Below are positions 1-45,914 of a stretch of DNA of 45,914 nt, piece by piece (positions within the stretch are counted from its first letter, which is position 1; every line of letters starts with the position of its first letter). The notes beneath the pieces were generated by a model that was given only the letters and a program-made list of their open reading frames with translations, did no database searches and was not told the DNA's origin. Made by a program: the position numbers and the translations under genes. This DNA is from an uncultured Bacteroidales bacterium (GTDB taxonomy: Bacteria > Bacteroidota > Bacteroidia > Bacteroidales > Bacteroidaceae). Where the stretch lies: the NCBI GenBank assembly GCA_902779315.1, contig CACZBC010000012.1, forward strand, positions 1 through 45,914. The letters are read 5' to 3'.

Positions 1-949
1 TGTCTTCAAAAGGTACTTCCTCTCGGATGCTACCAACCAAAGGCCCTTCATGAAGCAGGACGATTCGTGCACCGTCTCGTACATTCAGCAACCGCCCCTC
101 GATGGAAGCAAAGTCGCGGCTTGGATCTATCTGCAACGAGGAACGGAAATCATCCCGAATGCCGACAGATTGGGCTCTACCGCAGTCCGCCACAACGGCT
201 ACGAACACCTCTGGACGATGGGGTTGATGATAGGCGAAGGCAGCAGCTACAGCCAGACACAAACGCTCCTGGAGGACTATGAGGAACTCCTCGAGGAACA
301 CCAGATGACGCTCGAGGACAACTGTATCCGTACCTGGTTCTTCGTCAGGGATGTCGATACGCAGTATAAGGGCCTCGTCCTTTCGCGTTGGGAGAACTTC
401 GCCCAGCATGGCTTAACGCCCGAAACACACTACATTGCCTCGACTGGAATCGGTGGAAACCCGTCCGATCCGAAGGCCATCATCCAGCTCGGAAGCTATG
501 CCTTGAAGGGTTTTGAGGCTGAGCAGCAACAGTATCTCTACGCCACAAGTCACCTCAATCGCACGAGTGAGTACGGCGTCACCTTCGAGAGGGGGACGCT
601 CCTCAGGTTCGGCGACCGCAATCACGCCATCATCTCGGGAACCGCGAGCATCAACAACAAGGGCGAAGTGGAACATGTGGGCGATGTGGAAATGCAGACA
701 AAACGGATGTGGGAGAACGTTGAGACGCTTCTTGCAGAAGCCGGAATGACGATGAGCGACGCAGCGCATCTGATTGTGTATCTGCGAGATGGAGCTGATT
801 ATGAAGTAGTCAGCCAGATGTTCAAGAAGAAGTTCCCTCACATTCCCACAGTCTTCACCCTCGCTCCAGTTTGCCGTCCGACCTGGCTCATCGAGATGGA
901 ATGTATGGCGATTCAAGCTGCCGCTAATAGTCACTTTAATGACTTTTAG
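1..949 (+). CDS. Rid-family (YjgF/YER057c/UK114-like) protein, 5' end outside window
   Basis: The reading frame is open from base 2, so the gene starts upstream; the first internal ATG is at 50. The last ~130 residues resemble the Rid fold, with a stretch around ISGTASI and ending APVCRPTWLIEMECMAI. The Arg there aligns with the substrate-binding Arg of RidA-type imine deaminases. The part before it (about 190 residues in the window) is longer than RidA itself and matches the extended Rid-like proteins of Bacteroidota, some annotated as chorismatase-like or endoribonuclease L-PSP. Classical RidA hydrolyses reactive enamines and imines from amino-acid metabolism; the substrate of this long form is not known to me. 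It is followed by a repeat-rich gap before ychF, so operon linkage is doubtful. Family call fairly safe, function open. Confidence 0.75.
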   Translation, partial: VFKRYFLSDATNQRPFMKQDDSCTVSYIQQPPLDGSKVAAWIYLQRGTEIIPNADRLGSTAVRHNGYEHLWTMGLMIGEGSSYSQTQTLLEDYEELLEEHQMTLEDNCIRTWFFVRDVDTQYKGLVLSRWENFAQHGLTPETHYIASTGIGGNPSDPKAIIQLGSYALKGFEAEQQQYLYATSHLNRTSEYGVTFERGTLLRFGDRNHAIISGTASINNKGEVEHVGDVEMQTKRMWENVETLLAEAGMTMSDAAHLIVYLRDGADYEVVSQMFKKKFPHIPTVFTLAPVCRPTWLIEMECMAIQAAANSHFNDF

Positions 950-1157
950 CTGGAAGTTAAAATGGAAGTTAACTCGCTACGCTCGTGGAAGTAAAAAAGG
1001 GAGTAAAAAAGGACAATACCAAACACGCTCGTACGACATCGAATATATCGACAAAGCGACTCACGACAGACTAGAATACATCCTCAGCGGAACCAGTTGG
1101 AAACTCAACGGCTACGCCGAGGCCATAAGTCAAAACAAAGGAATAACTAATGAATAA
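939..1157 (+). pseudogene. Possible decayed small ORF inside the repeat patch
   Basis: A 72-codon frame overlaps the end of the Rid gene by 11 bp. Its first ~30 codons are only translated repeat (lysine-rich, low complexity). The rest (from about SYDIEYIDKATHDRL to LNGYAEAIS) looks like genuine protein. It vaguely resembles the C-terminal helix of the S23/four-helix-bundle proteins that, from memory, occur in similar repeat settings in Prevotella. This could be a remnant of such a gene or chance. I would not call it a functional gene. Confidence 0.25.
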
Positions 1158-1345
1158 AATATATAATAGAAGTTAAAGTGGAAGTAAATTCGCTACGCTC
1201 ATGGAAGTTAAAAGGGAAGTTAAAAAGGACAATACCTTTATGCACTTGGCATCCCAAGCTATCGTCCAGCGCGAAGCGCTTAACTTCCAGCCAGCAACGC
1301 TGGTTTAACTTCCATTTTAACTCCCACTTTAACTCCATATAAAAA
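950..1345. repeat. GGAAGTTAAA-type repeat patch with 47-bp direct repeats and inverted copies
   Basis: This gap is built from variants of GGAAGTTAAA. Two direct repeats of 47 bp (974-1020 and 1190-1236) match at about 42 positions; both start TCGCTACGCTC and end AAAAAGGACAATACC. Inverted copies (TTTAACTTCC, TTTAACTCC) fill about 1290-1337, so the block 1160-1340 has inverted ends resembling a miniature mobile element. A perfect small hairpin CCAGC-AAC-GCTGG lies near 1294. I see no transposase and no target-site duplication that I can assign with confidence. Confidence 0.7.
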
Positions 1346-1351
1346 GATATT

Positions 1352-2449
1352 ATGAAAGCCGGCATAGTAGGATTGCCCAATGTAGGCAAATCAACCCTTT
1401 TCAACTGCCTCTCGAGCGCGAAAGCTCAGGCTGCGAATTTCCCCTTCTGCACCATCGATGCACAGCTGGGACAAGTCACCGTTCCTGACGAACGACTGAC
1501 CAAACTCGCAGAACTTGTGCATCCGGGTCGCATCGTTCCTGCAGTTTGCGACATCGTCGACATTGCAGGCCTCGTGAAAGGTGCCAGCAAGGGTGAGGGT
1601 TTGGGCAATCAGTTCCTCGCCAATATCCGCGAATGCGACGCCATCATCCACGTGCTCCGTTGCTTCGACAACGACGGTATCGTGCATGTTGACGGCAGCG
1701 TCGACCCCGTTCGCGACAAGGAAATCATCGACGCTGAACTGCAGATAAAGGACCTCGAAACCATCGAGAACCGCATCAAGAAAGTGGAGAAGCAGGCCCG
1801 CGTGGGTGGCGACAAGCAAGCAAAGGTTGAGCTCGATGTCCTGCTCAAATACCAAGACGCCCTCAACAAGGGTTTGAGCGCAAGAACCGTAACCTTCGAC
1901 ACGGAGGATGAAATAGCGGCTTCGAACGGACTCTTCCTGCTTACGACAAAGCCCGTCCTGTATGTCTGCAACGTAGATGACGCTTCGGCAGCTACAGGAA
2001 ATGTTTATACGGAAGCCGTCCAGAAAGCCATCGAGGGCGAAGATGCCGAGATGCTCATCATCTCAGCTCAAACGGAAGCGGACATTGCAGAACTCGAAAC
2101 CTACGAGGAGAAGCAGATGTTCCTGGAGGATCTGGGGCTCTCGGAAAGTGGCTGCAATCGCCTCATCAAAGCCATCTACCACCTGCTCACCCTGCAGACC
2201 TTCATCACGGCTGGCGAGATGGAAGTGAAGGCTTGGACTTTCCGCCGCGGTTGGAAGGCTCCACAATGTGCCGGCGTCATCCACACGGACTTCGAGAAGG
2301 GCTTCATTCGTGCGGAAGTCATTAAATATGAGGACTATATCAAGTACGGTTCGGAAGCCGCCGTTCGCGAAGCCGGCAAGATGAGTGTGGAAGGCAAGGA
2401 CTATGTGGTGCAGGACGGAGACATCATGCATTTTAGATTCAACGTGTAA
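1352..2449 (+). CDS. ychF: Redox-regulated ATPase YchF (Obg-like ATPase)
   Basis: A 365-residue protein, full length for the family. The Walker A/G1 motif GLPNVGKST is at residues 7-15 and the YchF signature NFPFCTI follows at about 30. The G3 region DIAGLVKGASKGEGLGNQFL is conserved. In the G4 region NVDD replaces the NKxD of GTPases, consistent with the family's ATP preference. A C-terminal TGS domain follows (about 280-365, AGEMEVKAWTFRRGWKAPQCAG). YchF is a cytoplasmic P-loop ATPase that binds ribosomes and is linked to oxidative-stress and translational control. The ATG at 1352 is the only sensible start; the repeat patch ends just before it, so the promoter may lie in the repeats. A GC-rich hairpin lies downstream. 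Confidence 0.97.
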   Translation: MKAGIVGLPNVGKSTLFNCLSSAKAQAANFPFCTIDAQLGQVTVPDERLTKLAELVHPGRIVPAVCDIVDIAGLVKGASKGEGLGNQFLANIRECDAIIHVLRCFDNDGIVHVDGSVDPVRDKEIIDAELQIKDLETIENRIKKVEKQARVGGDKQAKVELDVLLKYQDALNKGLSARTVTFDTEDEIAASNGLFLLTTKPVLYVCNVDDASAATGNVYTEAVQKAIEGEDAEMLIISAQTEADIAELETYEEKQMFLEDLGLSESGCNRLIKAIYHLLTLQTFITAGEMEVKAWTFRRGWKAPQCAGVIHTDFEKGFIRAEVIKYEDYIKYGSEAAVREAGKMSVEGKDYVVQDGDIMHFRFNV

Positions 2450-2463
2450 AAGACCCCCTCTAA

Positions 2464-2481
2464 CTCCCCCTTTAAGGGGAG
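2464..2481 (+). terminator. Short GC hairpin downstream of ychF
   Basis: CTCCCC (2464-2469) pairs with GGGGAG (2476-2481) around a CTTTAA loop, 15 bp after the ychF stop. There is no U-run, so termination is uncertain. Similar CCCCCTTTAAGGGG stretches are frequent between genes in this group of bacteria. Confidence 0.45.
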
Positions 2482-2498
2482 AACTTCATACTCCAACT

Positions 2499-2533
2499 AT
2501 GAATTATGAACTATGAACTATGAACTATGAACT
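2499..2533 (+). repeat. 7-bp tandem repeat (ATGAACT x5) containing the lgt start codon
   Basis: Five head-to-tail units: ATGAATT once, then ATGAACT four times, at 2499, 2506, 2513, 2520 and 2527. Each unit carries an ATG in a different frame because 7 is not a multiple of 3. The ATG at 2499 is in the lgt frame but meets TGA after five codons. The ATG at 2520 opens the lgt frame. Gain or loss of a unit by slippage would shift which ATG is used. Confidence 0.85.
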
Positions 2534-3368
2534 ATTCATAACCTGGAACCCAGACATTGTTGCCCTCGACTTGGGCTTCATCGTGATACGATGGTACTCG
2601 CTCTTTTGGGCAATTGGTCTCATAGGCGTTTATCTGTTGATGCACAAACTCTATCGTCAGCAAAAGATAAGCGAGGAGAAGTTCGACCCGATGTTCATGT
2701 ATTGCTTCCTTGGCATCCTTATTGGAGCGAGATTGGGGCATTGCCTGTTCTACGAGCCTGGCTATTACCTCTCGCATCCCATCGAGATGTTGCTGCCCAT
2801 ACGCAATGTCCCAGGGCAAGGATGGACGTTTACCGGCTACGAAGGGCTCGCCAGTCATGGCGGTACGCTTGGCCTCATGATAGCACTCTGGCTGTATGCA
2901 AAGCATGTGAAACTGCGCTTCTTGCACGTCCTGGACAATGTTGCCATCGTCACACCTATTTGTGCGTGTGCCATCAGGTTGGGCAATCTGATGAATTCCG
3001 AAATAATAGGAAGGCCAACAGACCTGCCTTGGGCTTTCATCTTCGAACGCGTCGACAGCCTGCCTCGCCATCCAGGGCAACTATACGAGGCAATCTGCTA
3101 TGCCGTTTTCTTCGGCATTCATTGGTTCTTCTACCGTCGTTACCCGCAGAAAGTGGGCAGCGGTTTCTTCTTTGGTCTCTGCCTGTTCCTCATCTTTACA
3201 AGCAGAATATTCATCGAATACACGAAGGAAAACCAGGAAGCCTTCGAGGAAGGGATGCTCCTGAACATGGGGCAGTTGCTCTCCATACCCTTTGTCGTGC
3301 TCGGTCTTTACTGCATGATTAAATCTTCAAACGCAGCTGGAAAGACAAATCGTGCTTCCAAGGACTGA
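2520..3368 (+). CDS. lgt: Prolipoprotein diacylglyceryl transferase Lgt
   Basis: A 282-residue polytopic membrane protein. Lgt transfers diacylglycerol from phosphatidylglycerol to the lipobox cysteine of prolipoproteins, the first step of lipoprotein maturation. Recognisable blocks in order: [11 protein letters not shown] (about 23-33), [23 protein letters not shown], the Lgt signature [21 protein letters not shown], then [10 protein letters not shown]. Length fits Bacteroidota homologues. The start lies inside a 7-bp tandem repeat, so translation could be sensitive to repeat number. The last 50 bp overlap the 3' end of the convergent helix-hairpin-helix gene. This genome needs Lgt heavily: several lipoproteins are encoded in this window alone. 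Confidence 0.97.
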
Positions 3369-5256
3369 GGATTCGCTGCAGTCCTGTACCTTGTTCGTCG
3401 CGGTCAAAGTAGCGAAGCAGGCTGTAACGTCCTTCAAGCCACAACTTTTCGTTCTTGCTTTTCCAACGGCAAGTGAGGACTCCCAACATGCCTTTGCCTG
3501 AATAAGAAGCAGAAGAAATGCTGCTGTAAAGCGCTGGTGAGTGGAGGTAGATGCGGCTCAAATAGTCGTCGGTATTGAAGTAACCAAGCTGACCATTAAG
3601 TGTCAAGTTCGGCTTTGCAAGCATATACCGTGCATTTTGGCTGACGAGAAAGCCGTTTTTGCCAAGGACATTGTGGAAAGAGCCTGTTGTCTGCAAGCGC
3701 CACTTGTCTGTCGGCTCGCATGTCCACTGCAGTTTGACACGATGATGTGGCTCCATGACATCGGCATTTTCCTTCCTTTTCAACTGATAACGAGCCAGCA
3801 AAGAGTGTTGCTTCGAAAGGACATAAATCCCTTGCAAAGAGAACTCCTGACCTGTACTGCTGTGCGACATTCGATAACGTGGCCAAGGATGGTGGAAGAA
3901 GTCAGCATATGCGATTAGCTGCAAACCTGCCAAGGGTTCCGCTTGCAAATGCAAGAGCACACCGCTTTCGTTTTGCGCATTTCTGTTTTCGGCAAGCGAG
4001 CTGGCATAAAACGAGTAGTATTGATAGGCATAAAAGCGTTGTACGGCAGAGAGAATGTAGTTCCTGCCTATGTTCCACGATGCTCGATTGATGGTTGAGA
4101 AGCCATTCCCAGCAGTACTGTAGGCAGCCTCTCCGCCAAAGGAAAGGCGGTAGCGAGTATAGCCATAGTTCAGTCCAATCACGCCAAAGGAACTTCCCTT
4201 CGGATAGATAGCGCGATATTGTTGTGTGCCAGGATTAAGCGTTCGACTGAACTTCTGCCAATAACCTGTCGCTCCAAGGTGAAAACCTTTACAGAGCCAT
4301 TCAATGTTACCGCCTAGGACAGCACTTTCCACGTTCCTCTTTCGCTCCCATTCGGATTCCGTCCGATGATAGCCTGTAGCAAGTAAGGTTTGTACTTCTC
4401 CACTGTTTGTCAGCGTGGCGTCACGCTTTCGATATGAGCCGAAAGCACTCAGGCTGATGTGTTTGCTCAAAGACAACGTGATGGCAGCGCCTCGCAAAAA
4501 GTTCACCTCGTCCATTCCCGTCATAGGACGGATGCCGCCTTGCATCTTAAGTGATGGCGTATTCTTGCTGTTCCAAATGTTTCCACCCAGCACCAAACCC
4601 TCGCCAAATCCGATACGATAGTCGCCGACAATGGCCTTGTTGAGGATACCGACATCCCGCATCATGACATAACCCCCGTAACTGTCATAGTAACGCTCGC
4701 CAGCATCTTTTTCCACACGCAATCCCGCTTGGAAATGCTTGCTGTTGCCCAAGGTATAACGAATGCGATGATAGAGTGCGTCGCCACGATAACCGTTCTC
4801 TTGTTGCTGCCCAAGTCTATAATAAAGAGGAATGTCTAGGCGCGATGAGAAATCGTTCCGCAGGTAACTGAACAGCCGTTTGTCCTCCTCTTTCTTCTCT
4901 GGCTCGGCATAGACGAAAAGCGAAAGTCGCCTGCGAGTCGCGTCGTCAATGAGCGGTACAAGACGCAATTCAGCAAGCGTCTGCATTTGTCCGTGCAGGT
5001 AAATGTAGGCGTGAATCTGCTCTATCTGTTCCTCCGACAGAAACGGCAACTGCAGAAAGTCGTCTACAGTTGCCGTATTGATGTTAATCGGATGTTCCGA
5101 AAGTTCCCTAAGTTCTTGCAAATGCAACTGCAAGTCCTCTTCTTCTGCCCGCTCCACATCGCTCGTGTATTCCTCTACGAAGTCGTCCCAATCATACTTT
5201 TGCGCAGATAAGGAAGACGCAAGAAGCATGAAAAAGAGGAACAGAGGCAGGCGCAT
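3319..5256 (-). CDS. Helix-hairpin-helix domain protein, probable outer-membrane beta-barrel
   Basis: A 645-residue protein with a signal peptide ([19 protein letters not shown]). Residues about 50-115 form a ComEA-like helix-hairpin-helix segment ([28 protein letters not shown]). The remaining ~500 residues alternate aromatic and polar residues in short strands (for example [30 protein letters not shown]) and end in LSFQLRLKI, as expected of an outer-membrane barrel. Such proteins are widespread and conserved in Bacteroidales but, as far as I know, lack an assigned function; the HhH segment is probably a structural plug or periplasmic domain rather than DNA-binding. The start is 37 bp downstream of the GH78 stop on the same strand, so read-through is possible. 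The 3' end overlaps lgt. Confidence 0.75.
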
Positions 5257-5293
5257 ATCTTTACATTATATAATAATAAGAACGCGGCAAAGG

Positions 5294-7900
5294 TCAGATA
5301 GCGATTCCACCGCGCTTTATGGTGTAAGTGCCGGCCGTGTATTCCTTCGAAGTTGTCTCGCCTGGGAGAGTCACGGTGGCTGTGGCGCCTTTCGGGATGG
5401 TGAAGGTCCATGTCCAGCGGCTACCATTATACCGCCATTCGCTCTTGATGAGGCCGGCTGCCGACTTATATTCTGCCTTGAGATGTCCCAGGCGCTTGTC
5501 GGGCACGGGCTTCATAATGATGTGCTTGAAGCCAGGCTCCTTCGGGTCGGCAGCAATGCCGGCTGCAGTCTCCCAAAGCCATTCGCAGACACATCCGTAA
5601 GCGTAATGGTTGAAGCTGTTCATGCCGCGAGGACCCATGCCCTTATCCACGGTGTACGAGTTCCAACGCTCCCAGATGGTGGTTGCGCCGTTATCGACGG
5701 AGTAGAGCCACGACGGGTTTTTGTGCTGGAAGAGGAGTTCGTAGGCGATGTCCTGCATGCCGTTCTCGGTGAGGGTCTGCATGAGGATGGATGTACCGAG
5801 GAAACCTGTCTGCAGACAGTTGTCGTGTTCCTCGAAGTTCTTGCGGAGGCGGGCAATCATGTTTGCCTTTGCCTGGCCTTCGAGCAGATTGTTCTTGAGG
5901 GCGAAAAGTGCCGGCGTCTGCATCGTGTTGAGGATTTCGAGCTTGAACGTACCGTCGGCATTAAGGAAGTTTTGTCGGATATAGTCCTTCGCCTCGGCCT
6001 GCATCTTGTCGTACAACGCGGCGTTGCGACCGGTAGCACGTGCCATGTCGCCCATCATGCCTGCATCTATTGCCCAGTACGACGCGCTGAGATAGTTCCA
6101 ATAGACAATGGCGTCGGGTTTCGGTTGCCCGTTCTCGTGGCTGCGACCACTGCAACTTTCCAGGGGTTCATAGCTCAACCAGTCCGCCCACTGGTAGTTG
6201 CCGTTCTCTCCCGTCATGACGGTATGCTCGTACTTGGTCTCGTAAATGTGATCCATAAAGAGGTCCATTGCCTCCCAGTTCTCGTCGACAATGTCTTTGT
6301 CGCCAAACTGCTTCCACACCGTCCAAGGCACAATGATGCCGGCATCTGCCCAACCGAGGCGCATCATGTCGCCGTTGCCTTTGCCGTCACCTGCCCCATA
6401 TTGTGCGAGAGGTGCGACGCCCGGGAAAGCGCCGGTAGGCGACTGCGTGTCCCTCATGTCCCTCATCCACTTATGGAAGAAGCGGTCTGTGTTGGCGAAG
6501 AACGTTCCAGTCTCTGTGAAGACCTGTGTGTCGGCTGTCCAACCCAGGCGTTCGTTGCGCTGCGGGCAGTCCGTCGTGACCGAGAGATAGTTGGAGCGCT
6601 GGCCCCAAACCGTGTTGGAGATGAGTTTGTTGATGTCCTCGCTGCCCGTCACGATAGTGCCTGTCTCGAGTTCTTTCGTGATGGAAGAGACGGGGACGGA
6701 CTTTATGCTGCGGATTGTGACCTCGTCTGTGGCGGTTACCGACACGAAGCGATAGCCGTAGAAGGTGCTTCGAGGAGTGAAGTTCACGAAGCCTTTATTG
6801 TCTGCAAACGTGTAGTGAAGCAGCATACCGGTGTCGGGAATACGCAAGTTCAAGCGATGGCAGCTACCTTCCGGACCGTCCATGCCGCGACTCTTTGCGC
6901 CGTTGCCGTCGTTCAGAAGCTCGCTCGGCAGGCAAGTCAGCACGGTGCCGGCTTTTGCCTTAAACTCGAAGGCGGGTACTGCGGAAGCGTTCTGACCGAA
7001 ATCGACCACGAGTGTCTCGCCCGGACGAACTGTCATAGGCTTTCCCGGAGCAAACTCCTCGACGATGTTGACCTTGCCGAACTGGTCGTCGGTTGCGCCT
7101 GTCGTACCTTTCCAAGTGTAGGCCTTGACGGGAGACAAAGCGAGGTCCCAACGATGATAAATCTCTGCGCCGTCAGTCCCCCACACCTTACCGAGGAATT
7201 CCTCATTGATTTCCGGGGTCGAGAAACTTGCTGCGTTCGTCCAACCTTGCGGCTGACGGGCATCATAATCCTCACCGTCGAAGATGGCGGCATGCGTCAC
7301 AGGACCTGCCACACCTGCCTTCCAGTCCTTCAGGTTCGTGGGGAAATACTCCTCGCTGCCGTCTGTATAGATCAACATAAGCACACCTCGGAAGGCTACC
7401 TTCTTGCCAATCATACCGTCGTGACCGCCTGGAGTGATAATCTTATCAGCCCACCAACCCGGAACCACCTGCACGGCGAGGTTGTTTTCCTGCCCTGCGC
7501 CTTTGTTGAAGGCCTTTGTGATGTCGTAAGTAAAGCTGTACTTCGTCTTCTCGAAGTGCGTGAAGCCGGGCTTCAAGACCTCGTCGCCGACCAGCTGACC
7601 ATTGATGTAAAGATCGTAGGTGCCAAGGGCGGTGGTCTTCCAGATGGCCCTCTTCACCTTCTTCGCATTGCGAGGATTGCTGACGAACCAGCTTGCGCCG
7701 TCGGCCGCACGAGTGCCATCGACGACTTTTCCCGTGACAACCTGCGCATCCTTGGCGCTTATCCAAACCGATTCGTTCCACGGCTTGCCCAAATGATACT
7801 CGACGAGTTTGCCGACTGTCTGTTGTGCATTGCAGGCCAAAGCTGCCCACATCATGCCTCCGAAAAGGGAGACTTTCAGAAACTTCAATGAGTTGTTCAT
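5294..7900 (-). CDS. Alpha-L-rhamnosidase, GH78
   Basis: An 868-residue exported glycosidase with an N-terminal signal (hydrophobic to about residue 20, then CNAQQ). Concanavalin-like beta domains precede the (alpha/alpha)6 barrel. The GH78 hallmark DCPQRNERLGWTADTQ lies at about residues 440-455 and supplies acidic active-site residues (Asp of DCP, Glu of NER, Asp of TADT). Further family blocks are WNYLSASYWAIDAGMMGDMA and, towards the end, NGATTIWERWNSY followed by FNHYAYG. It would release terminal alpha-L-rhamnose from pectic rhamnogalacturonan or plant glycosides in the periplasm. No SusC/SusD pair is nearby, so it is an isolated enzyme gene rather than part of a classical PUL here. Start at 7900 is supported by the signal peptide. 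Confidence 0.93.
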   Translation of the reverse strand: MNNSLKFLKVSLFGGMMWAALACNAQQTVGKLVEYHLGKPWNESVWISAKDAQVVTGKVVDGTRAADGASWFVSNPRNAKKVKRAIWKTTALGTYDLYINGQLVGDEVLKPGFTHFEKTKYSFTYDITKAFNKGAGQENNLAVQVVPGWWADKIITPGGHDGMIGKKVAFRGVLMLIYTDGSEEYFPTNLKDWKAGVAGPVTHAAIFDGEDYDARQPQGWTNAASFSTPEINEEFLGKVWGTDGAEIYHRWDLALSPVKAYTWKGTTGATDDQFGKVNIVEEFAPGKPMTVRPGETLVVDFGQNASAVPAFEFKAKAGTVLTCLPSELLNDGNGAKSRGMDGPEGSCHRLNLRIPDTGMLLHYTFADNKGFVNFTPRSTFYGYRFVSVTATDEVTIRSIKSVPVSSITKELETGTIVTGSEDINKLISNTVWGQRSNYLSVTTDCPQRNERLGWTADTQVFTETGTFFANTDRFFHKWMRDMRDTQSPTGAFPGVAPLAQYGAGDGKGNGDMMRLGWADAGIIVPWTVWKQFGDKDIVDENWEAMDLFMDHIYETKYEHTVMTGENGNYQWADWLSYEPLESCSGRSHENGQPKPDAIVYWNYLSASYWAIDAGMMGDMARATGRNAALYDKMQAEAKDYIRQNFLNADGTFKLEILNTMQTPALFALKNNLLEGQAKANMIARLRKNFEEHDNCLQTGFLGTSILMQTLTENGMQDIAYELLFQHKNPSWLYSVDNGATTIWERWNSYTVDKGMGPRGMNSFNHYAYGCVCEWLWETAAGIAADPKEPGFKHIIMKPVPDKRLGHLKAEYKSAAGLIKSEWRYNGSRWTWTFTIPKGATATVTLPGETTSKEYTAGTYTIKRGGIAI

Positions 7901-8009
7901 AATTATTGCTTGTTTAGTTTTTATTTTCTATTCGAGGACAAAGAAAGCGTTTTTTACTATAATAAGGAGCAAATAACTGCTCTTTTTATGTAACGATTTG
8001 GCACAACTA
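7901..8009. other. AT-rich spacer between two minus-strand genes
   Basis: Upstream of the GH78 gene. A small hairpin, GAGCA-AATAAC-TGCTC followed by TTTTT on the plus strand, lies at about 7966-7987. On the minus strand the run is on the wrong side, so it is not a clear terminator for the upstream gene. Bases 7990-8009 (ACGATTTGGCAC, then ACTACTAT) faintly resemble one decayed unit of the 22-bp repeat family. No good -33/-7 pair was seen. Confidence 0.35.
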
Positions 8010-8504
8010 CTATTTTCCCTCTTTCTGTGAGGCTTCGGAACTGGCCAAATACTCTGCAAAGACACGGGCTGCGCTCTCGACCTTGCGGGCACAAGGGCGA
8101 ACGCGATAGTATTCGGCATTCCGTTCGTCGGGCTGCGAGGTGTTTGTCTCCGCTTTAAGGCCGCTCATCTGTAACAATTCGGCACAATTGATGCTGCCGT
8201 TCCTCTGTCGGAACGTCTCGAGAAGTTGGCGGACGAGCTGATAGCAAGCAGCCTTTCCTTCACGGTCTTCGCCACGAGTCTGGCCTTTCTCCAAGCCCGC
8301 CAGAATCACCAAAGCGGAGCACGTTCCACACATCAATCGCATCCTTCCCACGCCTCCACCGAAGCCGGCACTAATCCTGAGCGCCATCTCCTCGTCCAAT
8401 CCATAGAGATCCGAAAAGGCACAAACTACGCTTTGGCAGCATCCATAACCCTGCATGAACAGCTCTACAGCCCTTTGTATGCGATCTTCTAAATTCTTTT
8501 CCAT
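8010..8504 (-). CDS. C_GCAxxG_C_C family (redox-type) protein
   Basis: A 164-residue cytoplasmic protein with the family's cysteine pattern: GCCQSVVCAF at residues 21-30 (C22, C23, C28), MCGTCSAL (C59, C62), a later Cys in INCAEL (C107) and one near 138 (RPCARK). The glycine-rich stretch SAGFGGGVGRM between the clusters is typical. The family is named for this motif and is thought to bind a metal or carry out redox chemistry; its biochemical role is not established. It is downstream of mutS on the same strand with one 22-bp repeat array between them, so co-transcription is possible but unproven. Confidence 0.85.
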   Translation of the reverse strand: MEKNLEDRIQRAVELFMQGYGCCQSVVCAFSDLYGLDEEMALRISAGFGGGVGRMRLMCGTCSALVILAGLEKGQTRGEDREGKAACYQLVRQLLETFRQRNGSINCAELLQMSGLKAETNTSQPDERNAEYYRVRPCARKVESAARVFAEYLASSEASQKEGK

Positions 8505-8523
8505 AGTTATGTTGATAAATTAC

Positions 8524-8640
8524 ACGTGTGTCATCGGTAAACATCAAACGTGACGATGGCGAACGTCAAACGTGACGATTGCAAACGTCGCACTATACGA
8601 TTGGCAACGTAACACTATACGATTGCAAACGTAACGTGCC
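8524..8640 (+). repeat. 22-bp-period intergenic array A
   Basis: Four exact-length 22-bp units start at 8548, 8570, 8592 and 8614, preceded by one degenerate unit of about 24 bp. The cores read ACGATGGCGAACGT, ACGATTGCAAACGT, ACGATTGGCAACGT and ACGATTGCAAACGT. The array ends GTGCCTAG, touching the mutS stop codon. It lies between mutS and the next gene on the minus strand, with no hairpin terminator visible. Confidence 0.85.
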
Positions 8641-11261
8641 TAGTTGCTTCCCTTAACCAGTTTCTTTATGTCGTTCAACTTGCTGAGCGCCTCGAAGGGG
8701 GTCAGGTTGTTGATGTCCAAACCGAGTATCTCGTCGCGAATCTGGCAGAGAACCGGGTCGTCGAGCTGGAAGAAGTTCATCTGCACGCCACTATCTGCGC
8801 CTTGATCCGTCTTGATCTTTCCACCCAGTTGCTGGTGGTTGACGGCTCCCTCGAGCTCCTTCAGGATGACATTTGCCCTTGCAACAATGGCTCTGGGCAT
8901 GCCTGCGAGTTTTGCCACATGGATGCCAAAGCTGTGTTCCGACCCGCCTCGTTCGAGCTTGCGAAGGAAGATGACCTTTCCGTCGACTTCCTTCACGCTC
9001 ACATTAAAGTTTTTGATGCGCGAGAAGGAGCGTTCCATCTCGTTCAACTCGTGATAGTGCGTGGCAAAGAGTGTGCGGGCATGACCGCGATTATTCTCGT
9101 GTATGTACTCGACTATAGCCCATGCAATCGAGATGCCATCGTAGGTGCTCGTGCCTCTGCCAAGTTCGTCGAAGAGCACCAGACTGCGTTCCGACAGGTT
9201 GTTCAGGATGCCTGCAGCCTCGTTCATCTCAACCATGAAGGTGCTCTCGCCTATACTGATGTTGTCGCTTGCCCCTACTCGAGTGAAAATCTTGTCAACA
9301 TAACCGATTCGCGCACTTTCGGCCGGCACGAAACTTCCCATTTGAGCGAGAAGTGTGATGAGTGCGGTTTGACGAAGCAAAGCACTCTTACCAGCCATAT
9401 TCGGACCTGTAATGATGATGATTTGCTGTGTCTGGGTGTCGAGGAAAACATCGTTCGCGATGTAACGTTCCCCGACGGGGAGCTGCTTTTCAATAACCGG
9501 ATGACGACCTCCATGTATGTCTATCACATCGCTATCATCGACGATAGGACGGATGTAACGATTCTCCTGAGCACTTTGGGCGAAGGAAAGCAGGCAATCG
9601 AGTTGGGCAAGCAGGGAAGCGTCCTTCTGTATGGGAGCGACATAGGCTGCCAAAGCCGTGATGAGACTGTCGAAGAGTTGGGCTTCGAGACTGAGGATGC
9701 GTTCCTCCGCACCCATTATCTTGTCCTCGTATTCCTTGAGCTCCTGGGTGATGTAACGTTCTGCCTGAGTCAAGGTCTGCTTGCGAATCCAGTCGGAAGG
9801 CACTTGATCCTTGTACGTATTTCGCACCTCGAGGTAGTAGCCAAACACGTTGTTGTAGCCGATTTTCAAGCTTTGGATACCTGTCGCCTCAATCTCTCTT
9901 TGCTGCATCTCCAGCAAATAGCCCTTACCTTGGAACGCAATCTTTCGCAACTCGTCGAGTTCCGCATTCACGCCATCCATGATGACACCGCCATTCGCAA
10001 CCAGCAAAGGGCAGTCGGGACGCACTTCGCGAGCAATTCGGTCGCGTATCTCGGCACAAAGATCAAGCTGCTGAGCTATCTCTCTTAACGTGCCGTCTTC
10101 GGCATTCTGGCACGTTAACTTTATCGATTCAACTGCCTGCAAAGCCACTCTTAACTGCACAACATCGCGAGGTGAAACACGCCGAACACTCACTTTCGAA
10201 ATGATGCGCTCCAGGTCGCCTACTGTTTGCAAAGGTTCCAAGACAGCCTCTCTCGTGTCGGGATTGCGGAAGAAACTCTCCACGACATCTTGTCTTTTAC
10301 TGATCTGAGCAGGGTCTTTCAAGGGGAAGAGCATCCATCGATGCAACATGCGGGCTCCCATCGGAGTGACGGTCTTGTCGATGACGTCGAGGAGCGAAAT
10401 GCCGCCTTCGTTCATGCTGCCCACCAACTCGAGGTTCCTTACCGTGAACTTGTCGAGACGCACAAACCTATCCTCCTCGATACGACGCAGGGCCGTGATG
10501 TGTCCAAGCAGTTGGTGCTGCGTCATCTCCATGTATTGCAGGATAACGCCGGCTGCGATGACGCCACTCTTCAAGTGCTCCACGCCAAAGCCTTTCAGGT
10601 TCTTCACCTCGAAATGGCGCAGCAACTTTTCCTTTGCCGACTGTTCTGTGAAGGCCCAATCATCGAGTTCGAAAGTGACGTAGCGTGAGCCGAAACTTCC
10701 CTCGAACATCATCTTTTTGCCTCGTTCGTAGAGAACTTCCTTCGGAGCAAACGATGCCATGAGTTTATCGACGTAGTCCGTCGTGCCTTCTGTCACGAGA
10801 AACTCGCCCGTACTGATGTCCAAAAGGGACATTCCGCAAGCCTGTTTGCCGAAATGTATTGCGCAAAGGAAGTTGTTTTCCTTGTGGTTGAGCACCGTAT
10901 CCGCCATCGTTACGCCAGGCGTGACCAGTTCTGTGATGCCTCGCTTGACGAGTGTTTTCGTCAGTTTCGGGTCTTCCAGTTGGTCGCAAATGGCAACCCT
11001 TTTGCCTGCCCTGACGAGTTTCGGCAGATAAGTATCGAGGGCATGATAGGGGAAGCCGGCCATCGCGATGCTTTGCGTGACTCCCGATTTGCCGTTGTTT
11101 CGATGCGTAAGCGTGATGCCGAGAATCTCCGCAGCAATCACTGCATCGTCGGCATATGTCTCGTAGAAGTCGCCGCAACGGAACAGCAGGAGCGCCTCAG
11201 GATGCTTCGCCTTGAGGTCGTAGAACTGTTTCATCATCGGAGTCAGCGCTTCTTGTGCCAT
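8640..11261 (-). CDS. mutS: DNA mismatch repair protein MutS
   Basis: An 873-residue protein, normal length for MutS. The mismatch-reading loop has the Phe-x-Glu pattern in [11 protein letters not shown] (F32, E34). Connector, lever and clamp regions follow. The ABC-type ATPase has Walker [14 protein letters not shown] at about residue 620, then [18 protein letters not shown], Walker [17 protein letters not shown] and the switch His in [10 protein letters not shown]. MutS binds mismatches and recruits MutL. The start is 5 bp after the stop of the upstream lipoprotein gene, so the two probably form an operon driven from near 12117. Confidence 0.98.
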
Positions 11262-11266
11262 ATTCC

Positions 11267-12067
11267 TTATTCTTTTATTTTAAGGTTACTGATTGTGAAC
11301 GACGACTCTTGGCTCATTTCCACATCGGCCTCGATGGTCGGCATCACGTCATAGTTGAGGACAAGACCTGTGACGTACTTCAAGCCAGGCATGCAAAGCA
11401 CGCGGATAGGCTCGCCGGAAAGGTCGTAGCTTAACTGTTCGCCAATCCAGACGGGCTCTTCGTCGAAGCCTCCCATATCGCTGACAGTATCTGTGACGCA
11501 GCAGAGCGGACGGTTCTCGTCGTAGAAGGTGATGCTTTGCCCGTCGATGGTGTAGCCAAGTCGCTGAAGCAAAGCCTGTTGCATGTCGTATGGGTCGATG
11601 CTTTGTACAATGTTGGCAGAGCCGTCGTCATTAATCTGCAATTGGTAGAGACGCTCCACATAGATGCCGGTTCCCTCCATTTCTCCGCAAGCGAGCCACA
11701 ACATCTGGCTCTCGGCATCGTATCTGGCGGAAGGCCTGTTGCCGTGACGGATATCGGGAAAAGCAGTTGTCTTGCCATCCTTCACAACCACAATGCCCAT
11801 GCCTTCCGAGGACTGCTGCTCGCCAAGACGCATCAGACTCCAGACTGCGATGCCATGCGTCTGGTCTTCAAACGTGTTCTCATAGCGGTCGTCGAGCGTG
11901 ACGGAAGCCATCGCATCACGCACTTCCTGCGAAGCCGACTCCAGTCCGAAAGCCCCTTCGATAGTGCCCAGGACGGGCTTCGTCTCTACTTTCTTTTCGT
12001 CGCAACTCGTCGCGATGAAGCAGACGACAAGCGCCAATGTCATTCGTATAATGCTCTTCATCATCAT
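11267..12067 (-). CDS. Hypothetical lipoprotein upstream of mutS
   Basis: I place the start at 12067, the first of three consecutive ATGs preceded by GGAAGGAAAAGA; the frame remains open upstream but that part overlaps the divergent gene and does not look like protein. The resulting 266 residues begin with a lipoprotein signal ([12 protein letters not shown], then DEKK). The mature part is acidic, with alternating strands (for example [24 protein letters not shown]) and no catalytic motif that I recognise. It may belong to one of the DUF lipoprotein families of Prevotellaceae. It probably sits on an envelope membrane facing the periplasm. Co-transcribed with mutS (5-bp gap), though no functional link is evident. 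Confidence 0.65.
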
Positions 12068-12109
12068 TCTTTTCCTTCCTTTATTTGTTATTATGTGGAA
12101 TATGCTCTG

Positions 12110-12117
12110 CAAAGATA
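12110..12117 (-). promoter_or_regulatory. -7 element for the lipoprotein-mutS operon
   Basis: TATCTTTG on the minus strand matches the Bacteroidota -7 consensus TAnnTTTG, about 40 bp upstream of the lipoprotein start. No clear TTTG at -33. It lies back to back with the GH51 promoter. Confidence 0.6.
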
Positions 12118-12161
12118 CAAAGAAATTGAGAATTAAGAAAGAAGAATTGAGAATTATTTCG

Positions 12162-12169
12162 TATCTTTG
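12162..12169 (+). promoter_or_regulatory. -7 element for the GH51-transporter operon
   Basis: TATCTTTG, 28 bp before the GH51 ATG, matches TAnnTTTG. The -33 box is weak. Transcription would start around 12175, giving a short leader. Confidence 0.6.
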
Positions 12170-12197
12170 TGGGCGAAATAACAAAACATTTGAAATC

Positions 12198-14195
12198 ATG
12201 AAACGCATTTTGACTTTTGCAGTCATTGCCTTGGCTGCCTCCCTTAACATCGAATCCGCACAGCCGATGAAAGCTCCGAAAGGCGGCAAACCGATCAGTG
12301 ACGAACTACTTGGCATCTTCTTCGAGGACATCAGCTATGCTGCCGACGGCGGCATCTTTGCCGAACTCGTGCAGAACGGCTCGTTCGAATATAATCCTAC
12401 AGAGCGCGACGGATGGGGACCTGGCACATCGTGGCGGTTTGTTCGACCTGGTCACTCACTGGGAAGAATAGAGCCTCGCATGGACAATCCCTTGCATCCG
12501 AACAATCCCACATACATGCGTGTTTACATCGAACGCGTGGGACATTACCCCGACTTTGACGGCTGGACGGGCGTCGGCCTGGAGAACAGCGGTTTTGACG
12601 GCATTTCGGTGAAGGCTGGACAGAAGTACGACTTCTCCGCTTTCCTGCGTAATGTGGAAGGAGGAAACAAGGAAGTTCGTGTCGTGCTGGTTGAGCCAGG
12701 ACGTCCCGCCAAGGTTCTTGCCGACCAGACAATCGTGGCGTCTTTGAACGCTTGGCAGCAAATCCCGACGACGCTCACGCCTTCGGAGAGCAGCTCCTCT
12801 GCCGTCCTGCAACTCCTTGTCTTGGGCAAAGGAGCCATCGATATTGACCAAGTTTCGCTCATGCCTCAAGATACATACAAGGGACACGGACTTCGCAAGG
12901 ACCTGATTCAAGCGCTTGCCGACCTGAAGCCCAAGTTCATGCGCTTTCCTGGCGGTTGTGTCGTGCATGGAGGCGGCGACGGATTCTGGGGAACCTATCG
13001 TTGGAAGACGACTATCGGACCGCGTCACGAACGCAAACATCTGAAGAACACCTGGGGCTACCATCAGTCGATGGGACTCGGTTACTACGAATATTTCCAG
13101 CTTTGTGAAGACCTCGGAATGGAGCCTGTTCCCATCCTTCCTTGCGGCGTATCGTGCCAGGGGACAAATGGTGGCTGGGGTATGCCCGGGCAGGCACAGG
13201 ATGTGGTGCCGATGTCGGAGATGGACGAATGGACGCAGGACGCGCTCGACCTCATCGAATGGGCAAATGGCGACGTCACCACAAAGTGGGGCAAGAAGCG
13301 TGCCGAACAGGGACATCCCGAGCCGTTCCACCTGAAATATCTCGGTTTGGGCAATGAGGAACGCATTTCTCCCGAATTTTGCGAACGTTTCAAATACATG
13401 TACGAGCGTGTCACGAAAGCCCATCCCGAAATAGTCATCGTGGGAACTGTCGGCCCAGGCTCGCATCCGGGCAACAGCGACTACGACAACGGATGGAAAC
13501 TTTGCGACGAGCTGGGCATACCCTTGGCTGACGAGCACTACTACGAGCCTCGCGACTATTTCCTGAACAACCGCCAATACGACAGCTATCCCCGTGGCAA
13601 GAAGACAAAGATCTATCTTGGCGAATATGCTGCCAAAGATTCGAAACTCATCGACGCACTTGCCGAAGGACTCTATCTGCTGCATGTGGAGCGCAATGCC
13701 GATGTGGTTTGCATGACGAGCTATGCGCCTCTCTTTGCACGCAAGAACAACACTTCATGGAATCCCGACCTGATTTATTTCGACAACGAACGCCCCTACC
13801 TGACCTGCAGCTACTATGTTCAGCAGATGTTCGGGCAGTCGGCGGGACAGTATTATTATGGCGATTGCGTTCGCTTCGAAGGCGACAAGGCCGGTGTTGT
13901 CCAGCCCGTCGAGAACAGTCACTACGGTCAGTCGGTCGTCCTGAACGCAAAGACGCGCCGCCTCTACGTGAAACTCTGCAATGCCACGAACGGGAAGAAA
14001 CTGGCTCACCTCAACCTGAGTCGCTTCGGCAGCCTGAAAGCTGGCACGAAGACGTTGCTCTGCGGACAGGCAGAAGACAAGAACAACTTCGAGGTCCAGC
14101 CTGTTGCTCCCATCACGGAACCCTTCAAGGCAAAGAGCAAGGCTGACTTGGAACTGCCGCCTTACTCCTTTACAATGCTGGAGATTGCTTTATGA
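12198..14195 (+). CDS. Alpha-L-arabinofuranosidase, GH51
   Basis: I take the ATG at 12198, giving 665 residues with a signal peptide (KRILTFAVIALAASLNIESA); the open frame further upstream crosses the promoter. The N-terminal GH51 block ISDELLGIFFEDISYAADGG is followed by a CBM-like beta domain. The catalytic barrel has FPGGCVVHGG, the acid/base Glu in GLGNEE (about residue 386) and the nucleophile Glu in YLGEYA (about 474). A C-terminal beta-sandwich ends PPYSFTMLEIAL. It releases arabinofuranose from arabinoxylan or arabinan in the periplasm. Its TGA overlaps the ATG of the next gene by 4 bp (ATGA), so translation is coupled. Confidence 0.94.
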   Translation: MKRILTFAVIALAASLNIESAQPMKAPKGGKPISDELLGIFFEDISYAADGGIFAELVQNGSFEYNPTERDGWGPGTSWRFVRPGHSLGRIEPRMDNPLHPNNPTYMRVYIERVGHYPDFDGWTGVGLENSGFDGISVKAGQKYDFSAFLRNVEGGNKEVRVVLVEPGRPAKVLADQTIVASLNAWQQIPTTLTPSESSSSAVLQLLVLGKGAIDIDQVSLMPQDTYKGHGLRKDLIQALADLKPKFMRFPGGCVVHGGGDGFWGTYRWKTTIGPRHERKHLKNTWGYHQSMGLGYYEYFQLCEDLGMEPVPILPCGVSCQGTNGGWGMPGQAQDVVPMSEMDEWTQDALDLIEWANGDVTTKWGKKRAEQGHPEPFHLKYLGLGNEERISPEFCERFKYMYERVTKAHPEIVIVGTVGPGSHPGNSDYDNGWKLCDELGIPLADEHYYEPRDYFLNNRQYDSYPRGKKTKIYLGEYAAKDSKLIDALAEGLYLLHVERNADVVCMTSYAPLFARKNNTSWNPDLIYFDNERPYLTCSYYVQQMFGQSAGQYYYGDCVRFEGDKAGVVQPVENSHYGQSVVLNAKTRRLYVKLCNATNGKKLAHLNLSRFGSLKAGTKTLLCGQAEDKNNFEVQPVAPITEPFKAKSKADLELPPYSFTMLEIAL

Positions 14196-15187
14196 ACATC
14201 CTCCTTTCCGTAAGTCGTTGGCTCGCCCGCTACACGAGCCTGTTCATCATACTGGTTGCAGTCGTCAGTTTCCTCTTTCCTCAGACATTCGCTTGGGTGC
14301 AGCAGGGGCAAAGGGCATCCGTCATTCTCGGCCTCATCATGCTGACGATGGGCTGCACGCTCTCCACCGAGGACTTCCGCATCCTGCTTTCCAGACCCAT
14401 CGACATACTGATAGGAAGCATCGCGCAATACACCATCATGCCGCTTGTGGCGTGGACATTGGCTCGGATATTCCACCTCGATACGTTCATGACGGCAGGC
14501 ATCATACTGGTAGGCTGCTGTCCCGGAGGGGTGAGCAGCAACATCATGAGTTTCCTTTGCAAAGGCGATGTGGCTTATAGTGTCGGCATGACAACCGTCA
14601 GCACCTGTCTTTCGCCCATTGTGACGCCACTTCTCGTCCTTTGGCTTGCAGGGGCGGAGATTGACGTGGATGCTTGGGGGATGTTCCAGAACATCTTGCT
14701 CGTGACGCTTCTGCCCGTGACGCTTGGAGTCGCATTCAACTATTTCTTGGGCAAGAGAGAAGACTTCAAACTGATCCAGGGCATCATGCCAGGCATAAGC
14801 GTGCTCTGTCTGGCTTGCATTGTGGGAGGCGTCATCTTCACGGTTCATCCGCAACTCCAGGCAAACGGGTTGCGTTTGATAGCCCTCACACTTGCCGTCG
14901 TCACCCTCCACAACGGCATAGGTTACCTGCTTGGCTACTTTGTGGGCGAGGCGTTCGGCTTCAACACAGCCAAGCGTCGCACTTTAAGCATCGAAGTCGG
15001 TATGCAGAATGCAGGCATGGCGACCGTGCTGGCACGCAACTTCTTTGCTTCTCCGGCCATGATTGCGACGAACCCGATGGCAGCTCTTGCCGTCATTCCC
15101 TGTGCCATCTCGTGCGCCTACCATAGCATCTCCGGCACCTTGCTGGCAGGCTTCTTCACGTGGCAAGACGAACGCCGACAAACTTAG
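14192..15187 (+). CDS. BASS-family (bile acid:sodium symporter-like) transporter
   Basis: A 331-residue, almost wholly hydrophobic protein with about nine or ten membrane segments. The BASS signature is clear: GCCPGGVSSNIMSFLCKGDVA starting at residue 108, and a second conserved block EVGMQNAGMATVLA near residue 268. Family members use sodium to move bile acids, pantothenate, pyruvate or other organic anions; substrate cannot be read from sequence. It is coupled to the arabinofuranosidase by a 4-bp ATGA overlap, which suggests a link to sugar or uronate-derived compounds, but that is inference. No hairpin terminator follows; array B begins 11 bp after the stop. Confidence 0.9.
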   Translation: MNILLSVSRWLARYTSLFIILVAVVSFLFPQTFAWVQQGQRASVILGLIMLTMGCTLSTEDFRILLSRPIDILIGSIAQYTIMPLVAWTLARIFHLDTFMTAGIILVGCCPGGVSSNIMSFLCKGDVAYSVGMTTVSTCLSPIVTPLLVLWLAGAEIDVDAWGMFQNILLVTLLPVTLGVAFNYFLGKREDFKLIQGIMPGISVLCLACIVGGVIFTVHPQLQANGLRLIALTLAVVTLHNGIGYLLGYFVGEAFGFNTAKRRTLSIEVGMQNAGMATVLARNFFASPAMIATNPMAALAVIPCAISCAYHSISGTLLAGFFTWQDERRQT

Positions 15188-15198
15188 TCGAGCGTCGC

Positions 15199-15286
15199 AT
15201 TTTACGATTGGCATCGTCGCACTATACGTTTGCCATCGTCACACTATACGTTTGGGAACGTCACACTATACGATTGCCATCGTCAC
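15199..15286 (+). repeat. 22-bp-period intergenic array B
   Basis: Four units of exactly 22 bp start at 15199, 15221, 15243 and 15265. The cores are ACGATTGGCATCGT, ACGTTTGCCATCGT, ACGTTTGGGAACGT and ACGATTGCCATCGT. Spacers are CGCACTAT or CACACTAT. It follows the BASS transporter gene directly. Confidence 0.9.
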
Positions 15287-15350
15287 AGCCCATCTTTGTC
15301 AAATCATTATTGCGATATTTCGCAAATGATAAATAATTATTCATGTTTTC

Positions 15351-15381
15351 TTTGTCCACATTATATAAAAAAGTATATTTG
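15351..15381 (+). promoter_or_regulatory. Promoter of the secreted InlB-repeat protein
   Basis: TTTG at 15351-15354 and TATATTTG at 15374-15381 are separated by 19 bp, a full match to the Bacteroidota -33/-7 arrangement. Transcription would start near 15388, about 40 bp before the ATG. Confidence 0.75.
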
Positions 15382-15429
15382 GGGGCTAAAAACTAGAAAA
15401 AGCAGAACATTTTAAATACTTATAAAAAA

Positions 15430-18243
15430 ATGAAACACAAATTTTTAAACAAACTATGGCTGCGAGTCGGCATGATCGTAGCCGTGATGACAACCGCCCT
15501 ATCAAGCACAGCTTGGGCAGATCCTGTGACTGTTACCAAAACCACATTTTCTGGTCTTTCAGGAACTGTAGGTGACAAAGTGACGTATGCTACTTACAGA
15601 GGTGGTGGCACTGCTAATCCTGCAATGAATTCAGGTGTTATTCGCTTGTATCAAGGCAGTAGTAGTACGACAGGTGGCTATGTGGTTATCAGTGTGCCAG
15701 AAGGCTATACCATTATTAGTGCAACAATTCAAAGTACAATGGCAACAACAACAGGGTATAAGTTGACAGACTCAGATCCTGGCTCAACGACCCCTGCAAA
15801 AAATTCTTTTAACGTTAATAACTATTCTCTTTCTGCAAACACAGATTATACGGTAAGTAATATATCTACACGTTATATAACATTTGCTTGCTTTGGGACA
15901 ACTTCAAGTACTAGACTTTATTTGTCAAAGATCAGTGTAACATACCAAGAAGAAAATGGCACTTCTCTTACTGAATCCGACTTAGCATTAACAAATGCTC
16001 CCATAGCTCTCAACTTTGACCTTTATAATAATGCAGAGCCTCAAACTATCAATTTTACAAGTTCAAGCACTGGTGCTGTGACGTTTAGTAAGAGCGAATA
16101 TGTTAGGACAAGTGTTAGCGGAAACGCAATAACAGTTACTCCTATTAAGGCAACACCTTCTGCGCAGACCATTACTGTTAGCCAAGCAGCAGATGATACA
16201 TATGCAGAAGGTTCTGCTACATTCACTGTATCTGTTGCAAATAGTACTCCTCAATACAATGTTACTTATAAAGCTAATGGTGGAACAGGAAGTGACGTCA
16301 TAGAGACATACTATCAAGGCGACAATGTTCCTGTGGCAACCAATACATTTACAAGATTTGGTTACATATTTAGTAAGTGGAATACTTCTGCAGATGGTAC
16401 GGGCACAGACTATTTACCAGAAGCAACTATTACAAACATTAGTTCAAGCATTGACCTTTATGCTCAATGGGAAGAAAGCAGTGAAATAATTTATGACTTT
16501 ACAGAGATAGATGGGTTTAGTGGCTGGAATACGACTTACCAAGAACATGTAGTTAATTATACTGATGCAATGGTTACCTTTGCTTCTGCTAACAGACAAC
16601 CTAATTCCGCAATTTCTGACCAGCCTGTAACCAAAGGTGGTGATGTATCTTTGGTGTTAACTGATGGCTCAACAATTAACTCTGCTACTTTTGTTTGTAC
16701 TCAATGGGGTGACAAGACACAGACCATAACTATGTGGTATAGTACAGATGGTGGAGAAACATATACATCAACAAGTGTAACTTCCACGAATTTTACTATA
16801 ACGGCAAGTAATCTTCCAAAAGGCACAAATGCTGTGAAGATTAGATTTAGTAGCACAAGTAATCAAGTAGGCATTACTTATGCGACAATTGTAAAGAATA
16901 TAGATAATCGTGAAGAAGCAGAAATAGCATTCTCAGTTGAGACATTGACCTTTACAGAAGGCCACGAATACACTGCCCCGACATTCAACAATCCTAATAA
17001 TGTGGAAGTCACATTCACAACAACTAACGAAAGTGTCGCTTCTTGGAATAATGGTCTTGTACTTGGAGGTGAAACAGGCACAACTACCATTACTGCCACT
17101 TTCGAAGGCAACGATAATTATAAGCCTGCAACTGCAACACTTGTGGTTACAGTTGAGAAAGACTTTGGCTTTGTGGATGTTGTTATAGGTTCAGGAGTTT
17201 ATCAAAAGATAACTTCTCTTTCTGACCTTGAAGCAGGCAAACGCTATTTAGTTGTTTACGAATATGAGGAAGGCGGTTCGCTTATGGGTAAGGTGATGAA
17301 TGGTGTTGACAATACTAATATGTATGCTCATATTACAACAACAAGCATTTCAGATAATAAGATTGATAACACCACACTTGCTGCAACTCCTATTGTGCTG
17401 CAAGATGCAGGTGAAGGTAGTTGGTTCTTAGTAGAGAACGACAAGTGCCTCTATGTTAATGCAGATGGCAACTATTTACAAAGTACAGATAACCCATCAG
17501 CAAGTGGAACGGAATGGACAATCTCTTATGTGGAAGATGTCTTGAAGATTAACAACAATTATCTTCCTAATCGCTATATAATGTATAATAAGCAATTTCC
17601 TCGATTTGCATGCTACACCAATACACAACAAAACGTTACACTTTATAAGGAGTTGTCAACCGATGTGCTTGAATACGAATCTGTTTCCGTTGGTGATCTT
17701 AAGTACAGCACTTATGCTAGCGACAAAGCTCTTGACTTTACGGGTTCAAGCATCAAGGCGTTCTATCCTACTGTTGAAGGCTCGACTTTGACCTTCCATG
17801 AGATTACAAAGGTTCCTGCTGGCACTGGTGTGCTGCTTTATAGTGCAAATGGTGCTATCACGGAAGACATCCTTGTTTGCACAGGTGAGACGGATGCTGT
17901 TGAGAACAATGTCTTCGTTCGTGGCAGAGGTGAACGTGTGTCTTACGACGAAACGACCCAAAAATACATCTATGTTCTCTCTAAACCTCAAGACGATAAC
18001 CTTGGTTTCTACAAGGCTAACAAAAATATGGTTGCTACGAATCGTGCATATATTCGGGTTTCTGCAGAACTTTCTGGCGCTAAGTCCTTCACTATCAACC
18101 TTGAAGACGATCCAACAGGCATAGTCAACCTTAACGATAACGTTAACGCTAACGAGGGAGCTATCTACAATCTTGCAGGCCAGCGTCTTAGCAAGATGCA
18201 GAAGGGTATCAACATTATTAACGGTAAAAAAGTTTTGAAGTAA
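15430..18243 (+). CDS. Large secreted protein with InlB B-repeat and type IX-like C-terminus
   Basis: A 937-residue protein with a signal peptide ending about STAWA (residue 31). Residues about 276-345 form a Listeria-Bacteroides (InlB B-) repeat: VTYKANGG, then FGYIFSKWNTSADGTGTDY and IDLYAQWEE. Around it are serine/threonine-rich beta domains, including a bacterial Ig-like segment (about 505-580). The end is a short tail with VNLNDN, IYNLAGQRLSKMQKGINI and GKKVLK, typical of the type IX-like sorting tails of Prevotella. No catalytic motif seen; adhesin or surface-layer role is a guess. Codons are visibly more AT-rich than in neighbouring genes, which may indicate transfer or relaxed selection. 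The stop TAA overlaps the next ATG by one base. Confidence 0.7.
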   Translation: MKHKFLNKLWLRVGMIVAVMTTALSSTAWADPVTVTKTTFSGLSGTVGDKVTYATYRGGGTANPAMNSGVIRLYQGSSSTTGGYVVISVPEGYTIISATIQSTMATTTGYKLTDSDPGSTTPAKNSFNVNNYSLSANTDYTVSNISTRYITFACFGTTSSTRLYLSKISVTYQEENGTSLTESDLALTNAPIALNFDLYNNAEPQTINFTSSSTGAVTFSKSEYVRTSVSGNAITVTPIKATPSAQTITVSQAADDTYAEGSATFTVSVANSTPQYNVTYKANGGTGSDVIETYYQGDNVPVATNTFTRFGYIFSKWNTSADGTGTDYLPEATITNISSSIDLYAQWEESSEIIYDFTEIDGFSGWNTTYQEHVVNYTDAMVTFASANRQPNSAISDQPVTKGGDVSLVLTDGSTINSATFVCTQWGDKTQTITMWYSTDGGETYTSTSVTSTNFTITASNLPKGTNAVKIRFSSTSNQVGITYATIVKNIDNREEAEIAFSVETLTFTEGHEYTAPTFNNPNNVEVTFTTTNESVASWNNGLVLGGETGTTTITATFEGNDNYKPATATLVVTVEKDFGFVDVVIGSGVYQKITSLSDLEAGKRYLVVYEYEEGGSLMGKVMNGVDNTNMYAHITTTSISDNKIDNTTLAATPIVLQDAGEGSWFLVENDKCLYVNADGNYLQSTDNPSASGTEWTISYVEDVLKINNNYLPNRYIMYNKQFPRFACYTNTQQNVTLYKELSTDVLEYESVSVGDLKYSTYASDKALDFTGSSIKAFYPTVEGSTLTFHEITKVPAGTGVLLYSANGAITEDILVCTGETDAVENNVFVRGRGERVSYDETTQKYIYVLSKPQDDNLGFYKANKNMVATNRAYIRVSAELSGAKSFTINLEDDPTGIVNLNDNVNANEGAIYNLAGQRLSKMQKGINIINGKKVLK

Positions 18244-18425
18244 TGAAAAAGTCATATATCACACCAGAGGCACTTCAGGTTAGCCTCACTATGAGTTTAC
18301 CTCTTGCAGGTTCTCCCCTCAATGTCACTAAAGATGGTGACACAGCAGAGCTGAACGACGAATATACCGAAGAAGATGAAGCTCTTGTAAAAGGCACTAC
18401 CAATCTATGGGACGAAGTATGGTAA
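18243..18425 (+). CDS. Small acidic 60-residue protein coupled to the secreted protein
   Basis: The ATG shares one base with the upstream stop (TAATG), so translation is coupled. It begins MKKSYITPEALQVSLTMS, continues through a short neutral part (LPLAGSPLNV) and ends in an acidic tail finishing LWDEVW. The opening MKKxYIxPE and the acidic, Trp-ending tail recall many tiny uncharacterised ORFs I associate with Prevotella genomes, often beside secreted proteins. No known domain; there is no typical hydrophobic signal peptide. It could be a chaperone-like partner, a peptide precursor or an unrecognised regulator; sequence alone cannot decide. Confidence 0.6.
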   Translation: MKKSYITPEALQVSLTMSLPLAGSPLNVTKDGDTAELNDEYTEEDEALVKGTTNLWDEVW

Positions 18426-18465
18426 AAAGTCTCTCCTCCGTTAGTGGAGAGGACAGTTGAATAGT

Positions 18466-18498
18466 TCAGCCCGCTTGACAGTTTGTCAGGCGGGCTGA
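18466..18498 (+). terminator. Strong hairpin terminator after the small ORF
   Basis: TCAGCCCGC (18466-18474) pairs with GCGGGCTGA (18490-18498), extended internally by TTGACA/TGTCAG, and is followed by CTTGTTTT. It lies 41 bp after the stop. A weaker stem, CTCTCC with GGAGAG, lies just before it (about 18431-18452). Confidence 0.8.
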
Positions 18499-18516
18499 CT
18501 TGTTTTCCAACGGCTG

Positions 18517-18655
18517 CAGTGTCGTTTGAAAATGACTGCAGTGTCGATGCCAAACGTCACACTAGATGTTTGCAATCGTCACACTAGATGTTTGCAATCT
18601 TCACGTGTGATGTTTGCAATCTTCACACTAGATGTTTGCGAATTAAGTTAACCTA
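18517..18655 (+). repeat. 22-bp-period intergenic array C
   Basis: Units begin at 18517, 18539, 18561, 18583, 18605 and 18627, all 22 bp apart. Middle units share GATGTTTGCAATCGTCAC or the CTTCAC variant, with ACTA or GTGT at the front. The first two (CAGTGTCG type) and the last (GCGAATTAAGTTAACCTAG) are divergent. It lies between the two hairpins at a convergent gene junction. Confidence 0.85.
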
Positions 18656-18669
18656 GTTCTTCAACATAA

Positions 18670-18704
18670 CAAGCCCCCTACGGAAATGGACCGTAGAGGG
18701 CTTG
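18670..18704. terminator. Bidirectional hairpin terminator
   Basis: CAAGCCC/GGGCTTG and CTACGG/CCGTAG form a 13-pair stem with one C-A mismatch around AAATGGA. ATTTTTA follows on the plus strand and TTATGTT on the minus. It closes the convergent junction with the 2260-residue gene. Confidence 0.75.
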
Positions 18705-18728
18705 GATTTTTATTGGTGGTCGAGACTG

Positions 18729-21700
18729 TTATTGTCCTGCCATAATGTTCAGAACGGCTACGAAGTCTGCGATGGTTACCTCGCCATCGCCGTTAACGTC
18801 AGCATCTCCGGGAACTTCCTGGCCTGCCATGGCATTCAGAACGGCTACGCCATCGGCAATTGTGACATCGCCATCGACGTTCACGTCGCCTGGCTTGCTG
18901 TAACCACATAGCGCAATATGGTCGCCACGCTCAACTTGCCATTGGAGCAAGGGCCAACCGAGTCCGACAGTGCCATCCTGGTGCCAGCCTTCCCACTTCC
19001 AAACGATGTCGCTGATCTCCTCCTGGCTCTGGATGCCAAAGTAGAGGAAATTGCTGGTGCTGCAGCCCTGCTGGTCGGCTATGGCTGCAGTGGCCTGGCT
19101 GCCGTTTGCCTTGCCCGCTGAGTAGCTGTTAACGACGGTCAGCGAGGGACTGCCAATTCCGATGAAGTCACCCAGAATGCCTTCGCCATGGATGTTGGCA
19201 TTGGCATAGACGTTGGTTATCGTGCCATTGACGGCTACACCTGCAACGGCACCGGCTGCACTGGTGCTTCCTGCATCCACATTAGCCAGTTTGCCATGGA
19301 CGTAGCAGTTCTCCACAACTGCTGTCCCTTCGTCTGTTCCAAGCAGACCAGCCAAGATGCCTGTGTTCTGAGCTATGCCGCTTTCGACACTTGCATTGTA
19401 GAAGCCAAGGTTCTTGACGCTACCCACGAGGGCTCCGAAGAAGCCCGTCTCGAAGCCGTTGTCCTGGTGAGCAGCGACGGTCAGGTTCTTGATGATGTAT
19501 TTGTTACCATCCAGTGAAATGCCCTTTCCATAGCCGTCTTCGTAACTGTTGGCATTGAAGGTGCTGTTCAGGGGCCACCATCCTTCGCCCTTCATGTCGA
19601 TGTCGGATGTGAGCTTGAAATAGACTGTCTTGCCGTCGATGAGCCGGTCGCGAACGGACATGAGGTCGTACTTGTCGGCAATCTGATAGGGGTTGGCTTC
19701 GCTGCCATTACCTTTCGTCTGGAGCAGGGTAGCCTTCATGCTGGCTTTGTCCATGTCGAACTCGATGAGGTACTTACCCGCAGGCGAGATGCGCCATGTG
19801 CGGTCCAGACCACGAACGAGGTCGGTCACTTCCTGACCGCTGCCAATCTCGAGGTATTGCTCTTCGCTGCCATATCGGGCCTCTGTCCAACTGCCGCGAC
19901 CGGTCTGGCTGAAGTTCACCATCTCGTCTGTGCTGCGACAAGCCATGATGCCGAACGAGCAGAAGGGATTGGAGTTGTCGTTAACGAGGTCAACGACACC
20001 GACGTACTTGCCGCCGCCCATGTGCTGCAAGGGCACCTGCTCGTCGTTCTTCCAACGCATGAGGGAACCTTGACGGTTGTTGAGCGTACCGGTCACGAAG
20101 ACTGCGTTGTCCCAATTGTATTCGTCCTGCAGGTCGAAGTCGACGGTCATGTTCTCCAGGTCGAGCACAACGTTGTAGGTGCCATTCAGAGCCTGGAAGT
20201 CGCTGCCACCCTGCTGCACATCGAAGTGCTGACGACCGGGAGTGATGAAGCTACGAGTGCCATCGGGACACTTGTAAACGGTGTTGATGCGACGGAAATA
20301 GAGGCCTGCGCGCTGATAGCCGCCAATGCGACGGCTGCGGTCCTGCAAGGTGACAGAGCCGACGAACTTGCCGTCCTCGTTCATTTGGAGGGGATAGAGC
20401 GAGCACATCTGGCTGTAGTTCCATTCGCCATTTTCGCTGTTCTCGTCGTAGAGGTCGCCCTGGACATAGACAACGCCACCAATGATAGGATTCGTCATCA
20501 GTTCCGCAATCTTCTGCTCAACCTCTTCGTCGGTCAGAGAACCGTCAACGACAATTCCCTCAAGCTCGTTATAGACCTCGGACATCTGGTCCTGGAGTTC
20601 GCCGGGCTCAAGTCCGTCTGCCATATCCGTGGCGAATTGTGCAATCTCGAACAGGCGCTTGTAGGCGTTTGCACTGGCAGGAATTGCAGCGAACTCGGCG
20701 TTCATCTCCTCGATGAGTCGCAGCTGTGTCTCGGTGTCGGCACTCCTTGCCTCTTCAACCTTGTTGCGAATGGCATCGATATGCGACTGGCTGATGTAGT
20801 ATTCCTGGTCGTAGCGTTGCTGGTCAATGAGCTCGATGCGGTCGCTATACTGATCGAGGATGTTGTTGATGGCATTGCTGCTCTCACCAAGGAACGTCAG
20901 GCGGAAGTTGCCCCAAATGGTCAGGTTCTTGTTGCGCCAAGGCTGGTCGACGCTACGGATACCTATAGTGAGCTTGCCATCCTTGACAATGCCGTATGCT
21001 GTCTGCTCGTAGCGGTCGCCATGGAATGCAAAGCTGGCGGTATAGATGTTATCGGGGATGAAGCCCTCCTCCGTATCAATGTCGACGCTACCTGTCTGCT
21101 CGCCATTGTGAGGAGCCGACTCGTCCTCGGTTGCATCGTAGCGGCAGTTGACACCATTCTGTGCGTCGGCATAGCTTACTTGGTCGGAATAAACGCTCAT
21201 CACGGGAGTTGCGTATTCGCCAAGGAAGAGTTGTGCCGGGATGATATCCGTGCCGTCGAAGAGACCTTCGCGACCTGCACCAGGACGATGGAAAGCTTGT
21301 GCTGTGAGGGCATAGATGCCGTTGCTCAAACCAGTTATCTCCTGGCTGACTTCAAATGTCAGGTTGTAAGCAGCTGCGACAGGGAAGACGTCGGTGAAGC
21401 CACCATTGTGAACCAAGTTATAACCGCTTTCTGTGCGACCTTGGGTAACGGTCCAGCCGTTCCAAGCCTCTGCATTGTCGAACTTGGGATTGACAATGAG
21501 AGAGGTAAGGTCGGAGCCCTCGGAAGCACTGTTCAGGATGGCTGTCTGCAGCAACTGTTGTGCAAAAGCAATCTCAGCATTGAGTTGCTCTGCATCGAGC
21601 TGGCGGTTTTCCACTATATATAAATATGTACCGTTGGGGAAGTCTTCTGAAGGTTCATTTTCCTCTGTCAAGTAAGTCTCGAGCTTGTCGGCATCTTCGC

Positions 21701-24700
21701 CAACGAGGTCGTCGCGACTTTCCCATTCACTGTAAATGGCTTGGATAGCTGCAGCATAGTTCTCGTAGGCAGCCACACTAAGCTTGATCTGGTCGGGCAG
21801 ACGGCTTGCCTGGTCGGCAGCATCAAGGATGTCGTCAATTTCGGTCAGACTCTCGGCATTGTCCAGGATGTCCTGATAAGCATCCTTGAGTGTTTCCTGA
21901 CCTAAAACTTCATCCAGATGCTGGGCATCATCTGCAATCTGCTGGGCAATGAGGGCATATGCCTCGGCATCATTGCCTACATACTCGATGCGTACGCGGT
22001 CGATGACGCTCCAAGCACCTGAGGCATTGATCTGGTTAGTCAAGCCGATGCGTAAAGTGCCGTCGGTGACTGCCAAATAAAGCGGAGCATTCCAATAATG
22101 TCCTTTGCTCATATAAATAGCAGCAGCTGCAGTATTCGAGGGAACGTATTCGCCATTAGGAAGTTGCGTCTCACCAACGCCATTGTTCATCTTGGCATCC
22201 TTGCCGTCAGCAGTGATGTCCACAAGACGACGTGCCTGACGTTTGCCTGCACTCTCTGCATAGTAATAAGTGTTGCGCATCATGTCCTCCTCGAAATTCT
22301 CGTAGCTCTCGCTGTCGAGGGCGGCAGCACGGCTAAAGCCTTGCAAACGAAGCTTATAAACACCGTTCTCGAGGTCTGTGATGTCCTGATGTGTGTCAAA
22401 GGTTTTGCCTGCCTGTTCGGCTACACCATTGCTGACGGCAAACTCGTTGCCTGTCCAGAAGTTGCTGTCGTTTGTGAAGTTGGCATTCTTGATGATGGCA
22501 AGGAAGCCTGTATAGCTTGCGTCTTCCTGTCCGCAGACCGTACAGAAACCATCTTCGAAGTGGTGGTCTGGAATGACGACTTCGTTGTTGTTGGAGTAGG
22601 TCATGCCAGACGGGTCAATCGTGCCGTCGCAAAGCATCTTGCCTTTAGGATAGACTTGTGCATGACCGTTAGAGAAGGGCAAAGGTTGGTCGTCGACCTC
22701 ACTGCCATTATCGAGGTTTTGGAACCATGTAATGGCGCTCTGGTCGCCATTGAGCTTGTAGCAAAGTGTGCCGTCCATAATCTCGTCATAGCTGATGAGT
22801 GCGACCTGCTGCTCTACCTCGCTTGTGCAGTAGTTGTTTGAGAGGTGGCCGTCGGTGACGCGTGCAAAGTAGAGGCCCTTGCTCTCGCTGTAGCCCGTCA
22901 CCTCGCTGCAGCTCCAACAATTGTTGATGGTAGCTTTGCCGCCACTTCCGCCCCATCCAACGAGGGCAGCTGCATCGCTGCGACCTTCGACGGCACCAGT
23001 ACTGAAGCAGTTCTCGATGAGCAGCGTCGTCTGGCTGCCTGTGTTGCCACCGAAGATGCCTGCTGCCTGCACGCCCGTTGCATAGACATTGCCCATGTTG
23101 CCAAGGTTGCGAAGTGTGACGTTGCCTGCCATCTGGTATGTGCCGCCAACGAGGGCAACACATTCACCCTGCGCGCTAATGGAGCAGGTCTCGTCGAGCA
23201 AGAGGTTCTCGATGAGTGCACCATTGCCACAACGTCCGATGAAACCGACGTAGTTTGCAGAGGCGTTGATATGCAACTCGCTGATGCGGTGCTGCTGACC
23301 ATCGAAATGTCCGCGATAGGGATTGGTTCCGTTACCTATTGGCTCAAAAAGGTCACTATAGTCAGTCATGTCAATGTCTTCGGCGAGACGAGCATTCCAA
23401 CCTGAGTTGCCGAACTCGTTGACCATGCGTGCAAACCAGTAGAGTTGGCTTCCATTGCTCAGCATGTAGAAGTCATCCACGAGGGGAGCGTAGTTGGGAT
23501 CGCCGTTGCCGCAGTTGACACAAAAGCCGTCCTCGTATTCGTGAGGAGGGATCTCGCCACTCGGTGTGTTGCTGTAGCCAGTGACATCAAGAGGCGTGCC
23601 GTCGCAGTTAAGCTGTCCTCCTGCATAAACTTGACCACCTTCTATATAATAAGGTACAGGATAAGCGTCTTCGCCGAGACGCTGATTCCATATAAGAGTG
23701 CTTTGGTCGCCATTGAGCGTGAAGCAAAGTTCGCCACCCGAGAGAGGCTCATCAGTAAGCCAATCGCCGTCTGTGCCCTGGTGTCCTGCTCCTTGGTCAT
23801 CAAAGTCAGTGAAGTCATAGCAATTTGTCATTGTCAATGTGCCAGGTTCGAAGCGTATGAGCTGGCAATACCAGGTAAACTTGTTGCCGGCAAGGTCAGC
23901 GCCATTGATGGTTCCCAAGTTGACACAGTTAGTCAAGGAACTGCCGCCTTTGTTTATCCAAGAGCAGAAGGCGGTAGCGGGAGCGCCAGTGATTTCGCCT
24001 GTGTTGAGGCAATTCTTTATCTGGAGTGTGGGATAACCGCTTTGTCCTGCGCCAAGGATACCACTTGCGGAGCCGCTCGTTGCGGTAATTGTTGCTTCGT
24101 TCACACAATTCTCTATGACGAGCGGCGAGCCTGCATCAACCTGTGCAGCACCTGCAATGCCGCCGATACCCGAAGGACCAGTCACTGAACAACTGCTGTC
24201 AATGATGAGATTGCGGATAACTGTTGCGCCACGAATGACACCAAAGAAGCCTTGGAAGTTGCTTGTGCCGTCGATAATCATGTTCTTAATGCGGTGACCT
24301 TGTCCGTCGAAGGTGCCGTTGTACTTGAAGGTGGTGTTGAGGCCGATGGGTGTATGAGCATTAACTTCTCCCTGATAATCAATATCGGCAGTAAGCATGC
24401 CCTTGATGGTTACCTGATGAGCCTCGTTAACCATCGCAGCAAACCACTCCACGTCTGCCACGCTGCCCAGTTCATAGAAGCCATCAGCATTGGGAGTGAT
24501 GTGGTCTTGCATAAGCGTTCCGCAAACAGAGCACCAGCCATTGACATCATTGTGTTTAGGTGTTGGTGTGTCGTTGCTGTTGCTATAGGTTACGTCGCCT
24601 AATGCAACACCTGCACAGTTAACTTCGCCAACGGCATAGACTTGTGCATGACCATTTGAGAAGGGCAGTGGGAAAGCATCTTGACCTATATTCTGATACC

Positions 24701-25511
24701 AGTTGATGCTGCTTTGGTCTCCATTTGCCTTGAAGCAGAGTTCGCCAGTTGCCACCATGTCGTAGGTGATGTAGGTGCAGCCACTGGGGGCTGAAGCACC
24801 GTCCATGTCCTGTTGCAGGCAGTAGCAGTTAGTGTGTGAGACGCGATCGGGTGGGTTGCTCCAAGCATAGGTGTTCATGGTTTCAACTTCTGCAATGGAG
24901 ATACAATTGACGTAGTTCATCGTTTTACCGCTTGTCACCCATCCTGCAAAGCCGTGGTTGTAGCCTTGATTGCCACTTACTTTGATGGCTGAGATACAGT
25001 TGTTGAAGGTACAACTGCGTGCTGAGTAGCCGATGAAGCCTGCGTTGGAGGCATTGCCTGTGTAGTCGACGTCGATGTTGACGATGCTGACAACGTTTTC
25101 AAACTTGGCGTTGTCGCTCCAGTTCCAAGCCGCAAGTGCGGCACAATTCTTGAAGGAAGCGCGAATGCTGCCACCCACGATGAGGTTCTTCACAGTGCCT
25201 GCGAAGTTGTAGAACATGCCTGTCTGTTTTCCTTCGAAGTCATAATTGAGTGTGATGGTGTGCCCACCTCCGTCGAAAGTGCCAGAGTACGAAGCGGAGT
25301 TCGTACAGAGCATGAAGTCGAGGCCTGTGATGTCATTGGTCAGCACAACGTCTGTGCTTTCGTAGCCAGCCATCTCCGACCAGGCTTGCAAGTCGGCCTT
25401 ACTGCCGATGAGGTACGCGCCATCCTCATTCTGCTGCAGGTCTGCCCATGCAGTTTGCCCTGCAAGCATCATCATGCATGTCAGGACAATAGAGTAAAGT
25501 TTACGTTTCAT
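18729..25511 (-). CDS. Giant secreted multi-module protein with dockerin-like end
   Basis: A 2260-residue protein with a signal peptide (KRKLYSIVLTCMMMLAGQTAWA). Residues 24-990 hold three tandem modules of about 330 residues. Each is GLUG-like beta-helix sequence (for example YSGTFDGGGHTI, YRGHFDGQQHRI), then a conserved end: GELCFxxNGDQS, a QVY segment, and a cysteine knuckle, HNDVNGWCSVCG (about 327), HEYEDGFCVNCG (about 660) or HHFEDGFCTVCG (about 988). Next come two carbohydrate-binding-like domains (from about 1007 and 1330), helical linkers, beta-sandwich segments and another GLUG-like region. The end has two calcium-loop repeats, GDVNVDGDVTIADGVAVLNAM and DVNGDGEVTIADFVAVLNIM, i.e. 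a type I dockerin-like pair. Starts 12 bp after the GH115 stop, so co-transcribed. No catalytic motif recognised; a surface scaffold or glycan-binding role is inferred. Confidence 0.75.
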   Translation of the reverse strand: MKRKLYSIVLTCMMMLAGQTAWADLQQNEDGAYLIGSKADLQAWSEMAGYESTDVVLTNDITGLDFMLCTNSASYSGTFDGGGHTITLNYDFEGKQTGMFYNFAGTVKNLIVGGSIRASFKNCAALAAWNWSDNAKFENVVSIVNIDVDYTGNASNAGFIGYSARSCTFNNCISAIKVSGNQGYNHGFAGWVTSGKTMNYVNCISIAEVETMNTYAWSNPPDRVSHTNCYCLQQDMDGASAPSGCTYITYDMVATGELCFKANGDQSSINWYQNIGQDAFPLPFSNGHAQVYAVGEVNCAGVALGDVTYSNSNDTPTPKHNDVNGWCSVCGTLMQDHITPNADGFYELGSVADVEWFAAMVNEAHQVTIKGMLTADIDYQGEVNAHTPIGLNTTFKYNGTFDGQGHRIKNMIIDGTSNFQGFFGVIRGATVIRNLIIDSSCSVTGPSGIGGIAGAAQVDAGSPLVIENCVNEATITATSGSASGILGAGQSGYPTLQIKNCLNTGEITGAPATAFCSWINKGGSSLTNCVNLGTINGADLAGNKFTWYCQLIRFEPGTLTMTNCYDFTDFDDQGAGHQGTDGDWLTDEPLSGGELCFTLNGDQSTLIWNQRLGEDAYPVPYYIEGGQVYAGGQLNCDGTPLDVTGYSNTPSGEIPPHEYEDGFCVNCGNGDPNYAPLVDDFYMLSNGSQLYWFARMVNEFGNSGWNARLAEDIDMTDYSDLFEPIGNGTNPYRGHFDGQQHRISELHINASANYVGFIGRCGNGALIENLLLDETCSISAQGECVALVGGTYQMAGNVTLRNLGNMGNVYATGVQAAGIFGGNTGSQTTLLIENCFSTGAVEGRSDAAALVGWGGSGGKATINNCWSCSEVTGYSESKGLYFARVTDGHLSNNYCTSEVEQQVALISYDEIMDGTLCYKLNGDQSAITWFQNLDNGSEVDDQPLPFSNGHAQVYPKGKMLCDGTIDPSGMTYSNNNEVVIPDHHFEDGFCTVCGQEDASYTGFLAIIKNANFTNDSNFWTGNEFAVSNGVAEQAGKTFDTHQDITDLENGVYKLRLQGFSRAAALDSESYENFEEDMMRNTYYYAESAGKRQARRLVDITADGKDAKMNNGVGETQLPNGEYVPSNTAAAAIYMSKGHYWNAPLYLAVTDGTLRIGLTNQINASGAWSVIDRVRIEYVGNDAEAYALIAQQIADDAQHLDEVLGQETLKDAYQDILDNAESLTEIDDILDAADQASRLPDQIKLSVAAYENYAAAIQAIYSEWESRDDLVGEDADKLETYLTEENEPSEDFPNGTYLYIVENRQLDAEQLNAEIAFAQQLLQTAILNSASEGSDLTSLIVNPKFDNAEAWNGWTVTQGRTESGYNLVHNGGFTDVFPVAAAYNLTFEVSQEITGLSNGIYALTAQAFHRPGAGREGLFDGTDIIPAQLFLGEYATPVMSVYSDQVSYADAQNGVNCRYDATEDESAPHNGEQTGSVDIDTEEGFIPDNIYTASFAFHGDRYEQTAYGIVKDGKLTIGIRSVDQPWRNKNLTIWGNFRLTFLGESSNAINNILDQYSDRIELIDQQRYDQEYYISQSHIDAIRNKVEEARSADTETQLRLIEEMNAEFAAIPASANAYKRLFEIAQFATDMADGLEPGELQDQMSEVYNELEGIVVDGSLTDEEVEQKIAELMTNPIIGGVVYVQGDLYDENSENGEWNYSQMCSLYPLQMNEDGKFVGSVTLQDRSRRIGGYQRAGLYFRRINTVYKCPDGTRSFITPGRQHFDVQQGGSDFQALNGTYNVVLDLENMTVDFDLQDEYNWDNAVFVTGTLNNRQGSLMRWKNDEQVPLQHMGGGKYVGVVDLVNDNSNPFCSFGIMACRSTDEMVNFSQTGRGSWTEARYGSEEQYLEIGSGQEVTDLVRGLDRTWRISPAGKYLIEFDMDKASMKATLLQTKGNGSEANPYQIADKYDLMSVRDRLIDGKTVYFKLTSDIDMKGEGWWPLNSTFNANSYEDGYGKGISLDGNKYIIKNLTVAAHQDNGFETGFFGALVGSVKNLGFYNASVESGIAQNTGILAGLLGTDEGTAVVENCYVHGKLANVDAGSTSAAGAVAGVAVNGTITNVYANANIHGEGILGDFIGIGSPSLTVVNSYSAGKANGSQATAAIADQQGCSTSNFLYFGIQSQEEISDIVWKWEGWHQDGTVGLGWPLLQWQVERGDHIALCGYSKPGDVNVDGDVTIADGVAVLNAMAGQEVPGDADVNGDGEVTIADFVAVLNIMAGQ

Positions 25512-25523
25512 TTGGTTTGTTAT

Positions 25524-28500
25524 TTAGTTATGTGTTATGATGATTTTCTTCCCATTCCTTATATATATGCCTTTCGGTAGGTTGTCTAGCCTTTTGCCAT
25601 TCATCATTTGTCCGTTGAGGTTATATACTGCGGAACTATGAACTGCAAGTTGTGAATTGTAAACTGGCTGGATTCCATCAGGGTCGTCAATCGAGATACG
25701 CTCTATGCGGAAGTAATCAACACGGAACTTACCTGTACGATTGGAGCCTGTGACTTGAGTACCATCGCCCTTGAGGGAGCCGGAACGGATGCCAAGCGTG
25801 AGGTCTTCACCTGCTTCAATGGTAACTTCGACGCTGAGTTCCTGCATGGATTTGCCGTCGACGGCTTCGCTGATGTACGAAGCAAAAGAGTTGTTCTCGC
25901 CCCAAGTCAGGTTCTGCTCATAGTCGTGAGGCGAGCCGTAATACTGCACCTCGTTGTTTGCGAAGAGTCGTCCCATGCCTTCCAATCCTGCTTCGCTCCA
26001 GAAGAGACAGCTCACGCGATATGTTCCTGGCTGCAGTTTGCTGGCAGGAATCGTTTGATAAAGGCAGAGATCATTTGGCATCGGAGTATAACCGGCAGGT
26101 GTGAAAGCGCAATAGTTCAGGCCGTGCATGCCTTCGCCCTTGCCGTAAAGGCCAGAATTGCTTGTGTTGTATGTGCCAGAACAAGAAAGGTTCCAGCCAT
26201 AGGGAACACCTTTCACAGTCGTTCCATTCGCGAGTTCTGACTCCGATTTATACTCGAAATCGCTGTTCACGATGAGTTCTTGTGTGAGAGAATCCGTGTT
26301 TTCTTGTGGCAGATCGCCTATTCTGTTAATGGTGAAATGGTCCACTTTGAACCATCCTGTCTCGTCTGTCATCTTGCCGTCGTTGCCTATACAACTGGTT
26401 TTGATGCCCACCTTGAGGTCTTCTCCCTCGTGAACTTGGAGCACAACCCGCATGGGATGCATGATTGTATGCGTTTCGTAGCCTGCTTTATGGCCGGCAA
26501 AAGTGCTCACTTCGTCAGCCTTGAGAATCTTGTCATAGTCGCTCTTGTGGGCATAATACTGCACATGATCGTTGGCGAAGAGTCGGCAAGGGCCTCGTTT
26601 GCCTGATTGGTTCCAGAGCCAACACCCGACTTCATAGACGCCAGGCTCAAGCTTGTCGGCTGGAATGGTTTGGTAGAGGCAGAAGTTTTCTGGCATAGGT
26701 TTGGCCTTGAACCAGCAAATGGAACCTCCGTCGTTGTAGTTTATGGATCCGTCACTATTGCTGATGCCGTAGGAATTGCCAGACATGGTGCCCTCCAAAG
26801 TCCATCCATAAGGCACGCCTCGCTGTATTTGACCAGTCGGATTGGTAAGTACGGAAGAGCCGCTCTTGTAGAGTTCGAAGTCGGCATTAACAAGAAGTTG
26901 GTTGGTGAGGGTAAGGTCTTCCGCATCCGTCTTGCGATAGACAATCTGACTTATCACGATTGCCGGGTTCATGGCATAGAATCGGAAGTTCACATCCTTT
27001 GCCGTCGTCGCATTATATGAAAAGCGGGCTTCGGAGTAGCCGTGCATCACATTGTCGCTCCAAATGTTCGTTTCGGCGCTGCACTTAATGCTTTTCGAGG
27101 TGATGGTGCCAGCTCCGATAGCCATTCCCACACATAGATCGTTGGCAGTCGTAATGGGGAAAGTGGGCAGACAACGTACGATAATCTGATATTTGCCCTT
27201 TTCCATGGGTAAAGTATACTCGACATAAGGCGCTCTGCTGCGAGCGTTTGTGGTCGTATAGGTTGTGTAGTCGATGGGCCAAACCGTGATGCTTTTGTCG
27301 CCTACACCAAGGTTCTCGAGCGTTTTCCAATCGCCTCGACTGTTCGTATAGCTGTCGCTTTGAACATAGACATAACCCTCATCGGGAATCTCTCCCTTAG
27401 CATTGTTGACGTCACTTGCAGTTGCGGCATAAGGCATACCGAATTGCGAGCCCGTATCACTCGCGTTTGGCGACTTGTCCATCATGCCGTTCCACTTTCC
27501 TCCGGCAGTCTGGGTATTAAATATGTTCGTGAGATAGACGATGTCGCTGTAACTGGTACGAGCCAAATTGGCGTATTTCATGGCTCGAATATGGTCGCCA
27601 AGACCTGCATACCAGAAGCTCAACTTTGCGCCATAAGCCTTGATGTTTTGTGCGGCTGTCGCGATGATGGGGTAGGAGAAGAGTTCGAAATAGGCATCTT
27701 TCAAGCGTTCTGGGATACTTGCCTCAAGGTTTTGGACACGAACGGCGAGTGCCTGATAGTCCTTGATGCGCTGTTCCATCTCTGGAATCGTAAAGCTGAG
27801 ATGCCAGACAGTTTCAGGCTTGCTTTGGGCCGCAAGACGGTAGTGTTCGAGTCGAATTTCGCCCATTTCATCGGCAAAATCAGCTCCGAAGGTCTTCTCG
27901 GCCCACCATCTTGAGAACTGCCACGCTTTGTCTGGAGTCCAAGAGTTAACGTTCCAGGCCAACTCCATACAGAACTCGAACTCGACCTCCGCAGGTTTGA
28001 TGTCTCCAACGTTCACCATCCAGAACCTTTGCATGCCGTTTTCGTAGGCTTTCGACAGTTCGTAACTGATGAGGGAGGGTGAAATGGTGCTCAACCAAAT
28101 GTAGGAACAAGGGTTCCCCAGGTAGCTGAGATGGTAGTAGATGCCGTGTCCGCCACTTCGTTTGCGCTCTTGAGCGGTGGGTAACTGCCTGATAAAGGCA
28201 TAGTTGTCATCAACCCAACACATTGTCACATCGTCTGGAATCTTCAGTCCTGCATTGTAGAGCGTGAGCGCTTCCTTATATGGAATATAGATTTGAGGCA
28301 CCTTCGTCGGGTCGCCACCAAGGGAGTCCGTAATGATTTCGCGTTGTGCGGCAATGATATCCCTAAGCCCCTGAAGCTGAGCAGCTTGCCCTTCATAGCC
28401 AAGTAGGGCAACGTCTTGCAGTCCCCTCATACCTATATCATAGATGCCTTCATAGTCACGAGCCTCGCCAGCCCGTTTTGCCCAATAATCGTAACAACCC

Positions 28501-29399
28501 TGCGGATTGGTGGCAAACGTGAAGTTGCTGCTGTTATTGCCTGATTTGAAGCGTGGCCATTCCCATAGATTGTCGCGAAGCATGCTGTCGCCAGAGCTCA
28601 TGACTATCGCCCAAGCCTTTGCCAAACGCTTGTTCTCCTCCATCGACCAAAAGGCTCGCGAGCTGCCGTGCTTGGCTGGCCAAAGACAGTTGGCACGAAG
28701 TCTGAGCAGAAGCTCCATGACTTTCTCGTAAGTATTGGGTCCGATGTTATTGTACGAGGCGTCTATCGTTTTCTTTGCCCAAGGCAGTAGTGCCCAATCC
28801 TCGTCGTTGATGAAAAGGCCGCGATACTTTACGGAAGGCTTTTCGACGTTGGTTCTGTCTCCGGAAACATAGATGCAGGACATCGGAGCAGGTTCCACAT
28901 CGGCCCACCAAACATAGGGTGAAACGCCGATTCTACGGCTGATTTCGAAGAGTCCGTAAGCTGTTCCTCTTGGTGACCCACCCATGATGACGAGGGCTTG
29001 GCTGATGTTTTCGGCCGGATTCTGTACCAGCTGAAGCGAATAGGCTTCCCAAACACCCGTCAGACCTGTAGTGTCAACCTTTTCGTTGGCAATGAGGTTG
29101 TCCAGGATGGCTGATTGGCCGATAGTTCCAGCAATGATTGGGAGGTCGCCTTCGCGTACATTATTCCTTATGCCAAGCTGCTTTCCCGTTATTGTCTTAA
29201 TGTCTTTGATGACACAATTGCTGACCGTCGTGACCACTTCGGCATCGTTCGCATCCACGATGAACACGGCGTTTCCGCCATTTCCTACAATGGGGAAACC
29301 ATTCTGGACTTGAGAAAATGTCAAGTCTGCAAAGGCTTGTGTGGTCCCAACGAGTGTCAGGAAATATATCGACAAATATTGTAGAAAAGCTCTTTTCAT
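25524..29399 (-). CDS. GH115 alpha-glucuronidase with two C-terminal beta modules
   Basis: I take the ATG at 29399 (signal KRAFLQYLSIYFLTLVGTTQAFA), giving 1291 residues; 16 more codons upstream are open but would spoil the signal. The GH115 core includes GSPRGTAYGLFEISRRIGVSPYVWWADV, KYRGLFINDEDWALLPWA, RANCLWPAKHGS and CWVDDNYAFIRQLP, then the GH115 C-terminal domain to about 825. Two similar ~190-residue beta modules follow (about 828 and 1035; both contain VNxDFE and KGVPYGW or RGVPYGW), probably carbohydrate-binding. The tail (VYNLNGQMMNGKRL, KGIYIRNGKKI) is type IX-like. GH115 enzymes remove (4-O-methyl)glucuronic acid from xylan, including internal positions. First gene of an operon with the giant protein. 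Confidence 0.92.
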   Translation of the reverse strand: MKRAFLQYLSIYFLTLVGTTQAFADLTFSQVQNGFPIVGNGGNAVFIVDANDAEVVTTVSNCVIKDIKTITGKQLGIRNNVREGDLPIIAGTIGQSAILDNLIANEKVDTTGLTGVWEAYSLQLVQNPAENISQALVIMGGSPRGTAYGLFEISRRIGVSPYVWWADVEPAPMSCIYVSGDRTNVEKPSVKYRGLFINDEDWALLPWAKKTIDASYNNIGPNTYEKVMELLLRLRANCLWPAKHGSSRAFWSMEENKRLAKAWAIVMSSGDSMLRDNLWEWPRFKSGNNSSNFTFATNPQGCYDYWAKRAGEARDYEGIYDIGMRGLQDVALLGYEGQAAQLQGLRDIIAAQREIITDSLGGDPTKVPQIYIPYKEALTLYNAGLKIPDDVTMCWVDDNYAFIRQLPTAQERKRSGGHGIYYHLSYLGNPCSYIWLSTISPSLISYELSKAYENGMQRFWMVNVGDIKPAEVEFEFCMELAWNVNSWTPDKAWQFSRWWAEKTFGADFADEMGEIRLEHYRLAAQSKPETVWHLSFTIPEMEQRIKDYQALAVRVQNLEASIPERLKDAYFELFSYPIIATAAQNIKAYGAKLSFWYAGLGDHIRAMKYANLARTSYSDIVYLTNIFNTQTAGGKWNGMMDKSPNASDTGSQFGMPYAATASDVNNAKGEIPDEGYVYVQSDSYTNSRGDWKTLENLGVGDKSITVWPIDYTTYTTTNARSRAPYVEYTLPMEKGKYQIIVRCLPTFPITTANDLCVGMAIGAGTITSKSIKCSAETNIWSDNVMHGYSEARFSYNATTAKDVNFRFYAMNPAIVISQIVYRKTDAEDLTLTNQLLVNADFELYKSGSSVLTNPTGQIQRGVPYGWTLEGTMSGNSYGISNSDGSINYNDGGSICWFKAKPMPENFCLYQTIPADKLEPGVYEVGCWLWNQSGKRGPCRLFANDHVQYYAHKSDYDKILKADEVSTFAGHKAGYETHTIMHPMRVVLQVHEGEDLKVGIKTSCIGNDGKMTDETGWFKVDHFTINRIGDLPQENTDSLTQELIVNSDFEYKSESELANGTTVKGVPYGWNLSCSGTYNTSNSGLYGKGEGMHGLNYCAFTPAGYTPMPNDLCLYQTIPASKLQPGTYRVSCLFWSEAGLEGMGRLFANNEVQYYGSPHDYEQNLTWGENNSFASYISEAVDGKSMQELSVEVTIEAGEDLTLGIRSGSLKGDGTQVTGSNRTGKFRVDYFRIERISIDDPDGIQPVYNSQLAVHSSAVYNLNGQMMNGKRLDNLPKGIYIRNGKKIIITHN

Positions 29400-29435
29400 G
29401 CTTCGATTTTTACTCTTTTTTTGCAAGTGACGGAG

Positions 29436-29443
29436 CAAAATTA
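29436..29443 (-). promoter_or_regulatory. Candidate -7 element for the GH115 operon
   Basis: TAATTTTG on the minus strand fits TAnnTTTG, about 37 bp upstream of the ATG. The nearest TTTG upstream is 23 bp away, longer than the ideal spacing, so this is tentative. Confidence 0.4.
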
Positions 29444-29532
29444 GCAAAATAATTTAATATAACAAGCAAAATCGTGCAAAAAAGTGACTTAAATATTAAG
29501 AAAATGTTGTTTTCAAAGGGTAGGGTGTAGTT

Positions 29533-29545
29533 TGACAAAATGTCA
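29533..29545. promoter_or_regulatory. Dyad TGACA-AAA-TGTCA
   Basis: Perfect 5-bp inverted repeat with a 3-bp spacer, about 130 bp upstream of GH115. A closely similar dyad lies at 29954-29968, so the two may be operators for one regulator. Confidence 0.4.
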
Positions 29546-29639
29546 CGAGAAACGCGAAATCACTTTCTTTTTGCTATTTCTGGAATAGATGTAAAGTGAG
29601 GCAAAATAGCTCGAAATACACCAGATTTGCCGCTTTAAC

Positions 29640-29727
29640 GTGCCATGTTTGAAAACGTGGCTAAGGTAAAATCCAAACGTCACACTATACAAATGCAAAC
29701 GTCACTGCAGTCGTTAGGCGATTTCAC
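29640..29727 (+). repeat. 22-bp-period intergenic array D
   Basis: Four units start at 29640, 29662, 29684 and 29706, each 22 bp, the most degenerate array of the six. The third (ACTATACAAATGCAAACG then TCAC) is closest to consensus. Unlike the others, it lies upstream of both flanking genes. Confidence 0.7.
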
Positions 29728-29953
29728 ACGTTAAAATGACCAAAATATAACGATGAAATGGCCCGTTTTTTGTCCTTTTTGACATGATTTTACTTCCTAT
29801 TTCAGGCCGTTTGGAACATATCTCTCACATTGTCAGGCAGTTGCGAAATCGCCTGAGAATCGCATAAATTTGGGGTCAGGACGTTTTGCCTCTTCCGATG
29901 CCCTTATTTTCGATTTGCGAAAAATCAATATGTAATCTATTTCGCTATTTCGC

Positions 29954-29968
29954 TTGACAAAGTGTCAA
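29954..29968. promoter_or_regulatory. Dyad TTGACA-AAG-TGTCAA
   Basis: Perfect 6-bp inverted repeat with a 3-bp spacer, 57 bp upstream of the phosphatase -7 element. Sister of the dyad at 29533-29545. Confidence 0.45.
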
Positions 29969-30024
29969 ATTTTTGACTTCCAAAATCTTTGCCCTAATAA
30001 TACCAATGTTTCACAATTTTTTCG

Positions 30025-30032
30025 TACCTTTG
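30025..30032 (+). promoter_or_regulatory. -7 element for the HAD phosphatase gene
   Basis: TACCTTTG fits TAnnTTTG, 19 bp before the ATG at 30052, implying a very short leader. The -33 box is not evident. Confidence 0.5.
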
Positions 30033-30051
30033 CAGCGCGAAAGTGACAAAG

Positions 30052-30696
30052 ATGAAGTATAAGGCAATCATATTCGACCTGGATGGAACGCTGACGAACA
30101 CGCTCGAGGACCTCTTCCTGAGTGTGAACCATGCTCTTCGTAGCTGCAGTTTGCCAGAACGAAGCCTCGACGAAGTACGCAAGTTCGTTGGTAACGGTGT
30201 TCGCAAACTCATCGAAAGGTCGGTTCCGGAAGGCACTCAATCTACCGTTTTGGAGAAGTGCTTCGAGGCCTTCAGAGCACACTATATCATTCATTGTCAA
30301 GACCATACGTGCCTCTATCCAGGTATCGCCACCTTGCTTATGACTTTGCACGCCAGAGGGTATCGTATGGCTGTGGTCAGCAACAAGTTGCAAACTGGGG
30401 TTGACGAGCTTGCAAGAACCTTCTTCAAGGGCATAATAGATGTCGCAATCGGCGAGCAGCAGGGCATTCCCCGAAAGCCTGAGCCTGATATGGTGGAAGC
30501 GGCTTTGAGTCAACTCGGCGTTTCGAAAGAGGAGGCGATCTATGTCGGAGATTCCGATGTGGACCTTCAAACTGCCTCGAATGCCGGCTTGCCTTGCATT
30601 TCTGTACTTTGGGGCTTCCGCAGCAGGGACTTTCTTGTCGCTCATGGCGCCACAATCTTGGCTGAAAAGCCTCAAGATGTCCTGACTCTCGTCTAA
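30052..30696 (+). CDS. HAD-superfamily phosphatase (phosphoglycolate phosphatase-like)
   Basis: 214 residues from the ATG at 30052; an in-frame GTG at 30043 is possible but lies almost at the predicted transcription start. HAD motif I is FDLDGTLTNT (nucleophile D9, acid D11), followed by a helical cap. Motif II is VVSNK, motif III lies around KPEPD and motif IV is YVGDSDVDL. This is the HAD-IA pattern of Gph and PpaX. It probably dephosphorylates a small metabolite such as 2-phosphoglycolate or pyrophosphate; the exact substrate is not decidable here. The next gene has its own -7 element, so this may be monocistronic. Confidence 0.88.
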   Translation: MKYKAIIFDLDGTLTNTLEDLFLSVNHALRSCSLPERSLDEVRKFVGNGVRKLIERSVPEGTQSTVLEKCFEAFRAHYIIHCQDHTCLYPGIATLLMTLHARGYRMAVVSNKLQTGVDELARTFFKGIIDVAIGEQQGIPRKPEPDMVEAALSQLGVSKEEAIYVGDSDVDLQTASNAGLPCISVLWGFRSRDFLVAHGATILAEKPQDVLTLV

Positions 30697-30765
30697 AGCG
30701 GAAAGTTTTTGCGAAAAAGTTGAAAGTTTTTTGGCTCGCACGCGCGCTATTCCATTTATTTATTG

Positions 30766-30773
30766 TACCTTTG
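30766..30773 (+). promoter_or_regulatory. -7 element for the OmpA/TPR lipoprotein gene
   Basis: TACCTTTG fits TAnnTTTG, 35 bp before the ATG at 30809. No convincing -33 TTTG at 19-21 bp. Confidence 0.55.
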
Positions 30774-30808
30774 CGGCCGAAAAACTAAATTCAAACATAA
30801 AAAACACA

Positions 30809-32503
30809 ATGAAAAGTACAAAATTCCTTATTTTCATGGCAGCCGCATCTGCCTTCGTTCTGAGCTCTTGCAGCAAGCTCGGCAAGCTCACAGACGAAAA
30901 CTTTACCGTTATTCCCACACCTCTCGAACTCGTTGGCGGCGAAGTTCCTGCCACTATCAACGGCACATTCCCCGTCAAGTACATGAAGAAGAAGGCTGTT
31001 GTCACAGTAACTCCTGTCCTCAAGTACGAGGGCGGCGAATCTGTAGGACAGAGCGCAACCTTCCAAGGCGAGAAAGTCGAGGGCAACGGCACAACGGTAA
31101 GCTACAAGATGGGTGGCGTTTATGCCATGAAGAGCAGCTTCACTTACGAAGAGCCCATGATGAAGAGCGACCTCTATGCACGCTTCGACGCCAAACTCGG
31201 CAACAAAACCGTCAGCATTCCTGAGGTTAAGATCGGCTATGGCGTACTCGCTACGAGCAATCTTCTCAGCCGTTGCAACATCAATGGCGCAACTGCTCCA
31301 GACGCTTTCCAGCGCATCATGGAACAGAAGCAGGAGGCTAACATCAAGTTCCTCATTAACCAGGCTAACCTTCGTGCCAGCGAGCTCAGCACCGTGAGCA
31401 TCAAGGACTTGGGCAAGATCCTTCGCGAAATCAACGACAACGAAGAGACACGTGCGCTTCAGAACATCGAGGTAAGCGCCTATGCAAGCCCTGACGGCAA
31501 GCTCTCTTTCAACGAGAAACTGGCCGAGAAGCGTCAGAACGTCAGCGCCGACTACCTGAAGAAGGAGCTCAAGAAGATTAAGATGAATGCCGATGTGGAC
31601 ACCAAGTTCACAGCTGAGGACTGGGACGGTTTCCAGGAACTCATCAGCAAGAGCAACCTCCAGGACAAGGAAGTCATCCTTCGCGTCTTGTCCATGTACA
31701 AAGATCCTGAAGAGCGCGAGCAGCAGATCCGTAACATGAGCGAAGTCTTCACAGACATCAAGGAGAGCATTCTGCCTGAACTTCGTCGTGCAAGACTCAT
31801 TGTAAACTACGAAGTCATTGGCCGTAGCGACGACCAGATCCTTGCTCAGTTCAGCGAAGACCCCAGCAAACTCAGCGTAGAAGAACTGGTTTACGGTGCC
31901 AACAAACTTGTGACGGATGGCGCTACACGTCAGCAATGGAACCAAACCATCGCTCAGCAATATCCCAGCGACTATCGTGCACTCAACAATATGGCACAGC
32001 AAGCAATCGCAAACGGCAATAGCGAACAGGCAAAGAGCTACTTGAAGCAGGCTTCAAGCATCAATAACAGTGCTGCAGAAGTCAATACAAACCTCGCTCT
32101 TCTGGCTCTCAAGGACGGCGACATCGCTGCAGCCGAGAGATATCTCGCCAAGGGAAGCGGCTCCGACACCTTCAAGGAAGTGATGGGCAACCTCAACATT
32201 GCAAAGGGTAACTACACTCAGGCTGCCGCCGATTTGGCTGGTGTGAAGAGCAACAGCGCTGCTCTCGCCCAGATTCTTGCAAAGGACTATACCAGCGCAA
32301 AGAACACTCTGGCAAGTATCAAGAACGCTGACGCCATCACAAGCTACCTGCAGGCCATCCTCGCAGCCCGCATTGGCGATGCCAGCACAGTTACCAGCGC
32401 TTTGGCAAGTGCCATTCGTCAGGACGCATCCCTCGCTAAGCGTGCTGCCAACGACTATGAGTTCGTGAAGTATGCAAACGCAGTGAAAAGCCTGCTCCAG
32501 TAA
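30809..32503 (+). CDS. Lipoprotein with OmpA-like segment and TPR repeats
   Basis: The ATG at 30809 is chosen because it opens a lipoprotein signal (ASAFVLSSC, Cys 21); codons before it cross the promoter. The 564 residues contain a beta-rich N-terminal region (about 25-150), then an OmpA C-terminal-like segment at about 215-260 (VSAYASPDGKLSFNEKLAEK) of the kind that binds peptidoglycan. Residues about 370-530 are alanine-rich TPR helices (ALNNMAQQAIANGNSEQA, NLALLALKDGDIAAAERYL). Similar OmpA/TPR lipoproteins are abundant in Bacteroidales and may anchor the outer membrane to the wall. Codon use is highly optimised (AAG, CTC, ATC rich), suggesting strong expression. A thioredoxin-fold lipoprotein gene begins 9 bp downstream. 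Confidence 0.78.
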   Translation: MKSTKFLIFMAAASAFVLSSCSKLGKLTDENFTVIPTPLELVGGEVPATINGTFPVKYMKKKAVVTVTPVLKYEGGESVGQSATFQGEKVEGNGTTVSYKMGGVYAMKSSFTYEEPMMKSDLYARFDAKLGNKTVSIPEVKIGYGVLATSNLLSRCNINGATAPDAFQRIMEQKQEANIKFLINQANLRASELSTVSIKDLGKILREINDNEETRALQNIEVSAYASPDGKLSFNEKLAEKRQNVSADYLKKELKKIKMNADVDTKFTAEDWDGFQELISKSNLQDKEVILRVLSMYKDPEEREQQIRNMSEVFTDIKESILPELRRARLIVNYEVIGRSDDQILAQFSEDPSKLSVEELVYGANKLVTDGATRQQWNQTIAQQYPSDYRALNNMAQQAIANGNSEQAKSYLKQASSINNSAAEVNTNLALLALKDGDIAAAERYLAKGSGSDTFKEVMGNLNIAKGNYTQAAADLAGVKSNSAALAQILAKDYTSAKNTLASIKNADAITSYLQAILAARIGDASTVTSALASAIRQDASLAKRAANDYEFVKYANAVKSLLQ

Positions 32504-32512
32504 TAGAAAGAT

Positions 32513-33541
32513 GTGAAAAACCTTGCTTACATAGCAATATCATTCGCCCTGCTCTGTTGTACGGGACACCCTAAAGAGGCCAGACTCAAAGGGGAGTTCG
32601 CGAACCTGGAGCAGGGCGAATTCCTTATCTACAGCACCGACGAGGCTCTGGACAGACTCGACACTTTGCGCATTGTGGATGGAATCTTCTCCTATACATT
32701 GCCTACAGTTCAGCCTGCAACACTTCACATCCTCTACCCAAACCAGTCGGAACTTGTCGTCTTTGCCGGTCCTGGCGATGATATTGTCATAAAAGGTGAT
32801 GCCCAGAACCTCAGTGAAGTGGAAGTCTCCGGCTCGGAAGATAATGAACTCTACACGGAGTTTCGTCAGGAAACTAACGGAAAATCGGCGGAAGAGACGA
32901 AGAACATTGCTCACAATTACATCCTCGAGTATCCGACACATGCTGTGAGCCGATATCTCTTCACCAGCTATTATCTTTGTGACGAAGAGGCTTCCGTCAA
33001 GGAAACGACTGCGCTTTACGACAGTTTATGCCGTGCTTGTCCCGATGATCTTGCCCTCTCGAAACTCTCTTCACGCGTCCGTTCGCTCGGATTGTTGCGT
33101 GTCGGCAATCCTCTTCCCGACTTCTCTCTTACTTTGAAGCCTGGTCATGGAGGCAACGGCGCTGAGCAAAGAACCATAAAGAAAGGCGACTATGACGGAA
33201 AGCTCCTGCTCATTGCTTTTTGGGCAAACTGGAAAGGAGGCAGTGCAGGTGCCATCTATCGTGCACGCAGGCTGCGACGTGAGCTGAAAGGGAAGGGTAA
33301 GGACATCGAACTCATCAGCTATTCGCTTGATGCTGACGAGTCACAACTTTACAGAAACGAGGAACGCGATTCCATCGACTTCCCCAGCTATTGTGATTTC
33401 CTCAGCCTCTCAAGCCCGCTTGTGCAGAAGTGGGGCATTAGGGAACTGCCCTACATCATCCTCGTCACACCCGACGGAAACATTGCAGCCTCGGGTTCCG
33501 ACTGGATGACAGACATCCAACCTGTTGCAAGCGAACTATAA
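32513..33541 (+). CDS. Thioredoxin-fold lipoprotein (DUF4369/TlpA-like), lacks CxxC
   Basis: 342 residues starting at GTG 32513. This is the only possible start: an in-frame TAG lies two codons upstream, and the ATG at 32511 is out of frame and meets TGA at once. The signal ends at a CC pair (Cys 15/16), so it is probably a lipoprotein. Residues about 20-120 look like the DUF4369 beta domain. From about 195 there is a TlpA/thioredoxin-like fold (GNPLPDFSLTL, LLIAFWANWKGGSAG, LPYIILVTPDGNIAASG). The usual WCxxC is replaced by WKGGS, so disulfide chemistry is not expected; a binding or structural role is likely. The cis-Pro loop (ELPYI) is kept. Confidence 0.8.
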   Translation: MKNLAYIAISFALLCCTGHPKEARLKGEFANLEQGEFLIYSTDEALDRLDTLRIVDGIFSYTLPTVQPATLHILYPNQSELVVFAGPGDDIVIKGDAQNLSEVEVSGSEDNELYTEFRQETNGKSAEETKNIAHNYILEYPTHAVSRYLFTSYYLCDEEASVKETTALYDSLCRACPDDLALSKLSSRVRSLGLLRVGNPLPDFSLTLKPGHGGNGAEQRTIKKGDYDGKLLLIAFWANWKGGSAGAIYRARRLRRELKGKGKDIELISYSLDADESQLYRNEERDSIDFPSYCDFLSLSSPLVQKWGIRELPYIILVTPDGNIAASGSDWMTDIQPVASEL

Positions 33542-33552
33542 ACAAAAAGAAA

Positions 33553-33584
33553 GAGCAGACATCTTGTTGCCAAGCTTGCTGCTC
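33553..33584 (-). terminator. Hairpin terminator of the tRNA-Pro transcript
   Basis: GAGCAG (33553-33558) pairs with CTGCTC (33579-33584). On the minus strand the stem is followed by TTTCTTTTTG, so it fits termination of the tRNA transcript. It may also act on the convergent lipoprotein mRNA. Confidence 0.6.
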
Positions 33585-33593
33585 CTTCGAAGG

Positions 33594-33666
33594 TCGGGAT
33601 GACAAGACTCGAACTTGCGACCTCGCGCCCCCCAGACGTGTGCGCTACCAACTGCGCTACATCCCG
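33594..33666 (-). tRNA. tRNA-Pro (anticodon GGG)
   Basis: On the minus strand the acceptor CGGGATG pairs fully with CATCCCG. The D-arm is GCGC-AGTTGGTA-GCGC. The anticodon arm is CACGT, loop CTGGGGG, GCGCG (one A-C mismatch), giving GGG. The T-arm has loop TTCGAGT. Length is 73 nt and discriminator A; CCA is not encoded. The anticodon reads CCC and CCU proline codons. A terminator lies downstream and a good promoter upstream. Confidence 0.92.
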
Positions 33667-33685
33667 TTCCTTAAGTTTGTGGGTG

Positions 33686-33717
33686 CAAAGGTAGAACTTT
33701 TTTTTGTTCCTACCAAA
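33686..33717 (-). promoter_or_regulatory. Promoter of tRNA-Pro
   Basis: On the minus strand TTTG (33717-33714), 20 bp, then TACCTTTG (33693-33686). The tRNA begins 20 bp downstream. It is interleaved with the aroA promoter. Confidence 0.7.
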
Positions 33718-33733
33718 CTTTTTCGTAACTTTG
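33703..33733 (+). promoter_or_regulatory. Promoter of the aroA-porW-porX operon
   Basis: TTTG (33703-33706), exactly 19 bp, then TAACTTTG (33726-33733), a full consensus match, 23 bp before the aroA ATG. Its -33 box overlaps the tRNA promoter region on the other strand. Confidence 0.75.
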
Positions 33734-33756
33734 TGCCAAAATTAGAAGAAAAACGC

Positions 33757-35019
33757 ATGGATAACGCTTCTTCCCTGATACTGACGCCACCGAAAAGATT
33801 GTGTGCAGAAATATCTTTGCCTGCCAGCAAGAGCATCTCTGGCAGGGCGCTCATCACGTATGCCCTGACTCGTCCGGAGTCCCTTTGTAGGACTGCACTT
33901 CACGCCGCCATAGGTAACCTCTCTGATTGTGATGATACAGAGGTGATGCTGGCAGCTCTTGCCGACATGCCGGAAGTGATTGACATCAAGGCCGCAGGCA
34001 CAGCTATGCGTTTCCTCACGGCTTATCTTAGCGTCACTCCAGGCACGCATGTCATCACTGGAACTGAACGCATGCAACACCGTCCTATCGGTATTCTTGT
34101 CGATGCACTTCGACAGTTAGGAGCTGATGTGGAATACGTTAAGGAAGAAGGTTTCCCTCCACTTCGCATCACTGGTAAAACGCTTACAGGAGGCACACTT
34201 TCTTTACCAGCAGACGTCAGCAGTCAATACATCAGCGCCTTGCTCATGATTGGTCCAATGCTGTCGGAAGGCCTTACATTGAACCTTGTTGGTAATGTTG
34301 CAAGTCGTCCCTACATCGACATGACGCTGGCAGCCATGGCACATTTTGGTGCTAAAGCGGTTTGGGTATCTGGCTCTTCCTTGCATGTCGAAGCAGGAGG
34401 CTATCAGGCAAAGCCGTTCTTTGTGGAGTGCGATTGGAGTGCTGCAAGCTATTGGTACGAGATGGTAGCACTCACACAGGATGCCTCGCCACGTGTCATA
34501 CTACCTGGACTTTTCAAGAATAGCCTGCAGGGTGACAGCCTTGTCAAGGAGTTTTTCCGTCCGTTAGGTGTCACGACGACATTCGTACAACAAGAGAATG
34601 GTGTAGAGGCCGTTGTATTGAACCGTGCGGGAAAGCCTTGCAAACATCTTGAGCTTGACCTTATCAACCAGCCAGACTTGGCGCAGACGCTTATCGTCTG
34701 TTGTGCGATGTTGGGGACAACGTTCCGTTTCAGCGGGCTTGCCAGCCTAAAAATCAAGGAGACAAATCGTACGGCAGCCCTTCAGGCGGAACTTCGCAAG
34801 TTGGGCATTGTCATACGCGAGGACGGGAACAGCATTGTCTATTGGGATGGCGAACGCTGTGAGGCAGAGAAAGAGCCAGCCATCTGTACCTATGAAGACC
34901 ATCGAATGGCTATGGCTTTCGCTCCTGTGTGCATGACTCAGGGCAGCATCCGTATTAATAATCCTAATGTTGTGAGTAAATCCTATCCTGACTTTTGGAA
35001 AGACTTCCCATGTTCATAA
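33757..35019 (+). CDS. aroA: 3-phosphoshikimate 1-carboxyvinyltransferase (EPSP synthase)
   Basis: 420 residues from the ATG at 33757; the longer open frame runs back through the promoter and tRNA. EPSP synthase blocks: LPASKSISGRALI (phosphate-binding Lys and Ser), GTAMRFLTAYLS, MQHRPIGILVDALRQLGA, DVSSQYISALLM, CDWSAASYWYE and, near the end, YEDHRMAMAFAP. It joins shikimate-3-phosphate and PEP in the chorismate pathway. At about 420 residues it is the compact form seen in Bacteroidota. The gene heads a tight five-gene run (aroA, small membrane protein, porW, porX, tsaE). The next gene begins inside its last codons. Confidence 0.96.
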   Translation: MDNASSLILTPPKRLCAEISLPASKSISGRALITYALTRPESLCRTALHAAIGNLSDCDDTEVMLAALADMPEVIDIKAAGTAMRFLTAYLSVTPGTHVITGTERMQHRPIGILVDALRQLGADVEYVKEEGFPPLRITGKTLTGGTLSLPADVSSQYISALLMIGPMLSEGLTLNLVGNVASRPYIDMTLAAMAHFGAKAVWVSGSSLHVEAGGYQAKPFFVECDWSAASYWYEMVALTQDASPRVILPGLFKNSLQGDSLVKEFFRPLGVTTTFVQQENGVEAVVLNRAGKPCKHLELDLINQPDLAQTLIVCCAMLGTTFRFSGLASLKIKETNRTAALQAELRKLGIVIREDGNSIVYWDGERCEAEKEPAICTYEDHRMAMAFAPVCMTQGSIRINNPNVVSKSYPDFWKDFPCS

Positions 35020-35408
35020 CCATCGTCATAACGGCAATTCTGGTGCTAGGCTGCGTGGCAGCACTCGCACAATGGTGGCATCAGCGGCGTCATCCTGAAG
35101 AAAAAGATGTTCCGCAGGTCAATCCTTTTGAGATGGAATGCTGCGGACAGCACGAAGTCTGCGAGAAAGAAAGTCTGTTGGCTGCAATCAGCCGAGACAT
35201 CGTATACTACAACGACGAGGAACTCGACCGCTTTCGTGGCAAGTCAACATACAGCGAAGAAGAAACAGAGGAGTTTCGAGAGGTGCTCTACACAATGCGA
35301 AGCGACGAAGTGGCTGGTTGGGTTAGAAGTCTGCAATTGCGCCAAATCAACATTCCAGACGAGATAAAAGACGAAGTTTTCCTTATTGTTGGAGAACGAA
35401 GACAATAA
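35010..35408 (+). CDS. Small membrane-anchored protein with CCGxHxxC motif
   Basis: 132 residues from the ATG at 35010, overlapping the aroA stop by 10 bp; a TTG 15 bp earlier is less likely. One N-terminal membrane helix (FITIVITAILVLGCVAALA) is followed by a basic stretch (HQRRH), which predicts a cytoplasmic C-terminal domain. That domain carries ECCGQHEVCEKES (C44, C45, H48, C51), a compact possible metal or redox site. The helical remainder is acidic and includes VAGWVRSLQLRQINIPDEIKDEVFLIVGERR. I recognise it as a conserved Bacteroidales family but know no function. Its place just before porW and porX makes an envelope or secretion role worth testing. Confidence 0.75.
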   Translation: MFITIVITAILVLGCVAALAQWWHQRRHPEEKDVPQVNPFEMECCGQHEVCEKESLLAAISRDIVYYNDEELDRFRGKSTYSEEETEEFREVLYTMRSDEVAGWVRSLQLRQINIPDEIKDEVFLIVGERRQ

Positions 35409-35439
35409 AACCTTGCGCGCGTACGTTATTAAATATGGT

Positions 35440-38406
35440 ATGAGCAAAAGCGGAGTTACATACAAACGGTTAAAGGCAGAGTATTGCGGCATGGTGTGTG
35501 TCATCATGCTTCTTGTCTTGTTTGTCTCCTGCTCTACAAAGAAGAACACACCAAGCACACGCGCTTACCATGCTCTTACTGCCCATTACAATACACTTTA
35601 TAATGGCCAAGTAGCTTATCAGGAAGGCTTCGAAGCTCAAAGCAAAGGGCATAAGGACAACTTCAACGAGATTCTTCCCATGTACATCTGTACCAGCAAA
35701 TCGACAGCCAGCATGGGAAAGAGTAACTTTGAAACAGCCATTACCAAAAGCGAGAAAGCCATCAAGGTGCACAGCATCAAGAAGCGTCCAATCATCAAGG
35801 GTAATAAGAAGCGTACAGAAAAGGAGAAGGAGTTCCTTGCTCGCAAGGAGTTCAATCCATACATGTACCATGCATGGCTCACAATGGCTGATGCTCAGTT
35901 CCAGAAGGGTGAGTTCTTTGAGGCGGCTTCCACATACAACTATATTCTTCGGTTATATAGTACACAGCCTGATATTACGTCTGTTGCAAAGGCAAAGTTG
36001 GCAAGATGTTATGTTGCATTGAATTGGCCTTACGATGCTGAAGACTTGCTTAACAAAATGAAGCGTGACAGCATCACGCGAAAAGGACAGAAAGAGGTCG
36101 ATAACACTAAGGCAGGCTATTATGTGCTTACACATCAGTATGCAGAAGCCATTCCTTATCTGAAGAATACTATAAAGACAACTCGAGGCAAGTTGCCTAA
36201 AGCCCGTCTCAACTTCTTGCTTGCCCAACTCTATCATGAAACGGGTCGGGATACGATGGCATACAAGGCTCTTTCTCGTGTAATACGTGCCAATCCCCCA
36301 TACGAAATAGCGTTCAACGCCCGTATCATGCAGACTGAGGTTATGCACAAGGGTAAGTTCCGCCAGATGATTGCCCGCTTGAAAAGGATGGCACGCAGCG
36401 ACAAGAATAAAGACTATCTCGATAAGGTTTATTATGCAATGGGAAACATCTATCTCAGCAACGAAGATACCACACACTGCATATATGCCTGGGAGAAAGG
36501 CTTGAAGGAAAGCAAGAAGAATGGCCCTGATAAGGCAACGTTGTTGCTACATTTAAGTCAGCTTTACTGGGAACAAGAGAACTACATCGAAGCAGCTCGT
36601 ACTTACAAGCAATGTGTCGCTGCATTAGACAGAGAGCATCAGGAATATAAAGAAACAGACCGTCGCAGTAAGATACTAACCGAACTGGAACCTCACCTAA
36701 GTACCATCAAACTTCAAGATAGCCTGCAAGTCCTTGCAGCGAGCCCTGAAGAGGTTTATCTGGCAGCCATCGATCGTGTTATTGCCGAACTTCGCAAGAA
36801 AGAAAAGGAAGAGGCGAGAAGAGCAGCAGCTGCAGGAACGCTTAATCCCGGTGCCATGAATAATACTGCTATGGCTGCTGGCGCAGCAGGGACGGCAAGG
36901 CAAGCTGGAGCAGGTCAGATGGGCATGATGGATGGTCCGCAAACAGGAGAATGGTACTTCTACAATCCTACGACTGTTCGCAGTGGTGCTCAAGAGTTCC
37001 AAAGGCGTTGGGGTATGCGTCGTAACGAAGACTATTGGCGCATCAGCAACAAGCAATCTTTGGTGAAGAACAATCCTGAATTTGAAGACTTCAATTATGA
37101 CGAAGCAGCAGCTGACAGTCTCTTCGGTGCTGCAAATAGTGCTGAAGCCGACAGTCTCGCTTCGGCTGAACAGGCTCGTAGGGACTCTTTAGCAAATGAT
37201 CCTCATGAACGTGAATTCTATCTTAAGCAAATCCCTTTCACAGAGGAACAGATGGAAGAATCTAACAGACTGATTGGCGATGCCTTATACAAAGCAGGAA
37301 TCCTGGAACAAGAGCAGTTGGAGAACTTCCCGTTGGCTGAGCGAACGATGATAAGGTTCCTGAATGATTTCCCTGAACACGAAGGGACAGACAATATTTT
37401 CTATCACCTTTTCCTGCTTTACGGCAGACTAAATGATGTGGAGAGTGCGGAAGAGTTTAAGGGTTATCTGCTCGAGGACTTTCCAGAAGCCAAACTTGCT
37501 GCACTGTTGGGCAATCCCAATTATGAGATGATAGCTCGCGAAGGCAAGCATGTTGAAGACAGTATCTATGCAGAGGCCTATGCTGCTTATCAAACAGAAC
37601 AATATAATAAGGTAGAGGAGAACTACCAGTTCAGCACAGATAACTTCCCTGAGGGAAAGCACAGAGCTCGCATGATGTTCATTCGTGCCATGAGTTCTCT
37701 CTACGACGGGCAGCGTGATACTTTCATGGTGACACTTCGAGATGTTGTGCAGAAGTTCCCACGAGAGGAAGTCTCGGAGATTGCATCAGCCATCGTGAAA
37801 GGTCTTGACGAGGGACGTATGCTGATGGATGACCGTTATGATGCAAGCAGTATCTGGAGCAGACGCACTCGTTCTGAGAGTGCTGACAGCACAGCTGCGG
37901 CACCAGAACTCAAGGACAACAGATATACAGACTTCAACTTCGTCCTTGCTTACCCGACAGGAGGTCTCGACGAGAACATCTTGATTTACGAGATGGCGCA
38001 CTATAACTTCACGAACTTCATGGCGCGCAACTTCGACATCGAGATTCAAGCCGATGCCGGACTGACCTTAATGATAATCAAGGGCTTCCTCTCTTATGAC
38101 GAGGTGCACGCTTATGCTCAGAAACTCTATGCTGACGACCATATGCGAACAAGGCTGGAAGGTATAAGGACGTTGCTTATCTCCGATGACAACCTGAAGA
38201 TGATTGGCAAGGAGTTCAGCGTCGATGACTACACGGAGTTCTACGACCAGCACTTTGCTCCGCTTGAAATCCCAGAAGACTTGAAGATTGATACTCCGGC
38301 AGACTTGGAGATCCTTGATCCTGACGAATTAGACAAGAAGGAAGAAGAGGAGGAGAAATCTGCCAGGGAAGCAGAGGTGGATGATGATTTCCCATTCGGT
38401 TTTTGA
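35440..38406 (+). CDS. porW: Type IX secretion lipoprotein PorW/SprE, TPR-rich
   Basis: I choose the ATG at 35440 (988 residues): it gives a basic n-region and lipoprotein signal (VIMLLVLFVSC, Cys 31, then STKKNT). Upstream TTG and downstream ATG starts are alternatives. The next block, RAYHALTAHYNTLYNGQVAYQEG, is typical of PorW/SprE. TPR helices fill much of 130-450 and 600-780. The middle (about 450-510) is an Ala/Gly-rich linker, followed by a WYFYNPTTVRSGAQEFQRRWG block. PorW/SprE is an outer-membrane lipoprotein needed for type IX secretion (and gliding in flavobacteria), proposed to link the translocon to the motor complex. Porx follows 25 bp later. Confidence 0.9.
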   Translation: MSKSGVTYKRLKAEYCGMVCVIMLLVLFVSCSTKKNTPSTRAYHALTAHYNTLYNGQVAYQEGFEAQSKGHKDNFNEILPMYICTSKSTASMGKSNFETAITKSEKAIKVHSIKKRPIIKGNKKRTEKEKEFLARKEFNPYMYHAWLTMADAQFQKGEFFEAASTYNYILRLYSTQPDITSVAKAKLARCYVALNWPYDAEDLLNKMKRDSITRKGQKEVDNTKAGYYVLTHQYAEAIPYLKNTIKTTRGKLPKARLNFLLAQLYHETGRDTMAYKALSRVIRANPPYEIAFNARIMQTEVMHKGKFRQMIARLKRMARSDKNKDYLDKVYYAMGNIYLSNEDTTHCIYAWEKGLKESKKNGPDKATLLLHLSQLYWEQENYIEAARTYKQCVAALDREHQEYKETDRRSKILTELEPHLSTIKLQDSLQVLAASPEEVYLAAIDRVIAELRKKEKEEARRAAAAGTLNPGAMNNTAMAAGAAGTARQAGAGQMGMMDGPQTGEWYFYNPTTVRSGAQEFQRRWGMRRNEDYWRISNKQSLVKNNPEFEDFNYDEAAADSLFGAANSAEADSLASAEQARRDSLANDPHEREFYLKQIPFTEEQMEESNRLIGDALYKAGILEQEQLENFPLAERTMIRFLNDFPEHEGTDNIFYHLFLLYGRLNDVESAEEFKGYLLEDFPEAKLAALLGNPNYEMIAREGKHVEDSIYAEAYAAYQTEQYNKVEENYQFSTDNFPEGKHRARMMFIRAMSSLYDGQRDTFMVTLRDVVQKFPREEVSEIASAIVKGLDEGRMLMDDRYDASSIWSRRTRSESADSTAAAPELKDNRYTDFNFVLAYPTGGLDENILIYEMAHYNFTNFMARNFDIEIQADAGLTLMIIKGFLSYDEVHAYAQKLYADDHMRTRLEGIRTLLISDDNLKMIGKEFSVDDYTEFYDQHFAPLEIPEDLKIDTPADLEILDPDELDKKEEEEEKSAREAEVDDDFPFGF

Positions 38407-38431
38407 TAACAACTAACGCTAATATTTCCAG

Positions 38432-39982
38432 ATGACGACATATAAACTGCTTTGGGTGGACGATGAAATTGAGCTCCTGAAAGCCCACATCCTCTTCCTC
38501 GAAAAGAAAGGTTACCAAGTTGAGACCGTCACGAACGGTTACGATGCTCTCGATCGTTGTGCAGAAGAGGCTTTCGACCTCATCCTGCTTGATGAGAATA
38601 TGCCAGGTTTGAGCGGTCTTGAGACCTTGACTCGCGTTAAGGAACTATTGCCTGCAACGCCTGTAGTGATGGTCACGAAGAGCGAGGAAGAGCACATTAT
38701 GGAGCAGGCCATCGGTGCGAAGATTGCCGACTACCTCATCAAACCTGTCAATCCGACCCAAATCTTGCTGACACTCAAGAAGAATATCCAGCAGAAAGAG
38801 ATTGTTACGGAGCATACTCAGAGCAATTATCAGCAGGACTTTTCGCGTTTGGGGATGCAGATAAATGATGCTTCGAGCATTGAAGAATGGAAAGAAGTCT
38901 ATAAGAAAATCACATATTGGGAACTTCAGTTGAGTGAGACGGAGAGCGGCATGCAGGAAATGCTTTCGATGCAGAGACGTGAAGCCAATGCCGAGTTTGC
39001 CAAGTTCATACGCAAGAACTATATGCGATGGATGGAGAATCCGGAAGAAAGGCCCGTGATGAGTCCTGATATCTTCAAGCGTTCCATCTTCCCTTTGCTT
39101 GACAAGGGCGAGAAAGTCTTTCTCATCGTCATCGATAACTTCCGTTACGATCAATGGCGCGTACTTTTGAACGAGATTGCAGATACTTTTACGGTAGAAG
39201 AAAACCTTTATTGCAGCATCCTCCCAACTGCGACTCAATATGCCAGAAACGCTATCTTCAGTGGCTTGATGCCCAACAATATCGCCAAGATGTTCCCGTC
39301 ACTTTGGGTCGACGAAGACAGCGAAGAAGGCAAGAACCTCAACGAAGAACCCTTGGTAAGGACGCAGCTTGAGCGCTATCGCCGCAAGAACACTTTCTCT
39401 TATCACAAGATAAACCACTCGAATGCAGCAGAAAAGTTCGTTCAGCAGATACCTCAGTTGCAGAAGAACGACTTGAATGTGGTGGTTATCAACTTCATTG
39501 ACATGCTTAGTCATGCTCGTACGGAAAGCCTTATGGTTAGGGAACTTGCCAGCAACGAAGCTGCTTATCGCAGCATTACACAGAGTTGGTTGCGCCACTC
39601 TGCCGTGAGTGATCTCTTCCGTAGCTTGGCCGCTCATGATTGTACGGTAGTGTTGACAACCGATCATGGCAGCATTCGATGCTATAATCCCATTAAGGTG
39701 ATTGGCGACCGTAACACGAATACCAACCTGCGTTACAAACTCGGCAAGAATCTTTCATACAACCAGAAAGAAGTCTTCGAGATAAAGGATCCCCTTCGTG
39801 CAGGCTTGCCAAGTCCCAACCTCAGCACGACTTACATCTTCGCCATGCAGGATGATTTCTTCGCTTACCCCAACAACTACAGTTACTATGTCCAATATTA
39901 CAAGGACACATTCCAGCATGGGGGCATCAGTATGGAGGAAATGCTCATCCCACTCATCACATTGAGAGGAAGGAAAAGATAG
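38432..39982 (+). CDS. porX: PorX, response regulator with alkaline-phosphatase-superfamily (PglZ) domain
   Basis: 516 residues. Residues 1-125 are a receiver domain with acidic pocket D10/D11, phospho-acceptor D54 (LILLDENMPG), T82 and K104 (IKPVNP). A helical linker follows. From about 225 an alkaline-phosphatase-type domain shows VFLIVIDNFRYDQW (D235, D240), the nucleophile region LPTATQYARN (Thr 266/268), DMLSHARTES (D357, H361) and TTDHGS (D411, H412), the metal ligands expected for PorX. PorX works with the PorY kinase to control type IX secretion and acts with sigma factor SigP; it also has nucleotide-phosphodiesterase activity in other species. Adjacent to porW and 9 bp before tsaE. 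Confidence 0.94.
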   Translation: MTTYKLLWVDDEIELLKAHILFLEKKGYQVETVTNGYDALDRCAEEAFDLILLDENMPGLSGLETLTRVKELLPATPVVMVTKSEEEHIMEQAIGAKIADYLIKPVNPTQILLTLKKNIQQKEIVTEHTQSNYQQDFSRLGMQINDASSIEEWKEVYKKITYWELQLSETESGMQEMLSMQRREANAEFAKFIRKNYMRWMENPEERPVMSPDIFKRSIFPLLDKGEKVFLIVIDNFRYDQWRVLLNEIADTFTVEENLYCSILPTATQYARNAIFSGLMPNNIAKMFPSLWVDEDSEEGKNLNEEPLVRTQLERYRRKNTFSYHKINHSNAAEKFVQQIPQLQKNDLNVVVINFIDMLSHARTESLMVRELASNEAAYRSITQSWLRHSAVSDLFRSLAAHDCTVVLTTDHGSIRCYNPIKVIGDRNTNTNLRYKLGKNLSYNQKEVFEIKDPLRAGLPSPNLSTTYIFAMQDDFFAYPNNYSYYVQYYKDTFQHGGISMEEMLIPLITLRGRKR

Positions 39983-39991
39983 GGAAAAGGT

Positions 39992-40405
39992 ATGGAGATA
40001 AAGATTGAAAATATTGAGGATATTGCGTCTGCAGCACGCAAATTTGTCGATGAAATGGGCGAAAATTGCGTTTTTGCCTTCTATGGAAAGATGGGCGCAG
40101 GCAAGACGACATTCATCAAAGCTATCTGCGAGGTTTTGGGCGTGAAGGATGTTGTTACGTCACCCACGTTCGCCCTAGTCAATGAATATGCCGATGCGGA
40201 AGGCCAACCTGTTTACCATTTTGATTTCTATCGCATCAAAAATATGCGCGAAGCCTACGATATGGGCTGCGAAGAATACTTCTACAGCGGTTATCCTTGT
40301 TTTATAGAATGGCCTGAGTTGGTCGAGGAACTGCTTCCTGATGATACAGTCAAGGTAAATATCGAAGTCCTTGAAAATGAGTCGCGTATCGTCACAATAG
40401 GCTAA
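39992..40405 (+). CDS. tsaE: tRNA threonylcarbamoyladenosine biosynthesis ATPase TsaE
   Basis: 137 residues, normal length. Walker A is GKMGAGKTTFIKAI (about 31-44), then the TsaE signature VTSPTFALVNEY, a YHFDFYRI block and FIEWPELVEELLP. TsaE is the ATPase partner of TsaB and TsaD in making t6A37 on ANN-reading tRNAs. It closes the aroA-to-tsaE run. No terminator hairpin is seen after it; array E starts 16 bp after the stop. Confidence 0.95.
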   Translation: MEIKIENIEDIASAARKFVDEMGENCVFAFYGKMGAGKTTFIKAICEVLGVKDVVTSPTFALVNEYADAEGQPVYHFDFYRIKNMREAYDMGCEEYFYSGYPCFIEWPELVEELLPDDTVKVNIEVLENESRIVTIG

Positions 40406-40420
40406 CCCTCCAAACATAGC

Positions 40421-40508
40421 ACGCTTAGTTCGCAAACATAACGTTTTACGTCGGGCAACGTAACGTTATACGTTTGCCATCGTAACACGTCACGTTTGAC
40501 ATTTAGCT
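40421..40508 (+). repeat. 22-bp-period intergenic array E
   Basis: Four 22-bp units start at 40421, 40443, 40465 and 40487. Cores include ACGTCGGGCAACGT and ACGTTTGCCATCGT, with spacers ending GTTAT or GTTTT. It ends GCTTGCCTGTGTTTTT. It fills a convergent junction (tsaE and GH78) that has no evident hairpin terminator. Confidence 0.85.
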
Positions 40509-40538
40509 TGCCTGTGTTTTTGAAGTACTCTCGAAGCG

Positions 40539-43283
40539 TTATTTCTTCAGACGATAGATAAGACGATATGTGCCGCTTCCAAGTTCGATGGGATCCGTTG
40601 GATTATAGCGAGTCGGTTCTGGATCGGGTTTGCGGTTACGCTCCTTCTCGTTGAAGACCAAGCCGCTACGATTGAGGCTGCGAGGTGCCATCTCAACGGA
40701 TTCGGCATTTAACGCTTCAGGACAAAGCACAGTTGCAGTCGTGCCGACGGGAATGGTGAGGCGAAGGTCGAAAGTGCTTGCCGAACGTTTCCAATCGACA
40801 GTAATGTCTCCGTAAGGTGTTGGCTTAAGTGCCCTCACAAAAGTAAGGCTGTCAGGCAATTGCGGTTGTATGGTGAAATGGCGATAGGCGGGCTTGGAAG
40901 CATCACCCTGTATGCCTGCAAGTGCCTGGTAGAACCACGAGCCGATGCCGTTGTAACAATTATGGATGCGACTTCTTCTCGCATTCCAATGCTCCCAAGT
41001 CGTTGTTGCTCCATTGTCTATCATGTAGAGGTAACCAGGGAAACTATGCTGTCGAAGCATGTCGGCCATGAACTGAACATTGCCTGCCTTCGTACACCAT
41101 TGCGTCAAGATGGGGATGCCTACAAGTCCTGTGAAAAGGTGTCCGTCGAAGCGTTCGTACGTTTCTCGCTTTAGGGCATTGTTCACTTTCTGCTTCAAAT
41201 CATCTGGAACGGCACCTACAAAGAGAGGGAAACTCTGGTCGAGTTGCAAGCCATGGGCGTAGGTGGCATTCTTCTTATTATAATATGTAGCGTGGATGCG
41301 CTGGTTGATGTCCGTCTGCTTCTGCCTGTAGAGCTGTGCCTCGTCGGCCTTCCCCAGCAGTTCTGCTGTGTTTGCCATGATGCCATACACCCAGCTCATG
41401 GAGCAGGAGTTAACTAGGTCGATGCTCTCGGTATATGTCTGATGCTCCTCGTTAGGCAAAGCCCAGTCGCCCAGGAACCAGTCCTTGCGTCGCGTGCTGG
41501 GCCATCTGTGCTCCACCGTCAGCAGCCCGTCGGGCATGTATTGCTCGGCATAAGAAAGGTAACGCTGCATGTTGGGGTAGTACCATTCGAGGAGTCGGAT
41601 GTCGCCATATTGCTGATAAGTCTGCCAAGGGGCATTTGCGATGAAGGCACACCAGAATGGCCCGCCACCACATCGCCAGAATGCCGGTCCAACATGAGGC
41701 ACTTCGCCATCGTCGCCTTGTGCATCTGTGTAGCCTTGTAACCAGTTGCGATAGAGCGGATACATGTCGTATTGCAGTTGCGCAGCCAAGATAGAGGCAT
41801 TGCCATCGCCACCATAACCTTGTCGTTCGATGTGTGGGCAATCCACCATATAGCCGCCAAGTGTCAGGCAACGGAAAGTGTAGTGCACCATATCATGGAT
41901 GGCACAAAAGTCCTTGTCGCTGCAGACGAAAGACGAACCTTTCTCGTAACCCGTATGGATAAGCATGCCTGCGATGTCCGAGAGGGCAGGCTGATGGTCC
42001 AGTCCTTCTATTTTGATGTATCGATAAGCGTGGTAGTTGAACTTGTTGCAGAACGTTTCATCACCCTCGCCACTTGCAATGTAATAGTCTGTGAAAACGC
42101 CTTCATCGAAGTCGCCGCTTAGTGCAAGCATGTCGCAGTAACTGATAGTGATGCGCTGTCCCTTGCGAAGTTTTCCGAGGTGGATGCGTGTCCAGCCCAC
42201 GATGCTGCGACCCATATCCACCATCCACTTGTTGCCGTCGAAGCGCGAGACTTGTTGTGCCTGCACTTCTGTCATGATACGGTTTGGCTCACACATCATC
42301 GGCGTAATTTCTTGAGCAGGGAGATCCATTGTTGTTACGCCTTGCCAAGAGACGGCGTCGAGCGTAGAGGAAGAGAAGTTGGGCAGGAGTTCGGCTGCCT
42401 TTACGACTTCGCCTCCGAATGTCCAGGCTCCTGCGATGCCCTCGTCATAGTAGCCGCTTTCCCTAGTCTGCCAAGTGTCGTCGGTTGCGACGAGTGTCTG
42501 CCATTCGTCTTTCTCCTTCAGTTGGTCTATTTGTGCCAAGACGTAAGGCCCACCTTTGGCAACACCTACAATGTCCGGATTGTCGTAGAAACCGCCACCA
42601 AGCCAGATGACGAGGTCGTTGCGACCTTTGCGTAGTTTCCCGTCCAGACAGTAGGTCATGGCTTGATGCCGTTTGCTGAATTCCACTACGGAAGGTGCCA
42701 AGACATCATCACTCACACGTTCTCCGTTGAGATATATCTCGTGGTAGCCTAACGTGCTGAGGTGCAGGAAGGTGGGTGACTTGGTGTCCGTGCATTCGAA
42801 TGACTTGTACACGAGCGGCTGAACCTTGCGGTCCGTTCGCTCCATGCCGATGTATTTGCCCTTCCAAAGTGTTTTGTCGAGGATACCGACAGAGAATTTC
42901 GCACCACGAGCCCAGTCTCCGCCTTTGCCGTTCTCGTCCCAAACCTTTACTTGCCAATAGACAACGCTGCGACTTTCAAGTGATTTGCCTGCGTAAGCAA
43001 CCCATATCGACTGCTCGCTTTCAACTTTGCCACTATTCCAAAGGTCTGCCTTGTCTTCCGAGAGAAGGTCTGGCCTCGAGGCAGCAAGGATTTGATAGGC
43101 CGATTGGCGAACGCTGTTGTGGTCTTGTGTGAGCTTCCAGCTCAGGGCTGGTGCCGTTGTGTTGATGCCCCAAGGCTGATGCAACAATTCGCAGCGAAGG
43201 TCGTATGCCGTGAGGGCTGCCTGCATGTACGAGGCTGTGAGCAGAAGCATCGCAGCCATAATGTCTCTTGTCTTCATCTTCAT
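40539..43283 (-). CDS. Alpha-L-rhamnosidase, GH78 (second copy, divergent type)
   Basis: Start taken at 43283 (914 residues); a second in-frame ATG follows at 43277. The signal peptide is RDIMAAMLLLTASYMQAALT. The N-terminal rhamnosidase domain shows YDLRCELLHQPWGINTTAPALSW. The barrel has the active-site segment DCPHIERQGYGGDGN at about residue 480, one residue shorter than the DCPxRxER of the first GH78 here. DNGATTTWEHWNA and HNCYNGIGSWFYQALAGI follow, and a C-terminal beta domain ends TYRLIYRLKK. It should cleave alpha-L-rhamnosides in the periplasm. The two enzymes share only family-level similarity, so different linkages or substrates are likely. Divergent from an SSS symporter gene. 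Confidence 0.9.
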   Translation of the reverse strand: MKMKTRDIMAAMLLLTASYMQAALTAYDLRCELLHQPWGINTTAPALSWKLTQDHNSVRQSAYQILAASRPDLLSEDKADLWNSGKVESEQSIWVAYAGKSLESRSVVYWQVKVWDENGKGGDWARGAKFSVGILDKTLWKGKYIGMERTDRKVQPLVYKSFECTDTKSPTFLHLSTLGYHEIYLNGERVSDDVLAPSVVEFSKRHQAMTYCLDGKLRKGRNDLVIWLGGGFYDNPDIVGVAKGGPYVLAQIDQLKEKDEWQTLVATDDTWQTRESGYYDEGIAGAWTFGGEVVKAAELLPNFSSSTLDAVSWQGVTTMDLPAQEITPMMCEPNRIMTEVQAQQVSRFDGNKWMVDMGRSIVGWTRIHLGKLRKGQRITISYCDMLALSGDFDEGVFTDYYIASGEGDETFCNKFNYHAYRYIKIEGLDHQPALSDIAGMLIHTGYEKGSSFVCSDKDFCAIHDMVHYTFRCLTLGGYMVDCPHIERQGYGGDGNASILAAQLQYDMYPLYRNWLQGYTDAQGDDGEVPHVGPAFWRCGGGPFWCAFIANAPWQTYQQYGDIRLLEWYYPNMQRYLSYAEQYMPDGLLTVEHRWPSTRRKDWFLGDWALPNEEHQTYTESIDLVNSCSMSWVYGIMANTAELLGKADEAQLYRQKQTDINQRIHATYYNKKNATYAHGLQLDQSFPLFVGAVPDDLKQKVNNALKRETYERFDGHLFTGLVGIPILTQWCTKAGNVQFMADMLRQHSFPGYLYMIDNGATTTWEHWNARRSRIHNCYNGIGSWFYQALAGIQGDASKPAYRHFTIQPQLPDSLTFVRALKPTPYGDITVDWKRSASTFDLRLTIPVGTTATVLCPEALNAESVEMAPRSLNRSGLVFNEKERNRKPDPEPTRYNPTDPIELGSGTYRLIYRLKK

Positions 43284-43302
43284 CTTTTTGCTATTTCTGC
43301 TG

Positions 43303-43330
43303 CAAAGATACAAAATTTTTCGTACCTTTA
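43303..43330. promoter_or_regulatory. Divergent -7 elements, GH78 / SSS symporter
   Basis: TATCTTTG on the minus strand (43310-43303) lies 20 bp before the GH78 start. TACCTTTA on the plus strand (43323-43330) lies 33 bp before the symporter ATG. They face apart with 12 bp between them. Neither has a clear -33 box, so an activator may be needed. Confidence 0.5.
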
Positions 43331-43362
43331 CACTCGAAATCAACAATAATGTCATTCTCGCT

Positions 43363-44811
43363 ATGTCCAATTACCTTGTATTCTCTGCCTTAGGGCTTTA
43401 CATATTCCTGCTTGTCCTCTTTACAAAGTTAGTGAAGTCGAAAGGCGACAACAACGCTTTCTTTCGTGCTGGAAGGAAATCACCTTGGCTGCTCGTCGCT
43501 TTTGGAATGATAGGGGCGAGCATTAGTGGTGTGAGCCTTGTCAGCGTGCCTGGCTGGGTGCATCAGAACGGCATGACTTACATCCAGATGTGCTTGGGCT
43601 TTTTTGCCGGCTTTGTTACCATTGCCTACGTATTGCTCCCTCTATATTATCGGCTCAGGCTAACCAGCATCTACGGCTACCTTGCAGAACGTTTCGGACG
43701 TCGCAGCCATCTGACGGGAGCCTGCTTCTTCCTCTTGAGCAAACTGACAGGAGCCGCAGCCCGTCTGTTCTTGACTTGTACTGTTCTTCACGAGATGGCT
43801 ATCCGACCTTTAGGTCTTCCCTTCGCTTTCACAGTGGGTGCCGTTCTGTTCGCCATCTTTCTTTATACGCGGAAAGGAGGCATCGAGAACATCGTCCGAA
43901 CAGATGCCTTGCAGACATTCTGCATGCTTGTCGCCACAGGTTGCATAGTCTGGGGTGTGTCAGAAAAGATGAATCTGTCGCCATCAGGTATTGTGGGAAC
44001 CATCGCTCAAAGTCCGATGGGAAGCCTGTTCTGCTGGGATGCATCGAGCACGCAGTTCTTCCTGCGTCAATTCATCAACGGTATGTTCATTACCATCGTG
44101 ATGAACGGCCTCGACCAAGATATGATGCAAAAGAATCTTACTTGTGTCTCTCTTCAGGCAGCACAGAAGAATATGTGCCTTTATGGCCTTTGCATCCTGC
44201 CCGTCAACCTGCTCTTTCTCGCGCTTGGTGTACTTCTTTATACTTTTGCGACTCAGCAAGGACTCGCCATTCCTGAAGCAGGAGACCGCTTGTTGCCTAT
44301 GCTTGTAGGCTGTGGAGCACTTGGAACCTTCGTCGTTTTCCCTTTCACAATTGGCATCACGGCAGCTGCGCTTTCAAGTGCGGATAGCGCGATGACGTCT
44401 CTTACCACAAGCATTTGTGTGGATATCCTCAGAATAGAGCAGGAAGGGTTTGAGCCAAAGAAGGCTTTACGCGTTCGTTATCGCGTACATATCTTGGTTG
44501 CGCTTGCCTTCGCGCTTTGTATTGCAGTTTTCCATATTGCAGGAAGCGGTACGATTATCGACACCATCTATCGCCTGGCAGGCTATACCTACGGCCCATT
44601 ATTAGGGCTTTTCAGCTTCGGACTCTTCACTCGGAGAAGGGTGAACGACAGAATGGTCCCCTATGTTGCAGTCATTTCTCCGATTGTTTGTGCAGTTCTC
44701 GATTACCTCGCACCACTTTTGTGGAACTACCATTTCAGCTACGAACTCCTGCTACTTAATGCCGCTCTGACCTTCATCGGCTTGCTCGTCACCAGTCGTC
44801 GCGTGCCATGA
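43363..44811 (+). CDS. Sodium:solute symporter (SSS family)
   Basis: 482 residues from the ATG at 43363; the open frame before it overlaps the divergent gene. About 13 membrane helices. Family features: N-terminal SNYLVFSALGLYIFLLVLFTK, the FFRAGRKSPWLLVAFGMIGASISGVSLVSVPGWV block and a later SSADSAMTSLTTSI sodium-site helix. SSS carriers take up sugars, sialic acid, amino acids or vitamins with sodium. The divergent GH78 rhamnosidase with shared control region suggests uptake of rhamnose or a rhamnoside product, but this is inferred from position only. The stop lies inside the first unit of array F. Confidence 0.9.
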   Translation: MSNYLVFSALGLYIFLLVLFTKLVKSKGDNNAFFRAGRKSPWLLVAFGMIGASISGVSLVSVPGWVHQNGMTYIQMCLGFFAGFVTIAYVLLPLYYRLRLTSIYGYLAERFGRRSHLTGACFFLLSKLTGAAARLFLTCTVLHEMAIRPLGLPFAFTVGAVLFAIFLYTRKGGIENIVRTDALQTFCMLVATGCIVWGVSEKMNLSPSGIVGTIAQSPMGSLFCWDASSTQFFLRQFINGMFITIVMNGLDQDMMQKNLTCVSLQAAQKNMCLYGLCILPVNLLFLALGVLLYTFATQQGLAIPEAGDRLLPMLVGCGALGTFVVFPFTIGITAAALSSADSAMTSLTTSICVDILRIEQEGFEPKKALRVRYRVHILVALAFALCIAVFHIAGSGTIIDTIYRLAGYTYGPLLGLFSFGLFTRRRVNDRMVPYVAVISPIVCAVLDYLAPLLWNYHFSYELLLLNAALTFIGLLVTSRRVP

Positions 44812-44868
44812 TGCCAAACATCACACTAGTAAATCGCAAACATCAAACGTGAAGTTTGCAAATTAGGC
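44803..44868 (+). repeat. 22-bp-period array F, overlapping the symporter stop
   Basis: Three units start at 44803, 44825 and 44847. The first includes the last three codons of the symporter gene (stop 44809-44811). The array ends AATTAGGCATGCCTCG, like the ends of arrays A and E. Confidence 0.8.
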
Positions 44869-44882
44869 ATGCCTCGTTTTGC

Positions 44883-44930
44883 ATGTAGGTAATATGTAGG
44901 CTCCATGTAGTCTTTATGTAGGCATGTAGG
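44883..44930 (-). repeat. 11-bp-period TACAT / ATGTAG array
   Basis: ATGTAG occurs at 44883, 44894, 44905, 44916 and 44924, i.e. spacing 11, 11, 11, 8. On the minus strand it reads (C)CTACAT with variable filler. One site per helical turn resembles iterons or a cooperative protein-binding array. Confidence 0.7.
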
Positions 44931-44953
44931 CAGTTTCCGAATTTCGAAAAAAC

Positions 44954-45110
44954 TCATTTTACTCATCACTCATCATATTCTTGTTCTAAAGTCTTGATAG
45001 CCAAACAAGTAACACCCTGACGAGTTCCTGACGACTCATCAGGGCACTCATCATGTTCTATATGGTTGATACTCTTTGTGTTAACCCCCAAACCTGACGA
45101 GTGATGAGAT
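44954..45110. repeat. ACTCATCA direct and inverted repeat cluster
   Basis: CACTCATCATATTCT (from about 44967) and CACTCATCATGTTCT (from about 45045) are near-identical direct copies. CCCTGACGAGT and ACTCATCAGGG (about 45017-45047) form an 11-bp inverted repeat with one mismatch. CCTGACGAGTGATGAG recurs near 45093. There is no ORF here. The role is unknown; it may mark the edge of a lost element. Confidence 0.6.
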
Positions 45111-45164
45111 CTGCCCAGCATGGTGATTCAACATACCAATGTTTCATGGCTAGTTGATAAAGCG

Positions 45165-45202
45165 GAGGACATCACCTAGTACGGGGTGGTGTCCTCTTTT
45201 CT
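45165..45202 (+). terminator. 12-bp-stem hairpin followed by TTTTCT
   Basis: GAGGACATCACC (45165-45176) pairs with GGTGGTGTCCTC (45185-45196), one G-T type mismatch, 8-base loop, then TTTTCT on the plus strand. It could end the symporter transcript, 350 bp downstream of its stop, or act from the other side on carB. Confidence 0.65.
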
Positions 45203-45316
45203 GATGTGCTCAAAGTACGAGCGTCCTCCAATTAATTAGTAGTGGTTTGCTGAGAACGCTCTTTTATGTTACCTTTATTCTTAACGTATTTTGTTATTAT
45301 CCTTTCTCACTCATCC

Positions 45317-45914
45317 TTATAAATATGACAAATAGAGATAGTTGGTCTTGGCGGGATATTCCGCAGCAAGTGTGTCAATCTGATTGACTACAGGCATAAT
45401 GCCTAATTCCTGACGCCATTTGCGAACCATCAGTCCGGCTCGTTCCATATTCATGCCTGCTTCAAGGCCAAGGGCACGGGCAATCTGGAAATCGGAGAAG
45501 CCGTACGTCTTCGCTTCGAGCAACAGTGTGGAAAACTCTGGGGTTTCAAGGGCTTCCAAGAACTCCGAATACTCTGCACTGCCATAGTATTCTGCCAACC
45601 AAGAGAACTCCTTGAGCCTGTCGTTGATTGTCATTATGTGTTTAAGCTTCTCAAGGAACCAATGGTCAATCTTTGTCAGTTGATGAATCTGCTCTACGGA
45701 GTATCCCATCATCATGGCCTTAGCAACTGCGAAAACACGTAAGTCCGTAGCATGTTGGAGAGCTTCTGGAACGTTCGGAATCTTAATCTCGTGATTATCT
45801 ACAAAGCCATGCATACCCTGCCCTATCATGCGCAAGCCTTTTTGGATGGCCTCCTCGAAAGTTCGACCAATAGCCATCACCTCGCCTACGCTCTTCATGC
45901 TGGAGCCCAACTCG
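45317..45914 (-). CDS. carB: Carbamoyl-phosphate synthase large subunit, middle part; ends early
   Basis: The gene enters from beyond the right edge; the frame is open from base 45913 (ELGSSMKSVGEVMAIGRTFEEA). This is the end of the N-terminal carboxyphosphate synthetase domain followed by the helical oligomerisation domain (LTKIDHWFLEKL, FSDFQIARAL). The reading then reaches VNQIDTLAAEYPAKTNYLYL, which in complete CarB leads into the second synthetase half of roughly 500 residues. Here a TAA follows within three codons, and no frame of the downstream 500 bp continues CarB. So it is either a truncated copy or one half of a split carB. Carbamoyl phosphate feeds arginine and pyrimidine synthesis. 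Confidence 0.88.
   Translation of the reverse strand, partial: ELGSSMKSVGEVMAIGRTFEEAIQKGLRMIGQGMHGFVDNHEIKIPNVPEALQHATDLRVFAVAKAMMMGYSVEQIHQLTKIDHWFLEKLKHIMTINDRLKEFSWLAEYYGSAEYSEFLEALETPEFSTLLLEAKTYGFSDFQIARALGLEAGMNMERAGLMVRKWRQELGIMPVVNQIDTLAAEYPAKTNYLYLSYL

Follow-up and report, generated by a model that had tools for sequence, protein, structure and literature searches.

Dispersed intergenic arrays with a 22-bp pitch in a Bacteroidaceae chromosome: possible platforms for a chromosome-organising protein

Introduction

Palindromic sites dispersed over the chromosome are the targets of proteins with an organising role in the pairs Noc/NBS, MatP/matS and SlmA/SBS. REP and BIME elements, present in E. 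coli and others as hundreds of dispersed intergenic clusters of near-palindromes often located behind genes, are thought to act on RNA, by protecting 3' ends or through attenuation or termination. To our knowledge, the organisation of the chromosome is little understood in the Bacteroidota. The SegB sites are described as dispersed and palindromic, with an organising role, and mostly inside genes (PMC12284271). Within the Bacteroidales, the BrickBuilt minisatellite MITE of Porphyromonas gingivalis is intergenic and made of tandem units of 23 nt with the sequence AGAYCATARTATCCTCTCRTRTG; it has a leader and a tail with inverted-repeat ends and 19 copies in one strain (PMC4596501). Plasmid iterons are also tandem sites of about 22 bp.

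The window analysed here, i.e., a stretch of 45,914 bp from an uncultured Bacteroidales bacterium, carries six arrays that share features with all of these systems. Unlike REP/BIME (PMC3733652; PMC6379681), the arrays have a strict 22-bp pitch and even spacing, the genome has no detected Y1/RAYT transposase, no hairpin is backed by within-genome compensatory change, and the unit sequence has been replaced between species at some shared loci. The period is 22 and not 23 as in BrickBuilt, the sequence is different and there is no conserved flank. In contrast to iterons, there are about 330 arrays per chromosome instead of a single origin, and the units are near-palindromic and not directional. 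The sites of Noc, MatP, SlmA and SegB are not multi-unit arrays of fixed pitch, and no second ParB-family protein accompanies the arrays here. A literature search, which largely did not extend to subscription journals, returned no description of such 22-bp arrays, and within that reach the family can still be called unnamed, as a preliminary description of this DNA had it.

Six arrays in the window

Re-examination of the sequence confirmed all six arrays of the preliminary description and their coordinates, and a scan with a genome-trained profile (threshold 11) agreed. No strand is assigned to any of them.

Array 1: 8524..8640, no strand; 4 called cores spaced 22 bp apart, with additional half units, profile score 56; between mutS (8640-11261, minus strand) and a C_GCAxxG_C_C gene (8010-8504, minus strand)
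Array 2: 15199..15286, no strand; 4 called cores, score 49; the stop codon of an SBF-type transporter gene (14192-15187, plus strand) lies 12 bp before the array start
Array 3: 18517..18655, no strand; 6 called cores, score 60; between a predicted small plus-strand ORF ending at 18425 and the 3' end of the gene for a dockerin-bearing protein of 2260 aa (18729-25511, minus strand)
Array 4: 29640..29727, no strand; 3 called cores, score 25, the weakest of the six; in a divergent intergenic region of 643 bp
Array 5: 40421..40508, no strand; 4 called cores, score 42; between tsaE (39992-40405, plus strand) and a minus-strand gene (40539-43283)
Array 6: 44803..44868, no strand; 3 called cores, score 44; overlaps the final 9 bp of a predicted symporter gene (43225-44811, plus strand)

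The cores at 22-bp steps sum to 24, in good agreement with the earlier estimate of about 25 units. The placement between genes does not hold strictly for array 6, given its 9-bp overlap. Except for arrays 4 and 6, each array has one end located about 100 bp or less from where a predicted gene ends. A seventh call with two cores (35327-35362) lies in a predicted gene, was missed by the profile scan and was taken as chance. The Rfam scan of the window had a single tRNA as its sole match, and among nine window genes, chosen for lying close to an array or to the end of the contig, none matched an initiator family. A terminator-like hairpin, read by eye, adjoins array 3.

Number, pitch and anatomy

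The genome of the window (G000) is a draft, 84% complete, and genes were called with a simple purpose-written script and not with a standard gene finder. Over 793 kb we called 91-95 arrays versus 0-3 in controls; with at least two cores, there were 91 versus none in the reversed sequence. Extrapolating from about 92 per 793 kb, there would be roughly 330 arrays per genome, of which the six in the window are a sample. A single-unit pattern allowing up to 3 mismatches matched the whole draft 215+180 times and, when reversed, 2+0 times. Among neighbouring core pairs at most 70 bp apart, 270 out of 296 were at 22, 44 or 66 bp.

The preliminary description had the individual bases drifting freely, which is too strong, since the columns of the unit carry about 0.5-1.6 bits and 291/312 internal units have AC or GT in the middle of their 8-bp linker. 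Linkers come from a small vocabulary, with CACACTAG alone making up 82/250, so that the constant repeat and unique spacers of a CRISPR are not found here, as had been recognised. The orientation of the units flips within arrays. The common unit consists of two 10-bp inverted arms about AC/GT, e.g., CAAACGTCAC-AC-GTGACGTTTG, and the array edges suggest that this linker-centred form (10-bp arm, AC, 10-bp arm) is the natural unit. The dyad was individually significant in only 80/205 arrays and the consensus lacked a clear one in 82/205. Unlike in a classical symmetric operator, the two arms of the G000 units show no covariation, and their symmetry is often below the chance level.

Spacing and placement on the chromosome

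The distances between G000 arrays are over-regular. The minimum is 2.4 kb, and the coefficient of variation (CV) is 0.61 versus 0.83-0.89 for random intergenic placement, a value reached or undercut in 0-1 of 2000 simulations under each of four nulls; this set takes in five calls lying on predicted genes. Only 3.7% of the 82 gaps are below 3 kb, when 22-26% would be expected. For four relatives, the array sets were profile matches merged with generic 22-lag calls. The CV was 0.44 versus 0.81 in G008 (0/1000 simulations), 0.30 versus 0.73 in G108 (1/1000) and 0.54 versus 0.83 in G005 (48/1000). Regular spacing was not seen in G114 with the generic 22-lag calls (0.76 versus 0.74).

Mapped against the genes, the arrays are near stop codons, at a median distance of 33 bp for those in co-directional and convergent gaps. 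Considering gaps of at least 80 bp, arrays were found in 20/41 convergent, 54/152 co-directional and 12/52 divergent ones. Divergent gaps hold 12 of the 91 arrays. The orientation of the arrays is unbiased: relative to transcription, it was the same in 17, opposite in 18 and ambiguous in 20. The two longest array-free gaps have low GC and contain polysaccharide-type genes, viral contigs gave no match to an exact unit pattern, and plasmids gave none to array 2 used as the sole query. Taken together, these three observations suggest that the arrays belong to the resident chromosome.

The period and the loci in relatives

The G000 motif itself is narrow, being present in only 4/81 genomes of the family, but the period is not. 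Six congeners that barely match the motif had 22 bp as the commonest period (39/121 repeats), as did other genera of the family (6/8), while three other families had it in 0/23. In the pooled samples of the genus and the sampled sibling genera, 22 bp was the top repeat period even without motif match; taken one by one, 2/10 congeners (G043 and G105) had a top lag other than 22.

At orthologous positions, a 22-bp array was found in 20/29 array-by-relative pairs (17 arrays) versus 5/53 control pairs; the figure leaves out seven negative rows from an in-gene false call (C12:35318) and would be 20/36 with them. The positions persist in relatives whose flanks are about 80% identical. At several of these loci, the unit differs from the G000 type and the 22-bp pitch is kept. 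For instance, the array 1 locus has a 22-bp array in G005, G108, G088, G008 and G114, with a unit of another type in all of them except G008. Same pitch with different letters points, on this comparison of sequences, to a rule on length and symmetry and not to a fixed DNA word. The selection on spacing put forward in the preliminary description is thus well supported, both by the commonness of the period without motif match and by the pitch kept at orthologous loci.

Alternative explanations

The arrays might be transcribed as hairpins that, in the manner of REP/BIME, protect the 3' ends of the RNA or serve in attenuation or termination, which we find quite unlikely. The units are near-palindromic, the arrays are close to stop codons and commonest in convergent gaps, and the array RNAs, folded for 60 of the 91 arrays, are somewhat more stable than their shuffled versions (z with a mean of -2.1 and a median of -1.65). 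Across species, linker-centred pairs covary beyond 500/500 shuffles in a cleaned alignment of 35/44 segments, in which the counts lean to clean units because nine less regular-looking segments were left out. However, two mutually exclusive dyads covary equally across species (0.141 and 0.145), and within G000 the arms of 267 dimers do not covary, several positions are anti-symmetric and the sole covarying pair is the first and last linker base. No stem-loop kept by compensatory change emerges from this. Equal covariation of two dyads unable to pair together is what would be expected if the half-sites shared one shifting preference. Neither do arrays replace terminator-like hairpins, found at 36/87 of the gene ends that have an array (16 after shuffling) and at 41/133 of those that have none (6 after shuffling), and the arrays in divergent gaps also speak against a role at RNA ends. 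Strong gyrase (topoisomerase) sites setting supercoil domains, as in BIME-2, would fit the size of about 100 bp and the frequent position behind genes; the spacing is also near that of the supercoil domains of E. coli, which are of some 10 kb. We consider them very unlikely. Read against a flat expectation of 0.095 and not a shuffled control, the 11-bp power share of the GC-step feature was 0.14-0.18 in 4/6 groups, but that of AT content was 0.05-0.13 over the six groups, with no consistent excess. In E. coli, the GC content of the gyrase motif is phased at 10.75 bp (PMC6379681), and, compared with it, the arrays lack the phased GC of about 11 bp over some 130 bp.

A mutational or selfish repeat that grows and is copied by recombination or slippage, with 22 bp coming from the copying machinery and not from function, is unlikely in our view, although array 3 seems by eye to be shorter by some units in G108 than in G000 and some synteny breaks with close relatives fall in arrays (2 and 3 in G008; 2, 3 and 5 in G088). 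This apparent enrichment disappeared over all 63 inferred breakpoints, 18 of which were within 200 bp of an array when random intergenic points give 31%; long chains in close relatives were not counted alone, a choice that would have been post hoc. Persistence of the positions next to flanks of about 80% identity and the regular spacing with its exclusion zone also argue against it. The array ends have no conserved leader, tail or end. Over 162 edges of arrays with at least 3 cores, information falls off past the last half unit, unlike in a BrickBuilt-type MITE; the test covers flanks common to arrays and not inverted repeats private to one. The Y1 transposase (PF01797) that a REP/BIME system with RAYT would need had 0 matches in G000 (84% complete), and was found in 67/99 genomes of the order. 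Sites for a serine recombinase, with palindromic arms around a fixed non-palindromic dinucleotide, would account for the AC/GT centre of 291/312 internal units and for the orientation switches inside arrays, an architecture like the 12-2-12 of the hix/gix recombination sites. Nevertheless, we hold this to be highly improbable, as PF00239 is absent from the six genomes with the G000-type motif (G000, G008, G088, G108, G005 and G054) and from G114, G016 and G043 (drafts 79-97% complete). It was found in 4/17 genomes (G066, G179, G225 and G206). ParB_N had exactly one match in 14/16 genomes, G000 among them (G073 and G201 each had a second, weaker one), and parS-like places numbered 4 versus 11 for the control pattern. 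With no ParB-family protein in G000 beyond the chromosomal ParB, sites of a Noc or second ParB were rejected.

A putative architectural protein

For arrays that show this anatomy, fixed pitch, spacing, positional conservation and sequence turnover, the explanation to which we give close to, but less than, even chances is that they are binding arrays of a putative dimeric DNA protein, binding cooperatively and organising the chromosome every 5-10 kb. In each 22-bp unit, the two inverted 10-bp arms would serve as half-sites; the junctions between arms alternate between 2 bp (AC/GT) and 0 bp, which places a dyad at intervals of 11 bp, close to one turn of the helix. Platforms of 4-5 units, i.e., about 100 bp, occupy non-coding gaps at intervals of 5-10 kb, with a preference for those behind genes. 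There the putative protein may anchor, load or bridge, and would in this way partition the chromosome into several-kilobase domains. The word that it prefers would shift between species with all half-sites following, and pitch, symmetry and position would stay. The only binder families searched for were a second ParB/Noc, serine recombinases and the Y1 transposase, and no candidate binder emerged. The protein on one face of the DNA suggested in the preliminary description may exist, but AT/GC phasing at 11 bp, as wrapped DNA should show, was absent. Unrelated 22-bp families co-occur in one genome (8 clusters in 16 arrays of G005 and 7 in 22 of G114, excluding arrays with a shorter inner period), which is hard to square with one sequence-specific protein. 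The irregular spacing in G114, the arrays with no significant or clear dyad, the asymmetry of the G000 arms, the somewhat stable folding of the array RNAs and the narrow range of the motif also speak against this explanation.

We regard as more doubtful the extension to a family-wide chromosome-organising code that conserves length and symmetry but not letters, in which platforms of alternating 10-bp half-sites, with 2-bp/0-bp junctions and 22-bp pitch, would occupy conserved intergenic addresses at intervals of 5-10 kb and the word would be repeatedly replaced across the Bacteroidaceae by a putative fast-evolving architectural protein. Such turnover would be comparable to that of eukaryotic centromere repeats. 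If the arrays were functionless, the exact unit length shared by unrelated repeats of several species and the mutual avoidance of arrays on the chromosome would still need explaining. The platforms provide a fragment of about 100 bp for pull-downs and, for contact maps, a ruler that spans the genome. The arrays also amount to a natural experiment in which the specificity of a DNA-binding protein would change along with its hundreds of sites. At the array 5 locus, the arms read by eye are mostly AACGT/ACGTT in G000 and mostly AACTT/AAGTT in G108. The 22-bp array of G005 at this locus is of the CCCTATAGGG type.

Arrays in the source genome

The preliminary description reported six intergenic arrays with a strict 22-bp period in the window, at positions 8524-8640, 15199-15286, 18517-18655, 29640-29727, 40421-40508 and 44803-44868 (arrays 1-6), and all six coordinates were borne out. 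The window lies within contig C12 of the draft genome G000 (2.83 Mb, 107 contigs, 84% complete). A profile of the 14-bp core was trained on 793 kb of this draft (nine contigs including the window) and, scanned over this sequence, gave 91 arrays with at least two cores (403 units), the reversed-sequence control giving none. With a two-unit profile 91-95 arrays were found in the 793 kb across thresholds 6-18 (1-3 in two controls), and decayed remnants are rare, since lowering the threshold yields almost no further arrays. The strictness of the period also withstood a check against chance: among 296 neighbouring core pairs at most 70 bp apart, 250 were at exactly 22 bp, 18 at 44 bp and 2 at 66 bp, and one pair in total within 70 bp was found in the reversed sequence.

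The 162 array edges examined stop at half a core, and the best reading of the unit therefore puts the 8-bp linker at its centre, i.e., a 10-bp arm, AC (or GT) and a second 10-bp arm.

Single-array consensus units of the source genome (G000) and four related genomes
G000: CAAACGTCAC-AC-GTGACGTTTG
G008: GCAACTTAAC-AC-GTTAAGTTTG
G108: CAAACATCAC-AC-GTGAAGTTTG
G114: CTTACGCTCC-AC-GGAGCATCGG
G066: CTTGCGGAGC-AC-GCTCCATCGG

The central dinucleotide was AC or GT, in near-equal numbers, in 291/312 internal units of G000, where unit orientation flips inside some arrays. The arm with GCMAWCGTNACACTA was the most constant in this genome and the opposite arm had three word types (from 157 oriented dimers out of 258). 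The consensus had a clear dyad in 123 of 205 arrays (57 AC-centred, 39 GC-centred, 27 others) and no clear dyad in 82; for G000 and G008, GC marks the other dyad within the AC-centred unit. Individually, the dyad was significant against column shuffles in 80/205 arrays, and the best dyad was even-centred in 75-100% of arrays per genome, G105 (0/2) being the exception.

Position and spacing

Mapping of the 91 arrays against genes, positioned with a simple custom gene caller, largely sustained their intergenic location: 5 were on predicted genes, the others in gaps between co-directional (54), convergent (20) or divergent (12) genes. Gaps of at least 80 bp held an array in 20/41 convergent, 54/152 co-directional and 12/52 divergent cases. 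Array orientation was without bias to transcription (17 same, 18 opposite, 20 ambiguous).

The 82 gaps between arrays averaged 8.3 kb (median 6.7 kb, shortest 2.4 kb) and had a CV of 0.61, compared with 0.83-0.89 under four random-intergenic-region nulls, in which 0-1 of 2000 simulations were as low. Gaps below 3 kb made up 3.7%, against 22-26% under these nulls. Regular spacing recurs clearly in G008 and G108 and more weakly in G005, and was not seen in G114 with generic calls. The longest array-free gap (C1:59-93 kb) had a GC of 0.40. This low-GC island (C1:59400-92900) has nearly all its genes on one strand, and glycosyltransferases, a MatE flippase-like protein and a putAbiC protein were found among eight proteins scanned. 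The second longest (C4:9.5-33.6 kb, GC 0.445) has a polysaccharide synthesis protein as one of two proteins scanned; three other long gaps have a GC of 0.45-0.53, one being taken up largely by a 3239-codon gene.

Distribution among relatives

The G000-type unit was abundant in three of 121 genomes of the genus, sampled from a larger group (G000, 269 matches; G088, 218; G108, 202); every other one had at most 13, and 91 had zero. G008 had 46 G000-type arrays in 390 kb. A model of the common type matched 4/81 family genomes (G000, 112; G054, 17; G277, 2; G285, 1), and exact matches to a longer unit pattern were found, among named genomes, in two yak MAGs, RGIG9745 and RGIG10220.

A scan of relatives had been proposed with the unit profile; a motif-free scan ranked lag 22 first in 8/10 congeners, counting ties with its multiple 44, the exceptions being G043 and G105. 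The fundamental period was 22 in 79/110 repeats of G000, in 81/114 of G008, G088, G108 and G005, and in 39/121 of six congeners with at most one G000-profile match, where 7 bp came next (21/121). In 300 kb from six genomes of five other genera of the family it was found in 6/8 repeats, the 22-bp arrays coming from three of the five genera, with none in G293 or G226 (40 kb each). Three other families, sampled over 300 kb, had it in 0/23 repeats, and 100 kb of E. coli in 0/1.

By single linkage (16/22 identities; null maximum 15) 164 of 206 period-22 arrays, including 16/22 from G114, join one drifting superfamily, and the other 42 form 33 small clusters, which indicates that array diversity is in part drift within one family and in part unrelated sequence.

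Orthologous loci

Where both flanks could be aligned, the lag test found a 22-bp array in 20/29 array-by-relative pairs (17 arrays), or 20/36 if a false array call inside a gene is included, versus 5/53 control pairs; some of the nine negatives hold weak arrays by profile. At the array-1 locus the word is ACGATTGCAAACGTAACACTAT in G000, TTGCAT.TACATGTA.GTGCAA in G005 and G108, TTGCACGGTCGCGACGCTGCAA in G088 and CTCCACGGAGAGTTGGCTTACA in G114, and G008 has a variant of the common type. At the array-5 locus, with flanks 95 and 92% identical between G108 and G000, left and right arms showed matched changes by eye, mostly AACGT/ACGTT to AACTT/AAGTT; G005 has a CCCTATAGGG-type unit there. In G088 (C40, ca. 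13354-13406) a synteny junction inside one array unites the loci of arrays 3 and 5, resembling what recombination between arrays would produce.

Possible function

A function at the DNA level is favoured by the fixed pitch with changing words, by the kept addresses and by the exclusion zone, which spans some kilobases. We regard the arrays as a putative binding platform of a candidate chromosome-organising protein, a possibility to which we would give slightly less than even weight; the several unrelated array families within G005 and G114 are a main weakness of this reading. Arm pairing was not kept within G000 (267 dimers), several positions being anti-symmetric. Across species (35 chosen of 44 segments) covariation was 0.141 for linker-centred pairs (shuffles 0.097) and 0.145 for core-centred pairs (shuffles 0.086), and this similarity fits a concerted change of all half-sites, not hairpins. 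Comparison of gene ends showed that arrays do not take the place of terminators. The search for a Y1 transposase in the G000 draft was negative, as was that for a serine recombinase in genomes with the G000-type motif. The arrays differ from the gyrase motif of PMC6379681, with no consistent excess of 11-bp power in their AT content. A single ParB was found in G000.

Other observations

Two C-terminal coding stretches of adjacent large genes (window 18102-18257 and 18729-18890) match many places in relatives and thus look like shared C-terminal domains; in the second protein, Pfam detects a dockerin close to the C-terminal end. About six AACTATG repeats are located at window 2495-2535; among repeats of the pooled congeners, a 7-bp period ranks second in frequency. 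G114 also has repeats with a 9-bp period (lags 9, 18, 27, 36). Short ATGTAGGC-type tandem repeats (44894-44932) directly adjoin array 6. One unit of a 22-bp array in G005 (C58, ca. 2336-2414) has the half-sites GTTTCAC and GTGAAAC, which equal those of parS, with two extra bases in between.
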